From: Deuterostichococcus epilithicus
Lineage: Eukaryota; Chlorophyta; Trebouxiophyceae; Prasiolales; Stichococcaceae
DNA length: 64,000 nucleotides
Direction: 5' to 3'
Assembly (NCBI GenBank): GCA_033439295.1
Contig: JAVTLE010000003.1
Coordinates: forward strand, 62,001 to 126,000
Within the stretch, counting starts at the first letter, position 1; each line of letters begins with the position of its first letter. Of the stretch, positions 1-64,000 are shown in pieces. Below the pieces are notes generated by a model. That model was not told the origin of the DNA. It saw nothing but the letters and a program-made list of their open reading frames with translations, and did not search any database. A program made the position numbers and the translations under genes.

Positions 1-170
1 ATGGCGAGAAGCCACGTTGCTGCATGATCGTTGTCGTCCAGGCGTTCAGGAGCTTGAGAGTGCGCAGGATGGGGCACTGGGGCGGCAGCTGCACTGCTGC
101 TGCTGCCCCACAGCGACCAGAGTGAACACGTGTGGCTTATCTGCTGCGATTGTGTGCCCGGCTGCCGCAG

Positions 171-1990
171 GACGGGGAGCTCACCAGGAAGCTGTACCAC
201 TGGGTGGCCGCCACGCTGTGCCGCCACGTGTGGAACCATCCGCCGGAGGAGGACGCACGGCGCCTGCAGCTGCAGCGGCGGAGGGAGCGGGAACGTGCGG
301 CGCGTGCTGCGGCGGCGGTCGCCGCGGCAGAGGCGGATCGGAGAGCGGCTGCCGCAGCAGAGGCGGCGATGTCGGCGCCGGCGGCGGGGACGGGGGCGGG
401 GCCCGAGCTGCGGAAGCCCAAGCCAGGTGGGGCGCTGGCGCGGGTGTGGCACACAGCTCCCGGCAGCTGCATGAGCTGACGTCCTTCTGGCCGGCTTTCC
501 ACCTTCCGCCTCGACTCATGCCTTGTGCCTGGGGCAGCGCTGCAACGCTTAAATCACTGCTGCTCTGTGTCGCAACCTGCAGATTGACGCGCCCAGGCAT
601 TGCTGCGCGACGCTAGCCGTCCCTCCACTCTGACCCTGGCCTCGGCGGTCTATAAGAGCATGAACCCTGCGACCGCTGCCTGCAGAGGAGGAGGCTCCGG
701 CGCCGCCGATGCGCCGCAGCGGGCGTGAGCAAAAGCGGCGCGTGAGCCTGGACCCGTCTCCCGCCAGGCCACCGCCAACGCCGCGCGTCCCCAAGCGCCG
801 CAGGTGCTAGCTTCTGGTCCGGGTCGAAGCCTCCTTCGAACCTGACATTCAGTTGTTGTGCATTTACTGGTCCTGGAAGATACAACAGCAGGGGGAAGCA
901 GCAGGGGGCCTTCGACGATGCACTCGCAGTGTGAGTCTGCACAGAGCTTTGGGTGTCCAGCCTGGGGCGCATGACAGCAAAGCCCTCCGCCAGACGCTGC
1001 GCGATCCACCCGCCTGACCTCGTCACGATTTCTGAGGCACACACTGCATCCGATATGTGGTCAGGCTGAGATGAGCAGTGCAAATTATCAAAGTCAGCGC
1101 TGTTGCTGCAGGCCGGGACCAGCTCAGCGCGCTGCCACTGCTGCAGCCGCCGCAGAGCCGGCCCGCCCTGAGGTATTCGCTTTCAATTGAGATGCCATGC
1201 CGTTGCCGTCATGCCAGCAAGCTGCACGAGCGTCCGTGACATTGTGCTGCTCGTCGATTCTCATTGCTCACGTTCGTAACGATGTTTGAGCACCTGGTCA
1301 AAGCCTACTCCACGAGGCGTCCGCTCAATGAACAGTGCTGTTCCTGTGCTTTGGCCGCACAGAACTGGCAGCCGGAGCTGTCGCTGCATCGCAAGGGCGA
1401 CAACCTCGCGCGCAGCTGGACAAACCCAGCACTGAGTCGCAACTACCAAGCTGCTATGGGTTTCTTCAATTTCACCTTGCCGAGCGCAGAATTGGCAGCT
1501 GGGGCTGTCCCTGTACCGAGAGGGCGGCAAGGCACGTGCGCAGCTCGAAAAGGCCCGGCGGCGGGCGGCGGCGCTGCTGCGAGCCGCCGGCGCCAGCCCG
1601 GTGAGCATTCCTACCATCGGGGTCCATCTTTAGCACCCCAGAGATGGAGGAAAGGCCGTGCTGCACAGATGGTTGACCACCGGGATTGGCCACTGGGGTT
1701 GGCCACCAGGCAGCGGGCATGGTAGCGGGTAGTCCAAACAGTGCGGGTCCGGCAGTCGGCAGCGCCAGGAGGAGCTGAGAGCTGCAATGAAGAGGAGGCA
1801 CCAACCACCCTCGTTCTCCTTCCCCTGGCCCCTTTCCCCTATCGGCTTCGACCTTACTACACGACTGCGCATCGCCGCTCATCCGCAGGCCAAGCTGCGG
1901 GAGGCGGTGGAGGTGCTCATGGACGCCAGCGGCGGCGCATCGGCCTTCCTGGCAGAGCGCTGCGAGGCGAAACTACTGCTTGAATATTGA
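171..1990 (+). CDS. Unidentified protein, 3' part (nuclear-type, basic)
   Basis: I do not recognise the family. Four exon-like blocks read on the plus strand. Block 171-426 carries LTRKLYHWVAATLCRHVW followed by an Arg/Ala-rich, probably coiled-coil stretch. Block 686-803 carries the basic segment MRRSGREQKRRVSLDPSP. Block 1490-1600 carries LSLYREGGKARAQLEKARRR. Terminal block 1889-1990 carries AKLREAVEVLMDASGG and ends at TGA. The joins 426/686 and 1600/1889 keep frame with good splice signals. The join 803/1490 does not, so an exon is probably missing between them. The 5' end lies off the window or upstream of 171. The basic, Ser-Pro-flanked segment suggests a nuclear protein, which is inference only. 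A degenerate copy of the third block sits at 1359-1424. Confidence 0.45.
1359..1551 (+). repeat. Tandem copy of an exon start (two degenerate copies)
   Basis: About 66 bases at 1359-1424 (NWQPELSLHRKGDNL when translated) resemble 1484-1551 (NWQLGLSLYREGGKA), which starts the third block of the first gene. The downstream copy has the better donor and reading frame. The upstream one looks like a decayed copy. Confidence 0.6.
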
Positions 1991-2275
1991 GTGCTGGCCG
2001 CGCCACTGGTGAGACGCGGCCTGACCACCAGCGCCAGTGCAGCGCGGCGAGGCGGTCAGACCGTCAGCAATGGCGGAATGAAGCACGGTGGCCGCAGAGG
2101 TCGCCGGAAGGCACCGCGGTCGCTCTGTCGGCGCCGCGGCCCGCTCGGGCGGTGTTCTCGCCGCCAATGCCCCTGGCCATGCCCCTCCCCTGATCGCATG
2201 TCAATGCCGCTGGCGGCGGGCGGGTTCAATCATCCAATCTTTTCCCACCCACCTAAACCGCCCGCCGTCGCCGAC

Positions 2276-3058
2276 ATGGCGGCAGCCAGTCCCGCCGGCG
2301 GCGGCGGTGCACACAAGGCGTTCGACGCCGTGGCCGTGGTCAGCACTGCTGGCGGCGCGCCGGCTGGACCGAGCCAGGCTTCCATGCAGACGGTGGAGCC
2401 GGCTGTTGCGGACGGGTGAGCAGCCGAGGCGGTTGCTGTATCGGATGCGCTGCTGGCATTGCATGGCATACCTCCCCTGCAGCGGGCCACGCCGAGTAGC
2501 GCTGCCGCTTAGGAAACCTGGTTTCGGTATTCGTGCGGGTGGCTTTGCAGAGCCGGAGTGGCGGTAAGGGTACGAGCACACATACTCGTAGGGCATGCTT
2601 TTGCACAAATTCATGTGTCTGCCCCGCGGCAGAGGATGATGACCCGGCCATGCATGTGCCAACATCCCCGCCCGCTTGGTGCTATTTCTTCTATTTGAGA
2701 AGCCTTGGTTCGCTGTTTCGCACGATCTGTCGGGAACCTGTAAGTCACTCACCTCCAATGGCCAAATCGACAGCTAGTCTGACTACGAGAACGAGGCACA
2801 CGAATCTACTTTGCAGCCCGATCAGCCAACCATTCTCGTGAGGGTTGGCCTTGTCAGAAGCAAAACATGCTGACAATGATCCGCCACGATTCCTAGCAGC
2901 CGTGAGCTTTGGCAAAGCACAGCGCGAGACAAGCTGCAGTACGCACCGCGATAAAGGATCGCCGCGTCTTCCTGCGACACAACGGCCCGACGAGCTGGAG
3001 CCAGCTGGACCACGCGCTCCTGTACGCAGCCAATCGCCACTTCCAATCCCACGCCATG
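2276..3058 (+). CDS. Possible 5' exons of an unidentified + strand gene
   Basis: ATG at 2276 opens an Ala/Gly-rich exon, MAAASPAGGGGAHKAF, that runs to a GTGAGC donor after 2415. A second block at 2923-3058 reads RTAIKDRRVFLRHNGPTSW and then SQLDHALLYAANRHFQSHAM, ending exactly at a GTGAGC donor. The two join in frame (GG + C). The second block has strong G/C third positions, unlike the other two frames. Downstream exons are not resolved, though the segment at 3291-3488 could belong to the same gene. I do not recognise the family. Confidence 0.4.
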
Positions 3059-3290
3059 GTGAGCACAGAAATTAGCAAAGAGATGTAATGGCAGAAGGCA
3101 TCCGGTAGAAAGTCACCAGCTTTGCCACAGCCCTCTCGGCCCAAGATTTACGTTTTGGCAGCCGCCGCTCGCGCCGGCGCCTCTTGCATTTCGCCTCCAG
3201 CATCAGGGCTGCAATAGCGCTAGCACTAATAGCTACCGGCTGTTTGAGACGACAATCTGCGACCCTTTCGCTCTACGTCGTCGGCTTCGG

Positions 3291-3488
3291 ACACACCGCG
3301 GAGCCAGACCAACTTTGTACCGTGCGCGGCGCGGCCGTCAAGGTGTTACAGTTGGACGATTTTCAAGGGCTACGTGCTGCGGTCTCCGAATATCATCGGG
3401 TGTGGTGATTGCTCGGCCCCAGGCTTGGCGTTACTACACAAATGTGCACATGACCGCGACTGCTGGATCACGTTGCTGTTTCACGGCG
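3291..3488 (+). CDS. Possible PAN/apple-like Cys-rich exon
   Basis: One plus-strand frame gives CYSWTIFKGYVLRSPNIIG followed by a C-x2-C, C and C spacing around HKCAHDRDCW. The order GY-x-L, paired cysteines, then C-x5-C and a hydrophobic tail resembles PAN/apple modules of secreted proteins. The match is by eye and the exon borders are not defined. The other two frames are also partly open, so this could be a chance reading. Confidence 0.25.
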
Positions 3489-3597
3489 CGGAACAGCGCT
3501 GAAGACATTTGTTTCATCACTTTTCAGTTGGCTGGGTTCAACTGGCACACGCAAAATCACCAGTTTCGGCGTCGAAACGGAGTTCCAGAGAGAGTCC

Positions 3598-4410
3598 GCT
3601 GTGGCGAGTCACGGTGTCGTAACGCGATGAAACACATATTTCGCAGGAACTTTTTTGCATTGAGACACACTTCGGCCGGTGGAGCGCCCGGGCGTGTAGG
3701 GCGTGTAGCGTGTCTCACTGCTCAGTACTGCATGATGAACAGCGTGCCATCGAGAGTTAGTTTCATCAGGAAGGTCTGCTACTTGTCTCGCTGCTCAGGA
3801 GCTTATGTTGAGGCCGCCGTGCAGTCCTGGCCAAGTGGTCGTCTGGGTAAAGGTACGGTAAAAAGCTGCCGTACCATGCATGCTGTATTGCGGCAATGGC
3901 TTGTGGAGAGCGGCAGCCACCAGCCGATCGAGCTGGCCAGCCAGCATCAAGTCAGAAGTTTGCTGAAGCAGCCAGGTTGGGCATAGACGCTGGTTCTAGC
4001 CGTCGCGGTATGGAAGCTGCGGGCAGGTAGTAGATTCGTTGTCGACAATCACCATCGGACGTAGAGCGCCTCGCTCGTCTGCAGGAGACTACAATCTGTC
4101 AACCGGCTGGTGGGGTTTCAGATTCCGGAAAGGTACTTTTGGAAAATCGCTGGCAGAAAATTTGCCCGGTGAAGCACAGTGAACGAAGTTGCCTCTCAGG
4201 TTTTACTGGGGCTCTGGCACACCGCTGTGGTTGAAGGTGTGCGTTCTGCGCTTGGCTGCTCGTGTGTTCGGGTGCTCAGCGGAATGCTTCAGGCTGTTGG
4301 TCAGTGAGGATTCGCCGTGGCGAGTCACGGTGAAACGCGATCAAACACAACACATGTTGCAGAAAGTTCTGTTGCGTTGCACTGACAGTGGAGCGCCAGT
4401 GCGCGTCTAT
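3598..4410. repeat. Dispersed ~100-base repeat, two copies
   Basis: A segment at about 3598-3700 is repeated in diverged form at about 4314-4410. Shared blocks include TGGCGAGTCACGGTG, AACGCGATNAAACACA and GTGGAGCGCC in the same order and spacing. The copies lie about 715 bases apart in DNA with no confident gene. They could be remnants of a duplicated exon or a small non-autonomous element. No terminal inverted repeats were seen. Confidence 0.5.
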
Positions 4411-4470
4411 GTTTCATCGACGCTTCAGTGACCTAAAATTTCCGTGAAGGCCCTGTGCTGAACCCCAGCC

Positions 4471-4480
4471 GCTTTAAATA
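4471..4480 (+). promoter_or_regulatory. TATA-like element upstream of the PA14 gene
   Basis: GCTTTAAATA lies about 80 bases before the first ATG (4559) of the PA14/proline-rich gene, in otherwise GC-rich DNA. The position suits a core promoter with a short 5' UTR. Confidence 0.35.
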
Positions 4481-4558
4481 CCTAGCGCCGCCAGTGCGGG
4501 GCTGGCGACTGCTGTCACGTCACGCTCGTGGCTGCTGACGCTGTGGCAGGATCCCGCC

Positions 4559-6523
4559 ATGGTACACTTCGACCATTGGTACCGTGTTGACGCAGTCCCG
4601 GCTGGCAGGCGGGCTCTGGCAGCTCAGCACAGCGGTGCTGCTGGCGACTCTGCTGGCGGCCGCGCCCGCGGCGGCCACATACTACAGGACGCATCCCAAG
4701 TGCTGGGATGGTTCCACGCCGGACTGCAGCACCAATGCCCCCATCCGCTTCAACTGCTACTCCGGCGCGAGGTCGCTCCAGGACCTGGTTGGCAGGAGCA
4801 AGCTCTTCTATTGTGACGATGCGGACTGGACGTCGCTCGGCAGCAAGTGTGGCAGCGGTAACACCGGCGTCACGGCTCACGGCTTCGTGAAGGTCGACAG
4901 CGACGACACATATGGTTTCAGTCTGGGCGGCTCTGGCGGCTCGGCGCAGGTGCAGCTGGACGACGACGCCAACTTCCTGCAGAGTGCGCTCCGGGCTTCA
5001 GCTGCACCTTCCTGCTGTTCTTGGTGGTCAACCTGCCCCAAACTCAGACTTGGAACCCGCTACTTGGGACCCGCGCGCTCTGATGAGCCGCGAGTCGTCC
5101 GCATCTGCCTGCATGCACACCTCTGATGCACACTTACGTATGTGCCGCCTCACTTCCTTCTTCTTGTCTCGCCTCCAGTGTACTGGGCGCTGTTTTTTCC
5201 GTATCGGAGTGTTCATGGACCGTCCCTGTGTTTTGCCTGCAGCTAGCAAGCGCAGCAACAGCAAGGCGCTAAAGTCCGGTTACACCAGCTGTACTGTGAA
5301 GTACGCAAACAATGGCGGTGGCTCCGGCTGCAAACTGCAGTGGAAGGGCCCTAACTGCTGTAGTGGCGGCTGCTACAGCACCTGCAACATCCCCAAGCAG
5401 AAGTGGTGCTCCTGCCCGCCGCCGCCGCCAACGCCCTCGCCCACCACTGCGCCCACAGCCAGCCCGACCAAGGCGCCAACGGCAGCACCGCCGGCCTGCC
5501 CCAACGGCGGCAAGCTCGACTGCAACTCCAAGGGCCCCAAATGCTATTGCTACAAGCAGGGCTGGGACGGCAAGTACCCCTTCAACTACCCGGGCAGCCT
5601 CAAGAACTTGCTGGCGCAGTGGTTTCACAAGTTCAGTGACGACCGCAGCGACTTGGACTACTTCTCCAGCGGCAAGAGCCTGTACACTCAGTGCGGTTCC
5701 GACGCCACATCGGCGCAGTGGGTCGGCTACATCACCGTCGACAGCATCGAGGTCGGCTCCTACACCTTCCATGTCAGCAAGGACGGCGGCGCGGCGCAAC
5801 TGTTGCTGGATGGCGTCGTCATCATCGATGCCACCACCTCAACTCCCAGTGCGTGCCAGCCCGCATCCCACCCTGCTTTGAGGGCTACCCTGTGCTGCAG
5901 CATCCTCTGAACAGCCTGAAATGGATCGCAGCACCCAGCCGGCGAGCAGCTGCCCGAGCTATCCTGTACGATCAGATCCGTGATAGGTGCCGTCAAGTGC
6001 CTGCTTCGTTGCCCGAGCCCCCAAACCTCTTGTTCCCGCTTCACCGAGACCTCTGTCCTGCTGCCTGCAGCGTACACCAAGACAGTGACCCTGAGCGCCG
6101 GTGTCCACCAGTTGACGCTGATGTTTGCCGGCGCTGGCACCTCCACCCCCAAGGTGCAGCTGCAGTGGTCTGGGCAGCACTGTTGCGGCGGCAGCCGCGG
6201 CGCATGCCCCATTCCCACTGGCAGGTGGTGCTCCTGCCCGCCCGCCCAGTCCCCGCCGCTCAGCTCGCCGCGTGCGCCACCACCGCCCCCACCTGCAACG
6301 CCGCCGCCGTTCCCGCCACCCGCGCAGCTGCCATCTCCGCCGCCCACTCCGCCGCCTGCACCTCCAGCGTTCCCACCTCCAGCGCCGCCGCCCTCCCCGC
6401 CGCCCAGCTTGTCGCCTGCGCCTCCAATGTCCCCACCTCCGGCGCCGCTGCCGGCCCCCCCTCCTAGTTCACCGCCTGCAACACCGCCGGCCCCGCCGCC
6501 CAACCCCCTGAACCTCAAAGACA
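4559..6523 (+). CDS. Secreted PA14-like / proline-rich matrix protein (3' end open)
   Basis: The exons are ~4584-4983, 5243-5848 and 6071-6523, joined in phase. After a hydrophobic signal-like stretch (STAVLLATLLAAAPAAA) come two PA14-like beta-sandwich units. Each has a W/Y-x-G-FVKVDS or GYITVDS core and then a Cys-rich KLQWKGPNCC / QLQWSGQHCC edge. A short Pro/Thr linker separates the units. A long PPSPPP-type tract of about 90 residues follows, as in volvocine pherophorins. It is therefore likely an extracellular matrix or wall protein. Oddity: the only nearby ATG (4559) is out of frame with the signal-like reading, which begins after a stop at 4536. Either a start exon was missed or there is a sequence error or frameshift. 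The last exon ends at a GTGAGT donor, so more exons follow, possibly including the Cys-rich end at 7180-7633. Confidence 0.7.
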
Positions 6524-7179
6524 GTGAGTCCGACCGGGAGCTTGCAACTTGTGCTTTGGCCTGCTGGCAAGCTCTGCACTGGCTTTCCACTCATGACAAG
6601 CCTGGCAGGCTTTCCTCACAGCAATTCCTTCCGATGAATGGCTATTATGCGCAGGCTGCACGGCTCGCAGTGACGGAGCAGTGTGCTCCAGAGATCGCCT
6701 TTATTTCTCGGTGAACTTGGAGGTGCGAATAGGCTACCGGCTGTAATTTAAATGTGCATCTTTGCACGAGCGCTGTGGAACTCTCGCGAGTCCCCCTGTC
6801 ATGACGAAACAGTCTTGCGGTGTCAACATTGTGTGAAATATGGCACACATCTGCATTGAGGTGCACAAAAGCCATTTTCGGCATCCACATCTGGAATCAA
6901 CAGCAAAGCTTGTGGTGGCATGCCAGGTAACCTACTACCCTCCCAATACTGCGTCGGGCGGTGCTTTTGAAGCTTGGTGCGCACGCTTGACTGCGCAATT
7001 TCATGTGGCTTGCATGCCACCAGGTCAAGCTCGTTGAGTGCTGGGGGCATTAGGCAGTTCTGCTACACGGCTGCTGTCTGCTGATGGCTACGTATTCGCT
7101 GATTGCCCCGGCATTGCGATGTGTACCATACCCATGGAGCGCCTTCAGTCAGTGACGGTGGGTGTGTCGCTTGCTGCAG

Positions 7180-7633
7180 CGCCGAGGCGGGAGCAGCGCG
7201 GGGCCAAAATTGGGGGATTGCAATCGCATTCGTCAACGATGCGGAACTGCGCCCAGACCTCGCTGCGCTGGTAGCGGACTGCGTTGGAGCCTGTGCGTCA
7301 AACACGTTATTTGATGGTATCCCTTCAATATTCGTCTGGGAAGGGTCATTCGATCTTCAAGCAGAAAACCGCCTTGCCGGCGTCCTCTTGTATTGCGGTA
7401 CACGTGCAGGTGAACCCGTCAACAGTCAGACTTGTGCGGCCTCACTCGAAGACAAGGGGTCTGGTGGTGTCAGTATCAATGGTCTTTCCGCACAAGATAC
7501 ACCCTCTGACGTGGCTACAGTGCTCTGCGCCGCGTGCCCTGCAAACTGTCGCTCGTGTGACCCCCGGGCGCCGGGGACATGCGGCACGTGCAAAGCGGGC
7601 TTTGTTCTCACCGACGACGACTGCACTCCGTAG
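7180..7633 (+). CDS. Cys-rich secreted C-terminus (terminal exon)
   Basis: This terminal exon begins after CTGCAG at 7179 and ends at TAG 7631-7633. It reads WGIAIAFVNDAELRPD, then VLLYCGTRAGEP, and finishes with CPANCRSCDPRAPGTCGTCK. That close spacing of cysteines resembles furin-like/growth-factor-receptor Cys-rich repeats of secreted or membrane proteins. It may be the end of the PA14 gene upstream, since strand and theme match, but the linking exons between 6523 and 7180 were not found. It could equally be the end of a separate gene. Confidence 0.5.
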
Positions 7634-8589
7634 CAGTGACGAGGTACGTGAGCCGTCTGGCATGCCTGTACCATACCTATCATCGCCATTGGTTGCTGTC
7701 AATACCCAGTGCCGATGAAGGTTGTGGCGGCGACAAATCGCAGCACCATGTTTGCAGGCATGACGGCGGCGCTAAGGACGTGGAGCCGATGTCGATCAGA
7801 CAGCCGGCAGACCATGCTCGGGCCGCATGAGACGACTTCAAGTCAGCCCCTTTTCAGGGGCGGCAGAGCCTGCTGCAAAGCGGTGTTTGGAGCAGCGCAG
7901 GAGGGAGGGAGGGGGAAGGGGGTTTGCTGTGATGCCGCGGGGCAGGGCTTTGCCTAGCGTGCACATACGACCTGCTGGCGGAGGCGCCATCTGATGTGGC
8001 CGGCATTGAGCTGCCAACACAAGTCAGCAATTACTGAACGGCAAGCAGCACCATCAGCACCACCAGCAGCATAGAGGGGACTTGTTGTCTTTTGGGACCA
8101 CCGTCGCAGCTTTTACTTTTCTTGACAGCAATTGCCGCTTGGATGTTGTAGACCTTCAGGCCGCCCGAAGCATGTTAGGAGCTGCTGAGGTCGGCGTCTC
8201 TTCAGACAGGTAATTCTGAGTCTGTACGGGGTATGCCGGGCATGGTAGGTGCGTAAATCCCATTTTGGAACCTTGATGGCACACTGACCATGCAACATGC
8301 ACCGCTTGAGCGAGCCTTCTACAAGGAAAGTCTCTACAAGGGATAGACAATCTTCCAAAACAGACAAATGACAAAGCTAAGATCACTCGTCTTTACATAT
8401 TCAATATACCTACCCATCTGCCAAGCGCCTACAAAGCAAGATGGAAAAGTATCTAGCAACATGGAATCAAGTAGGCACAATGCTTTTCTGCCGTCAACGG
8501 GAGCAGCCCTGAAGCCAGGCCACTTGCTAGCCGCTCACTGCTGGCTTAATCCGCATATACCGCAATGAAGGTCATCAAGGTGGGAACGA

Positions 8590-9935
8590 ACCCTTGGTAG
8601 AACAAATCCTCCTCTCGTGTCCGATGCGCCTCGAAAGTGCCGCCGCGGTCAGCTTTCAAAGCGGCGTCAAATCTCAACGCAGGGCCATCTGCATGCCATT
8701 TGACAGGTACATAACACTGTGGTGCCGCCCGCCTGCTACATCATCGGGCAACAGACTACCCACTGGAGAGGTGGTCGTCAAGCAGGTGAGCTCGACCATA
8801 ATGTGAAGTGGCGGACTCGGCCCTCAGGAGTTTCTAGCGAATCATTTCAACATGTTCGATGCGGGACGTTCTGGCCTGGTGCGCCTGTGAACATTCTGCA
8901 AACCATTCTGCTACATGGGCCAGGCGGTGTGCCTGGTCTGCACCAAGCAGCGAGCCTCGCCGACTTCGCCCCATCGACGCTGGCAGCCCACCTCGGGCCC
9001 ACAGAGGGCCAGCCTGCAGACCCGGGGCCCCGCTGCAATGCCTCAGCCCCGTCGGCATCAACAATGTGAGCCTGACAGTGCCTTCTGTACAGCTACCCGG
9101 GAAGTGAATGGTTGTGCCATTACTCCGTTGCCTCACTATTGTTCTCGCCCTGTCATGAAAGTAGGCCTTCTGACATGTCAATGGCTGTCTTCCTCGCGCA
9201 GTTTCTGCGCGTGAAGTGGCTCGACGCCGACATAGGCGTAGGCCACTAATGGGTGCTGGTGTGGCTCGTCAGCGTCTCGAAAGCCTTCAATACTTACAGC
9301 GAATCGAACGGCACACGTGTCACCAATCGCATTGTCACTGCCTACGATGTCCACGGCCACCTACTGACGGCGCGGCGGCGCCCGCCTAGAGCTCNCTGCC
9401 CCATCTGCTCCCCCCCCCATGGCATGCCGCTCATGTATGTGTACAGCGGAGCAACTTCCGAAGGTCCTTTGAGAGGTCGTTCTTGGACATGCATGCATGG
9501 TGTCGTCTGCAAGTGACCGCCCTCCTCCGCAGCGATTCGTAGGCACACTCACAGGTTGATGCCTCTGGCTGACGCAGTTTGTCGGCATCGGCAAGCCCGC
9601 GCCGCCAGGGCCATCGCCGGCCGCCAAGGAAACTGTGAGTTTCAGGGCAGACGCTCAAGTGCTGCGGCCAGCGCCTCTATGAAGCTTACTTGAGCAGCAC
9701 TACGCAGCAGGCCGGTAGTGCATTGTCGCCATCGAGCTGATACATGACATCAACGGCAGCGTCGACTGCAGAGTCGACAACCCAGATTTTGTACTGGTTC
9801 CGGCCCACCACGACACAGTCAAGATCATCATCTGGTACGCACAATTCATCATGCAACGCAACCGCCAATGGTGCTGACAAGTACGAAAATTCGAGGCACA
9901 CGATGTGATGCCCAGACGGTAGCGTTTTTGCATGC
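8590..9935 (+). other. Unresolved region with scattered possible exons
   Basis: Short protein-like stretches occur on the plus strand but I could not link them. They are LQCLSPVGINNVSLTVPSVQ near 9030-9100, ESNGTRVTNRIVTAYDVHGH near 9300-9362, and DFVLVPAHHDTVKIIIW near 9786-9835. G/C third-position bias supports the last two only weakly, and the minus strand is also open here. One N lies at 9394. There may be one secreted-protein gene here or decayed sequence. From 7634 to 8590 nothing is supported. Confidence 0.25.
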
Positions 9936-10357
9936 CTGATAATATGTGGTGGTGTGCCTGCATACTCGGCGATGTGCTGCACCTGCAGTGTTGAGCAAGT
10001 AGCGCCGCAGCATATGACTCATGCGCAAAGATTAGACCCTCGCTAGCTGTGGCCCTGCTGCCGAACGAGTAGCAACAAGGTCGAAGCGAAGACGATGAAG
10101 AACTATCCATTGTTGCATGTTGAAGCAAGCCCGTGTGTTGCTTGCTTGCTCACTTGGCAGCTGTGCGCGGTGTCAACCAACAGAGGCTGAACATATTGAG
10201 CTGCGCTGAATTACATCTCAACATATGCAACGTTCACATCAGCCTGTCCACTATCTATCTAACCATCTCCACTGATCCAACTAAATGACCATTTTGCAAA
10301 TTCGATGAAAATCGTCCTTTACCGCAAGAGGGCCGCAGTCAGATGACATACATCAGG
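9936..10357. other. Intergenic, AT-richer; nothing seen
   Basis: No exon with convincing frame or splice signals was seen. This is probably 3' flank of the GH5 gene on the minus strand. Confidence 0.5.
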
Positions 10358-13300
10358 TCATGAGGCGTACGGCTGCGCCAAGCGGTCCCTGACAGCCTTA
10401 CCCCAGTTGTTGGGCTGCAGTGACGCCAGCGCAGTTGCGCCAACGTGGCAGCCCAGATCTGGGCCGCCCGCTGATGGCGCCGGCAGCAGCATGCTGGGGT
10501 CGTTTTGCTCGCTGAAGCTCCAAGCCAGCCATGGCACCCCCCTGCAGAGCGCAACGCAGCAGGCACTGCATTCATTGATCTCTCCACATGATGCCAACGC
10601 GGCCTTAAAATCCATTCGTTCAAAGCCGGCTACCACCCCAATCTACTCAGGAAGGCGTGTGCAATGCTTTTTGAATCATAGTTGTGCAGATGTGGCTGAA
10701 ACACACATGACGCGTCAAGAGCGGCCGTGCGCCAGCGCCAGACTCGACTTTACGTCAGGGTTATCACCTGGACTCTGCCAGTGCCATCAGCTGTTGCGCC
10801 TCGGCAACCGTCTCATCCTCTTTTGGCGGGCTCAGCACCTGGCTGGGCCCAAACTCGCCCACAATGATGGGGAGTTTCGCCGCAGGGCCAGTGAGGTACG
10901 CCGCGAATTGATCGGCGTGATCATAGATGTGTGTTTCATAAATGACGTTGCGGCCGTCCCCAGCAGTTATGGGGTGGCTGATGTAGTAGTCCAGCACGCG
11001 GGACCAAGATCTCGTGCCCTGGCAGCCAATGACACTTGATTGTAAGTCTGGGGCACGCAAGTCCTCAGACTGCATTTGATGCTGATGTTACACGCATCCA
11101 CAGGCCGAGATCATCGAGTCGACACCCGGGGCAGAGGCCGCCGCACACAAGAGCGCACAGTGCTTGCGCTTGCATTGGTGCACGCACAACTCGACTGACA
11201 TTGCAGGTTACCGAATCAGGCACAGCAGCGACTCGAAACTCAGTGCAACAACGCGCCTGCACGGCAACCAAGTGCTGGACACTGCCAGCAGCAGTTTCCG
11301 CCTGGCGTATTGCAGCCACTGCAGAGTTCATGGCCGTCCAGCAGCGGCCGTCGTCCGCGCCATTGTAGTTCTCTGCCATTGAGGGCGGGCACGTGCAACC
11401 ATCAGGGATCTTGATGCTGCACTCGTCGCTGTCGTTGTGCAGTGTGCAGTGGTCAAGCAGACCGTTTAACAAGGTGGGTACAGGGAGAGTCAGCCTGTTG
11501 TGTTGGCCTAGGCTGGCATGCTGCCACAAATGCAAATCTGACAAGACGCGCATGGACACGGGTTGCGTGGCAGAACGCACTCTGTGGCTCGTTGGCCACG
11601 CCCCAGATGAGGTGCGGCATGGACGCCAGCCGCGAGACCAGGAGCCGCCACCGGTCATTGGTGCCCTCTGTCGGCCAGCCGCCTGGCTGCCCTGGTGCAT
11701 CTTTGGTCAGCGTGGGGTCCTGCGGCGCAATGCCAGTACAGTCGGCAACATGCCTGGCGCATATGCTCCAGCGCTACTATGGCGCTTGCAGGGCGCTCGC
11801 AGATGCAATGCACAGCTGGGCTGCCAGGGCGCACAGCCAAATGGATCATTATTATAGTAAGGTTTGCTGTGCCGATGTTTTAAGGCACACAAGTCAAACT
11901 CGTTCCTTAACGATCATGAGCAAAAGCTAGACCAGCTGCTTGATTTCGTGCAACACTCCTGTGGCAGCATATATGCTGTGGTTCTGAGCATCCTTGCAGC
12001 AGCAAACATGCGGCAAAGCGCGCCTGCCAGATGGTGATCATTATGTAGGCACCCGGGTGATTTTCCAGCACATGGCGTGCTACACGCTCGACAGCAGCAA
12101 CGTAGCCAAAGGGATCGTCCCCGGGCGCGCCGCTCAGGCCGTCCCAGGCGGCAGGAGTGTCGGGGTACTGCTCAGTGGGCACCAGGCTCTCAAGCGTTAG
12201 GCGGAACAGATTGGCTCCCCAACCCACCTGAACACAAATGACAGGGTTCATTGTTCGGCGCTGGTGGCACAGGTAGTATAGGCGGCAGTAGAACCACAAT
12301 AACAGAGGGACGGTTTGCACATGTAAATAGCATGATGTACCAGTTGCCTGACCAAATCTCCACTGCCATGGGTCATGCAGGGCACAAGCAAGATCAGCGC
12401 TTTGAGCCGCTCACCGCGGTGTCAATGCGACGAATGACTTCTGCTGTAGTGTCTGCCGTTGAGTAGTCCGTGGGCGAGCACTGGCTGCATGGGCGGCGCA
12501 ACATTTGAGATGAGTGCCCACACGCAACGAGCGGCACTACACGCACTTCGATGACACGTTGAGGTGCCACAATGCGACATCGAGGTAGTGGTAGCTTGCA
12601 AGAGCGTTTGGAGGGAGGCTGGTGCTCGAACATGCAAGCACCTGTTGAAGCGCATGTCGGGGATGTTGACGCCGCGAGCCCGCCATGCGCTGCCGTCGGC
12701 GGTCAGGATGCGGATGCCGGAGGTATGTAGGGTCTGCGTGTTCGCTGTCGGCGTTGGCATCGGCGTGGGTGCGGGCGCTGGCGTTGGCGTTGGCATGNGC
12801 GCAGGCNTTGGCGTGGGTGCGGGCGCAGGTGTGGGCGCGGGTGCGGGGGTGGGCGTGCGCGTGGGGGTCGGCACCCGTGTAGGAATTTGCGTGGGCACAG
12901 GCGTTGGTGGCAGGCTGGCGCTCAGCAGCTGAATGCCATCGATGAGGAGCGCCGGCTGGGCCGCGCTCTGGCTCGTGCGCAAGAATACGCTGCGCATTTT
13001 CTGGCTGCCCGCCGGCAAGCCGTGCAACGCCGATAGCGGCACACGCACGCGGGTCCAGGCGTTGGCGGGCACGCGGCCGCCTGGCAGGTATAGCGCCAGC
13101 GAGGTTGCATACTTCTGCAGGCCCGCTGGCGTGGGCACTTGAATGCCAACCTACAGGCGGGTGGAATCTTGAACGTTATCGGCCAGACACGATTGTGGTA
13201 GCTGACAGCGCTTTGCTCCAGAGGAAGTGCCGTGGTGAATAAGACAGAACAAGCACGCAGCGGGCGAGTAACGCGCCTCGAGGGCGCGCTGGCCACCGCT

Positions 13301-14116
13301 GCTGCCGCCATTGACCAGCAGCGTCAGGGTCTTGTACTCGCCCAGGGCCAGGTCCTGGCTGGACGGCGAGCGCCGAGTGCGGTAGAACTGCACGCCGCAG
13401 AAGCTGCGCGGCGTGTAGCTGATGACGCTGCGCCTGTTGCCGCTCTGCGTCGCCTTAACTGCAGCAGCAAAAATAGGCGGAATGTAGAAGTCAGGGTCAC
13501 GTGCGCCGGCGCAAGAGCGCGTTAACGTTGCCGGGCGGGGCCACGTGGCTGCCACTTGTTTGAACGTTTAAAGGCTAAGGGCCGCTATGACCTGCTGAAC
13601 ATGTAAATCACACCTGGAAACGTGACCTTGGGCGATTTGCAGTAGCTGCTGTCGCCAAAGGCACTGCTCAGCTTGCCGGTCACGAAGACGTCGGTCGTGG
13701 CTGCAGCCTGCGTGGTGCAGCAATATGTCCACAGCATTGCCGCCGCGTGCTAGTATGCATCACCTCATGGCACATGCACGGACAGAGCCCGTGATGTGGC
13801 TGACGACGCAACATGCCTGCACACTGATATGTACATGCTTTATGTGCGCAACCGTTGGCGCGCCTCCTCGGCGCAGGTGAAGCACAGATAGAACAAAAGT
13901 ATACTGCAGGCTATGTTCAGAGCAGTCGATGCAAGCGTCGAGCGTGGACTGCCGCAGCAGCTCACGTGCGCCCGCTACTCCGACTACAGTGTGTTTCTGC
14001 TGCAGTGCATGCACAACCAACGCCGCCCGCACCGCATAAGGTGCGGAGAAGACTGATGCAACCACCGCCAGCACCCAGACCCGCTGTAGGTGCTGCAAGG
14101 CGCGCCGTGCAGGCAT
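10358..14116 (-). CDS. Secreted GH5 glycoside hydrolase with N-terminal carbohydrate-binding-like module
   Basis: Ten exons join in frame to 655 residues: 14116-14033, 13707-13614, 13458-13277, 13150-12642, 12484-12415, 12227-12024, 11719-11581, 11507-11257, 11018-10768, 10541-10358. The start is MPARRALQHLQRVWVLAVVA, a clear signal peptide. A beta-sandwich module follows (GKLSSAFGDSSYC ... LLIDGIQLLSA), then a Pro/Thr/Ala linker, then a GH5 clan-A barrel opening at IRILTADGSAWRARGVNI. The acid/base Glu is in WGVANEPQ (about residue 425) and the nucleophile Glu is in IIVGEFGP (about 566). GVPWLAWSF lies near the C-terminus. It probably hydrolyses a beta-glucan or mannan outside the cell, with substrate unknown. 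Three introns use GC donors. The acceptor at 11507 is the least certain. Two N bases fall in the linker. Confidence 0.82.
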
Positions 14117-14896
14117 CCTGCGCAACGCGTGGTTTGAGGGTGGAGGCCGGGCACAGATGAACGTGTGCAATGCGCTAAGCGCCAGACGTATTCTCGGGCG
14201 AGAGGGTCAAGGAGAATGCGTTCATGATCCCTTCCAGTAATCAACTGAGAAGGTATACCTGGCGACGCTTGGGTGATGCTTGCGGTATATGATGTTATGT
14301 ACGGCAGCAACGAGAGTTGTCAGCCGACGAGCACCGTCGCTCGAGATGATATGCAGCTACAAAGTCGATCTGAACAGCCCTTGTGGCCTCGGAAATGATC
14401 TGCTTGCGCAACGCTCCACGCGCTTTAGACCCGAACAACAGGGCAGGGGATCATATCTGAGCAAGCGGGGTACCTTGTACCGCTTTACCGCGCATCACGA
14501 TCAAGGGGCGACGAAAGGGGGAGTGTTGCCCTTCATTTCTTCCGATTCAGAATGAACACCTGAACCTGCCAAACCTCTGCCGTGCCGTAAACACGACACT
14601 ACCACGTAGGAAATCACATGCGGGTGCGCAGACACACAACATGTGAAGCTGCACTTTCATACGATGTGTTTGGGCACATTCGGCGCAATGCCCAGCTCTG
14701 AGGTGGTCATGAAGCCGCCCTGCTCCCATGTCAGCAGCAGCCAGGGGATGCCGTAAAATGTGCCAGAGCTCATGCGGTGCGAAGGGCCGCCCTTCGCTGG
14801 CTGTCTGGCGTGCTGCGGACAGCTCGTATTTGTTTGGTGTCCAACATCTCCTGTGCCGCTGCTAGACCAGCGTGAGCCCGCTGCCTCAGCAGTGCT
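14117..14896. other. Gap between GH5 gene and SAP gene
   Basis: There is no confident gene. A 38-residue minus-strand ORF at 14773-14657 has an ATG start and TGA stop. It contains FYGIPWLLLTWEQGGF, reminiscent of the GVPWLAWSF end of the GH5 next door. It may be a stray or decayed GH5 terminal exon. Confidence 0.3.
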
Positions 14897-17568
14897 TCAC
14901 TTTTGTGCAGCGCGCGCGGCGGCCAGGGCACGCCTCGCCTGGAAGGCCTCCTCGGCGCGTTTTGCGCGCTCGCCCGCAGCGGTGTCCCCCGCGGCGGCGG
15001 CCACCGCGCCGCGCATGCCGCCAGCGCGACCCGGGCCCTTGATGTTGCCTGCCACCAGGACAGTGTAATTGTTGTTTGTGCATCGCTGTTGCAGAGTACA
15101 CGAGGAAGAAGCAGAGTTCCCATCCTTGAGGACCCAGCCCTGCCCTCACAAATGAGCGTCTGCAGCTTCATCCCACGTGTGCTGCACTGCAAAGGTCAGC
15201 GCTGGTCGGGCACCTGGGCTGGGGCGAGGGATGTGGCTCATGGGCTGCGCGTTGGCCCGGCAGCTCTTGGGCGTCGGCAGCGGGATGCGTGTGGCGCTCG
15301 ATGGTGGCGCCAGCTTTGACGACGGCGCCGCCTGCAGGACAACCTGAAACACGTCGCGGCAAGCGCCAGAGGCTGCGTTTTGTAGCAGCAGCGTCGCAGG
15401 AGGCGGTCAGCCGCCTTTGAGGCGACGCCTTACTTCAGCACCAATGGCATCAGCAGCAGGGTCGTTGCGGTCGAGCAACCCGCCAAGCGCACAGATGACA
15501 CCAGCGCAAAAGCCCTGGCAGCAGCTTCGACAATGGCAGGGGGCGCACCGGCACCTTGGCCGCACGCGGGGTGCGCGCGCCCAGCGGCGAGTTGGCACAC
15601 ACGTTGCCGTCCGCCGTGGGCCTCGTGGCTAGTGGCGTCCTGTGGCAATAAGATCAAAGGGCAAGGTCAAAAGTTGTACACAGCGGCTCAGCGTTCACTT
15701 TGAGACCGGTGCACACACGATTTGGGAGGTAGCGTCGGCAGCCACGGCAGCAAGAGTCACACGAAGGTACCCCTGACTTGCCCGCCGTCTGTCCTCCAAG
15801 CACGGACAACACACTGCAGCCTGAGTCGGCGTTCGACTCACCTGGCGGTCGTAGCGGCCGCCGCGAAGCGCGCTCGTGGGTCCGCCAGCGGCATGGCGAC
15901 AGTGGTGAAGCCGGCTGCAGCCAGCGCGGCGCCCTTGGCGGCGACGGCCGCGGGGCTGGGCGCCCGCCAGCCAGGCGACCAAGCCTGTAGTGGTCACGCT
16001 TCATATGAGCCGGGATTGAAGACACAAGGCAAGCTGTCTGCCACGGCTGCATCCGCGAGGATTGCTGATTTGTGTGCAGCAGGGCATGCGACAAGCATGG
16101 AGGACACAAAGCAGCCCTTCACAAGGCAGCACTTCACCACGACAAAAATATCTTCAGTGTCGGCCGTCCGTGTAGCACCCCCCCTCAGTGAACGGCAGAC
16201 CAGCGGCCATCCACACCTTGTACTCGTCCCAGGCACGCTCCATCTCGCGCAGCTGCGCCTCGGTGGCGCCGCGCCATCCCGCAGCGGCCTCTTCCTGAGC
16301 AACCCATGCAGCCGCTTCGCCGCCGCCGCTGTCGAGCTGCGTCTGGGCGAGGCCAGAGCCGCCGGCTGCCAGGCCCATGCTGCCGCCGGCGCCCGGCAGC
16401 GTAAGCAGGCCCGGCGACAGGTCGCAGCCCGTGTCCGGCGCCACCGAAGCCATGGCCATGGACACGGCCAGCGCGGCGTCGGCGCCGGTGCTGCTGCGGC
16501 CGCCGCCCGAGGCGGCGCTGCCGACGCTGTCACGGCCGCTGACGGCCTCCGCCGGCGGGCTGCCGGACAGGCTGAGGGGCTCAGCGGCTGCCGTGGGGGT
16601 GCCCAGCGCCCGCAGGCGGTTGCCAAGTGCGCTGGCAGCGAGGGCGCGGCGGGCGGGCGTCTTGGCAGGCGTGTGGTGCGGCGTGCGCAGCGGACGCTTG
16701 GAGGCCGTGCGAACCTGCAGACGCACAAGCGGCACGTGTTCTGTCCTGCTGTGATGGGCTGCTGTCAGCACGGAGCACGAGAATCGTCCTGCTGTGCCTG
16801 CAAAGAACTGTGGCTCTGGCATTAATGGTTGCAGCGTCAATCATACAGCTGGCATCTGCTTCACGTGCTGCATGCATGAGGTGAATCGCACCTGCTGGGC
16901 CATGGCACGCGCATCCGCCAGCAGGTCAGCGTTTGGGCTCTGGTGCGTAGCGGGCGCTGCAGCCGGCGATTGTGTCTGGACTTCTGCGGCAGGCGAGGCG
17001 TTGGGCGACAGCGACTGCAACGCATCAGCTGCGCCGGCTGCGCTTGCGACGAGCGCCGGCATGGAGGCGGTGGGGCGCCCTGCCGCTGGGCTGCAGGAGG
17101 CTGCCGCCCATGCAGGTGCGATGTCTGCCAGCGGCGGCGCAGCGGTGGGCAGTGACAGCGGCTGCACATCATCTGCAACTTCCGGCGATGAGGCGGCTGT
17201 GCTGTCCGGATGGCTGACTTGCAGGCACTGCAGCAGGCTCGCCACTATGTCCACGTTCTTGACATTCGCCTGTGCAACCACACTTTGCAGTGAGCCGGAG
17301 ACCCAGGCGGCCTACATGCTTGACAGCAGAGCAGAAATACACATTGTTTGTACGCTGAGTCATGTGCAAGGCAAGCCCGCTTGTGAAGTTCTCTGCAGAC
17401 CCTGGCGAAGAAATTTGCGTGCATGCTGTAAGAGTCTCGCGCCTTGGTTCCAGCCTCCTTGGCAAGTCTCTGCAGCTCCGGGCGCTTCATGCTCTGCAGC
17501 CTGTCTGCTGCCTGCGCCAACGACAGCACGCGCAGGACCTCCATGACGCCCTCCGGGTCAGCACCCAA
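14897..17568 (-). CDS. SAP-motif nuclear protein (5' end unresolved)
   Basis: Seven exons join in frame, giving about 499 residues: 17568-17443, 17269-16892, 16714-16217, 15984-15842, 15639-15555, 15331-15214, 15048-14897. A SAP DNA-binding helix pair is split by the first intron: SMKRPELQRLAKEAGTK then ANVKNVDIVASLL. Ala/Ser/Pro-rich linkers follow, with basic Thr-Pro motifs (KRPLRTPHHTPAKTPARR, SPLGARTPRAAK). The end is an Ala/Arg helix, ERAKRAEEAFQARR. Many T-P sites suggest CDK regulation, which is inference. Architecture recalls SAP proteins of chromatin or the spindle, but I cannot name an orthologue. No start Met was found. A further exon may lie at 17870-18000 (FRKELQIRGCVVGAN). The first modelled intron uses a GC donor (17442). 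Confidence 0.65.
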
Positions 17569-18343
17569 CTGTCGGCTGGTGACTCGTCACTGTTGTCGCC
17601 GCAGAGCGGTCAATGTCGCAGGTGCACTTCACGAAACTGCCTGTGCTCTGTGCTTCTACTCTCAGACCTCGGCAATTGGCTGCACGCGAGATTGCGAGCG
17701 GACACTCTATCCAGCAGGAGAAAGCTCAACAGCTGGATTTGAATTCGTTAACTTATCGCCCCAGATCTTGTGGCACGGGATCGGTGTGGCTTCCTGGCGG
17801 GAAACTGACCAGTCTGGCTTGCCGTCTCGTCAGCACGCTGCTGCTCAATCTCCACTTGTTCAAGAAATTGCAGTTGCAATCCAACTCTTCATCATGGTCG
17901 TGTTGGCGCCGACGACGCAGCCGCGGATCTGCAGCTCTTTTCGAAACCAGCACAGTCGGGGCAGGTGCAGCACTCGGCAGACCTGCAGGGCGACCTCAGC
18001 GCCCTCGGTCGGAGCCCCACAGGTGAGAGGTGATCGATCTAGATCACATGCAAATCGACTGAGCGCTCGTAATGGGGTCCTTACGGCAACCCTCACCAGC
18101 GAACAACACAATTAGAACGTCTAGTTGCGACTCGGTTTTGCCGTGTGGGATTGAACTGGGGATCACATTGCAGCTGCGATGAGCGGCGCTTGGCGGCAGC
18201 TCAGGCCGCATCTGGCCAATGCAAGCTAGAACACCCACAGCCCGAGGGACACAACGAAAGCTGCTGCTCAATCAGCCAGTTTCTCATCCCTAGATGCATG
18301 CTCACCTACTGCGCCGGCCTGGTGGGCATGCTATCCCGCCACG
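17569..18343. other. Divergent interval between SAP gene and argC
   Basis: This holds the presumed promoters of two divergent genes and possibly the first exon or exons of the SAP gene (minus strand, about 17870-18000). No clear TATA or other motif was identified. Confidence 0.4.
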
Positions 18344-21300
18344 ATGGCCTGCTGTGCATGTTTGCACCGCAGACGGCGCTGCAGTACGCGGCAGCATGCA
18401 TCGCACAGGAGCGGCTGCAGCCTGCATGGTGCATCGTCTCGCACACCTCTGACAGCCACTTGGTCCTGCAAGCTCAGGCTGCTGGTGCCTCGTGCTGCAG
18501 GTGCAGGGTGTCAGCAACGGCACGCCGGGCACCGACAAAACTCGCATCGCGGTGCTGGGCGCGAGCGGCTACACCGGCGAGGAGGTGGTCCGCCTGCTGG
18601 CACAGCATCCCACCTTTGCCGTGACGGTGCTTACTGGCGAGACTCAGGCTGGCAAGGTAGGTCATCAACCTTTTTAGTGTTGGTAGCCTTGCCATACCAC
18701 AACCCCCGGCCAGGTGTGGTGGTTAGTATCGAAACAGCAAGCTCAGCGACTGCAGCGCACGCAGCAGCAAAGCAGCAGCAGATTGCTATGGCTGTTGAGG
18801 TCCAACGACATTCAGCTACAGCATCAGATGCACTCAATTTCGTATGTTTTCAGCACACTGATTCAGCAGACAAACGTCAAATTATACACCCCCCCTGTAG
18901 GAGTTCCACGAGGTGTTTCCAAGCCTCATCTCCGCCGCGGGGCTGCCGTCGCTGGTAAAAACCGGCGACGTCGACTGGGACGGCGTCGACGCCGCCTTCT
19001 GCTGCCTGCCGCATGCCACGACGCAGGCAAGCACGCCATGTGTGTTTGCCATGTCGGTCGTGCACACAGGGCAGCGTCAAATCCACAAGCACTGCCAGGC
19101 GCACTGCATCAACGCTGCTGCGCAAAGGTGGCTGCTTGCACCAGACGGAACAGATTGGTCCCCAGCTGCCCGGGGCAACGCCATGGATCAATCGGCCGGG
19201 GGCTTGGACAGGCTGCAAGCTGCTTCCATGTAAGCAGGGCAGGCTGACGGCTGCAGTGCGGCTCACACTCAGGCTGCAACTCCCCGCAGGAGATCATCGC
19301 GCAGCTGCCAGGCCACATCAAGGTGGTGGACCTGTCAGCCGACTTCCGGCTGCGCAACGTCGACACCTATGCAGAGTGGTGCGCCGCCCGGCTGCCGCAG
19401 CGCGCATGGGGGATGAGCACGTTGTTCCATCATGCCATGGCTTCTGCAAATGAGCAGACCAGTGGGCTGCGGCTGCGCCGCGCGTCCAACTTGACTCTTG
19501 AATTGTGATATAAAATGCAATACCATGCCTGGCTTTAACGCCTGGCGGATCCATGCCTGGCGGCGACTGCCAGTCGCCAAGCAGCTGCTGCGGAAGCAGG
19601 GCTATGCATTGTTCAACACGCCGCACACGCGGGGTGTTGCACGCCTCCATATCCAGCTCATTCTCATGTCGGCCTCGTGTTGGCCTCGTGTCGATAGCGC
19701 CTCCAACGCCACGTGCAGGTATGGAGGCGAGCACCGGGCAAAGGAGCTGCAGAAGGAGGCGGTGTACGGGCTGACAGAGCTGAACCGGGAGGCGATCAAG
19801 GGTGCGCGGCTGGTGGCCAATCCGGGCTGCTACCCCACCAGCGTGCAGCTGCCGCTCGTGCCGCTGCTGGCCGCCGGCCTCATCCAGCAGGTGGGACAAC
19901 CACCCTTCCAGCACCCAGGGACGGTATGGGTTTATGTAGGCCAGCATAGCACCTTGTATCCTGCGGGCGGCACGCGGCACCGGTGTCGATGCGGGCCTGA
20001 CACACGGACAGAGCGAGCGCATTTCATTCGTTCAAGTTCCAGCATGTGTGCCAGGCTGGGGAGTGGACCCAGCTGCACCCCGATGTCTAGACGGCAGCTT
20101 GGCGGACGTCAGGGGCCGCAGAACGTGTTCCAATGCCGCGTCCTGCGCACATTGCACAGGAGGACATCATCATCGACGCCAAGAGCGGCGTCAGCGGAGC
20201 GGGGCGCTCCGCCAAGCAGGCGTTCCTGTACACTGAGGTGGCAGGGGGCATGAACGCATACGGCGTCTCGCGCCACCGCCACATGCCCGAGATCGAGCAG
20301 GCGGGCACCTTGCAACCTTCCTAAGCCGGCCGCATGGGCTGGCTGTTGGCTTGTACCCACTTCTGCACTGCGTCAAGATGGCTCCAGCATCATCATAACC
20401 TAAGGTCCAGGGTGTTGCTGCATTCTGGGAGGGGCAGCAGCTGGCATGGCTTAACCACACCCTTCAAACAACTGCAACGAGGCTGCTGGAACGACGTCTG
20501 CAGGCGGCTTGTGTAAGGCTTCATGCCTGCCCGTGCGCAGGGGCTGACCGATGCCGCAGGCTCAGAGGTGCGCGTCAGCTTCACGCCGCACCTCATGCCC
20601 TTCTCCCGCGGCATGGAGTCCGACTGCTACGTGCGGCTGGCGCCCGGCACCAGCGTGGACGACCTGCGGGAGGCGCTGAAGCAGCGGTACGCCGACGAGA
20701 CCTTCGTCAAGGTGGGCCTCCAAACCCTAGCCATCCTGGTCTCAAGACCACTGACCCGCCGCTGCGCCCTGGATCGGCGCTGCGTCCACCACATGCACTT
20801 TGCCGCCTGAGAGGCTGCAAACCCGCCTCAGGGCTTGCCACGGACAGGAACGAAATGCCGCAGTCGTGCCTCTGCATGTACACAAGCTGGGTCCTGAACC
20901 CGAAGGCTGAGTCATGTATGTCCGCTTGCAACCTCTGGAGCTGCTGCAGCCCAAAAGCATCAAAAGGCGTCAAAAGGCAACAGTCGGTCTCGCGCCTGCC
21001 GCCAGGCGCGGGCCGAGGGGAAATCTGCGCACAAGCTCACTTCAGCAGGGGTCACGCTCTCCATGCGCAGCCCCACAGGCTGTCACACCCAGCTGTTCTG
21101 TGCGCGTCCCGGCCGCCAGTGCTGCCGAGGGGGAGATCTTGTACATGCGGCATGTGAGGGGCAGCAGAGTTACAGCCTCCGAACACGGTCGCAGGCTGTT
21201 GCAGACGAGTCACCCCTGCGTGCCTGTGCCGCCAGGTGCTGCCGAAGGGGGAAATCCCGCACACGCGGCACGTGAAGGGCAGCAACTACGCGCTCATCGG

Positions 21301-21689
21301 CGTGTTCGAGGACCGGCTGCCGGGCCGCGCCATCATCATCTGCGTCATCGACAACCTGGTCAAGGTGCAATTGCAGATAGAGGACCGAGCTTTGTTGAAC
21401 CTTTTCAGTATGCACCTCGGCATGCGCCTGTGCAGACCTTTGGCATGATGAACAGCAGAGGCGACACGCCCGCAAAGGAGCACTCTGCCCGTGGCCTTCC
21501 AGCTCTGCCGGTTGCTGCCGACGCAGTGCTCAGCAGATGACCAGGCAGAGCACCCATGCACAAGCCCTGAAGCCCCTTGCCATTCGCTGCACGACGCAGG
21601 GCGCCAGCGGGCAGGCGCTGCAGAACATGAACCTCGTGATGGGGCTGCCGGAGGAGACGGGGCTGCTGCAGCAGGCCATGTTCCCGTGA
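18344..21689 (+). CDS. argC: N-acetyl-gamma-glutamyl-phosphate reductase (plastid, arginine synthesis)
   Basis: ArgC reduces N-acetylglutamyl phosphate to the semialdehyde with NADPH in arginine biosynthesis, normally in the plastid of algae. The core exons are 18501-18656, 18901-19026, 19290-19378, 19719-19890, 20160-20300, 20541-20711, 21236-21364 and 21600-21689. All join in frame. The NADP-binding motif is [12 protein letters not shown] and the catalytic Cys is in [23 protein letters not shown] and MPFSRGME follow, and the end is [12 protein letters not shown]. The start is tentative: ATG 18344 opens a short Arg/Ser/Cys-rich stretch that could be a transit peptide, spliced at 18428/18478, but that intron would be only 49 bases. 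Introns starting at 19027 and 20301 use GC donors. The intron before 21236 holds two degenerate copies of the following exon start. Confidence 0.9.
20995..21290 (+). repeat. Three degenerate copies of an argC exon edge
   Basis: The real acceptor plus exon start is 21229-21290 (encoding [15 protein letters not shown]). A close copy lies at 21112-21172 and a more decayed one at 20995-21037, both in the preceding intron. The intronic copies have drifted in sequence and at the CAG/G boundary. Confidence 0.8.
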
Positions 21690-22716
21690 GGCGGCGCTGA
21701 GCAAACCCTCGAGGAGGAGCTGGAAGGAGTTTGTCACTCTCCGTGGGGCGCCCCAGTCTGCTAGCAACGCGGCATGCGCATCTGGCAGCAGACGGCAGCG
21801 GCCGCAGCGCTGCCGCCGCTGGCGGCTGCCGGCCTGCCGGAGGCGGCTGCCGGTACTCTGTGATTCAACGGCAGGGCTGCGACGGGCGTCGCGGCGCACC
21901 ATGCTGGAGGGGAAGCGCGGGGCATGACAAAAGTCATGCCGGATTCTGTCCCGGACGGGCCGCCATGCAAGGCTCACGACGCTGCCCCAGGTGCAGAGCC
22001 CTGCGGCGGCGCGCTGGCAGATGGCACACGCGATGGCGGCGCTGAGGGTCCGACATGCGATGACTGGCGGCACAGGTGTGGCGCCCTGCCGTCAGGACAG
22101 CAGGGAGAGCCGGAGACGGGAGGAGGACCCCAATTCACTGATGTTGCAGAGTCATGATCAAGGTTCCTACATGTTGGCGAGGCCTGCAGCGCCGTCTGTA
22201 ATAACAACGCGGCCAGTGTGCGGAGGCGGGTATCAAATCTGAGGCCCCCTTGAACTTCAACAAATTTGTCAACCTGAAAGAACGCGGCATTGCACAATTG
22301 TGGGGGCATAGTTGAGTGTGGTTTGCTGTATGCCTCCGGGTTTTGGTGTACCATGTGCCATTCATTTACACGACCTACTTGGCAGTCAGCTGATCCACCA
22401 TTGCTGTGTCAGGAGAGCCGTCTCTTTTGGAGCAACTTCTGCAAGTGACGCGCAGTCATCACAATTGTTTGGAGTGACGCGCAGGTGTAGGTGGTTGTTT
22501 CACGTTTGTGCTGGAAGAACCTTTGGGCAGCCCCCTCCGACAGCACATCTGGCTGCGGCCCGGCAGCACTGCACAAATAGGGCAGCCGGGCATTGCCTTG
22601 CGGTCCCAGATGTACTGCCATGTCGGCCGCCGCCTGCAGCCACCCTCGGCCCTGGCAGATTGTCTAGATGTGGTTGGAAGCCCGCCCGCGCGTCAAAGCG
22701 GTGTGAGGAGGGCCCA
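21690..22716. other. Convergent 3' flanks of argC and RBM42-like gene
   Basis: About 1 kb with no supported exon. It is GC-rich and open in several frames to 22150, with no splice-consistent protein signal. GTGACGCGCAG occurs twice near 22445-22485, a small direct repeat. Confidence 0.5.
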
Positions 22717-25133
22717 CTACCGGTGCAGCACGGACGACCGGGCGCCCTTGCCGCCGCCCTTCGCGCCCTTGCCCTTGTAGTTGTTCCGTTCCTGCCAGAT
22801 GCGATGACAGGTCACAATCAGCCTGCTGGGTGCGGCAAAGTGGAACACATCGCAGCTACAGGGTCTTGGCATCGAGGACGCCCAAGGCACAGCACAGAAG
22901 CCCTCGGCATCATGCACTGTCGACACTTGCGTGCCCCGCTCAAGGTCGGCGGCGTCTTGAAGAACAGCGTCGCAGTTTGGGTAAGCGAGAGGCCATGACC
23001 TTCCATGGATCCGGCACTTCTCGTTGAATCGACCTAAAGCCGAGGCCAGCCGGCGCACGCACCTGCCAGCTGAACGCTTGCCGACGTACCACCAGCGCAG
23101 CGTTCAGCCATGATAGAAAGGCAGACAAATCGACAAGTCGATGCCGGACCTGCCAGCTGGACTTGCGCAGCTTGCACGGGCGGTTTCCGATGTACTTGCC
23201 GTCCATCTCGCGCAGCGCCTTGGCGCCCTCCACCGTGTCGCTGAAGCTCGCGAAGCCAAAGCCTGCGCGCCGGGTGTCATCGCGCCTCAGCCTCATGCGT
23301 CCTGATGCTGCGAGATCGGCACTGCGGGCTGCGGCGCGCAAAGGGGACCGGAGGGGCACCCTGGTGGCTCGGTTGCAGCTGCCGCAGCGCTTTGCCTGCC
23401 CTCCCTGGCAGCCCCGCCAGCCGGGAGCCCTGCACGGGCGCCCTGCCGCTGTTCCACCTTCTGCGATGACGCCCCAAAACGCAGCGGGCGGAGCTGATGC
23501 GGAGGAGCGCGCACTGCCGAGTGTGGGCACGCCACCTCAGCCAGGGCTGCCACACAGCTGCCGCAGGGCTTCCGCAGGGAGTAGCCGTCCGAAGCGCCGC
23601 ACCCTTGTTCTTGCTGGTGCGCTTGTCCTTCACCATGCGGCCCATCTGGAAGGAGGCGTAGTGCTGGAACGCCTTGCACAGCACCTCGTCCGTGACCTCG
23701 GGACCCATGTCCCCCACGAAGATGCGGAAGTCGTTCTCCGGCCACTCCAGCAGGCTGGAGTCCCACCTGCCAGGTGTTGAGGTATGGCGGGGTCAGAGGC
23801 GCGGCCGGCAGCGCGTCAGCATCGGCATGCTCGTGCTTCTGACGATCCGGTAGGGGATCGTCGGCAGTTCGCCCTGACGGGGCGGGCAAGCAGGGCGCAG
23901 CAGCCTGGCCGGGGGCAGCCTCTGGTCTCGGAGACACAGCATGGCGGTGCAACTAGTTGCATCATTGGGCAAAGGCCGGGACGTTTTCCACAGAGCCGCA
24001 CCACTTCTTGCCGGCAGCGGTGCGGGAGATGGCCACGTCGTGCTTCTTCTTCTCCTGCTTCTGGAACGCCTCCCGCACGCTCGCCAGCTGCGCCTCGTTG
24101 GCTGCAGGCCCGGGAGAGCAGCCCGGGTGTCAGGGCCGCGTGACCCACGCGCAGCCTGCTGTATCACCGCATGCACCCCTGGCAGGCAGGACCTTGAACG
24201 CAACGGATGCTTGCTGAAAAGGCTGAACCATGCAACTGTGCGGCTCACCCGTCGGTCCGCCAGCATATGTCGCCGCGGCGCCCGCCGGCGGCGGCTGCTG
24301 GTACTGATACGCGGCCTGCTCCGCCTGCTGCGCCGCCTGCTGCGCCTGAAACTGCTGCTGCGCATGGTGGTGCTGCGCCGGCGTTGGCATGGGCACCTAC
24401 GGAGAAAGTAGACTCGTCACTTGCTCCGTCAACATATGGGGTCCGCATGCAGAGTGCACAAGGTGCGCATGGGTGTCAGAGACGCAGCTCGTGGGCTGCC
24501 AAGCGCCGGCAACGCTGTCGCTGCTCGTCTTCTGTGCACGTGCGACAATCACAGAGGAACAGCACAGGTGGGGGCGTCGCACCATCATGGGAGGCGGGAA
24601 CATAGGGGGCGGGAAAGGCGGCGGGAAGCCCGGCGGCGGGAACGGCAGCATCGGCGGCGGCGCCATGCTGGCGGCCGGCCCCATGGCTGGGCCCGCCGCC
24701 ACCGTCGCCGGTCCCGCGGTGGGCGGTAGTGGCAGGTGCGGGGCGGGGGCCCCTGCAGCAGCCGGCGGCGCCATGACTGTGGGCACTGCAGGCGACGCTG
24801 TGGTCGGCGGCGGCGGCAGCGCGTCCGGCGGCGGCCCCTGCGGCAGCCATTCAGCGTAAGCGATCGACCGGCACACGGACGCAAAGGCAAATTGCAGGCC
24901 GTTCCCAGCCGCATCAGCTTAGTGTTCCAACTCCATCCAAGACACAACTCCTCTGAAACCAGAAATGCAAGGAAAAGGTCGCACAATCTGCTTCTGACGC
25001 CATCCGCTCCTGACACTGGAGCTGATACTGAGTGTTCACAACAGACCATTACCTGTGGTCCTGCTGGGGCGAAGGCGCCAGCGCCGCCCAGCTCTGCCTC
25101 GAACCGCGCAAGTTCCGCCTGAAGGTCCGCCAT
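22717..25133 (-). CDS. RBM42: RBM42-type RNA-binding protein (single RRM)
   Basis: Seven exons join in frame to 311 residues: 25133-25053, 24837-24583, 24396-24249, 24101-24002, 23766-23603, 23262-23150, 22791-22717. The start MADLQAELARFEAELGG is a short helix. A Pro-rich tract (PPPMLPFPPPGFPPPFPP) and a Gln/Ala-rich tract (QQQFQAQQAAQQAEQAAY) follow. Next is a helix with KKKHDVAISRTAAGKKWW. The RRM opens EWPENDFRIFVGDMGPEVTD, has RNP1-like GFGFASFSD and ends KYIGNRPCKLRKSSW. The last residues form a basic Gly/Lys tail. The RRM and its WPENDFRIF lead-in are diagnostic of RBM42, an RNA-binding protein linked to splicing and translation. All six introns have GT donors. Confidence 0.9.
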
Positions 25134-26007
25134 GCCAAGACCGCCCGGCTTCTTAGTGCTGTGGTCTCAAAGCTCCTCGCTTCGTGCGAACTGGCCGTAG
25201 CACGAGCTCAGCTGCTTGGCGCAAGGCTGCGGTGATGCCCCCGGGAGCGAGCCGCGCCGTCGGCCGCGCAGACGCTGACGGTGTCACTAGTGGTGCGACG
25301 CAGCGGCCTAGGAGGTTGCGCTTCTTCCAGGCCACGCTGCTGGTCTCGACGATGCAGGGCAGCAAGACGAGCGCGCGGTGCCGGTTGTGAGAGTTGGCGA
25401 ACAGATCGAGCGGTGCCCGGCCTGTGGCAGACGAAAGTGCTCGCGGCAGAGATCGCTGGTGTTGTTGCTGAGGCGCGATGCTTTGACAATAAGATGGCAA
25501 ATTGCGTGCTGCGGTGCTCTGCCGCGCTGCCGAGTAGCAGAGCGCTTTCGCAAGACCCTCTTGACCCGCTTGCAAAATTTTACTCCGCGATGCGGTGCTG
25601 CGCTGCACACATATACAGACTCAGCTTGCGGCTTGCGAGTGACACAACCACAGTGCGGACTAGAGACTGTCCTGCACAGAACAGAACGCGAATCGTTGAG
25701 GATTGCGACTCCGTTTCGAAGCACGATCAGTGTCCACTGCAGCTTGGATCGGGTTGCTTGAGGCCGTGAAACAAGCACGCATGACCCGAATCCAACGAAG
25801 AGTCAATTGAAGGGCTAACGCCCGCTGGACTGGCCGCAGATGCTCGTACTTTCGAGCTTCGAGCAATAGAAGACACTTGCCTGCGAGGCTGCAGGCAGGT
25901 CGGAGCAGTAGAGGACAGGTTTTGGACTGGACTTGCAGTGCCTGAAAAGCCACCAGATACACCGTCGGTCTGCCAGCGGCCTCTTCGCTCACCTGGAGCA
26001 GTCCGCC
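25134..26007. other. Divergent promoter interval, RBM42-like / GCN5
   Basis: 870 bases between two head-to-head genes. No exon is supported on either strand. This presumably holds both promoters. Confidence 0.5.
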
Positions 26008-30689
<4,682 letters not shown>

Positions 30690-31372
30690 CCGGGAGGCGG
30701 AATGGTGCCGGGGTTTTCGTTCGGCGACGCGCCTCGTCACGGCCTGAGCGGCTCGTGGCATAGCGGTTTGGGTCATGGTCTGAGCGGCGGCTTTTCCCAG
30801 CGCGCGACTTACAATGCGGCAGCAGCCGGAGGCGTGATCTCATAGTGCAGCCCATCCTCTCTCAGGCAATTTCACGAGTCAGTGCGTGCTCCGACTTGAG
30901 AAGCACAGCTGGATTGTGGCTTGATGGGCCCACACAGGCTTACAGGCAGTTGCGGGGTTTCCCGCGCAGTACACGATCAGTCCGGCACGAAACCTTGAAG
31001 CTTCGGGTGCTGCTGGCGATATCAAAATTCGACCAGAAACCATATGTACTGTACATGCCCTTCTGGGAAGCCACCCTCGCCGCTATGCAGATCTGCTACA
31101 TGGTCTGAAGCTGCAGCTGCGACTGTAAGTTGGGGACTCTGCATGCTTGCAACACCCAAAACTCTTCTTGGACGCAGCCCACCCTCTGTGCGAATGTACA
31201 TGCGCATGACATCAGGTTGGCGCAGAATTTCAAGCAATGGCTGCAATGCCTTGCACGCCATTGTCGCTGTGGCGCAGCCCAGGGTTTCGGCTGCAATGCC
31301 TTTGCACGCCATTGTCGCTGTGGCGCAGCTCCTGCCCGCGGTGGCAGCTGTGACCTCCGTCTAGTATGCACG
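30690..31372. other. Convergent 3' flanks of GCN5 and ECH2
   Basis: No gene was seen. It contains a clean tandem repeat at 31239-31329. Confidence 0.5.
31239..31329. repeat. Two-copy tandem repeat, ~50-base period
   Basis: GGCTGCAATGCCTTGCACGC at 31239 recurs at 31289 with one inserted T. The match runs about 40 bases in each copy (through ATTGTCGCTGTGGCGCAGC). It is nearly identical and so recent. It lies just beyond the ECH2 stop codon. Confidence 0.85.
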
Positions 31373-33591
31373 TCACAGCTTGGAGGCCTGCGCCGGGCGC
31401 AGCTGCATCGCCGCGTGCGTCAGCACCGCCCTGCCGCGCTCCTCGGTGCTGGTGCGGAAGACGATCTCGACGCTGCCGCCCGCACCGCCGTCACCGCCTT
31501 CCTGCTTCCAGGCCTCGATGCGCAGCGTCTCTCCCGGGAAAACATGCCCCGCAAAGCGGACCTGCACCCGCAAGAGCCGCGGTGTCGCAGAAGTTGCCAC
31601 CGATGCAGCTCCACTTTTGGCCCACCGCCTCCTGCCAGCCCGGCTCAGACAACAGCCACCGGAGCAGCGCAAACGAGGCCAAACCCTTGTGGGAGATAGC
31701 CTGAGCTCGGGGTGAGACTGGGACTGCAGCTGCAGGCTCGATGCAGCGACAGCACAACGAATGAGAGACAGCCGGGCGGCACCTTCAGGCTGTGCAGCGC
31801 CAGCGCGCCGCCGTGTCCGAACTCGCTCTCCAGCGCCTGAGCGGCGACGCCCATGGTGCACAGCCCGTGCAGGATAGGGCGCTCGAAGCCCAGCGCCCGC
31901 GCGACGCCCGGGTCGACGTGCAGCTACGGCGGCAGGCACGTTACGCGCATCGACCCACGCCCCCAGCCACCATGGCCCGTCCCTTTTCTCAGGCCGGCGC
32001 TGCCCCCGGGGGGCGGTTTTAACTGCACAGGGCTGAAGCTGGCGGCGGGCTTTGCGCCAGCGCACAGACAGGGCACCAGCAGCGAGGAGCAGTCAGCAGT
32101 CAGCGAGCACAGTCGGTCCTGGCGCTCACCGGGTTGGGGTCGCCGCTCAGGCGATACAAGGCCGCCTGGCTGCCGCAGGTGCGCTCTGAGAGCACAGCGT
32201 CCGGCGGCCGGTCCGGCGGCGCGTTGGCAGCCATTGCGTCCGCTGGTCTTGATTGCGCGCCGCGGTCGGTGCCGCCGTCCACGACGAAACCGCCTGCTGA
32301 GGCGCACGCATCAGCAGGTGCGATCCTGGATGCTGTGCTGGATGCTGCTGGATGCTGGATGCGGACGCACGGTCGAGAGGGTGGCGCGGCAGAGCAAGAA
32401 CGACCGTTGCGCCGGCAGCCACCATCACGACCACAGCACTCTCAATGAAGACCCCCGGATGCGACTGACAGTGCTGTCGGCTAAAAAAACTGTGGGTAGG
32501 CGTGGAAACCTATACGGACCAAAGAGCTCCATGCCTGCGCCGAGGGCGAATGTGGTATACTCCGAGTAGGCAACAGGAGCGCCTTCCGCGGTGGTGGTGC
32601 GCACGCCGCAGACGACCGCCGCGGCGCGGCCCTTGTCTGCCAGGTCCACCTGCAAATCGAGAATTCGAGACGCAATGAGAGGTGCATCTGGCTGAATCAG
32701 TGGTTCGCCACTCGCGCAGTTCAGACTCAAAAGCGCAGGTGCAGGCGCACGCGCACAAGCGGGGCGCCTGGCGGCTGCGGAGGGCGGCAGCAATCCAGGG
32801 TGGCTGACAGCAGAGACGATGGCCTCATCAGAACAACCCGAAGCCACCCCTGAAACGTCTCCGTCCCAAGCCTGTCCGGATGCCTGAACATCTTGAGCGC
32901 ACCAGGGTGGCATGGTGGCGCAGGGTGCCGCTCGGCGGCACTCGCCCATGGACCCGGAGGTACTGCTCCGCGTGCAGCCGCTTCGCCTGCAGCCAGCGGT
33001 CAGGTTTTGCAACTAGCCGCATCAGGACACTGCCGCTGAGGACGCGCCTCGTCGTGCGTGCAGCAAGTCTTCCCCTCCTCCTCCTCCTCCCCCATCCCAG
33101 CAGCAAGCCATCTGCAGCCTGGTGCTGAGGGTGGTGGCGCGGCGTGGGGATGCACACGGATGCGGGAAGCGCGCCTCGTCATAGCCGGGAAGGACACTCG
33201 GAAGCGGCAGCAGCGAGGTGGCCGGCAGCCCGGACGCGGACACGAACGTGGGCAGCGCCGCAAAGCGCGGGTGAAACTCATACACACGGTGCAAGTCGTC
33301 CGCACTGCAGCCTGAGCGGCGGTCAATCGCACGATTCATTTCTCCTTCTTAGACCCACAACATGCAGCGTCTTGTATTGCGAGAGTGCGCAAGAGTCTCT
33401 TGCCATCTCCGCTACGACATGGCATGCGCTGTCGCTAGCGGCATGCATGCATGAGCCTGAGAGCCACGAGACCCACCAACGCCCAGTGCGTACAGAGCGA
33501 GATCGCGCTCATCGTACGCATGATCGTGAACGCCGAAGTCGACGCCGCGGAGCTCGGACAGGGCGATGGCCGGCTTGGTCATTGGCGCCAT
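31373..33591 (-). CDS. ECH2: Peroxisomal enoyl-CoA hydratase 2 (MaoC-like) with PTS1
   Basis: Seven exons join in frame to 314 residues: 33591-33477, 33311-33175, 32986-32903, 32649-32535, 32293-32130, 31923-31783, 31561-31373. It hydrates trans-2-enoyl-CoA to (3R)-hydroxyacyl-CoA in peroxisomal beta-oxidation of unsaturated fatty acids. The N-terminal hot-dog half has HAYDERDLALYALGVG and LPTFVSASGL. The hydratase-2 signature is YRLSGDPNPLHVDP followed by GFERPILHGLCTMGVAA, with the catalytic Asp and His. The C-terminus is AMQLRPAQASKL, ending in the canonical peroxisomal SKL signal. The start Met was chosen at 33591; a second Met lies three codons later. The second intron (from 33174) and fourth intron (from 32534) have GC donors, without which frame and family alignment break. 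Confidence 0.93.
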
Positions 33592-34415
33592 GCCGGCCGC
33601 TGCCGGGTCAGGTTGGCAGGCAAGGTGCGACCGCCACGCAGATCTCGAGACGCAGCATTCAGATGAGTTCAAAGAAGTAAGTCTGTCTGCTGACGCTGGC
33701 CACCGACACGATTCACACCGTGAGGCGTCAGCTGATCTGAGAGCGACAAGATCTTGTGAGTAAACGCAGCCCACAGCTGCCGTCCAGGTCGCGCATGTGG
33801 ACCAAGCAATGCCTCGAACTCGATGATGCACAGGGGGCATGCGGGACGCAAATTGTTGCAGACAGGTACTGCGGTATGGATGGTTGGGGATGTGCGCCGC
33901 CCATAGGTGGGGCAGAGGCAAATGCAAGGTGCAACGCAGTCACTCGGGCCCATTGTTTCCCTGCTCGCTCATGCACAAACCCAACCTTCACATAAAATCC
34001 CAGGACCGGAGCTCACACTTCAGGACATGAAGTCATGCGAAGCCACATGACCCGCAGAAGAAGACAAAGCAGCGCAGGCCAAGAGGGAACACTGGCCACC
34101 CGGCTGTCACACCTATGCTTAAATTCTCACTTTTCACCTTCATAGAATGAGTAGAGCGAACGCTACCATTATGAACACTGCTTCCCGATGGCGCGCGCCC
34201 GCCTGGCTGCGGATTGTAGCACAAGAATGCTGATGGTGTTGTCCCATAAAATGCTGCCTGAAACCCTGCCTGCATCCGCGGCCCCACGCTGAAAGCTGCC
34301 GCTTGCCGCTTGCCGCGAGACCTCGGCGTGTTCGACCAGCCTTCGCAAGTGTGACGCGACTGCCCCTCCAAACCTGCAGCGCTGCCTGCGGCGCTGCCGG
34401 CGGCCGCCCGCCCGC
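33592..34415. other. Gap between ECH2 5' end and ceramide synthase 3' end
   Basis: Contains the ECH2 promoter side and 3' flank of the ceramide synthase gene. No exon supported. Confidence 0.5.
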
Positions 34416-34767
34416 TCAGTCGACATCCTCGCGAACGTCACTGGCGGCGCCCGTGCGCAGCGCCAGCCACGCGATTCTCGTTATCAGGGAGAACCTGTGC
34501 GGTGGCATTGGGCCCTGTTTCAGTCTTCTGCGCATTTTGCTCATGATCTCCCACCCAAATCTTTGATTGCTGGTCGTCGGGTTCCGCGGCTAAGGGCGCC
34601 TGCAGTTGCTTCACCTGCAACCACGAGAGCCGCGCCCGCCCCTCCCTCTTGCCCCAGCGTCACATACAGCAGGCCAAACGTCACCTCAATCGTCGTCCTC
34701 CTCACGGCTGTCGTCGGGCGACCCAGTGCGCATTGCATTCCATGCGATCTTCGTGATGAGGGAGAAC
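34416..34767 (-). repeat. Duplicated terminal exon of the ceramide synthase gene
   Basis: Two homologous terminal exons lie 191 bases apart (34767-34686 and 34494-34416). Both keep reading frame, acceptor and stop, unlike the decayed exon copies elsewhere in the window. Confidence 0.85.
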
Positions 34768-37700
34768 CTGCAGCCAAGGGGACACGAATGCAGATGTTCA
34801 AACCAGAGTCGGCGGTCAATAGTTGGCGCGTATTGCAGGGGTAGTCCGAAAATTCCTGTGCATGGGGCCGCCCCGCGATGCAGACCATCTGCCTGCTGCC
34901 TGACAACGGAGCAGGAAGGCGGGTGTTCGCTCTCTGTTGTACGAAAGCGAGCAGAGCGCGATGCTCGCATGCAGAGGTGCAGCTGGCAGTACCACGCGCC
35001 CGGTGAAAAGCTGGGGGTGTCAGTGGCTCTACGCCTCGTGTTCCCCTCAACAGCGCAACACATTACGTGGCAGAATGGATGGCATTGATGAAGTCGCAGG
35101 CAGGTGGAGGCAGGCAGGGGAAGCACGGCGCGCACGCACCAGTAGGCGTGCATGATGACGAGGAGCACGAGGAGGGAGTTGAACAGGTGGTAGTATGGCA
35201 CCCGCTGGCCCAGGACCTCTGTGCTCTCCACGCTGCAGGTGGAGGGCAAAAGGGATTCGGGTCTCAAGTAGAGGGTTGCCGGCCGGGATAGGGGTGCAGA
35301 AGTGGTGGTGAGGCATGCGCTGGCCCGGGCTGGCCCAGCACCTGGGTGCTCCCCCACGCTGCAAAGTAGAGGACAAATGTTTCGGCTTCTACGCACTCCT
35401 GATCAAGAGAGAGCTAGTTTGGTAGCAGGAGGGCATGGTCTCCTGGCCCAGCCCCTCCGCTGCCGTCCCCGCTGCAGGTGGGACACGGTTGTTTCAGCTT
35501 TCGAAACAGGAGCAGGCGCAGCGGGGCCGCCGTGCCGCAGGCGGGCGGCAGCCGGCAGCACAGCAACACGGCGGGCAGGATGCCATCTGGAGGTGCTGTG
35601 TGTGTAGCGCGGCAGCGCTGCGCCTTCAGGCGCGCTGCAGCTGTTCAGCAAGGCGCATGGACAGCAGCCAGAAGGGCAGCTGTTGAAGGTTTGGGATGAA
35701 GCCACTCTCGACCTGGTGGAGCTGACGATCCAGAAGGGGAAGTAGATGAGGCGCAGCACCATCCACGTCAGCATGAACACGCCGAAGGTGACCGAGCTCC
35801 AGAACTGCACAGGACCAACAAGTGTCTCAGGCCACCGCGACGGGCTCACGGTCAGACCGAGATAAAGCGGCGTGCTACAGCAGCAGCCCTTCGAGAGCAG
35901 CGTCTGCGGGAACCCCAGCAAGGTAGGATGGCATGCGCCTCGGCTGGACGATTGCACACTGGTGATTTGCAGCTGCAGCAGCGGCGCAGGGCCAGCCAGG
36001 GCGACCGAGCCTTGCTTGACACGTCGTCCATCGCCCAATTGCCGCCGCGTGCTGGCCGGGCTCAGTCAGCGACGATTGCCTCGGTGCGGGGGTGGGAGGT
36101 GGGCAAGGTCCCCTCAAGTACCGTTACTGTCACAAAAAGGCGCACCTCCTGATTGCAGTACTTGAACATCTTAGCGGCCTCCATGAGGACGTCGCACACA
36201 TCGTGCAGCAGCAGAATCATGCAGCCGACCCGCGTGAAGCTGCGTCAAAAGCAGCGAGCCACCATCAGGTTCGATGGTTCCGGTCCCAGGCGACATGCTC
36301 GCAAGGGGGCCGCAGCTCGAACGGTCAGCATGCCAGCAGTGCAGTGGTGGCGCCGCGCCAGTGCAGGGAAGTAAGAGTCAACGGAATGCTTGAATGAATG
36401 GGCGCCATTGCGTCAGACGCCAGACCATGGCACAGCAAGGGCGCCCACTCAAGGGTTGGTGTTGCATCAAAGGATTTCAGGCTCGCACTTGAGCCAGTAG
36501 GAGAAGCCGATGAGGGTGAGCGTCGCAAAGTGGTGGGTCATCATGACCCAGAAATCCTTGCGCCGAGTCTCCCAGAAGAGCAGCATGCCGATGCCCGACA
36601 GGTAGAAGGCCATCTCGCCGCAGTACGCACGCGCCAGCTCCGGCCTGTGCACACAGGCGTGGATGTGGTGACAACGAACCTGCTCGGAATTGACTCTGGA
36701 AAGATGCCACCGTTGCGGGCTCGTGACCTAGCATTGGTGTGAGTCTATACCTTCAAAGTACGTCAGCCAAGGCCCTGGCCCTGATACCTGAGTGCCATCA
36801 CGGCACCCTGCGTGCCCGCACATCGGAACGCTGTTTGAGGTGGCGGCTGTGCGTGGGCCGCCCAGTTCAGCCCCCGATCCTCGCAACACGTTGTTGAGCC
36901 AGCGGAACATGTGCAGGGAGGGTGCAGGAGGATGTTACAAAACTCACGAGAGCGCATGGTTGGGGTAGCCCCGCCAAAAGTCCTTGGTGTCATGGAACCA
37001 GGTCTCGTCTATGGAGGCCGCAAAGGTCATGTACGAAAACGCCCCGTAGACCAGCAGCTGCGCGGTGGAGCACAGTATGATCAGGGGCGGGCAGCCGCCG
37101 CTTTTGCGGCATCCGGGCCAAGGGTCGCCAGCATGTGACTGGGCAGGCGAGTGCAGTGTCGTGCTGGTAGGTGCAGGCCCTGCACAGCGGAGCAGGGTGC
37201 ATGTGCGGGCAGCGACCCACCTTCCAGAAGGACTCTGCGAATTTGTTGACCTTGTTGCGAGTTTTGTCTGGCAGTCGCTGCCCCGACTGAAAGGCCTTGC
37301 CGGCGATGACATACCTGCCGACAGGCTGCAGCACGGAGCAGAGCACGGGCTGAACATACAAAGTCAACAACAGCTCCGTGCACGTGCCATGCGAGGCATG
37401 GTGCAGAAGCCGTGCAGATATTAGAAGCATGTTCACAAAGCCGGGAAAGACACACTCAGTGATGACACCTGGAAGAGTAGGACGTGCAGAGCGTAGCGGA
37501 CGACAGGGAAGGCGAGTGCAAGCACTGCAAAAACCACGAAGGTGCATCGTAAGTGAGTGCACGAGTGTGCAGCAGTGCCTGTGCAGTACAACAATGCAAG
37601 CTTGCCGCCGCGCTGGTACATTGGCCGCCGCTCACCCAGCACGCCCACAAAGTCCGTCTTCAGCGCCGTCATGCCGTTCTTGGAGCCCTGGAACCACCTG

Positions 37701-37768
37701 CTGCTCCAGCCATCCTTGACCGCCTGCCATGAGACGCTGCTCCTGGCAGCCTCAAAGGCCGCTGCCAT
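34416..37768 (-). CDS. LAG1: Ceramide synthase (LAG1/TLC domain)
   Basis: Exons 37768-37636, 37524-37469, 37325-37221, 37057-36948, 36644-36489, 36239-36146, 35804-35713, 35232-35140 and 34767-34686 join in frame to 306 residues. It N-acylates sphingoid bases in the ER membrane. Hydrophobic segments fit a multi-pass TLC protein. The LAG motif is intact: RRKDFWVMMTHHFATL, then FTRVGCMILLLHDVCDVL with the His pair and Asp residues. The last exon is present twice. 34767-34686 encodes FSLITKIAWNAMRTGSPDD and ends REEDDD. 34494-34416 encodes FSLITRIAWLALRTGAASD and ends VREDVD. Both have AG acceptors, the same phase and their own stop, so alternative C-termini are possible. Acidic tails like these occur in family members and can carry casein-kinase sites. 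Confidence 0.92.
35199..35485 (-). repeat. Degenerate copies of a ceramide synthase exon edge
   Basis: The start of exon 35232-35140 with its acceptor (plus-strand 35199-35250) recurs in decayed form at 35298-35372 and again at about 35442-35485. Shared features are CTGGCCCAG, then a C-rich stretch, then CCACGCTGCA or CCCCGCTGCAGG. The intronic copies no longer read as the exon. Confidence 0.65.
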
Positions 37769-38493
37769 GGTGCCTGGCTGGCGCCTGACCTGGGCTGCTC
37801 TGGCGCGCCTTACCCCAGCACCTGCAGTGGCCTATTTTGACTAGTTCGCCGGCCCTTGATATGCTGCCAGCCGTTTTTTTCTGCCAGCAACGCTTGGTGG
37901 CGCCGATGCCTCCGAATCCCCCAGCTATGGCTGTGTGCCTCTGGGCAGATCACAGCTCAGATCTTTAGGAATACGGTCAGGTGTTCAGCAGAATGACTAA
38001 AAGCCTGAGTTGCGGCTTGCGTTCCAATGGTCTCGTCGGAAAAGCGGGTACAACGCGATCCCTCCTGCCGACTTCAGGAACAACGGCTGCGCGACTGGCT
38101 GGAGCTAGGTGACCAATTTACTGCATCCACTCAGGGGCTTATCGCGTGTTTGCTCTTTGCTGTGCGCATTCTCCACGCGCAGTGGGCATCGCGTTGCCTT
38201 CCGGCTGGGGATTCATCGTGCAGTCCGCTTACATAGGGATTTCAAATTGGCTTCAAACGCTCAGTAAACGCTGGTGAAGACTCGAACGGCCTTGATGCCA
38301 TCAGCACACACGCGAGCGCCGCCCACGACTGCTCTTTGGACAAGTGGAGCATGCATGTCCGCATCGCAGGCATATCGGATATCAATCGGCTCCACACTCT
38401 CCACCAGCTTGCTGTCTCTCACTGTGCTGCAGCTCCCTCATGACCGCAGTTGATGCTGCTGGCACCGCCGCTGCCAGACCCCGTGGCACACCA
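37769..38493. other. Gap upstream of ceramide synthase / downstream of OTUD6-like gene
   Basis: Includes the ceramide synthase promoter side. No exon was supported. Confidence 0.5.
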
Positions 38494-41400
38494 TCACCGC
38501 TCGTCGTCGGTGCCGGGGTCATTCGAGCCACTCGGTAGTTGCGCTGCCGCCTGAACCACGCTATTGTAATGCTCCCCCAGCTCATATGCGTGCCGCTGGT
38601 AGCTGACCCGCAGCGGCGGCCCATTGTCTGCGCATGACCAACACCTTTTCAATCTTGGAATGCCCGAGAGTGTTGATGAGGTCGTACAGATCCCACATCC
38701 AGCCTGCCAGGTCCGATGTCAGCGCATGCGCAGGTGACAGCACCTGCCTCGAGGACAGCGGAGGGGGAGTCCTAGCTCACACCCGGAGCGTCTGTCTCCG
38801 CTCCTGGCAGTGTCGGCATTCAAGCGACAACCCCCGCCTCCCGCTCGTTTACGACAGCGCACCAGTGCAGCAAACTGCTGCCGAGGACTCCGATTTTACA
38901 ATCAGCAGCATCAGGCTGAGCCTCAACAGGAAGCCTCAAAACAGCCGACAGGCCTGCGGTTCCCAAACCTGTTTCTACCGACCTGCATACTCCTCGCCCA
39001 TGGCAACGGTGGGCATGCCGGCAGAGTAGACGTCGATGCGGCGCCGCAGCACGTGGGCCAAAGCTCCCAGCTCCGCCTGACCGCCCCAGACCGCGGACGC
39101 CGCCATCGAGTCGCAGTACCGCTGGAACTGCTCGTGCGCGTCTGTGCCCTCGCCCTCAGACGCCTCCTGCGGAGCGTTCACGCCCACATGCTCACAATTG
39201 GCGCACCCATATTCTGATCTTCAAGGTTGCTGCCTGCCGATACACGCGAGCTCACGCCCTCGCCCTCTGCGATGGTGGGTAGCTCAAACATGGGTCACCC
39301 CGGAAATCCAGCCCTGTGTGCTGCATATGTCCTCAACTACAGGAACCGGCGCAGTGCTCTGCCGGCCTGTCAGCAGGTCGGCCACGTGCAGGTGCGCCCT
39401 GCCAGGGCAGCAACAGCTGCCTGCACTTTAGCCTCCCCGGCCCAGCGCGCTACGGAATGGCGACAAACGGGTCCCACGCTCCAGCACAGTGCCCGACGGC
39501 AGCACAAACGGCACGTCCCGTCACGTCGCATCACCCACTGGCAGCCCGAGGGGCGCTAACTCGCATGCGCACCGGCAGCACGAAGGGCGCGAACTCCTTC
39601 TCGTGGCTCCGCATGTAGTCTGCGGCGGCGGCGCGCAGCGCCTCGTGGCCGGGCGCCTCCGCGCCGCCCTCTGCCTGGATCTGGTCCTCCAGCGCCCGGT
39701 AGAGGCAGTTGCCGTCCGGCTGCAGGAAGCAGGAAGGAGCCTCACTGCACCGTACTGAGCCGCTGTGCTGCAGACACTGCCAATGGAGCGGTGGTTGCTG
39801 CGAGCAGGGCTCTGGGCCATGCGATCGCTGTTGCGCAGCGCCAGCCCCAGGAGCTGGCCGGATGGAAGCCCCACCGGGATGTCGCGCAGCGCCAGCCCCA
39901 GCGGCTCCAGCAGGCGCGCGAGCTCCGCCTCCTCCAGCTGGCGGTTGCTGTCGCCCATGGCCCCCTGCTCCTCCGCGATGCGCTGCTCCCGCTCCACCTG
40001 ACGGCACCAAAGGAGCACTTCTTGATTGCTATCGTTGAAGGCCAGGCGGACAGGTTCCCGTTTCCCAGGGCCGCCTGCCACTCGGGTATGTGCTGCTCCC
40101 CCTCCACCTGCCGGCAGATGTTGGTTCAATGATTGGATCAAAGGCAGCAATCTCCGGAATCTTGGCGGGAGCCTCGTACAGAGGGCCCGCTTGATTGTCC
40201 GCTGTGCGCTGCTCCCGCTCCGCCTGTACCAGCAGTAAGTTGCCGGTCGTCAGGTCCAGACCCACGCAGAGGCTTAATAGAGGGCCGCGCACGGCCCCGC
40301 ATTGCAGGCAGTGCGGCAGTGCAGCAGTACTATCCTTGCACGGCCGGCGGGATGGGCGTGCCACCGGCAGCGCAGGTCCTGCTACGCGGTCCCGCTGCGG
40401 AGACCTGCCCTAAACTGTGGTGCGACGAATGCAATCGAGGATCCTAGGCGCTGGCGGAGTGCGATCGGGATGGGCACTGTCGTACCTGCTGCTGTGCGGC
40501 CTTCTCCCGCCGCTTCATGGCCCGTGACGACTCCTGCGCGTGCACAGCGGTGCCTCAGCGGGCAACCGGAGGCTAGCATCTGTGTAGGGCTCAAGGGGGG
40601 TCAACGCTGGACGGTGGTGCGACGCCCTGGGCCCATGCACACAAGCACTTGCTCGATCGACCGCAGCCTGCCTCCTGCTGCGGCATGCAACTGCCCCAAA
40701 CAGAATGCCAGCGTCTCATCATCCTCAAGGGTCCAGCACGGGTCGCCCATCCAGGTCTGCCACTCAAAGAGCGCTCGCCTTCTTGTCAGACTTGCCCCCG
40801 TCCTCGACTGCGAGGCCATACAAATTCTGCGCTACGAGCGCCTCAGCGCCGGCATCGCTGCCGTCTGCTGCCGGCTGCGTCAATGCGCCAGCATCCAGCG
40901 CTGCGAGTTCTGCCGCGTGATGTTCGGCTGTGTCTGCTTCCAGCTTCTCGCCCTCCTCCTGCAACACGCACAGGTTATTGGCGCCTCAAATGCACATATG
41001 TGCTGAACTTGGGAAGCCTCGACTCCTGATTTCAATGTTGGATGGGGCTGCTGCAGGGCACGCCAGCCTGGTCAGGTTGTGCAGGTTCATGTGGGGCAAC
41101 TGATGCCGCATGTGCAGCAATGCGCAGCCCACCTTGCGCTTTTTGCCGAGCTTTTTTAAAGCCTCTTTCACAGCCTTCACCTCCTGCGTAAGTGCAGAAG
41201 GAATACAACGCTGCCCGGACTCATCATTCTCGGGCTGTCCACTCAGACTGTCCGCATTGCGAGAGTTGTCAGCACCCGCCATGCTCAGCACCTTGACAAT
41301 TGCGCATGATGACGCACCCGCTTGTGCCGCTGCAGCATCTGGCCCCTGGTCTCATGCTTCGGCACGTCCGCCGCATCCGCTGAGGGCGTCGCTGCCTGCA

Positions 41401-41672
41401 AGGGTCAGTTGACATATGAGCCACATTTGCGGGGACCCCATCCTCAGCAGCATCTTTGAGGCGCAGCAGGTCCGTGGGGTGGTGCTGCCTGCCAAGAGGA
41501 CGGTGCTTAGCAGGGCGTACGGACATTCCACCTGAGGATCTGATGATCCAGGCTGTGCGGGCTGCGGCATGGTGCCCTGAGGCGCCGCAGGCTGCTGCGC
41601 CGGCGCCGCATCGGATGCCGGCTCGCTCGAGGGCTGCGCCTCGTCCTCCTTGTCCGGCTCCCCCCTCGACAT
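38494..41672 (-). CDS. OTUD6: OTUD6-like deubiquitinase (OTU cysteine protease)
   Basis: Eight exons join in frame to 339 residues: 41672-41532, 41183-41133, 40958-40779, 40533-40486, 39997-39875, 39719-39561, 39166-38983, 38627-38494. It is an OTU-family ubiquitin protease. The N-terminal half is charged and helical (EVKAVKEALKKLGKKRK, EKLEADTAEHHAAELAAL, RAMKRREKAAQQQ), matching the OTUD6 layout. The OTU core starts PDGNCLYRALEDQIQAEGG, with catalytic Cys about residue 186. It continues FQRYCDSMAASAVWGGQAEL, DVYSAGMPTVAMGEEY and ends at the catalytic His in YQRHAYELGEHYNSV. MSRGEPDKEDE at 41672 is the likely start, though an in-frame Met exists at 41714. One intron uses a GC donor (40778). 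Two decayed copies of the VEREQRIAEEQ exon start lie in the intron upstream of that exon. Confidence 0.9.
39970..40234 (-). repeat. Three copies of an OTUD6 exon edge
   Basis: The true exon start (plus-strand 39970-40007, VEREQRIAEEQ) is repeated at 40078-40116 (reads VEGEQHIPEWQ) and 40194-40234 (reads AEREQRTADNQ). All three have an upstream AG acceptor-like context. Only the first gives a model consistent with the family. Confidence 0.85.
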
Positions 41673-41714
41673 GACCGACTTCCTGCGCGGGAAAATGTCA
41701 CTGTTTTCGAGCAC

Positions 41715-42788
41715 AGCTGGTTCTGGGTTGACCTGATGCGAGCAGGCCGTTCACGGTTTCCGTGCATGCATGAGGGCAGTCTCGTGGGTGATGTCCCAAC
41801 AGTCGAGATCGGGTCGCTGCTCACATGAAGGCTTTCGCCCCGCCTCCTGCCCGTTTCTTGCCCATGGTGCAAATGAGCAGTGCGAGGATCCGAGATTGAG
41901 GCGTGATCAGCTGGTCAAACTCGGATTGCAAGGTTGTGAGTGCGGCAGACACTGTTTTGACGATGCAATTGTCTGAACTGTGTTAGGGCAGTGCGCTGCA
42001 CAGGCGGCACATCACTGCTGGGGATGATGACATCTGGCGTGCGAGCTTTACGGATAACCTTCCACCCACTAAGTACTGCACCCCAGGCGGGTCATCACCA
42101 CCCAGGTGACGACAGCATCGTGCTACAGAATCGGGGCCAGATGCTTTGTGTACAAGTTTGCGGCACCCGGGGACGATTCAAGCACCCCGCTGGCATCCGG
42201 CTGCATCATACAGCGGGTCAGCATTGTTCTCCTGAGTCATTGGAGACACTATTCAGCTTGTGCACCACCCAAGCCTGCCCCCGTTGCATGTGCAGCTCCT
42301 GGCATTCATTGCCGGGCTGTCGCTCTCATCAAGTCCGGTCCTGACATCGATCACACTTACGACACCCAGTCGATTGCCGCCACTTTGGATCCGTTGACGT
42401 CCAAGTCAGCCTGTGTGACGGGGTCGCTGCAAGGGCTGCAGTCAGGCGGGCTTCACAGGCAGCGCCCGCGCTCTGGAAGGCGCTCTAGAGTGCAAGGGTC
42501 TCGCACATGACAGCTGTGCAGCCCGTGCTGACAAAAATCGCGTCGGACCTGAACCTTCGCCCCTGCAGGCATCAGGTGCACCATGTCGCGTGCGAAAGCT
42601 GACGGTGCCGCTTGCCTACATCTTGCAGTGTCCTGTCTTGCCATCCTCATTTCAAAGCAACTAGCAGCAGCTGCCGGTTGTCATGCTTCAAAACACGTGC
42701 TTGGCTGCAGAGCTTGTCTGCGCACAGACAGCCCTGCTTTGCAGAGACCGTTGCACCCTATATGCTGCCTTACTATTCGCTGACCACA
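41715..42788. other. Divergent interval, OTUD6-like / inositol kinase
   Basis: 1.1 kb between head-to-head genes. No exon was supported. It presumably holds two promoters. Confidence 0.5.
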
Positions 42789-45700
42789 ATGTCCCGTTCG
42801 CAGGTGGCGGGCCACCTGTTTGAAGGTGCAAAATCTGTCCGACACAGCCTGGCCTGTATCCGAGGCTGCTCAGAGTGTCACACAGTGGCGAGGCACCCAC
42901 GCATATCTGTTGTTCTGTCTCTTCTCTGCAGCCACAGCAGGAACATCAGTGAGCCGTGCTGCTGCACGTGTGCAGAGGGGAAAGCCGGGTCGTTGGTCGA
43001 TGATGCAGGCCACTTTTACAAGCCGCTGCAGGTGCGCCGCTGCGGGCAGGAACTTCTGCCATTTGCCACGCGCAGCAGATGCATTGTCATTAATGCAACA
43101 GAGCCTGAAAGCGCAGCGGCTCGAGGCTGCACGGCCTCTGCAGTGTCCCTCGCAGTGGCTGCCAACAGCAGCCAAGCCGCGGCGCCCTCCCCCCCGGTGT
43201 GTTCTGTGGCAACTGGCTGCAACCGGCTGCCCTGCTGCCTGCAGCACGGACCGCGTGGCGACCGGGAGCTGCGCTTCTACGAGCTGGTCAAGGAGCTGGC
43301 GGAGGAGTGCACGCCGGATCTGACGGCAGCGCTACGGGCTTTGGACCCCTTCTCGGCGGCACGCCCCGAGCGCCGCCGCGCCTCCTTCGATGGTGGGCCG
43401 AAAGCTCAGCTCAGACATGCCACAGACGTGCCAGAGCAAGCGGGATGGCACAGGAAACGACAGGAGCCGTTTGCTGTTACCTGCTGATCCTGCCGACAGA
43501 AAACTGGCGACGAGCAAGGCACCGCGCTTGCCGGGTGTACGCCGTGCTGCCGCAGCCACTGCCGTGCCGATGCTATGCCGCTGCTCTGTTGACTCACACC
43601 TGTGGTTGTGCCCTCCTGCAGAGCAGCAGGTGTCGACCAGAGCTCGCAGCGCCGGTAGCGGCGGCAATGGCGTCCGCCGCTCCACCGCTGAGGACGGCCT
43701 CCTACGCGGCAACGCCACAGGTACCCGTTCGATACACATGGAAAGAGTTGGTCGTCCTTCTGGATTGCACTTGCCCGCCGCATGCCGCTGCGGGGCGGAT
43801 AGCTTCTCCTATCCTACTCGCTGCCCGAGGCGACACGGCACCAATCTCCTGCATGCCGCGTTTGTGCCATGGCGCTGTTATGCAGCATGGAGGGCCTGCC
43901 CTCTAATCAAGCCACCAGCAGCAGGTGTGTGCCTGACACCTCTCGCTAATGGCCCATCCCACAGTTACCAGCCGCGGCAAGATAGAAGCGTGGCCGCGCT
44001 CCCCCAGCAAGCACGAGCCGCTCAACACGAGCAGCGAGCTGCTGGGCGCCTCCCCCGTCGGCTCCCTAGGCTCTCAGTACTCCGACGGCCTTGCCGCCGG
44101 CAGCTGGCGCACCGAGAGCTGGCGGCCCGACAAGGACGAGCTGACGAAGAACCTGGTGTGGGGGGCGCCCGCGGCGCCAAAGCGGCCACCACCGCTGGCC
44201 GTGACAAAGCTGGGCACCGGCGCGCTGAAGCCGAAGTCCGGGCTGGGGCCGGCGCTGGTGGCGGCGCAGCCTGGTGGCGGCGGTGCGGAGCAGCGCCACT
44301 GCGGCGAGTGGCCTCGCGGCAATGGCGCAGGCAATGCCGCCGAGCCGGCCAGCGCAGGCTCCTTTGGCAGCCCTTTTGCGCATGCATCTCAGCAGATGGC
44401 GGCAAATGCATTCTCGCCCCTGGCGGCGGCGGCGGCAGCCACCGGCGGGGGCTTGGTGGCGGGCGGCTTCCGAGAGGCACCCATTCCACCGGCTGCATGT
44501 CCGGCCGACAGCACTAGTGCGACATTGTCAGCGTCAGCGCCGGCCTCATTGCTACCGGAGGCGAAGCCAGCAATGGGTCAGCCAGGGAGCAGGCAGGTGC
44601 CAGCTCCAAATGACAGCCTGCCGCACGGCTCGTCAGCGGGTGCGGCCGAGCCCCCAGTGCAGCCAGCTGCAGCGTGCCATGCGGACGCCAGCATGCTGGT
44701 GCAGCCGCCGTCACAGCAGCCACAGCAGCAGCCGGCAACAGAGTGGCAGCCACATGCCAGTGCGTTGCCGCCGGGCGGACTCAGCACGCAGCTGGGCGCG
44801 ACATCAGGAGAGCGTTTGGCAGCAGTTGGCAGCGGCGTCACGGGCGGCAGCAGCTCGCCCGCAGCAGCCCCGGCTGCCGCTGGTGCGACCCCTGCGGCAG
44901 CTGACGACTTGGCGCAGCATCGTGGCAGCACCGGCGGCGCCGGCAGCCAGGTGATGGCGGCGCTGCCTGCCGCGGCCGACGGGCCCTCGGCATCGCAGGC
45001 GGTCGCCGCCGGCACTACGGTGCAGGCAGGCCCTGCCGCACGGGACCACAGCGTCAGCAGCAATTTGGCGGTGCCAGCGGCCCCGGGCGCTCGAGACCAC
45101 GGCTTTGGGAACGGCTACATGATGCCTTACCAGCGGCAGGCGGCCTTCGTGCTGCGCAACGCGCCCATGCTTCGCGCCATCCCCCGCTTCTGTAAGTGAC
45201 CTATCGTCTTGTTTTCCCTATTGCCTCATGCTGGATCACGCTGCAGAACTCTTTCTGCCTCGTTCCTCGAGAGCATTCTGCTTAAGTCAGCTGCCTGCCT
45301 GCTCTCTGGCTGGGGTTGTCACTGGATGTCGTGCCGGTGGCATGCCTCTGCATGTGCCTGGGGTCATCGTCTTTGCCGTATTGGCCTTTTTAACCATCAG
45401 CCCTCACGTCGGTCGCGCTGCGTGTGCAGACGGAACAGTGCAGGGTGAGGACTGCCTGTTGCTGGAGCTGGAGGATGTGGCAAAGGCGTATAAGCGCCCC
45501 TCCATCATCGATATCAAGGTACAAGCTTCCACACTCCTCAGCTCTTTCCACCCTGCCCCCCCCCCCCTCCCCCTCTTCCCCCCCAGTCCACTGCGTGCCA
45601 CTGCTCCTGCGGAGTGGAGATTGTGTGGCAGTGGGGTCGTCCTTGAGTCCTCATGCNATCCCTCNATCATCGACATCAAGATGCGTTTGGTGCACGATGT

Positions 45701-47332
45701 GCATGCTGGTTGAACACCCCCTCCCATTGCCTCTCCCGGGCTTCCTGTCTGCCCCCCGGTGCTCCCATTGACGATGCGCAGAGCTGGCAACCGCATGGGT
45801 GTGGCAGGAAGCTGTGGCGTCCTACTGCACCCGCCCTATTGTAGTCACATGGGTCAGTGCAGCCGGCTACTGCCTGCAGACTCCGCAGCTGCCTCTCGAC
45901 CTCGATGTCCAACTAAAGGTTTCCTTCTGCAGGTCGGCTTCAAGACCTGGTACCCGGGCGCGGACGAGCGCTACATCGCCAAGTGCCAGTGAGTCCTGTT
46001 GCAACACTCGCACTGCAGCCAGCTTCCCGGTTGAGCCACGCTGCACCCTGCTTGCAGCCCTCGGTCGCCAGCGGTCGCCACCCGCCATGTGCATTTGCAG
46101 CTGGATCTGGCTGAGGTCCTTGCGGAAGACACTTGCACCCCTTGCTCCGACGAGAGTGCCCTTTCCTTGCACTGGCAGTGTGAGCTCAGTCTTGCATCCC
46201 GTGCGCAGGGCGAAGGATGCGGCCACGACGCAGTCCAAGCTGGGCTTCAAAATCTGCGGCATGCAAGTCTTCAGGTTCGATCCCGATGTCCCGACTGCAA
46301 ATTTACACCCCTCTTGCACAGCTACGAAGCATGCCTGAGGATGACATCATCTTCCTGCTCGTCCGGAGGCTCGTGCACATGTCTCCTCGCATTTCGTTCG
46401 CACGCCCACGCTGTCTTGTCACTGCACGGAGGGTTTTCCTCCAGATGTGTCACTAGGGGTACCCAAATATGCATACATCAAATAATCCCTAGTGTTCCCT
46501 GCCGGAGCAGGCACCTGCAGCGCGGCTTCTGGCGGGCCAGCAAGCGGTGGTGCAAGGGCATGTCGGAGGACGCTGTGAACAAGGCGCTGCTGCGCTTTGC
46601 CAACAACGGTGTGGATCCTTCTTTCGCTCCTGTGCAGTGCAGGGTCGTGCAGGGGCCCTGGTTGCACCTGTGCATCTGTCCTGGCTGGCACCAACCCCAG
46701 CCCTAAGCCACGCACACGCCATCAAGTGCCGCTCACGCGCACCCGCAGAGGCGGGTCTGACGCCAAAGGACATCTACGGCGGCCCGCGCGGCGCGATCGC
46801 GCAGCTGGCGGGCCTTGCGGACTGGTTCGCCCACCAGCGCGAGTTCTGCTTCTACTCCTCCTCTGTCCTCATCATCTACGAGGGCGCCGCCACATCGGCG
46901 GACGCCGCCGCCGTGTCCATCCGCCTGGTGCGCGTTGCTCGGCTGATGGGCTGTGCTTTGTTGCCTGTGGCCATCAATCTTGCCACTCCTCATCTGCCAC
47001 GAGTGTCTTGCGTCAGCCTGGTGTGGGAGTGCCAACCTCGAGCATGCTGGAAGGTGTGGGCATTGGCGCGCACCCTCCTCTGTAACAGCGGCTTTTGTAG
47101 TAGCATCTCGATGATACGGACCCGTACTCTACAACGAAGCACAATAGTGCGCTGAGGTCTGTGGATGGGGCAAACTCCCTGGCTGACTAGTCTTCACTTG
47201 CGGCAGGTGGATTTCGCACACACCTTCCCCAGCGGCGACCAGCCAGACGACAACTTCACGGCGGGGGCGCGGGCACTGCTGCACGCGCTGACCGCCGTGC
47301 TGTCCATGGACGCGCACGACTGCCTCATGTGA
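42789..47332 (+). CDS. Inositol polyphosphate kinase (IPK family) with large low-complexity insertion
   Basis: Eleven exons join in frame to 726 residues: 42789-42825, 42976-43031, 43245-43392, 43622-43720, 43965-45191, 45430-45518, 45933-45988, 46209-46274, 46511-46608, 46749-46927, 47207-47332. It phosphorylates inositol phosphates (IPMK/IP6K type, exact substrate unknown). The N-terminal lobe has QVAGHLFEEGKAGSLVDDAG, HFYKPLQ and RGDRELRFYELVKEL. The family motif AIPRFYGTVQGEDCLLLELE leads to the catalytic PSIIDIKVG (about 546). LGFKICGMQVF, FCFYSSSVLIIYEG and C-terminal VDFAHTFPSGDQPDDNF follow. Between the two lobe segments, exon 43965-45191 inserts about 400 residues of Ala/Gly/Ser/Gln/Pro, and the family is usually 250-450 residues in total. 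The second exon must start mid-codon. All donors here are GT. Confidence 0.92.
45499..45680 (+). repeat. Copy of the catalytic-motif exon end of the inositol kinase
   Basis: The exon end at 45499-45518 (CCTCCATCATCGATATCAAG, encoding SIIDIK) recurs in the next intron at 45661-45680. There it has one silent change and one N, and ATG replaces the GT donor. A long C-tract (about 45557-45588) separates them. A further N lies at 45657. Confidence 0.85.
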
Positions 47333-47844
47333 TGTGACATGACGGGGCGTGGCCGAGCGGCAGCAGGACGCGGTCGCAGCCGGCATTAGCCTGAGCCTCG
47401 GCCTGCCTGGACGTCTGGACGCTTTGGCCGTGCTGCTTGGGGCGAATGTCGGACGAAAACCTGTCAGACGCATGGAACGGTCTGGGGTGTACTGGAATTG
47501 CGTGTGATTGTGGGCGCCTCATGCAGAGTGTTGCCGCCACTTCATGCACTGAGCCTGTGGGTCGTTCAAGAATGAGGTTGACGCGTCTTGTCCGCTCTAT
47601 TTGTGCGCCTACATGCTCTGTGAACCTGATAAGAGGTGCTCAAAGACCGACCCTCAATCGGCAGGCTCGTGATGAGGCCGCCGATCGATAATCATACGGA
47701 ACAAACACACTCACCGGTGAAGACTGAGGCTTCATGCAACAAAAGACCCTCAACTCGCACGGCTTGTCGTGCTTGCACATGACAAGAACAGGTCACATCG
47801 TTGCATTGCCTAGTGGCCTGCAGCATCTCGACAGCCGCATCAAC
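47333..47844. other. Gap between inositol kinase and first PRISE gene
   Basis: 3' flank and promoter between two same-strand genes. No exon supported. Confidence 0.5.
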
Positions 47845-50800
47845 ATGGCGCTGAGCGAGCCAAGAACGGCTGTGGTAACCGGCGCAACAGGGTAAGCAGG
47901 ATGCGCATTGGATTGGATCCAGCCTACATGTTTGCAAAGCTTCGTTGGCGAACTTGCTGCCCGCTTTTGTGCCTTCGCATCAGGCACAGACTTAATTGCA
48001 AACGTGTGCATGTTGTCGTCAAAAAAATCTCAGGCTGTAACCGAGGGGTACGTTAGCGAATGCCCTGGAACGACATCATGCAGACCACATGCGTATGCCT
48101 GCTTGCACTACCACCACGGGTATGCATCAGGCACACTGTGCCGCAGCAGCTGTCGCGGGCCACAATGGACATACGCTTTTCTATAGATGAGAGAAACGTT
48201 CTATCATGCACCGTCGACAGCATCCGGCGGGCACCAGACCACTGCTGCTGCACACATGCTCCGTGAAGCGGCAAACGTCTAATCGTCCAGCTCATGCAAT
48301 GAGGCGGTCTTTCAGTTCTCTTACCCTGCCCTGCGCAGCATCCTGGGCCCCACCTGGGGGGCTGGCACGCTGTTGGAGGTGCTGCAGAAGCACATCACAA
48401 GGGGTGCCAGCCGCCGCTGTCCCCTCCGCTCCCGTCCGCTGTCCCCGGCCTGTCACTCGTGTAGTAGAGATGACCCTGAATGCACGAGCCTCACTCGCCG
48501 TTTGCCGCCGGGCTGCGCAGGATCCAGGGACGCGCGCTGCTGGAGGTACTGGAGAAGCACGAGGAGTGGCAGGACATCATCGCGGTGTCGCGCAAGCCCC
48601 TGGACTTCAAGTCCCGCGCCCAGCACCTGGCCCTGGACCTCACTGACCGACCTGCCATCGCCAAGGTGCCGATGATGGCTCGAGCATTCCTCCCATCTTT
48701 GCATCTGGTTGGTTGATGTGGGAAAATATGTCATGGAGAACCGGTGGAAGGAAATTCCTGCATGGGCAAAGCGCCTGGCCCTGCGGAACTCACCAATCGC
48801 TTGGGCCGCCGTCACCGCGGTGCCGCCACGACTGCTGACATCTATAATATTGGTGAAGGGACGAACAGAGATGCCGGGGTACGGGCGCTCGCTCCTCCTT
48901 TGTGACCGCTGCAATGAAACAATCAACGTGGCCCTGAGCCCCTGACGAAGGGGGCCTGCTGTCATCTGTGCCTCGGAGCCGTGCTGCTGTGAGCCTGTTG
49001 AATGTGTCGGTTCGGAGCCATGAGCATGTGAGCATGACCTGGTGCTGCCTAGGGCCAGTTGCCCCAGAGCGGTGCTGCCCAATACGGCGCCCCTGACTGG
49101 TCACACCTTGTGGGTCCCGACACACAAGGTGTGACTAGTGGGTCCCAGAGTGTGCGGACTGTTGTCGGGTCCTTTTCCGGCAGACGCAAGGGCGTGGCAA
49201 ATCTGGTTGTTTGCTGCGCCATGTTAGTGTCGGCTCCTGTTGTGGCGCAGGCCTTCAAGGACGCCAGAATCAACCTGGCGTCGCAAGTGTACGTCTTCCA
49301 CCTCGCATTCAGCGGGTGCGGTGGTGTCCCCGCCAGCTGGCGGTGCTTCGTGGTGCTTGCATCGCAGACGCGCACCTACCGCTGAATACACCTGCCGCTG
49401 TTTGTGCCTTGCTGCCGGGGGCTGGTGATGAGTCCGCCGGCGATGGAATCGCCGCATTGGAACCTTGCGTGGTCAACAGGAGAGCAGCGATGATGGCCAC
49501 ATCTGTGTGCTGCTCTTCATGCCTGCCTGGGAACGAGCGCCTCTGCTGCCAGCGCAGGGACATGACGAACGTGGACCGTTCGGTGGCGGACATGCTGGCC
49601 GACGTGGTGGAGGGTCTGGAGGAGGCGGGCGCCCCGATCAAGCACGTGTACTTCACCCTGGGCCTCAAGTTTTATGGTAATTCGTGTACAGCCCGCATGA
49701 TTTCCTTCCGAGGTGCTTTCCGAGTTTTGGCAGCGGGCACATCTACTTCACGCCGAGCAACCGAACACACGACATGCAGTACAATGGCGGGATTCTGGTG
49801 CGGTCCCATTTTTGTGGGGATGTCTAGATGGTTTTGAAGTGAGCACCGCAGCAGTAGCGGCAGGGCACTGAGCGATTTGTATGCCCAGATTTACCTTCAT
49901 CGGGGGGCCGGTGGGCAACACCGAGGCAATCCAACATGATCAACAGAAAAACAGCTTTGGCAACTTCCTCCATGCTCAAAATGGCTGCCGAGTTACTCAA
50001 CTCGAGAATCATGCAGGCGTGCACTGGGGCGAGACCAAGACGCCGTTCGACGAGAGCGACCAGCGCCACCTACCACCTAAGTAAACTTATACGAAAGTCT
50101 GGTCACTGTGACTTACAAGACCCTCAGCACAGCACCAGGACTAGCCATCAGAAACAGCTCGACGTTGAGACGCACTGACAGCCATGGAGTCAGCGCAAGG
50201 AGGACTGCACACCACTAAACACTTGCACACCAACTGCTCGACCCTGCTAGATTGTGATGTAGTTCTGAAACTGCTGTCAGATAATGCGCTGGGCAATGCA
50301 ACTGACCACCTCGCACTTGCAAATGCAGCTACTACTACGATATCGAGGACTACGCCATCAAGCGCCGCGCTGACGGCGCTCCCTGGACCTGGTTCGATTT
50401 CGTCATTGCGATGTTCTCTGCGAATCTGCTCGTCCGGCATCTGTGCTTTTGCTGGCGTCTTGCCAGCGATGGAGATGGCGACGATGCATTTGCCAGCAGC
50501 GGACTCCTTGGCGGCACTTGATGTCACGCTGATGTTGAGGCTGCACACTCGACACAGGAGCAGCCTGCGCCCTGGGTGCATCATTGGCTACTCGTCAGGC
50601 CACACCATGAACCTGCTGCAGGCAACTAAATGTTCCAACAACCTGAGGACCTTGAAGTTGATTAGCGGCAATGAGCTTGCACATCGGGTCGACGCATTTG
50701 GCTGTACACTGGAGCTCCTTTGCTGAGTGATGCGGTGAGTGTCACTCTAAGCCCAGGGGGTGCCTGCTCGCGCAGGTTATTGCCGCCTATGGGGCCATCT

Positions 50801-52957
50801 GCAAGGAGCTGGGCATCGCCATGCGGCAAGTGAAAGCGCCACATACAGCTAAATGTTGATGGGTCATTGAAAACCACAACACACCATGTGCTGCACCCAC
50901 ATCTACTCGCTGCCACTGTCTACTGCGACATGACAGTTGACCTTGCATTCGTTGCTATCTATCTGGTAGAGATGCTCTCTGGGTGGAAAAAGTTATGGGC
51001 GCAGATGCGCAGCTGTTGGGTTCTGCGCAGCTTCCCCGGCACGCTGGAGGCATACCATGCGCTGACGGAGAACGTGGACGCCCGCCTGCTCATGAAGGCC
51101 GCGTTGTTCACGTCCACCCACCCCAGCGTGAGTGGTGGTGAAAACAGGGCCCAAATGGTTCAGCAGGAGACTTGGGTGGACAGCGCTGAGTGTGCAGGGC
51201 CGCGGATGTGTGTCACATCGGAGCGGCGCCGATATCTGGGAGTTGCACAATAGCCGGTTGCAGCCAATGCTCAGCCAGCGCTTGCTGACGACAAGGTGCT
51301 GTGCTAACATGTGGCGCAGGCGGCCAACAACAGCTACAACATCAACGATGGTGCGTGCTCCACCACTTGTCAAAGCGTGTAGAAGACTGCCGAGCAGCAC
51401 ATCACATTAGCACCAGCTCGAGAAGGAGTGCCAGATGCTAAACTGGCAAAATGATCATGCTGTGCGGCGCTGCAGGAGATGTCTTCCGCTGGGTACGCCA
51501 CTTTCTGGAGGACACCAGGAGTCCAGACGCCTGCATTCCGACATTCATCTCCTGTCATGCACAGACAACCACAAGAGTAGCCGGGCCTGGGATTCTCAAT
51601 TTCCCTGCCTGTGCAATCGCTAAATTGCTGACCCGATGTGTCTGGCAGGAAGAGGTGTGGCCCCAGATTGCAGCCTGGTTCGGGAACGAAGCTGCGCCGC
51701 CCCTGAAGGTGCCGCTGGCCACGCTGATGCCCAAGCACGCCGGCGTGTGGAAGGCCATGCAGGCCGAGCACAACCTCAAGGCAGGCGGCTGCCTCACTGG
51801 ATCTGATCCAGTAATGATCCAGTGGATCATGAAGTGGCAGTAATCGAATGCCAAGATGACAGGCAGCAGGCATGGCTGTCGTGCTGGCCACTGTCGGTGC
51901 CAGCCAAGCCATGGTGCTCTCTGCGGTCATGGCATCTTTAGTTGCTTCAGGCTCCTCAGAAGACTCGGTCAACCTTGCGCAGCGCAATTGGTATTGGTAA
52001 ATACCACTCCGGATGTGTCAGCTACTGCTTTGGGGACAATTTGAGAAATGTCGGCCGCCTACTCATTCACTGCTGCTGCCTGTGTGAATCTGACGACGCT
52101 TCTCTGGGTCCCTTCACCACCGCGCAGGTGCAGGTGCCGCTGCAGGAGGCCGTCAACTTCGAGTTCGGCGACGCGACCTTCGGCATGGAGTACCCCACCT
52201 TCTCCAACACCACCAAGATGTGCGCCGCCACCCCGGGCCGCATCATAGTGTGGCTCGTTATTGCAGCCGCTGCTGCTGCCTGCAGCTTCTACCGTACTGC
52301 TGTGATGTGCTGCTGCGTTCCGAGACATGCCGCCGCTGCAGTGTTTCGTGTTGAACCTCGTCAACCTGAAACAAGGCCCCATGGATGTCCTATGTAATGT
52401 CGGTGACGCTCGACCTCTTTCTCGCCAATGCCATCCCGCAGCCGCCAGGCGGGCTTCAACAATCACGTGAGCACGGCGGCCAACTACATTGCGCGCCTTG
52501 AGGAGCTTGTCTACCTGGGCTTCATCCCCCGTTACACGCCGAAGACGCACATCCCGGCGCCGCCCGACCGCGTGCTGGTTAAGACGCAGGCACAGCGCTC
52601 CATTCAACACTAGGGTTGGGTTGTTGAGGATTGATGGTCAGTCATTATTCACCGTGACGGTCTGCCTGCACTGCTGCGCCCTCCCTCCAAAGGTGGAGCC
52701 GCTGGTGCTATCGTGTGGCCCGAGCCGCCCGGCGCCGCCTACGTACGGCTGCGTCAGAGACGAACGTGCACGGGAGACAGGTTACGGATGAAGCAGGTGC
52801 TGATGATCATTCCTTCTTCTACCTGCTGCAGGCGCGGCCAGCGGGCACGCTGGCTCCAGATTCCCCCAAGAGCCCCAAGTCACCCAAGTCGCCGCCCAAA
52901 TCGCAAGGGAAAACGCCCACGTTGCCTGCTGATGGGTCGCCCAAGGCCAAAGGCTGA
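47845..52957 (+). CDS. PRISE-type short-chain reductase, copy 1
   Basis: Exons 47845-47891, 48521-48665, 49251-49315, 49558-49676, 50017-50080, 50329-50391, 50558-50621, 50776-50825, 51031-51127, 51320-51350, 51476-51492, 51649-51780, 52128-52219 and 52442-52613 join to 385 residues. Related plant enzymes are NADPH-dependent reductases of activated C=C bonds (progesterone 5-beta-reductase, iridoid synthase); the substrate here is unknown. The Rossmann motif AVVTGATG is at the N-terminus. The catalytic Lys is in GLKFYG and the Tyr in NYYYDIED. RPGCIIGYSSGHTMNL, CKELGIAMRFPGT and EEVWPQIAAWFG follow. A 17-base microexon encodes GDVFRW. Three introns use GC donors (50622, 50826, 51781). An alternative last exon at 52832-52957, used if splicing occurs after DRVL, adds an SPKSPKSPKSPP tail. 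Confidence 0.9.
49096..49139. repeat. Perfect 12-bp inverted repeat (hairpin) in a PRISE intron
   Basis: TCACACCTTGTG at 49101-49112 pairs with CACAAGGTGTGA at 49123-49134 across a 10-base loop. The flanks extend the pairing with one mismatch. GTGGGTCCC occurs both in the loop and just after the hairpin. Confidence 0.75.
51795..51829. repeat. Overlapping GATC palindromes in a PRISE intron
   Basis: CACTGGATC at 51795 pairs with GATCCAGTG at 51816, and ACTGGATC also pairs with GATCCAGT at 51805. The block lies 15 bases after a GC donor (51781). Confidence 0.6.
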
Positions 52958-53500
52958 ATGAGCACTGACCATGTGAGCCTGCGCAGCGAGCAGTCTCAAA
53001 GGCAAGCTGCCCCCATTCTAGGCAGCGCAGAAACTCTTATGGTTTTTTTGGACGAGGCTTTGAGAATATGGGATCCCATATTCCTCCGGAGATTCTGGCT
53101 TAGCTGATCATCCTGGCGGCAGCAGGTTTCAAGGTCCGACTGTCGCAACATGACTGCCGCGAGGCGCCGTTGCTAAAGTGCTACTAATGCGGGCCTGGGT
53201 CTGGCGAATGGAGTGCAGATTGAGTGAGTGCTCGACCGTTGTGTTTGGAAAGTACTTCGTGTAAAGATCTAGAAAAGCTGAAGTTTCATTATTGCATGAC
53301 AATGAATTTCTTTGCAAATTCCGCCAGCGCGCTACATGTACTTCCTGCTTTCCGGAGCACTACTGCAAAAATGCTTACACATTCCCATCAAGTGTTGTAA
53401 GTTGTGCAGTCTTCCGGCGATTCTGCAATCTCGTTTGTTCTGGCTACAGCTGTGGAAAATCAGGCGGCAAAGAGACCCGCAGAAGACCGCAGCAACGGGC
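52958..53500. other. Gap between the two PRISE genes; AT-richer
   Basis: Noticeably lower GC around 53200-53470. No exon was supported. It likely holds the promoter of copy 2. Confidence 0.45.
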
Positions 53501-56500
53501 ATGACGATGGTGGGTGACAAGGTCGCACTAATCACTGGCGCCACAGGCAGGCCTCTCGCATGTTCCTCATCGATCTCACAGCCTCAAAGAACCAGCTTTA
53601 AGCATCAAGGCCTGCTGTCTAGACTGCGAGTCGAGCCTTGATTTCATCAGTAGAAAAGAGATGATGCAGCACTGCAATGCCAGCATCGGAGCAATTTGTT
53701 AAATCATGCCCAGCAGTCAGGACCAATCGAGGTCCGCATAACCTCGATTCCTTTTCAATATGCAATGTCGTTCGGCCATGATGCAGGCATCCAGGGTCGG
53801 GCTTTAGTGAGATTGTTGGACCGCCAGGAAAAGGTATGTCCTGCTCCTGTGCAAAGACACTTCGCTGCCTCAAGCAGAAGTGCTGCGAATTTTGAGAACG
53901 CCGGCTAGCAATGTGTCACCGTCTAGGGCGTCAATAACGATGACCGCCGTTGATCACCATTACTAATAATGGCTTCTAGCAGCACGACGCTGCTGGAGCC
54001 GCTTTCTTGGCGAGCTGGTCAAGGATTGCATGTTCCTTTGTTGTCTGACAGGAGTGGGATGCAGTGTATGCGGTTAGCCGACGGCCACTGGACTACGAGG
54101 TATGCTGTCGTCCCACGCACTACTGAGTAGCTTCTGTGTGCATCTGTCTTGCTCAACACTGGCGGTGTGCATCTGGCTGGCTCATAGTTTGCAGCATTCT
54201 CGAGATGCAGGTTTCGCGCACCAAGCACCTGCAAATCGACCTGTCAGACCCCGATGCCGTCAAGAAGGTGAGGCGTTCGTCAGCAACAGCCGGCGCTGGC
54301 CACAGCAGTTTGCTCGGTTTTTGCTCTGCCAATCTCAACCAAAGTGCAGCACGGCCGCGTGTAAGACGATGCAGCGTGCAGGTTTACTCAGTGACATCAG
54401 CCCTGAGCGCAATGCAGATCCACCTGCCTGTCTCCGGAGGTGCATTGGTCTCTGGCACACTAGCTGTTGCAGCTACAACGACGCCGCGCAACAGCGCAAG
54501 CTACGACAATGCTACACTGTTACATCGCAGGTGCTCAACCAGGTGGACCTCAAAGTAACACATCTGTTTCACCTGGCATTTGCCGGGTGCGGTACTGCCC
54601 CTTTTGCTGGCAGCCTTGTTATATATCATGCCGGATCATTTTTGTAGCACGCTCCGGATCCTTTCCTTGCCCTCTCTTGGGCGACTACATTCCAAAGCTG
54701 GAAGCACCGCGCGGCAGTTCCCTTCATTCCGCAAGGATACCTTCACCTTCTACACTGCAGCTCAGGCCCTATTAGGACGCTGTGAGGCTGCTGGAAATTA
54801 AGCAATAAATTTCGCATGGGCAGGGCAGAACTTCTGCATGACGTTGTCTTGCCTGCCTGCCGCAGGGACCAGACCAACGTCGACGAGAGCGTGGCGGAAT
54901 GGCTCAAGCATGTGGTCGAGGGCGCAGAGGCCACAGGCCACACCCTGCAGCATGTGTTCTTCGAGGAGGTGTGCACAATGTTACATCTGAACACCGACAT
55001 CAACACATTTTCAACAGCAATTATTCTACTGCACACTCAAGGCCGCCTCCAGTAAATGCGTTCAATGTCCACCCCGTGCATGAACGTGCTGACTTTTCAC
55101 AGCCCGCCACTGCACACCATGGGACCTGCAGCGCTTTCACATTCCATGATAATGCCGACGCGCCGCCGTTTTTGTGCAGGGCATCAAGTACTACGGTTCG
55201 CCTTCGTCCTTGCCTGCAGCAGCTCCCTTCCCCTGTCGGTTCTGTGCTTGTGCTGCTATTGAAATTCTGCTAACGCTCCTGTGCCTGGAGTGCGTGCCCC
55301 GAGCGACGATGCAGTGACCAGCAGCTACTGGCACATTGCTCAACCACTTGCTATGAGAGTCCAGTTATTGCTGCTGTCGCGCCGTAGGATTCCACTGGGG
55401 CCCGCCCAAGACGCCCTTCCGCGAGGACGACCCCCGACACCTGCCGCCAAAGTACGCCCAGGCCAGCTGCATGCTGCTGACAACGGTTACACCTCTCCTG
55501 ACGACAGCCCTGCTGTGGACTTCACTTTATCGCACTGGACCCTGTGCGCTTGGGATTAATGGTTCCATCGGCAGTCTGCTTCATACACGTGCTTGCGTGC
55601 ACATGACAGCTACTACTACCCGGGTGAGGATTACCTCATCGCGCGCATCGCGTCCGGCGCCCCTTGGACCTGGTGCGACAAGATATTTTCTGACATGCCT
55701 GCTGAATATAAATATGTATAATATTTCCCTGCTAAACATATTTCTGCTGGAGATCGTCCAAGCAGCCCACCACGACGCTTGCGACCTTGCAGCGGCAGTG
55801 CACTCACACGCTGCTGCTTTGCAAGAAGCCCCCATCAACCTGCCGTGCCGCTTGGGGTTGTGGCTTGTGTTGGCCATACTCGCCCTGCCTGCTGGCGCTG
55901 TCTCATCCATGCTTCATTCAATGGCAATGTTTTTTAAAGCCATAAAAAGCCAACCACTGTGCAGGAGCGCCCTTCGCCCAGGCGCCATTGTCGGCTACTC
56001 GCTGCGGACCGCTATGAACCTGCTCAGCGTGCGGCCACCGCTCACCTGGCCGTGGGCCAGCATCCTTATAGTTCGCATTGCTGCTAACGCACTTGGCCGC
56101 CGGCTGCCGACCTCGTCTGACGCTTGCGCTGGTGCATGCCACCACATTACTTTGTGTGAGCCCCGTCATGAAGTTCCAGCAGCTGCCCTGCACCGCCTGT
56201 GGACGCAGGTGATTGCAGTGTACGGCACAATCTGCAAGGAGCTGGGCATCGCCATGCGGTGAAGATTGAATGCCTGACTCTGCGACAGGAGCCTGCCATG
56301 CCTGGACACAGATATTGCTTCTCTGTGCTGCATCCTCCCATCACACCTGTGATGCGATGCTAGTATGGCCAGGACAGCAACAGCAGGAGCAGGCTCTAGA
56401 AGCACAGCAGCCTGGATATGCCTGCTCCGCACGACATCTCGCAGCACTCGCTTCTGCGTGCAGCTTCCCCGGGACCGCCAAGACCTACTACGACACAGTG

Positions 56501-58452
56501 CAGGAGGTGCGAAGGCGGAAATGGCGCTGCACCTTAGTGGACCTAGAGGCTGCTCCTCGCTTCAGGCCTCTTGATGTGCGCGGGTCTGTACGTTGCAAAC
56601 TCCCTGGAGGGCGAGCTCCCTCGTTCCTCCAGGGCGAGGGTGTGAGGCCACCATCGTCGTGTATGGATTGACTCATCCGAGAATGCAACAACTGACTAGT
56701 ACTGGATTGCCATTGAAGTCATGCAACAGCTACGATGCCACTGACTGCAGGTCGCAGTACTGGACCGCCATTAGATGTTTGCAGCAGCTGTGCCACTGAC
56801 TGCAGTTCGCAGAGGCCGAGCTGCTGATGCACGCCGCGGTGTTCACGTCCACCCACAAGGGCGCCGCCAACAACGCCTACAACTGCAGCAACGGTGCGCA
56901 CATGCGCACATGCGCACGGTGCGCACATGCGCACATGCGCACATGCGCACGGTGCGCACAACGGTGTGCATGTGAAAGAATATTCACCATTTGCATGTAC
57001 TTGTGCTGGCGTGCAATTGTTTTGCCTCGAAGAAAGCTGGTGTGTGGTCAACATCGCTCGGTCGTCTGCTAACTGCTGTGTTGTGGATGTTGAGCAGGTG
57101 ACACCTTCCGCTGGTGCGTCTTGATTGATGCTGTCCTCCTCCATGACTGCATTCATTTCGTGAATTTCGCCAGTCCAACGATCCATGATGCACACGAGTC
57201 ACGAGCGCCTGCCACTCGGTCGCTTTCGGTATCAACACCGCCAGCTCCGGGTTGTAGAGCTCGAACTCATCTGGCTCGTTGGACTTCAGCGCCGCCTGCA
57301 GGGTCGTCTGGCTCATGTTCGTGAGTGCTTAATTGACGACGATGATAGTGGACAGAAGCCAGCACAAAGCACACTGCTTTGCGACAGGAATCAAGGCTGA
57401 TCGCCTGTGAAGATTTTCAAGAAAAACACAATGATTTGCCGCAGGGCGTACCTGTGGCCGAAGCTGGCGGCCTGGTTCGGCCTGGAAGCGGGGCCGCCGC
57501 TCAAAATCCCGCTGACCACGCTGATGGCCAAGCACGAGAAGACCTGGGCCGCCATTCAGGTGACAGCCGACGATATGCTTCGTCTGCATGCATGCAAGCA
57601 GTCATGAGCGCTGCTGCATGCCTGAGCTCAGGTCCGCTGCAGTTGGGCCTTGTCTGCCACGACAAGCCCATGGCATGGCCAGTGAGACACCAGCGCAGCA
57701 ACAAGCCATTGTGCACCTCTGCGATGCAGGAGAAGCACAACCTAAAGCTGCGCAAGCCAATGCCGGAGATCGTGGACTGGCGCTTTGGCGACGCCATGTT
57801 TAGCCCCGAGGTCGACCTGTTCTCCGACACCACCAAGCTGTGCGTCCCTACACGCTTGTTGCGGTCTACTGACTGTTCAAACACGTCGTGTATGGCTTCG
57901 ATACACCGCACGGCCCGTGCTGGCGTGCCAGGCGGCGTTGGCCCATAAATCATCGGCTCACGCTTTGCTGCACGAGTGTAACATTCTGCACAGAACCTGC
58001 TTTTTTTAACGCATGTGCATCGGAGCAGTATTGAGACGTCGACAGGCTTCCGGGTCAATGTCGCGGTGCAGGCGCCAGGCGGGATTCGAAGGCATGAAGG
58101 TACGGCGCGCCATTTCGTAGGTCTGGGCCAGGCCTTCTTGCTGATATTTGCAAAGCCGCCTCACCGTGAGCCCTGCTGGACTGCGCACCATCCCGCACGC
58201 CCAGTAGGCGCAGTCACGAAAGCGCTGGCAGAGGAGAATCATTTCTCCTGGAGGATGTCAGATCTGCACAAAGGAGAACGCCTCTGCACGCAGCTGGGCA
58301 CGGGCACCATGTTCTACCACAAGTTCAACTACCTGGCGAACATCGGCCTCATCCCCTACGGCGAGGGCAACGAAATCACCAAGGGGCTGCCGCCCGCTGA
58401 CAAGGTGCCTGTTTCCAGAGACGATTCGGAGCTGCGTCGATTTGATGCGTGA
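53501..58452 (+). CDS. PRISE-type short-chain reductase, copy 2
   Basis: Eighteen exons join in frame to 390 residues: 53501-53546, 53787-53833, 54052-54099, 54211-54267, 54531-54586, 54866-54968, 55180-55195, 55388-55451, 55610-55672, 55965-56028, 56209-56258, 56464-56506, 56806-56893, 57098-57113, 57445-57559, 57730-57839, 58072-58099, 58294-58452. It is a tandem paralogue of the gene just upstream, same family and strand: ALITGATG, catalytic Lys in GIKYYG, Tyr in NYYYPGED, RPGAIVGYSLRTAMN, CKELGIAMRFPGT. The C-terminus differs, with a Gly/Pro-rich end after FNYLANIGLIP. It has 18 exons against 14 in copy 1, including two 16-base microexons. The first intron uses a GC donor (53547). Substrate is unknown. 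Confidence 0.9.
56733..56818 (+). repeat. Copy of a splice-acceptor region in PRISE copy 2
   Basis: GCCACTGACTGCAGGTCGCAG at about 56738 recurs at 56793 as GCCACTGACTGCAGTTCGCAG. The second copy is the acceptor of exon 56806-56893. The first, 55 bases upstream, is a decoy copy. Confidence 0.8.
56890..56962 (+). repeat. Microsatellite grown from a splice donor
   Basis: Units of CACATGCG repeat with interspersed CGGTGCGCAC, starting at the GTGCGC donor after 56893. The donor-like CGGTGCGCAC string occurs three times in the tract. Confidence 0.85.
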
Positions 58453-59317
58453 GGCTTTGAAGGAATGTAATGAGATTTTCGTGGGAATGAGCAGATGGGA
58501 AGCAAGGGAAAAAGCGCGCATGCGCTTCTGCTGGGCAACTCTGTACTTTGCGTGAGATTGGAGGATATTCCACTGATGGATAGTCTGGGTGTGCACTGTA
58601 TATACCAGGCGATTCTCTGCTGCCTTGCAGCTGCCACCGAGCATGTATTTTGGCAGGCTTAAATTGATGGCTAACAGATCCAACATAAAAGAATTGGCTA
58701 ACAACAAAAATATGCACAACAAAAACAACTGACGAACATGTATTCATCGTCATCACAGGTGCTGGTGGGAACGCAGCGCCAGCCGTGAGCTGACAGCAAG
58801 CAGGGGCAGGCGAGCAAACAATTTCAACCTGCGACGGCGTGCAAGTGGCTGACGACTGGCAATATTAATGTGTGACGGTGATACCGGTGACCCATGAGCA
58901 AAGCGCAAGTGGTGCGAGGATTCACATAGGTTCAGCGACAGATAAAGGGAACTGCGCTCCCAGAGTTCGAGTCTTGACGCTGGTTGATGTTCAGCGCCTT
59001 GCCATTGTTCGGATAGATGGCAAGTGTAGGATTTCTGTTCGACCTCAGCCGTTTCGTTATTGGAGCCCATGCAAATCAAGGCACCGCCAGTTACAAGCTG
59101 CAGTAATAGCAGCAACTGTGCTTCCTGAAACCCTCGGGTCTGCACTCATATTGTGCAGAAACCTCCCGGGACCCCTGAAATCCCACTAGCCCTTGAGGAC
59201 CCCGTCTGTGGCTAGACGGGCTGCAGTCTAACGGGCTGCAGAGACTGCAGCTGCAGTCTAACGGGAACAGAGACTGCAGCGCATCTGCTGTCATCCTCAG
59301 TCCTCGGGGCCGGAGTC
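58453..59317. other. Convergent 3' flanks of PRISE copy 2 and CCA enzyme gene
   Basis: AT-richer than the genes, with no exon supported. It ends in a small direct repeat at 59221-59279. Confidence 0.5.
59221..59279. repeat. Direct repeat, ~30-base period
   Basis: CTGCAGTCTAACGGG occurs at 59221 and 59251, and AGAGACTGCAG at 59240 and 59269, so two units of about 30 bases are present. They lie just past the CCA gene stop. Confidence 0.75.
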
Positions 59318-61754
59318 CTATGAGCTGCCCTGCTTCTGGCCCTCAAGCCAGACGCGCGCGTCGTCAGCAGTGGCGTCTGGCCGACCAAGCTGCCACTCCA
59401 GCAGCGCCGCCGTGAAGCGCCCCAGCTGCGGGCCCCCCTTCTTCATGCCCACCGCCGCCATGACCTGCAGGGCAAGGGGCGGCAGTTCACGTCTGGCCCT
59501 GCTCGGACAGCGCTGGGCTTCTGCTGGTCTACCTACTGGGCTTGGGCAGGTAACACTGACAGCGCACCTGTTTTCCGTCAAGCAGCGGCTTGACCAGCCA
59601 GGCTCGGTCGACGCCAAAGGCGATGGCCGCCGCCTCCAGCTCCGCTGCGCAGGCCACCCTGCGGCGAGTCGCAGACATCGTGTGGTGACAGGTTGCGTGT
59701 TATTTGAAAGGGTGGAGCGACACGGTGAAACTTCAAGATGGTCGGTTGTCAAGGCCACACAGACGACAAACGTGGGATGGGCCTGCAGCCTGCAAGTTGC
59801 AGCTGCAGCAGTCGCAGGCTGACATGACAGTACCTAGCTGCCAGAGCGGCGTCGCCGTCGCTGCCTGCAGCGGCGCCGTTTGCTGCACGGTCGACTGCTG
59901 GTGTTGCTGCTGAAGCGCTGCCGTGATCGCCTGCACCGGAGGCAGGGTATTGAGACTGCCTCTGACATGGCATGTGACTTCGCATCCAACAGCCCACAAA
60001 CTTGCAGTCACGGCATGCGGGACATCCAACCATCAGAGGGAACTCTTGCCGCATAATGGAGGCTGACAAAATCGCCAACCCTGGTGAAGAGCAGCTACAT
60101 TCCAGGTCTCGACAGGGTTCCAGCACAACACATGCAGCACGGACTCTCACCGCTGTGCTCCGAGGCGGCGCTGCCTGCGGCGCTGCCGGCGCAGCTGCCG
60201 GCCTCGACGCCCAGCTGCGCTGCGGCGGGCAGCGACAGCAGCGGCGCGAGGGCGACGCCCGCCCGCCACAGCTCCTTCAGCTGCCGCACCGCCAGCCCCA
60301 GCCGGGCGCGCAAATCTGCGGGCGCCGCCGCTGGCCCCGTGGCCTGCGAGCAGGTGCAGGCAGGTATGGCACCAGCAATTTCTGACGCTGTGCTGATCCG
60401 AGGAGGCAAGGCGGCGATGTTTACCCTGTTGTGCATGGTCTGATGGGTGCTGGTGCTTTGCCACTGCCGGCGCAGGCCCAGTCGATCCGAACAATGCACA
60501 TCAGAGGCGTCTCATTGGCCACAACAGCGTGGAGGGAGTGTATCTGGACTGTTGTAGCAGGGTGTCGACCCTCAGCACAGGCCTCACAGGGGCCAAAGCG
60601 CACCTGCAGCGCGGCGTGAATGGCGGCAAACTCGGGCGCGGTCTCGTGCAGCGCGACGACCTTATCTGGGTAGTTTTTTGCCGGCCACTTCAGCGACTCC
60701 CTGGAGGCACGAGGGAGGCAGGCCATCGAAGATGATCCGTGATGCCACTTTGCACAGCGCATTCAGCGAGGATTGTCAAATCAGATTGCGCGGGGCGTCT
60801 GCATTCCCTTGACATTGCTGCAACTGATGGTCGCAGAAGCAGGCCGTGTGAGATGTACCTTGACAGTCAAGACACTGCTGTCATCGACCTCGTTTTAAGG
60901 CAGCCTCTTTTCAGCAGAGCGCGCAGGGACCTGCAGCAAGGCAGCCGCTTGCTTCTGAAGTTCACCTGACGATGTGCCTGGCCGCAGAGCCAGCGGCGGC
61001 CTTGTGCCGCTTGCCGCCGCTGGCCGGCGCCATCGCGGCGCGCAGTGGCAGCAGCAGTGCCGCCAGCAGCGCCAGCTTCCTGTCCTCTACCGGCAGCGCC
61101 TCCTGTCAAACAAGTAACACCAACTAGACATTGAGCGAAAGAGCCAGCTTGGCAGCGCTTGCACTCTGGCATCATGTTTCCGATCTCCAGATGATGCACA
61201 GGCAGCGTGGCAAGTCCACAGGCGCGACTTCCAACCGTCCACAGCACTCCTGCCGCCTGCCGACCCACATCGGGCTGCCATGCCGCCAGAAGCTCCGCTG
61301 CTGAGGCGATGACGGAGACGCAAGGGGCGCCAAAGCCGTCGCCCAGGGCGACCGCCAGGCTCGGCGGCGGCTCGAAGACGGTGGGGAACAGCCGCAGCCG
61401 GTGCACCAGCTCCATGGCCGCCACTGGGTCGGGGCCTGAGCGGGGGCAGGCATACTAACATCAGGAATGTAGGCATGGCAATGTTACGGGAGCATGCGAA
61501 CGCATTGTTTTTCAAATCACCCACAAAATCGAAGATTAAAGATGAAAGAGGTTGTAGACTAGGCACAATCGCAAGGTAACAGAAGACTGCAACCGATTGC
61601 CACACCCCTAGCGGCCCTTTGCCGCAGAGCGGTGGCACCGTCACATGCGGAATGCAACTGGTTGGTTCAGAGGACATCAGGCACCTTCAAAGCAGCCCTT
61701 CAGCTCGCTGCCGAAGCGTTCCCGACTGACCTTGCTGGCCAGCGCATTCCTCAC
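59318..61754 (-). CDS. CCA tRNA nucleotidyltransferase, C-terminal part (5' half absent)
   Basis: Eight exons join in frame to about 332 residues: 61754-61685, 61435-61269, 61102-60966, 60700-60604, 60343-60151, 59930-59834, 59658-59568, 59464-59318. The family adds CCA to tRNA 3' ends. Recognisable C-terminal features, in order, are NALASKVSRERFGSELKG, AMELVHRLRLFPTVFEPPPS, EDRKLALLAALLLPLRA, ESLKWPAKNYPDKVVAL, FGVDRAWLVKPLLDGKQ and GMKKGGPQLGRFTAALLEWQ with ARVWLEGQ at the end. The N-terminal catalytic head (nucleotidyltransferase fold with GxxxD and DxD) should precede the first exon. Only about 250 bases separate that exon from the divergent UBP6 start, and no such exon is there. The gene is truncated, has a distant first part on the far side of UBP6, or is mis-assembled. 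The exon end at 61269 was chosen for frame. Confidence 0.8.
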
Positions 61755-62012
61755 CTGCAGGGCCGATCGAAATCCCATTTAACGAGCACAAGGAATTGGC
61801 CCAGTGCTATACCCTACTTCAAAGGGGCCGATGATGAAAACAGACTGACGTGCTGCAGAGGTGCAGAAGCCAGGAGGCGCAGTTCCTGTTACGATGCCCG
61901 CAGAATTGTGAACTGAGGCTGTTGTGATAGCAGCTGCATCGCAGTCTCGGTGGTTTGGTACGGGGGGTTGTCAGCATTCGTTCTCTTGGTAGGCATCATC
62001 AGCAGCTTCGAG
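61755..62012. other. Short divergent interval, CCA enzyme / UBP6
   Basis: 258 bases. No exon of the missing CCA enzyme head was found on the minus strand. It presumably contains the UBP6 promoter. Confidence 0.5.
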
Positions 62013-64000
62013 ATGGAGACTGTTGCAGTGGATGTGAAATGGCAGAAGGAGACATTTAAGGGTGTCGAAATTGACATGTCGCAGCCTCCAGTGGTCTTCA
62101 AGAACCAGCTCTTCTCGCTGACAGGTGGGCTACCCGTGTGGCTGCTGGTGGCGGGCATTTGAAAGCTTTCCATTCATGGAAGGCCAGAAGCCTCCGCTGC
62201 CGCTCACGCAGTTGTTCGCATCGCCAGTCAGAAATATGGTGGCTCATGCTCCCACAACGGGGCAGTCGGTGCATCTGCGGGGCTGTGGCGCCGGAACAGC
62301 GGGCAGACACGCTGCCCATGACAATCCGACATGCTGCACCATCGCTGGGGCCAGAGCCCCGCTGCGTTTGCACAGTCAGCTTGCCGCAAAGCATTTGGGC
62401 TCATGCGGCGCACCCCGCGAAGGAAACGTTGGGCGCTGCCAGCACACGCTGCCCAGCGCACGCATCACGTCGACGCTCCGCGACACCGCCGCTCCCAAAT
62501 GCAGGCGTGGCGCCGGAGCGGCAGAAGATCATGGTGAAGGGCGGACTGCTGAAGGACGACCAGGAGTGGGCGAAAGCAGGCATCAAGCCCGGGCAGAGGC
62601 TCATGATGATGGGCACTGCGGATGCAGTGCCGCAGGCGCCCACCGCCAAGCAGGCGAGTCATTTTGGCGAGTCACTGCTTGTGCTCCGGGAACCAACGCA
62701 CTGCGGCAGTACGTCCGTCGAGCGCGTTTCGAGCCCCAGCAGTGCCCATGCGGTGGCAGGGTGCGGTGCGTGTTGCAGTCAGGTGGCTGCTGCCATCTGT
62801 TGGCGGAGGACCCACTGCCGCCCTGAAGGGGAAACCCTTGAAACTCTCCTGGACGCAGGTGTTTGTGGAGGACCTGCCAGAGGATGAACAAGATGTGACG
62901 GGGCTGACTCAGTACGGCGCGGGGCTGGACAACCTGGGCAACACCTGCTACATGAACTCCACGCTGCAGGTGGGGCCTGCCCTCCTCAGACGCTGCGAGG
63001 GGTTTGCAGCCGTCAGCCCTCTGACTGCCGGCACAGCACGCAGCCTGTCAGCCTCCAAGAGCCAGCCCCGTGGTGGGCTCATCGGCGCGGGGGTGTGCAC
63101 CGTTCGGCAGCTTGCGGAGGGAGGACAGGAACGTGCATCTTTGTGCTAATGCCCTCAGCTCAGCTGTAGCATCTGCAACCCTCACCTCAGCCTGTCGCCG
63201 CCGCAGTGCTTCTACGGCGTGCCAGAACTGCGCAGCGCAGTGAGCAGCTACGTGCTCGGCGGCCCGGCGGCCGGTGGTGGCGGCGCACCCCACGGCGCGG
63301 CCAACAGCCGGCTGGCGGCGGCGGCGCGGGATCTTTTCAAGGACCTGCAGCGATCGGCAAAGCCGGTGCCGCCGCTGGGCTTCTGGCTGGGGCTGCGGGA
63401 AGCGTACCCGCAGTTCAACCAGCAGAACAATCAGGTGCAGCTGCTGTACCCTCGGCCTCCAACAGCGTGACAGCATGCCTCGTGCTCCAAATTTCAGGCG
63501 ATTTGCGGGCTGCCGCGCTTGCTGTGCCTCGTCAACGTGTTTGCGGCGTGTGTCCAGACTAAAACCCAGCTGGTTGTCTGATGCTGTGCCTGCCCACGGC
63601 ATGCAGGGCCACTTCTCGCAACAGGATGCCGAGGAGTGCTGGACGCAGCTCATGTACTCGCTGCGATCCGTAGTGAAGGTATGCTACTGTCCAGTTGCAC
63701 TTCTGCAATCCCTCGTGCACGCACTGCGCGGCAGCTGCTGCAAGGACACAGCTTCCTGCTGGCGCTGCTGGCCCAACCTCGTCACTGCTGCTCGATCGGG
63801 GAGCTGGCTTTGCCTCATCGAGGTGTCCTCGAGCGTCTGTGTTTCAAGCGGTCGTCGCGTGATGTGCGCTGCAGGACCCAGCGCAGCCGGACGCCTCGGT
63901 GGTGGACGCACTATTTGGTGTGAAGCTGCACACCAGCCTCAAGTGCGAGGAGAGCGGCGAGGCCATCGAGGTGCAGTCTCCGGGTTTAGGTTTTACTGCA
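62013..64000 (+). CDS. UBP6: Ubiquitin carboxyl-terminal hydrolase UBP6/USP14 (5' part, runs off window)
   Basis: Exons 62013-62124, 62505-62653, 62859-62969, 63207-63434, 63607-63678 and 63875-window end join in frame. It is a proteasome-associated deubiquitinase. It starts METVAVDVKWQKETFKGVE, an N-terminal ubiquitin-like domain that continues through ERQKIMVKGGLLKDD and GQRLMMMGTAD. The USP Cys box is GLDNLGNTCYMNSTLQ (catalytic Cys about residue 117). YPQFNQQNNQGHFSQQDAEE and CWTQLMYSLRS match the USP14/UBP6 subfamily. FGVKLHTSLKCEESGEAIEV follows near the window edge. The His box lies beyond the window. The intron starting at 62654 uses a GC donor. The start ATG is supported by the complete beta-grasp opening. 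Confidence 0.9.

Follow-up and report, generated by a model that had tools for sequence, protein, structure and literature searches.

Within a 64,000-nucleotide stretch of Deuterostichococcus epilithicus DNA (GCA_033439295.1, contig JAVTLE010000003.1, positions 62,001 to 126,000; hereafter the window, numbered from its first base), several introns carry degenerate copies of the edges of neighbouring exons. A previous sequence-only reading had interpreted these 'exon echoes' as stages of intron gain. The question raised by this locus is whether the copies represent introns in the process of birth or are the outcome of a more ordinary mutation at splice junctions that already existed.

Local repeats and their placement at exon edges

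Repeat pairs were identified by a mechanical scan based on gapped self-alignment of the window, covering offsets of 15–399 bases at a cut-off score of at least 15. Nine low-complexity stretches were masked before pairs were counted, and repeats inside them are excluded from the figures given here. Gene models were predicted ab initio and region by region, without RNA evidence; hand changes were made in g1, GCN5, PRISE1, PRISE2 and ceramide synthase, and the PRISE1 and PRISE2 models were subsequently refined further.

The scan recovered the cases described by the sequence-only reading, and copies of exon edges in neighbouring introns are real. At scores of at least 15, 18 pairs were obtained, whereas 20 far-offset bands averaged 0.83 (largest value 2.2) and 20 segment-by-segment shuffles 0.85 (largest value 3); at scores of at least 18, the corresponding values were 14 pairs versus 0.14 and 0.05. 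The supposition that the density is too high for chance was thus borne out within the window by self-alignment against composition-matched controls, as the earlier reading had proposed. Offsets were below 300 bases for 17 of the 18 pairs. An exon edge is spanned by nine pairs, and 14 lie at most 12 bases from an edge; these counts include the pair 4612/4929 of an extracellular-protein gene, which overlaps a modelled acceptor, and the echoes proper number eight and 13. The tendency of the copies to sit at splice junctions was likewise confirmed by these counts, which exceed random placement (9 versus 4.0 for spanning pairs, 14 versus 6.8 for pairs within 12 bases). Simulated duplications with random positions in the gene models came to lie at most 12 bases from an edge in 59% of the detected cases, a slightly lower share than the 10 of 12 gene-body families observed (p 0.07).

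Copies were found for ten edges in seven gene models, namely g1, argC, ceramide synthase, OTUD6, inositol kinase (weak), PRISE1 and PRISE2, and 10 of the 114 introns of the window's gene models hold a recognisable edge copy. Acceptors account for seven of the copied edges and donors for three, compared with 2122 and 1969 in simulation, an excess judged by hand to be non-significant. Matched blocks comprise 20–79 bases, and the echo pairs are 72–95% identical.

Five of the 18 pairs do not represent exon echoes: 4612/4929, a pair in a GCN5 intron, 54136/54165 in a PRISE2 intron and the intergenic pairs 31239/31289 and 59220/59250. Accordingly, the gene list of the earlier reading stands for g1, argC, ceramide synthase, OTUD6, PRISE2 and, weakly, inositol kinase, and the GCN5 repeat, taken as purely intronic, drops out. 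The latter is a 44-base tandem duplication (28312–28379, forward strand, pair 28312/28356; 92% identical, unit z 7.0) and is assigned to intron 28282–28521. It is fully intronic if the exon starts at 28522, a position set by hand according to the conservation expected for this protein family; automatic prediction placed the exon start at 28361. When the extra stretch is left out, the GCN5 protein is matched by the Pfam GNAT and bromodomain families.

Exon-edge copies in individual genes

In g1 (forward strand), the junction that is assumed to be used in the gene model, comprising acceptor and exon start (1484–1551), is echoed at 1357–1423 within intron 1173–1489, with 76% identity over 67 bases (score 26.5). 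The start of this exon was put at 1490 by hand, the automatic model giving 1499. The argC gene, likewise on the forward strand, features a three-copy array with offsets of 230 and 116. The acceptor in use and the beginning of exon 8 were located at 21228–21284 (exon 21236–21364, preceded by intron 20712–21235; gene model, Pfam Semialdhyde_dh families), the upstream echo at 20997–21036 (81% identical to 21227–21266) and the second echo at 21112–21166 (84% identical to 21228–21284, score 31.5). Alignment of the second echo revealed single-base gaps relative to the exon.

OTUD6 (reverse strand) harbours a further three-copy array, with offsets of 226 and 110, whose echoes fall in intron 39998–40485. 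The acceptor and start of exon 39875–39997 in use according to the gene model (39943–40006) are echoed at 40053–40116 (78% identical over 64 bases, score 29), where the frame is open across the 19 codons compared, and again at 40187–40226 (90% identical over 29 bases at 40198–40226, 80% over 40). Moreover, the 3' end of the same exon is echoed at 39829–39855, with the pair partner starting from 39880 (95% identical over 22 bases, 89% over 27), and the donor edge of exon 39573–39719 at 39526–39562 (81% identical to 39561–39596; full-period tandem z 6.4).

The third array, with offsets of 238 and 125, was observed in the ceramide synthase gene (reverse strand): the acceptor and exon start in use (35196–35250, exon 35140–35232 of the gene model) recur at 35321–35377 (79% identical, score 24) and at 35443–35481 (82% identical, score 20). 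Furthermore, this gene possesses two copies of its terminal exon, one at 34692–34770, which was picked by the gene model, and one at 34419–34497, which is 72% identical to it over 79 bases. The latter copy is open to its own stop (25 codons), the former is one codon longer, and an acceptor sequence is present on both. Third codon positions account for 14 of the 27 differences, the nonsynonymous/synonymous ratio is 0.39 and the synonymous difference 0.65. Because of this synonymous difference and the 72% identity, the pair is considered old, and comparison of the two sequences suggests that the second terminal exon was probably kept by selection. The proposed series of stages from intact to nearly erased copies is wrong at one end, since the intact terminal exon belongs to the most diverged copies and is not the youngest.

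The remaining echoes are located on the forward strand. In the inositol polyphosphate kinase gene, an exon end (45498–45518) is weakly echoed at 45660–45680 (21 bases, score 16); this copy is weak alone, as chance would yield 0.61 pairs at its score across the window, and it contains an N at 45665, with another N at 45657, three bases before it. PRISE1 carries an echo of the acceptor and start of exon 2 at 48339–48393, inside intron 47892–48520 (86% identical over 29 bases, 48365–48393 versus 48532–48560, within a wider gapped alignment). This intron has a counterpart at the same place in the paralogue PRISE2, for which no pair is listed at a score of at least 13. In PRISE2, a 58-base tandem duplication (82% identical, full-period z 10.1) reaches the acceptor at 56805/56806; its first unit spans 56698–56757 and its second (56756–56812) comprises the acceptor in use, at the gene model junction, and seven exon bases. 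The repeat lies at the 3' end of intron 56507–56805, which is without a counterpart in PRISE1. According to our reading of the comparison, the two paralogues differ by about eight introns, and intron turnover therefore occurs here.

Origin of the copies

If an intron is gained because an exon segment containing AGGT is duplicated in tandem and the two AGGT copies serve as new donor and acceptor, both splice sites must be copies of one site: the sequence across the donor boundary (exon end and intron start) should resemble that across the acceptor boundary (intron end and start of the next exon). At scores of at least 11, such an in-register repeat was found in none of the 104 introns shorter than 400 bases and, in ungapped comparison, in none of 113 introns versus 0.57 in permutations. 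At scores of at least 8, three of the 113 introns were positive versus 10.3 permuted. Weak in-register scores were slightly commoner than permuted (61 versus 51.3, sd 4.8, at scores of at least 6; 30 versus 24.4, sd 3.9, at scores of at least 7), and the upstream arm showed a small excess (6.16 versus 5.61 matches per 20; second estimate 6.18 versus 5.65) that was not mirrored in the downstream arm. The arrangement actually observed places one copy at the intron's real edge and the other deeper in the same intron. Local duplications at splice junctions do occur here, and PMC4974935 describes a potato duplicate of an intron 3' side and exon 5' side that can found a new intron. Furthermore, the PRISE paralogues differ in intron content, and the PRISE2-only intron holds the 58-base repeat; however, the intron carrying the PRISE1 echo is also present in PRISE2. 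The interpretation as intron gain did not hold: it is disfavoured for recent gains and, as an account of the echoes, very improbable, the test covering gains young enough for their repeats to have escaped decay.

Instead, the echoes probably represent ordinary short tandem duplications across existing splice junctions, which lengthen the intron and do not mark its birth. A head-to-tail duplication of about 30–280 bases, with breakpoints straddling the junction, would have generated each echo; the repeats and their place are directly visible, and their origin in a single tandem step is inferred. One junction copy would remain in use with its exon part held by selection, and the other would turn into intron sequence and decay freely, as substitutions and gaps suggest. 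With the intron parts decaying in both copies, their similarity would be lost at about double the rate of a pair in which one member is constrained, so that in time only the exon edge would stay recognisable and give the appearance of an 'exon echo'. The visible effect, borne out by intron lengths within the window, is growth of the intron by about the duplicated length, with no new intron made, and survival would presumably require that the spliceosome keeps using the junction bounding the original exon. Against this reading stand the surplus of edge pairs over random placement and the retention of AG in the copied acceptors.

In a comparison within the window, echo introns have a median length of 410 bases (n=10) versus 229 (n=104; p 7e-5); most of this difference disappears once the duplicated length is subtracted, which brings the echo introns to a median of 257 (p 0.13). 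Likeness of the units extends over the full period at offsets of 29, 30, 35, 44, 50 and 58 (z 5.7 to 10.1), and spacing is near-equal in the three-copy arrays of argC, ceramide synthase and OTUD6. Spacers between successive copies reached p<0.05 in one of 13 comparisons (PRISE1, p 0.018) and were at random level in the other 12. Outside its matched block, the copy of the OTUD6 donor edge (offset 51) showed no likeness either (z 0.1 and -0.9); for these copies, a tandem origin is therefore supported by spacing and simulation and not by spacer homology. In simulations of neutral tandem duplication, selection maintained the exon copy, and the copy in the intron decayed without constraint. Of 371 detected cases with comparable geometry, 68% gave an exon-limited match, as did 51% of 1564 edge-spanning cases in a second run. 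The random-level spacers had also suggested that the copies themselves are kept by selection; this idea was rejected, as simulated unequal decay can suffice, AG retention excepted. Nonsynonymous/synonymous ratios between copy and exon amounted to 0.53–0.75 for g1, argC and OTUD6; by our own estimate, a value of about 0.55 is to be expected if one copy is constrained and the other free. Lower ratios were obtained in short comparisons, namely 0.35 for PRISE1 (9 codons) and 0 for inositol kinase (7 codons, one difference).

Tandem exon duplication can give rise to alternative exons, and the copies could be old duplications of this kind, some of them now decaying. The ceramide synthase terminal exons fit this explanation with regard to their open frames, acceptors, third-position differences and ratio, and the mostly random-level spacers are in line with it. 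However, no other exon was duplicated in full with its frame open and a splice signal present, the other echoes matching just part of an exon, its edge. Moreover, the argC copy shows single-base gaps and an offset of 116, which is less than the exon length of 129, and the differences in OTUD6 and g1 are spread across codon positions, so that retained alternative exons are an unlikely general account. Short templated insertions during break repair, which would copy only the exon edge into the intron, are given equally little credence. They would account for the unlike spacers in 12 of 13 comparisons and for matched blocks of 20–79 bases, but not for near-equal spacing in three arrays or whole-period likeness at six short offsets; there is no reason for templates to begin at splice sites, and tandem duplication with unequal decay already predicts exon-limited matches. 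That chance similarity or an assembly artefact produced the echoes is the least probable explanation. Chance is refuted for most pairs by both sets of controls. Five N bases occur in the window, three of them in local repeats and one beside the inositol kinase copy, and an assembly error could explain the 98% identical intergenic pair 31239/31289, whereas the echo pairs, at 72–95% identity, are in most cases too diverged for misplaced alleles.

Relation to known systems and the copied acceptors

Short tandem duplication across junctions, our preferred reading, resembles several described systems. In PMC4974935, the tandem genomic duplication in the potato RdRp gene involves a like unit (intron end, acceptor and downstream exon start, head to tail); a new intron arose there, whereas here the extra copy stays in the old intron and decays. 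The same paper also reports an 83-base tandem duplication within an intron that left gene structure unchanged. The Rogers model of AGGT exon-segment duplication, as presented in a review (PMC3443670) and in a report on Drosophila cases (PMC2891723), shares local tandem duplication at splice-like sites, but here donor and acceptor are not two copies of one site. PMC2374710, which lists Messer and Arndt 2007 and Thomas et al. 2004 among its references, reports that short insertions in primates and flies arise mainly through tandem duplication; this is the mutation proposed for the exonic, intronic and intergenic pairs, viewed here after decay and mainly where selection on the exon holds one copy. 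No description of exon-edge relics in algal introns was recognised in the open-licence literature searched.

What is observed is probably ordinary mutation, well visible in this window, and such mutation seen through unequal decay can mimic intron birth. A simple test discriminates between the two, namely whether repeats are in register with donor and acceptor or flank one junction only. The proportion of introns with an edge copy gives a rough size for intron growth by duplication in these gene models.

Moreover, the copied acceptors raise a question of splicing, namely why a similar upstream acceptor is passed over. It is conceivable, though rather doubtful, that echoed acceptors are more than debris: splice-site choice might depend on exon-spanning pairing although the introns are short (median 235 bases in the window), and stepwise intron growth at the 3' side would leave acceptors that act as decoys and may modulate splicing or direct transcripts to nonsense-mediated decay. 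An AG was detected within four bases of the expected place in all ten copied acceptors, which are located at about 1363, 21006, 21120, 34494, 35358, 35471, 40107, 40223, 48339 and 56751. For the nine outside PRISE2, simulation retained the AG in 63–66% of cases, corresponding to a p of about 0.02 if the acceptors were independent, which they are not. Although splicing must employ the downstream acceptor, three of these nine, both OTUD6 copies and the PRISE1 copy, outscore it.

Local repeats and their position in the gene models

GC content ranged from 56 to 66% across the window in 4-kb steps. The DNA is GC-rich, with numerous short introns, and probably comes from the nucleus of a green alga. 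Genes were predicted by means of a small, purpose-written hidden Markov parser trained on hand-read exons, with some junctions subsequently altered by hand. In total, 16 models with 114 predicted introns were obtained, with 17,648 bases assigned to exons and 28,649 to introns, and 11 of the 15 model proteins tested matched a Pfam family (7 of 8 in one batch, 4 of 7 in the other). Two predicted argC introns carry GC donors, namely 19027-19289 (CAG|GCAAGC) and 20301-20540 (CAG|GCGGGC). All results refer to the 64-kb window.

An ungapped scan recovered 60 matches with a score of at least 18 at distances of 20–600 bases, compared with eight at 3–30 kb, where about 1.5 times as many cells were covered. 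In the gapped scan, covering offsets of 15–399 after masking of nine low-complexity stretches, 18 pairs reached a score of at least 15, compared with a mean of 0.83 in 20 far-offset bands (1.5–30 kb) and 0.85 in 20 dinucleotide-preserving shuffles, which were run within segments no longer than 150 bases and split at exon boundaries. Five pairs scored at least 25, compared with none in either control. The copies are real, and the impression of the sequence-only reading that they are too dense for chance was borne out by these counts.

Classified by where each copy mainly lies, 11 of the 18 pairs are exon-intron, three intron-intron, two intergenic, one exon-exon and one exon-intergenic, the latter being the ceramide-synthase terminal exon. 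With PRISE junctions corrected, nine pairs extend across an exon edge, where random placement predicts 4.0 (p = 0.006), and 14 fall no more than 12 bases from an edge, where it predicts 6.8 (p = 0.0007). Both counts include the extracellular-protein pair at 4612, which is not classed as an echo, the term used here for a decayed copy of an exon edge in the adjoining intron. With the initial gene models, eight of 18 spanned an edge (p = 0.03), and the 14 of 18 within 12 bases were unequalled in 2000 random placements. In all, ten edges (seven acceptors and three donors) are affected, spread over seven gene models.

Further local repeats were observed. Between GCN5 and the MaoC gene, 31239-31329 holds a tandem duplication of 40 bases that is almost perfect (98%, offset 50) and, short perfect matches aside, shows the highest likeness among the pairs listed at a score of at least 13; it is either young or an assembly error. 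Just five N bases occur in the window (9395, 12798, 12807, 45657 and 45665), three within local repeats and one adjoining a repeat. At 12747-12910 on the minus strand, a 12/24-base repeat in model g5gh, masked before the counts, encodes a Thr-Pro/Ala-Pro-rich linker.

Intron lengthening versus intron gain

Introns with edge copies (n = 10) are longer, at a median of 410 bases, than the remaining 104, at 229 (p = 7e-5). Once the duplicated length was subtracted, a step not applied to the ceramide-synthase terminal intron, the median was 257 and the difference was no longer clear (p = 0.13). These values are consistent with short tandem duplications across existing splice junctions.

The echoes had previously been read, tentatively, as stages of intron birth by tandem duplication of an AGGT-containing segment. 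Intron gain of this type predicts that the exon end and intron start are repeated as the intron end and next exon start. Among 113 introns, none reached an in-register score of at least 11 (0.57 in permutations) and three reached at least 8 (10.3 in permutations); likewise, none of the 104 introns shorter than 400 bases holds a repeat pair of score at least 11 in donor-acceptor register. The echoes are therefore very unlikely to represent such births. Weak in-register scores of at least 6 were slightly commoner than in permutations (61 vs. 51.3, sd 4.8), and the upstream arm, in which the final 20 bases of the exon before the intron are compared with those of the intron itself, showed a small excess (6.16 matches vs. 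5.61 permuted) that persisted on permutation within genes (6.18 vs. 5.65 matches in 20); the downstream arm showed no in-register excess in these 113 introns.

Duplication of an intron end together with an exon start has already been documented in potato (PMC4974935), intron gain by tandem duplication of an AGGT exon segment is treated in a review and in a paper on Drosophila cases (PMC3443670, PMC2891723), and a further study attributes short insertions in primates and flies mainly to short tandem duplications (PMC2374710). Events of this kind are already known, and the window offers many examples of them in decayed form.

Decay and splice signals of the copies

Entire units are alike at offsets 29, 30, 35, 44, 50 and 58 (z 5.7–10.1); at offset 51, the OTUD6 donor copy, the remainder of the unit is unlike (z 0.1 and -0.9). 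In longer cases, intron spacers between successive copies were no more alike than expected at random in 12 of 13 comparisons. This initially looked like selection on the copies, but in simulations unequal decay of a constrained used copy and a neutral one can be enough to leave edge-limited matches, AG retention apart. Tandem duplications across acceptors were simulated with the used copy constrained in its exon part and all else neutral, the outcome depending on the assumed indel and constraint parameters. In one run, 68% of 371 detected cases of observed-like geometry matched at least 30 exon and at most 18 intron bases; in another, 51% of 1564 edge-spanning matches took in no more than 18 intron bases, and the edge was not reached in 1553 of 4020 matches. 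When random duplications were placed over the gene models, 59% of detected matches lay within 12 bases of an edge, compared with 10 of 12 observed gene-body families (p = 0.07; extracellular-protein pair and two intergenic pairs omitted). Given the assumed parameters, the edge pattern would thus require no special mechanism.

Nonsynonymous/synonymous ratios were 0.75 for g1, 0.53 for argC (10 codons), where the copy shows single-base gaps relative to the exon, 0.66 and 0.69 for OTUD6, 0.35 for PRISE1 (9 codons) and 0 for inositol kinase (7 codons, one difference). For ceramide synthase, a ratio was given for the terminal exon copy only (0.39). This copy is open over 25 codons, with its stop one codon ahead of the other copy's; 14 of 27 differences fall at third positions. 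At a synonymous difference of 0.65, it is old rather than young and probably in use, so that the proposed series of echoes from this 'intact' exon to nearly erased copies does not hold as an order in time.

In ten copied acceptors, the one in PRISE2 among them, an AG is found no more than four bases from its expected position. With PRISE2 set aside, simulated AG retention at the exact place was 63–66% for the remaining nine, and the observed nine of nine corresponds to p = 0.016–0.024 if independent, which copies in three-copy arrays are not. Three of the nine (both OTUD6 copies and PRISE1) outscored the acceptor in use and six scored lower than it, with a matrix trained on the same gene models. 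Eight of nine offsets are not multiples of three, and splicing to the copies would therefore mostly shift the frame. A Volvox study argues that Chlamydomonas and Volvox introns are recognised across the intron (PMC4378016), which would favour upstream acceptor copies. Survival of the copies would suggest splice-site pairing across the exon here.

The PRISE1 and PRISE2 paralogues

PRISE1 and PRISE2 (47845-58788) are neighbouring PRISE-type reductase paralogues that are identical at 205 of 374 aligned residues. At least eight introns share the exact same position, three further ones are no more than one residue apart or coincide in place but differ in phase, and the last intron pair lies six columns apart within a badly aligned end. 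By our reading of the alignment, six introns would be specific to PRISE2 and two to PRISE1, i.e., about eight differ. The PRISE1 echo lies within the first intron common to both genes (629 bases in PRISE1, 240 in PRISE2), and none of the pairs listed at a score of at least 13 lies in the PRISE2 first intron. The PRISE2 echo is located in a PRISE2-only intron, and its 58-base repeat does not connect the two splice sites. The gene pair represents good material for studying intron gain and loss. Immediately after the donor of a PRISE2 exon, an TGCGCACA array of eight copies was observed at 56895-56960, with a 33-base higher unit at 100%.
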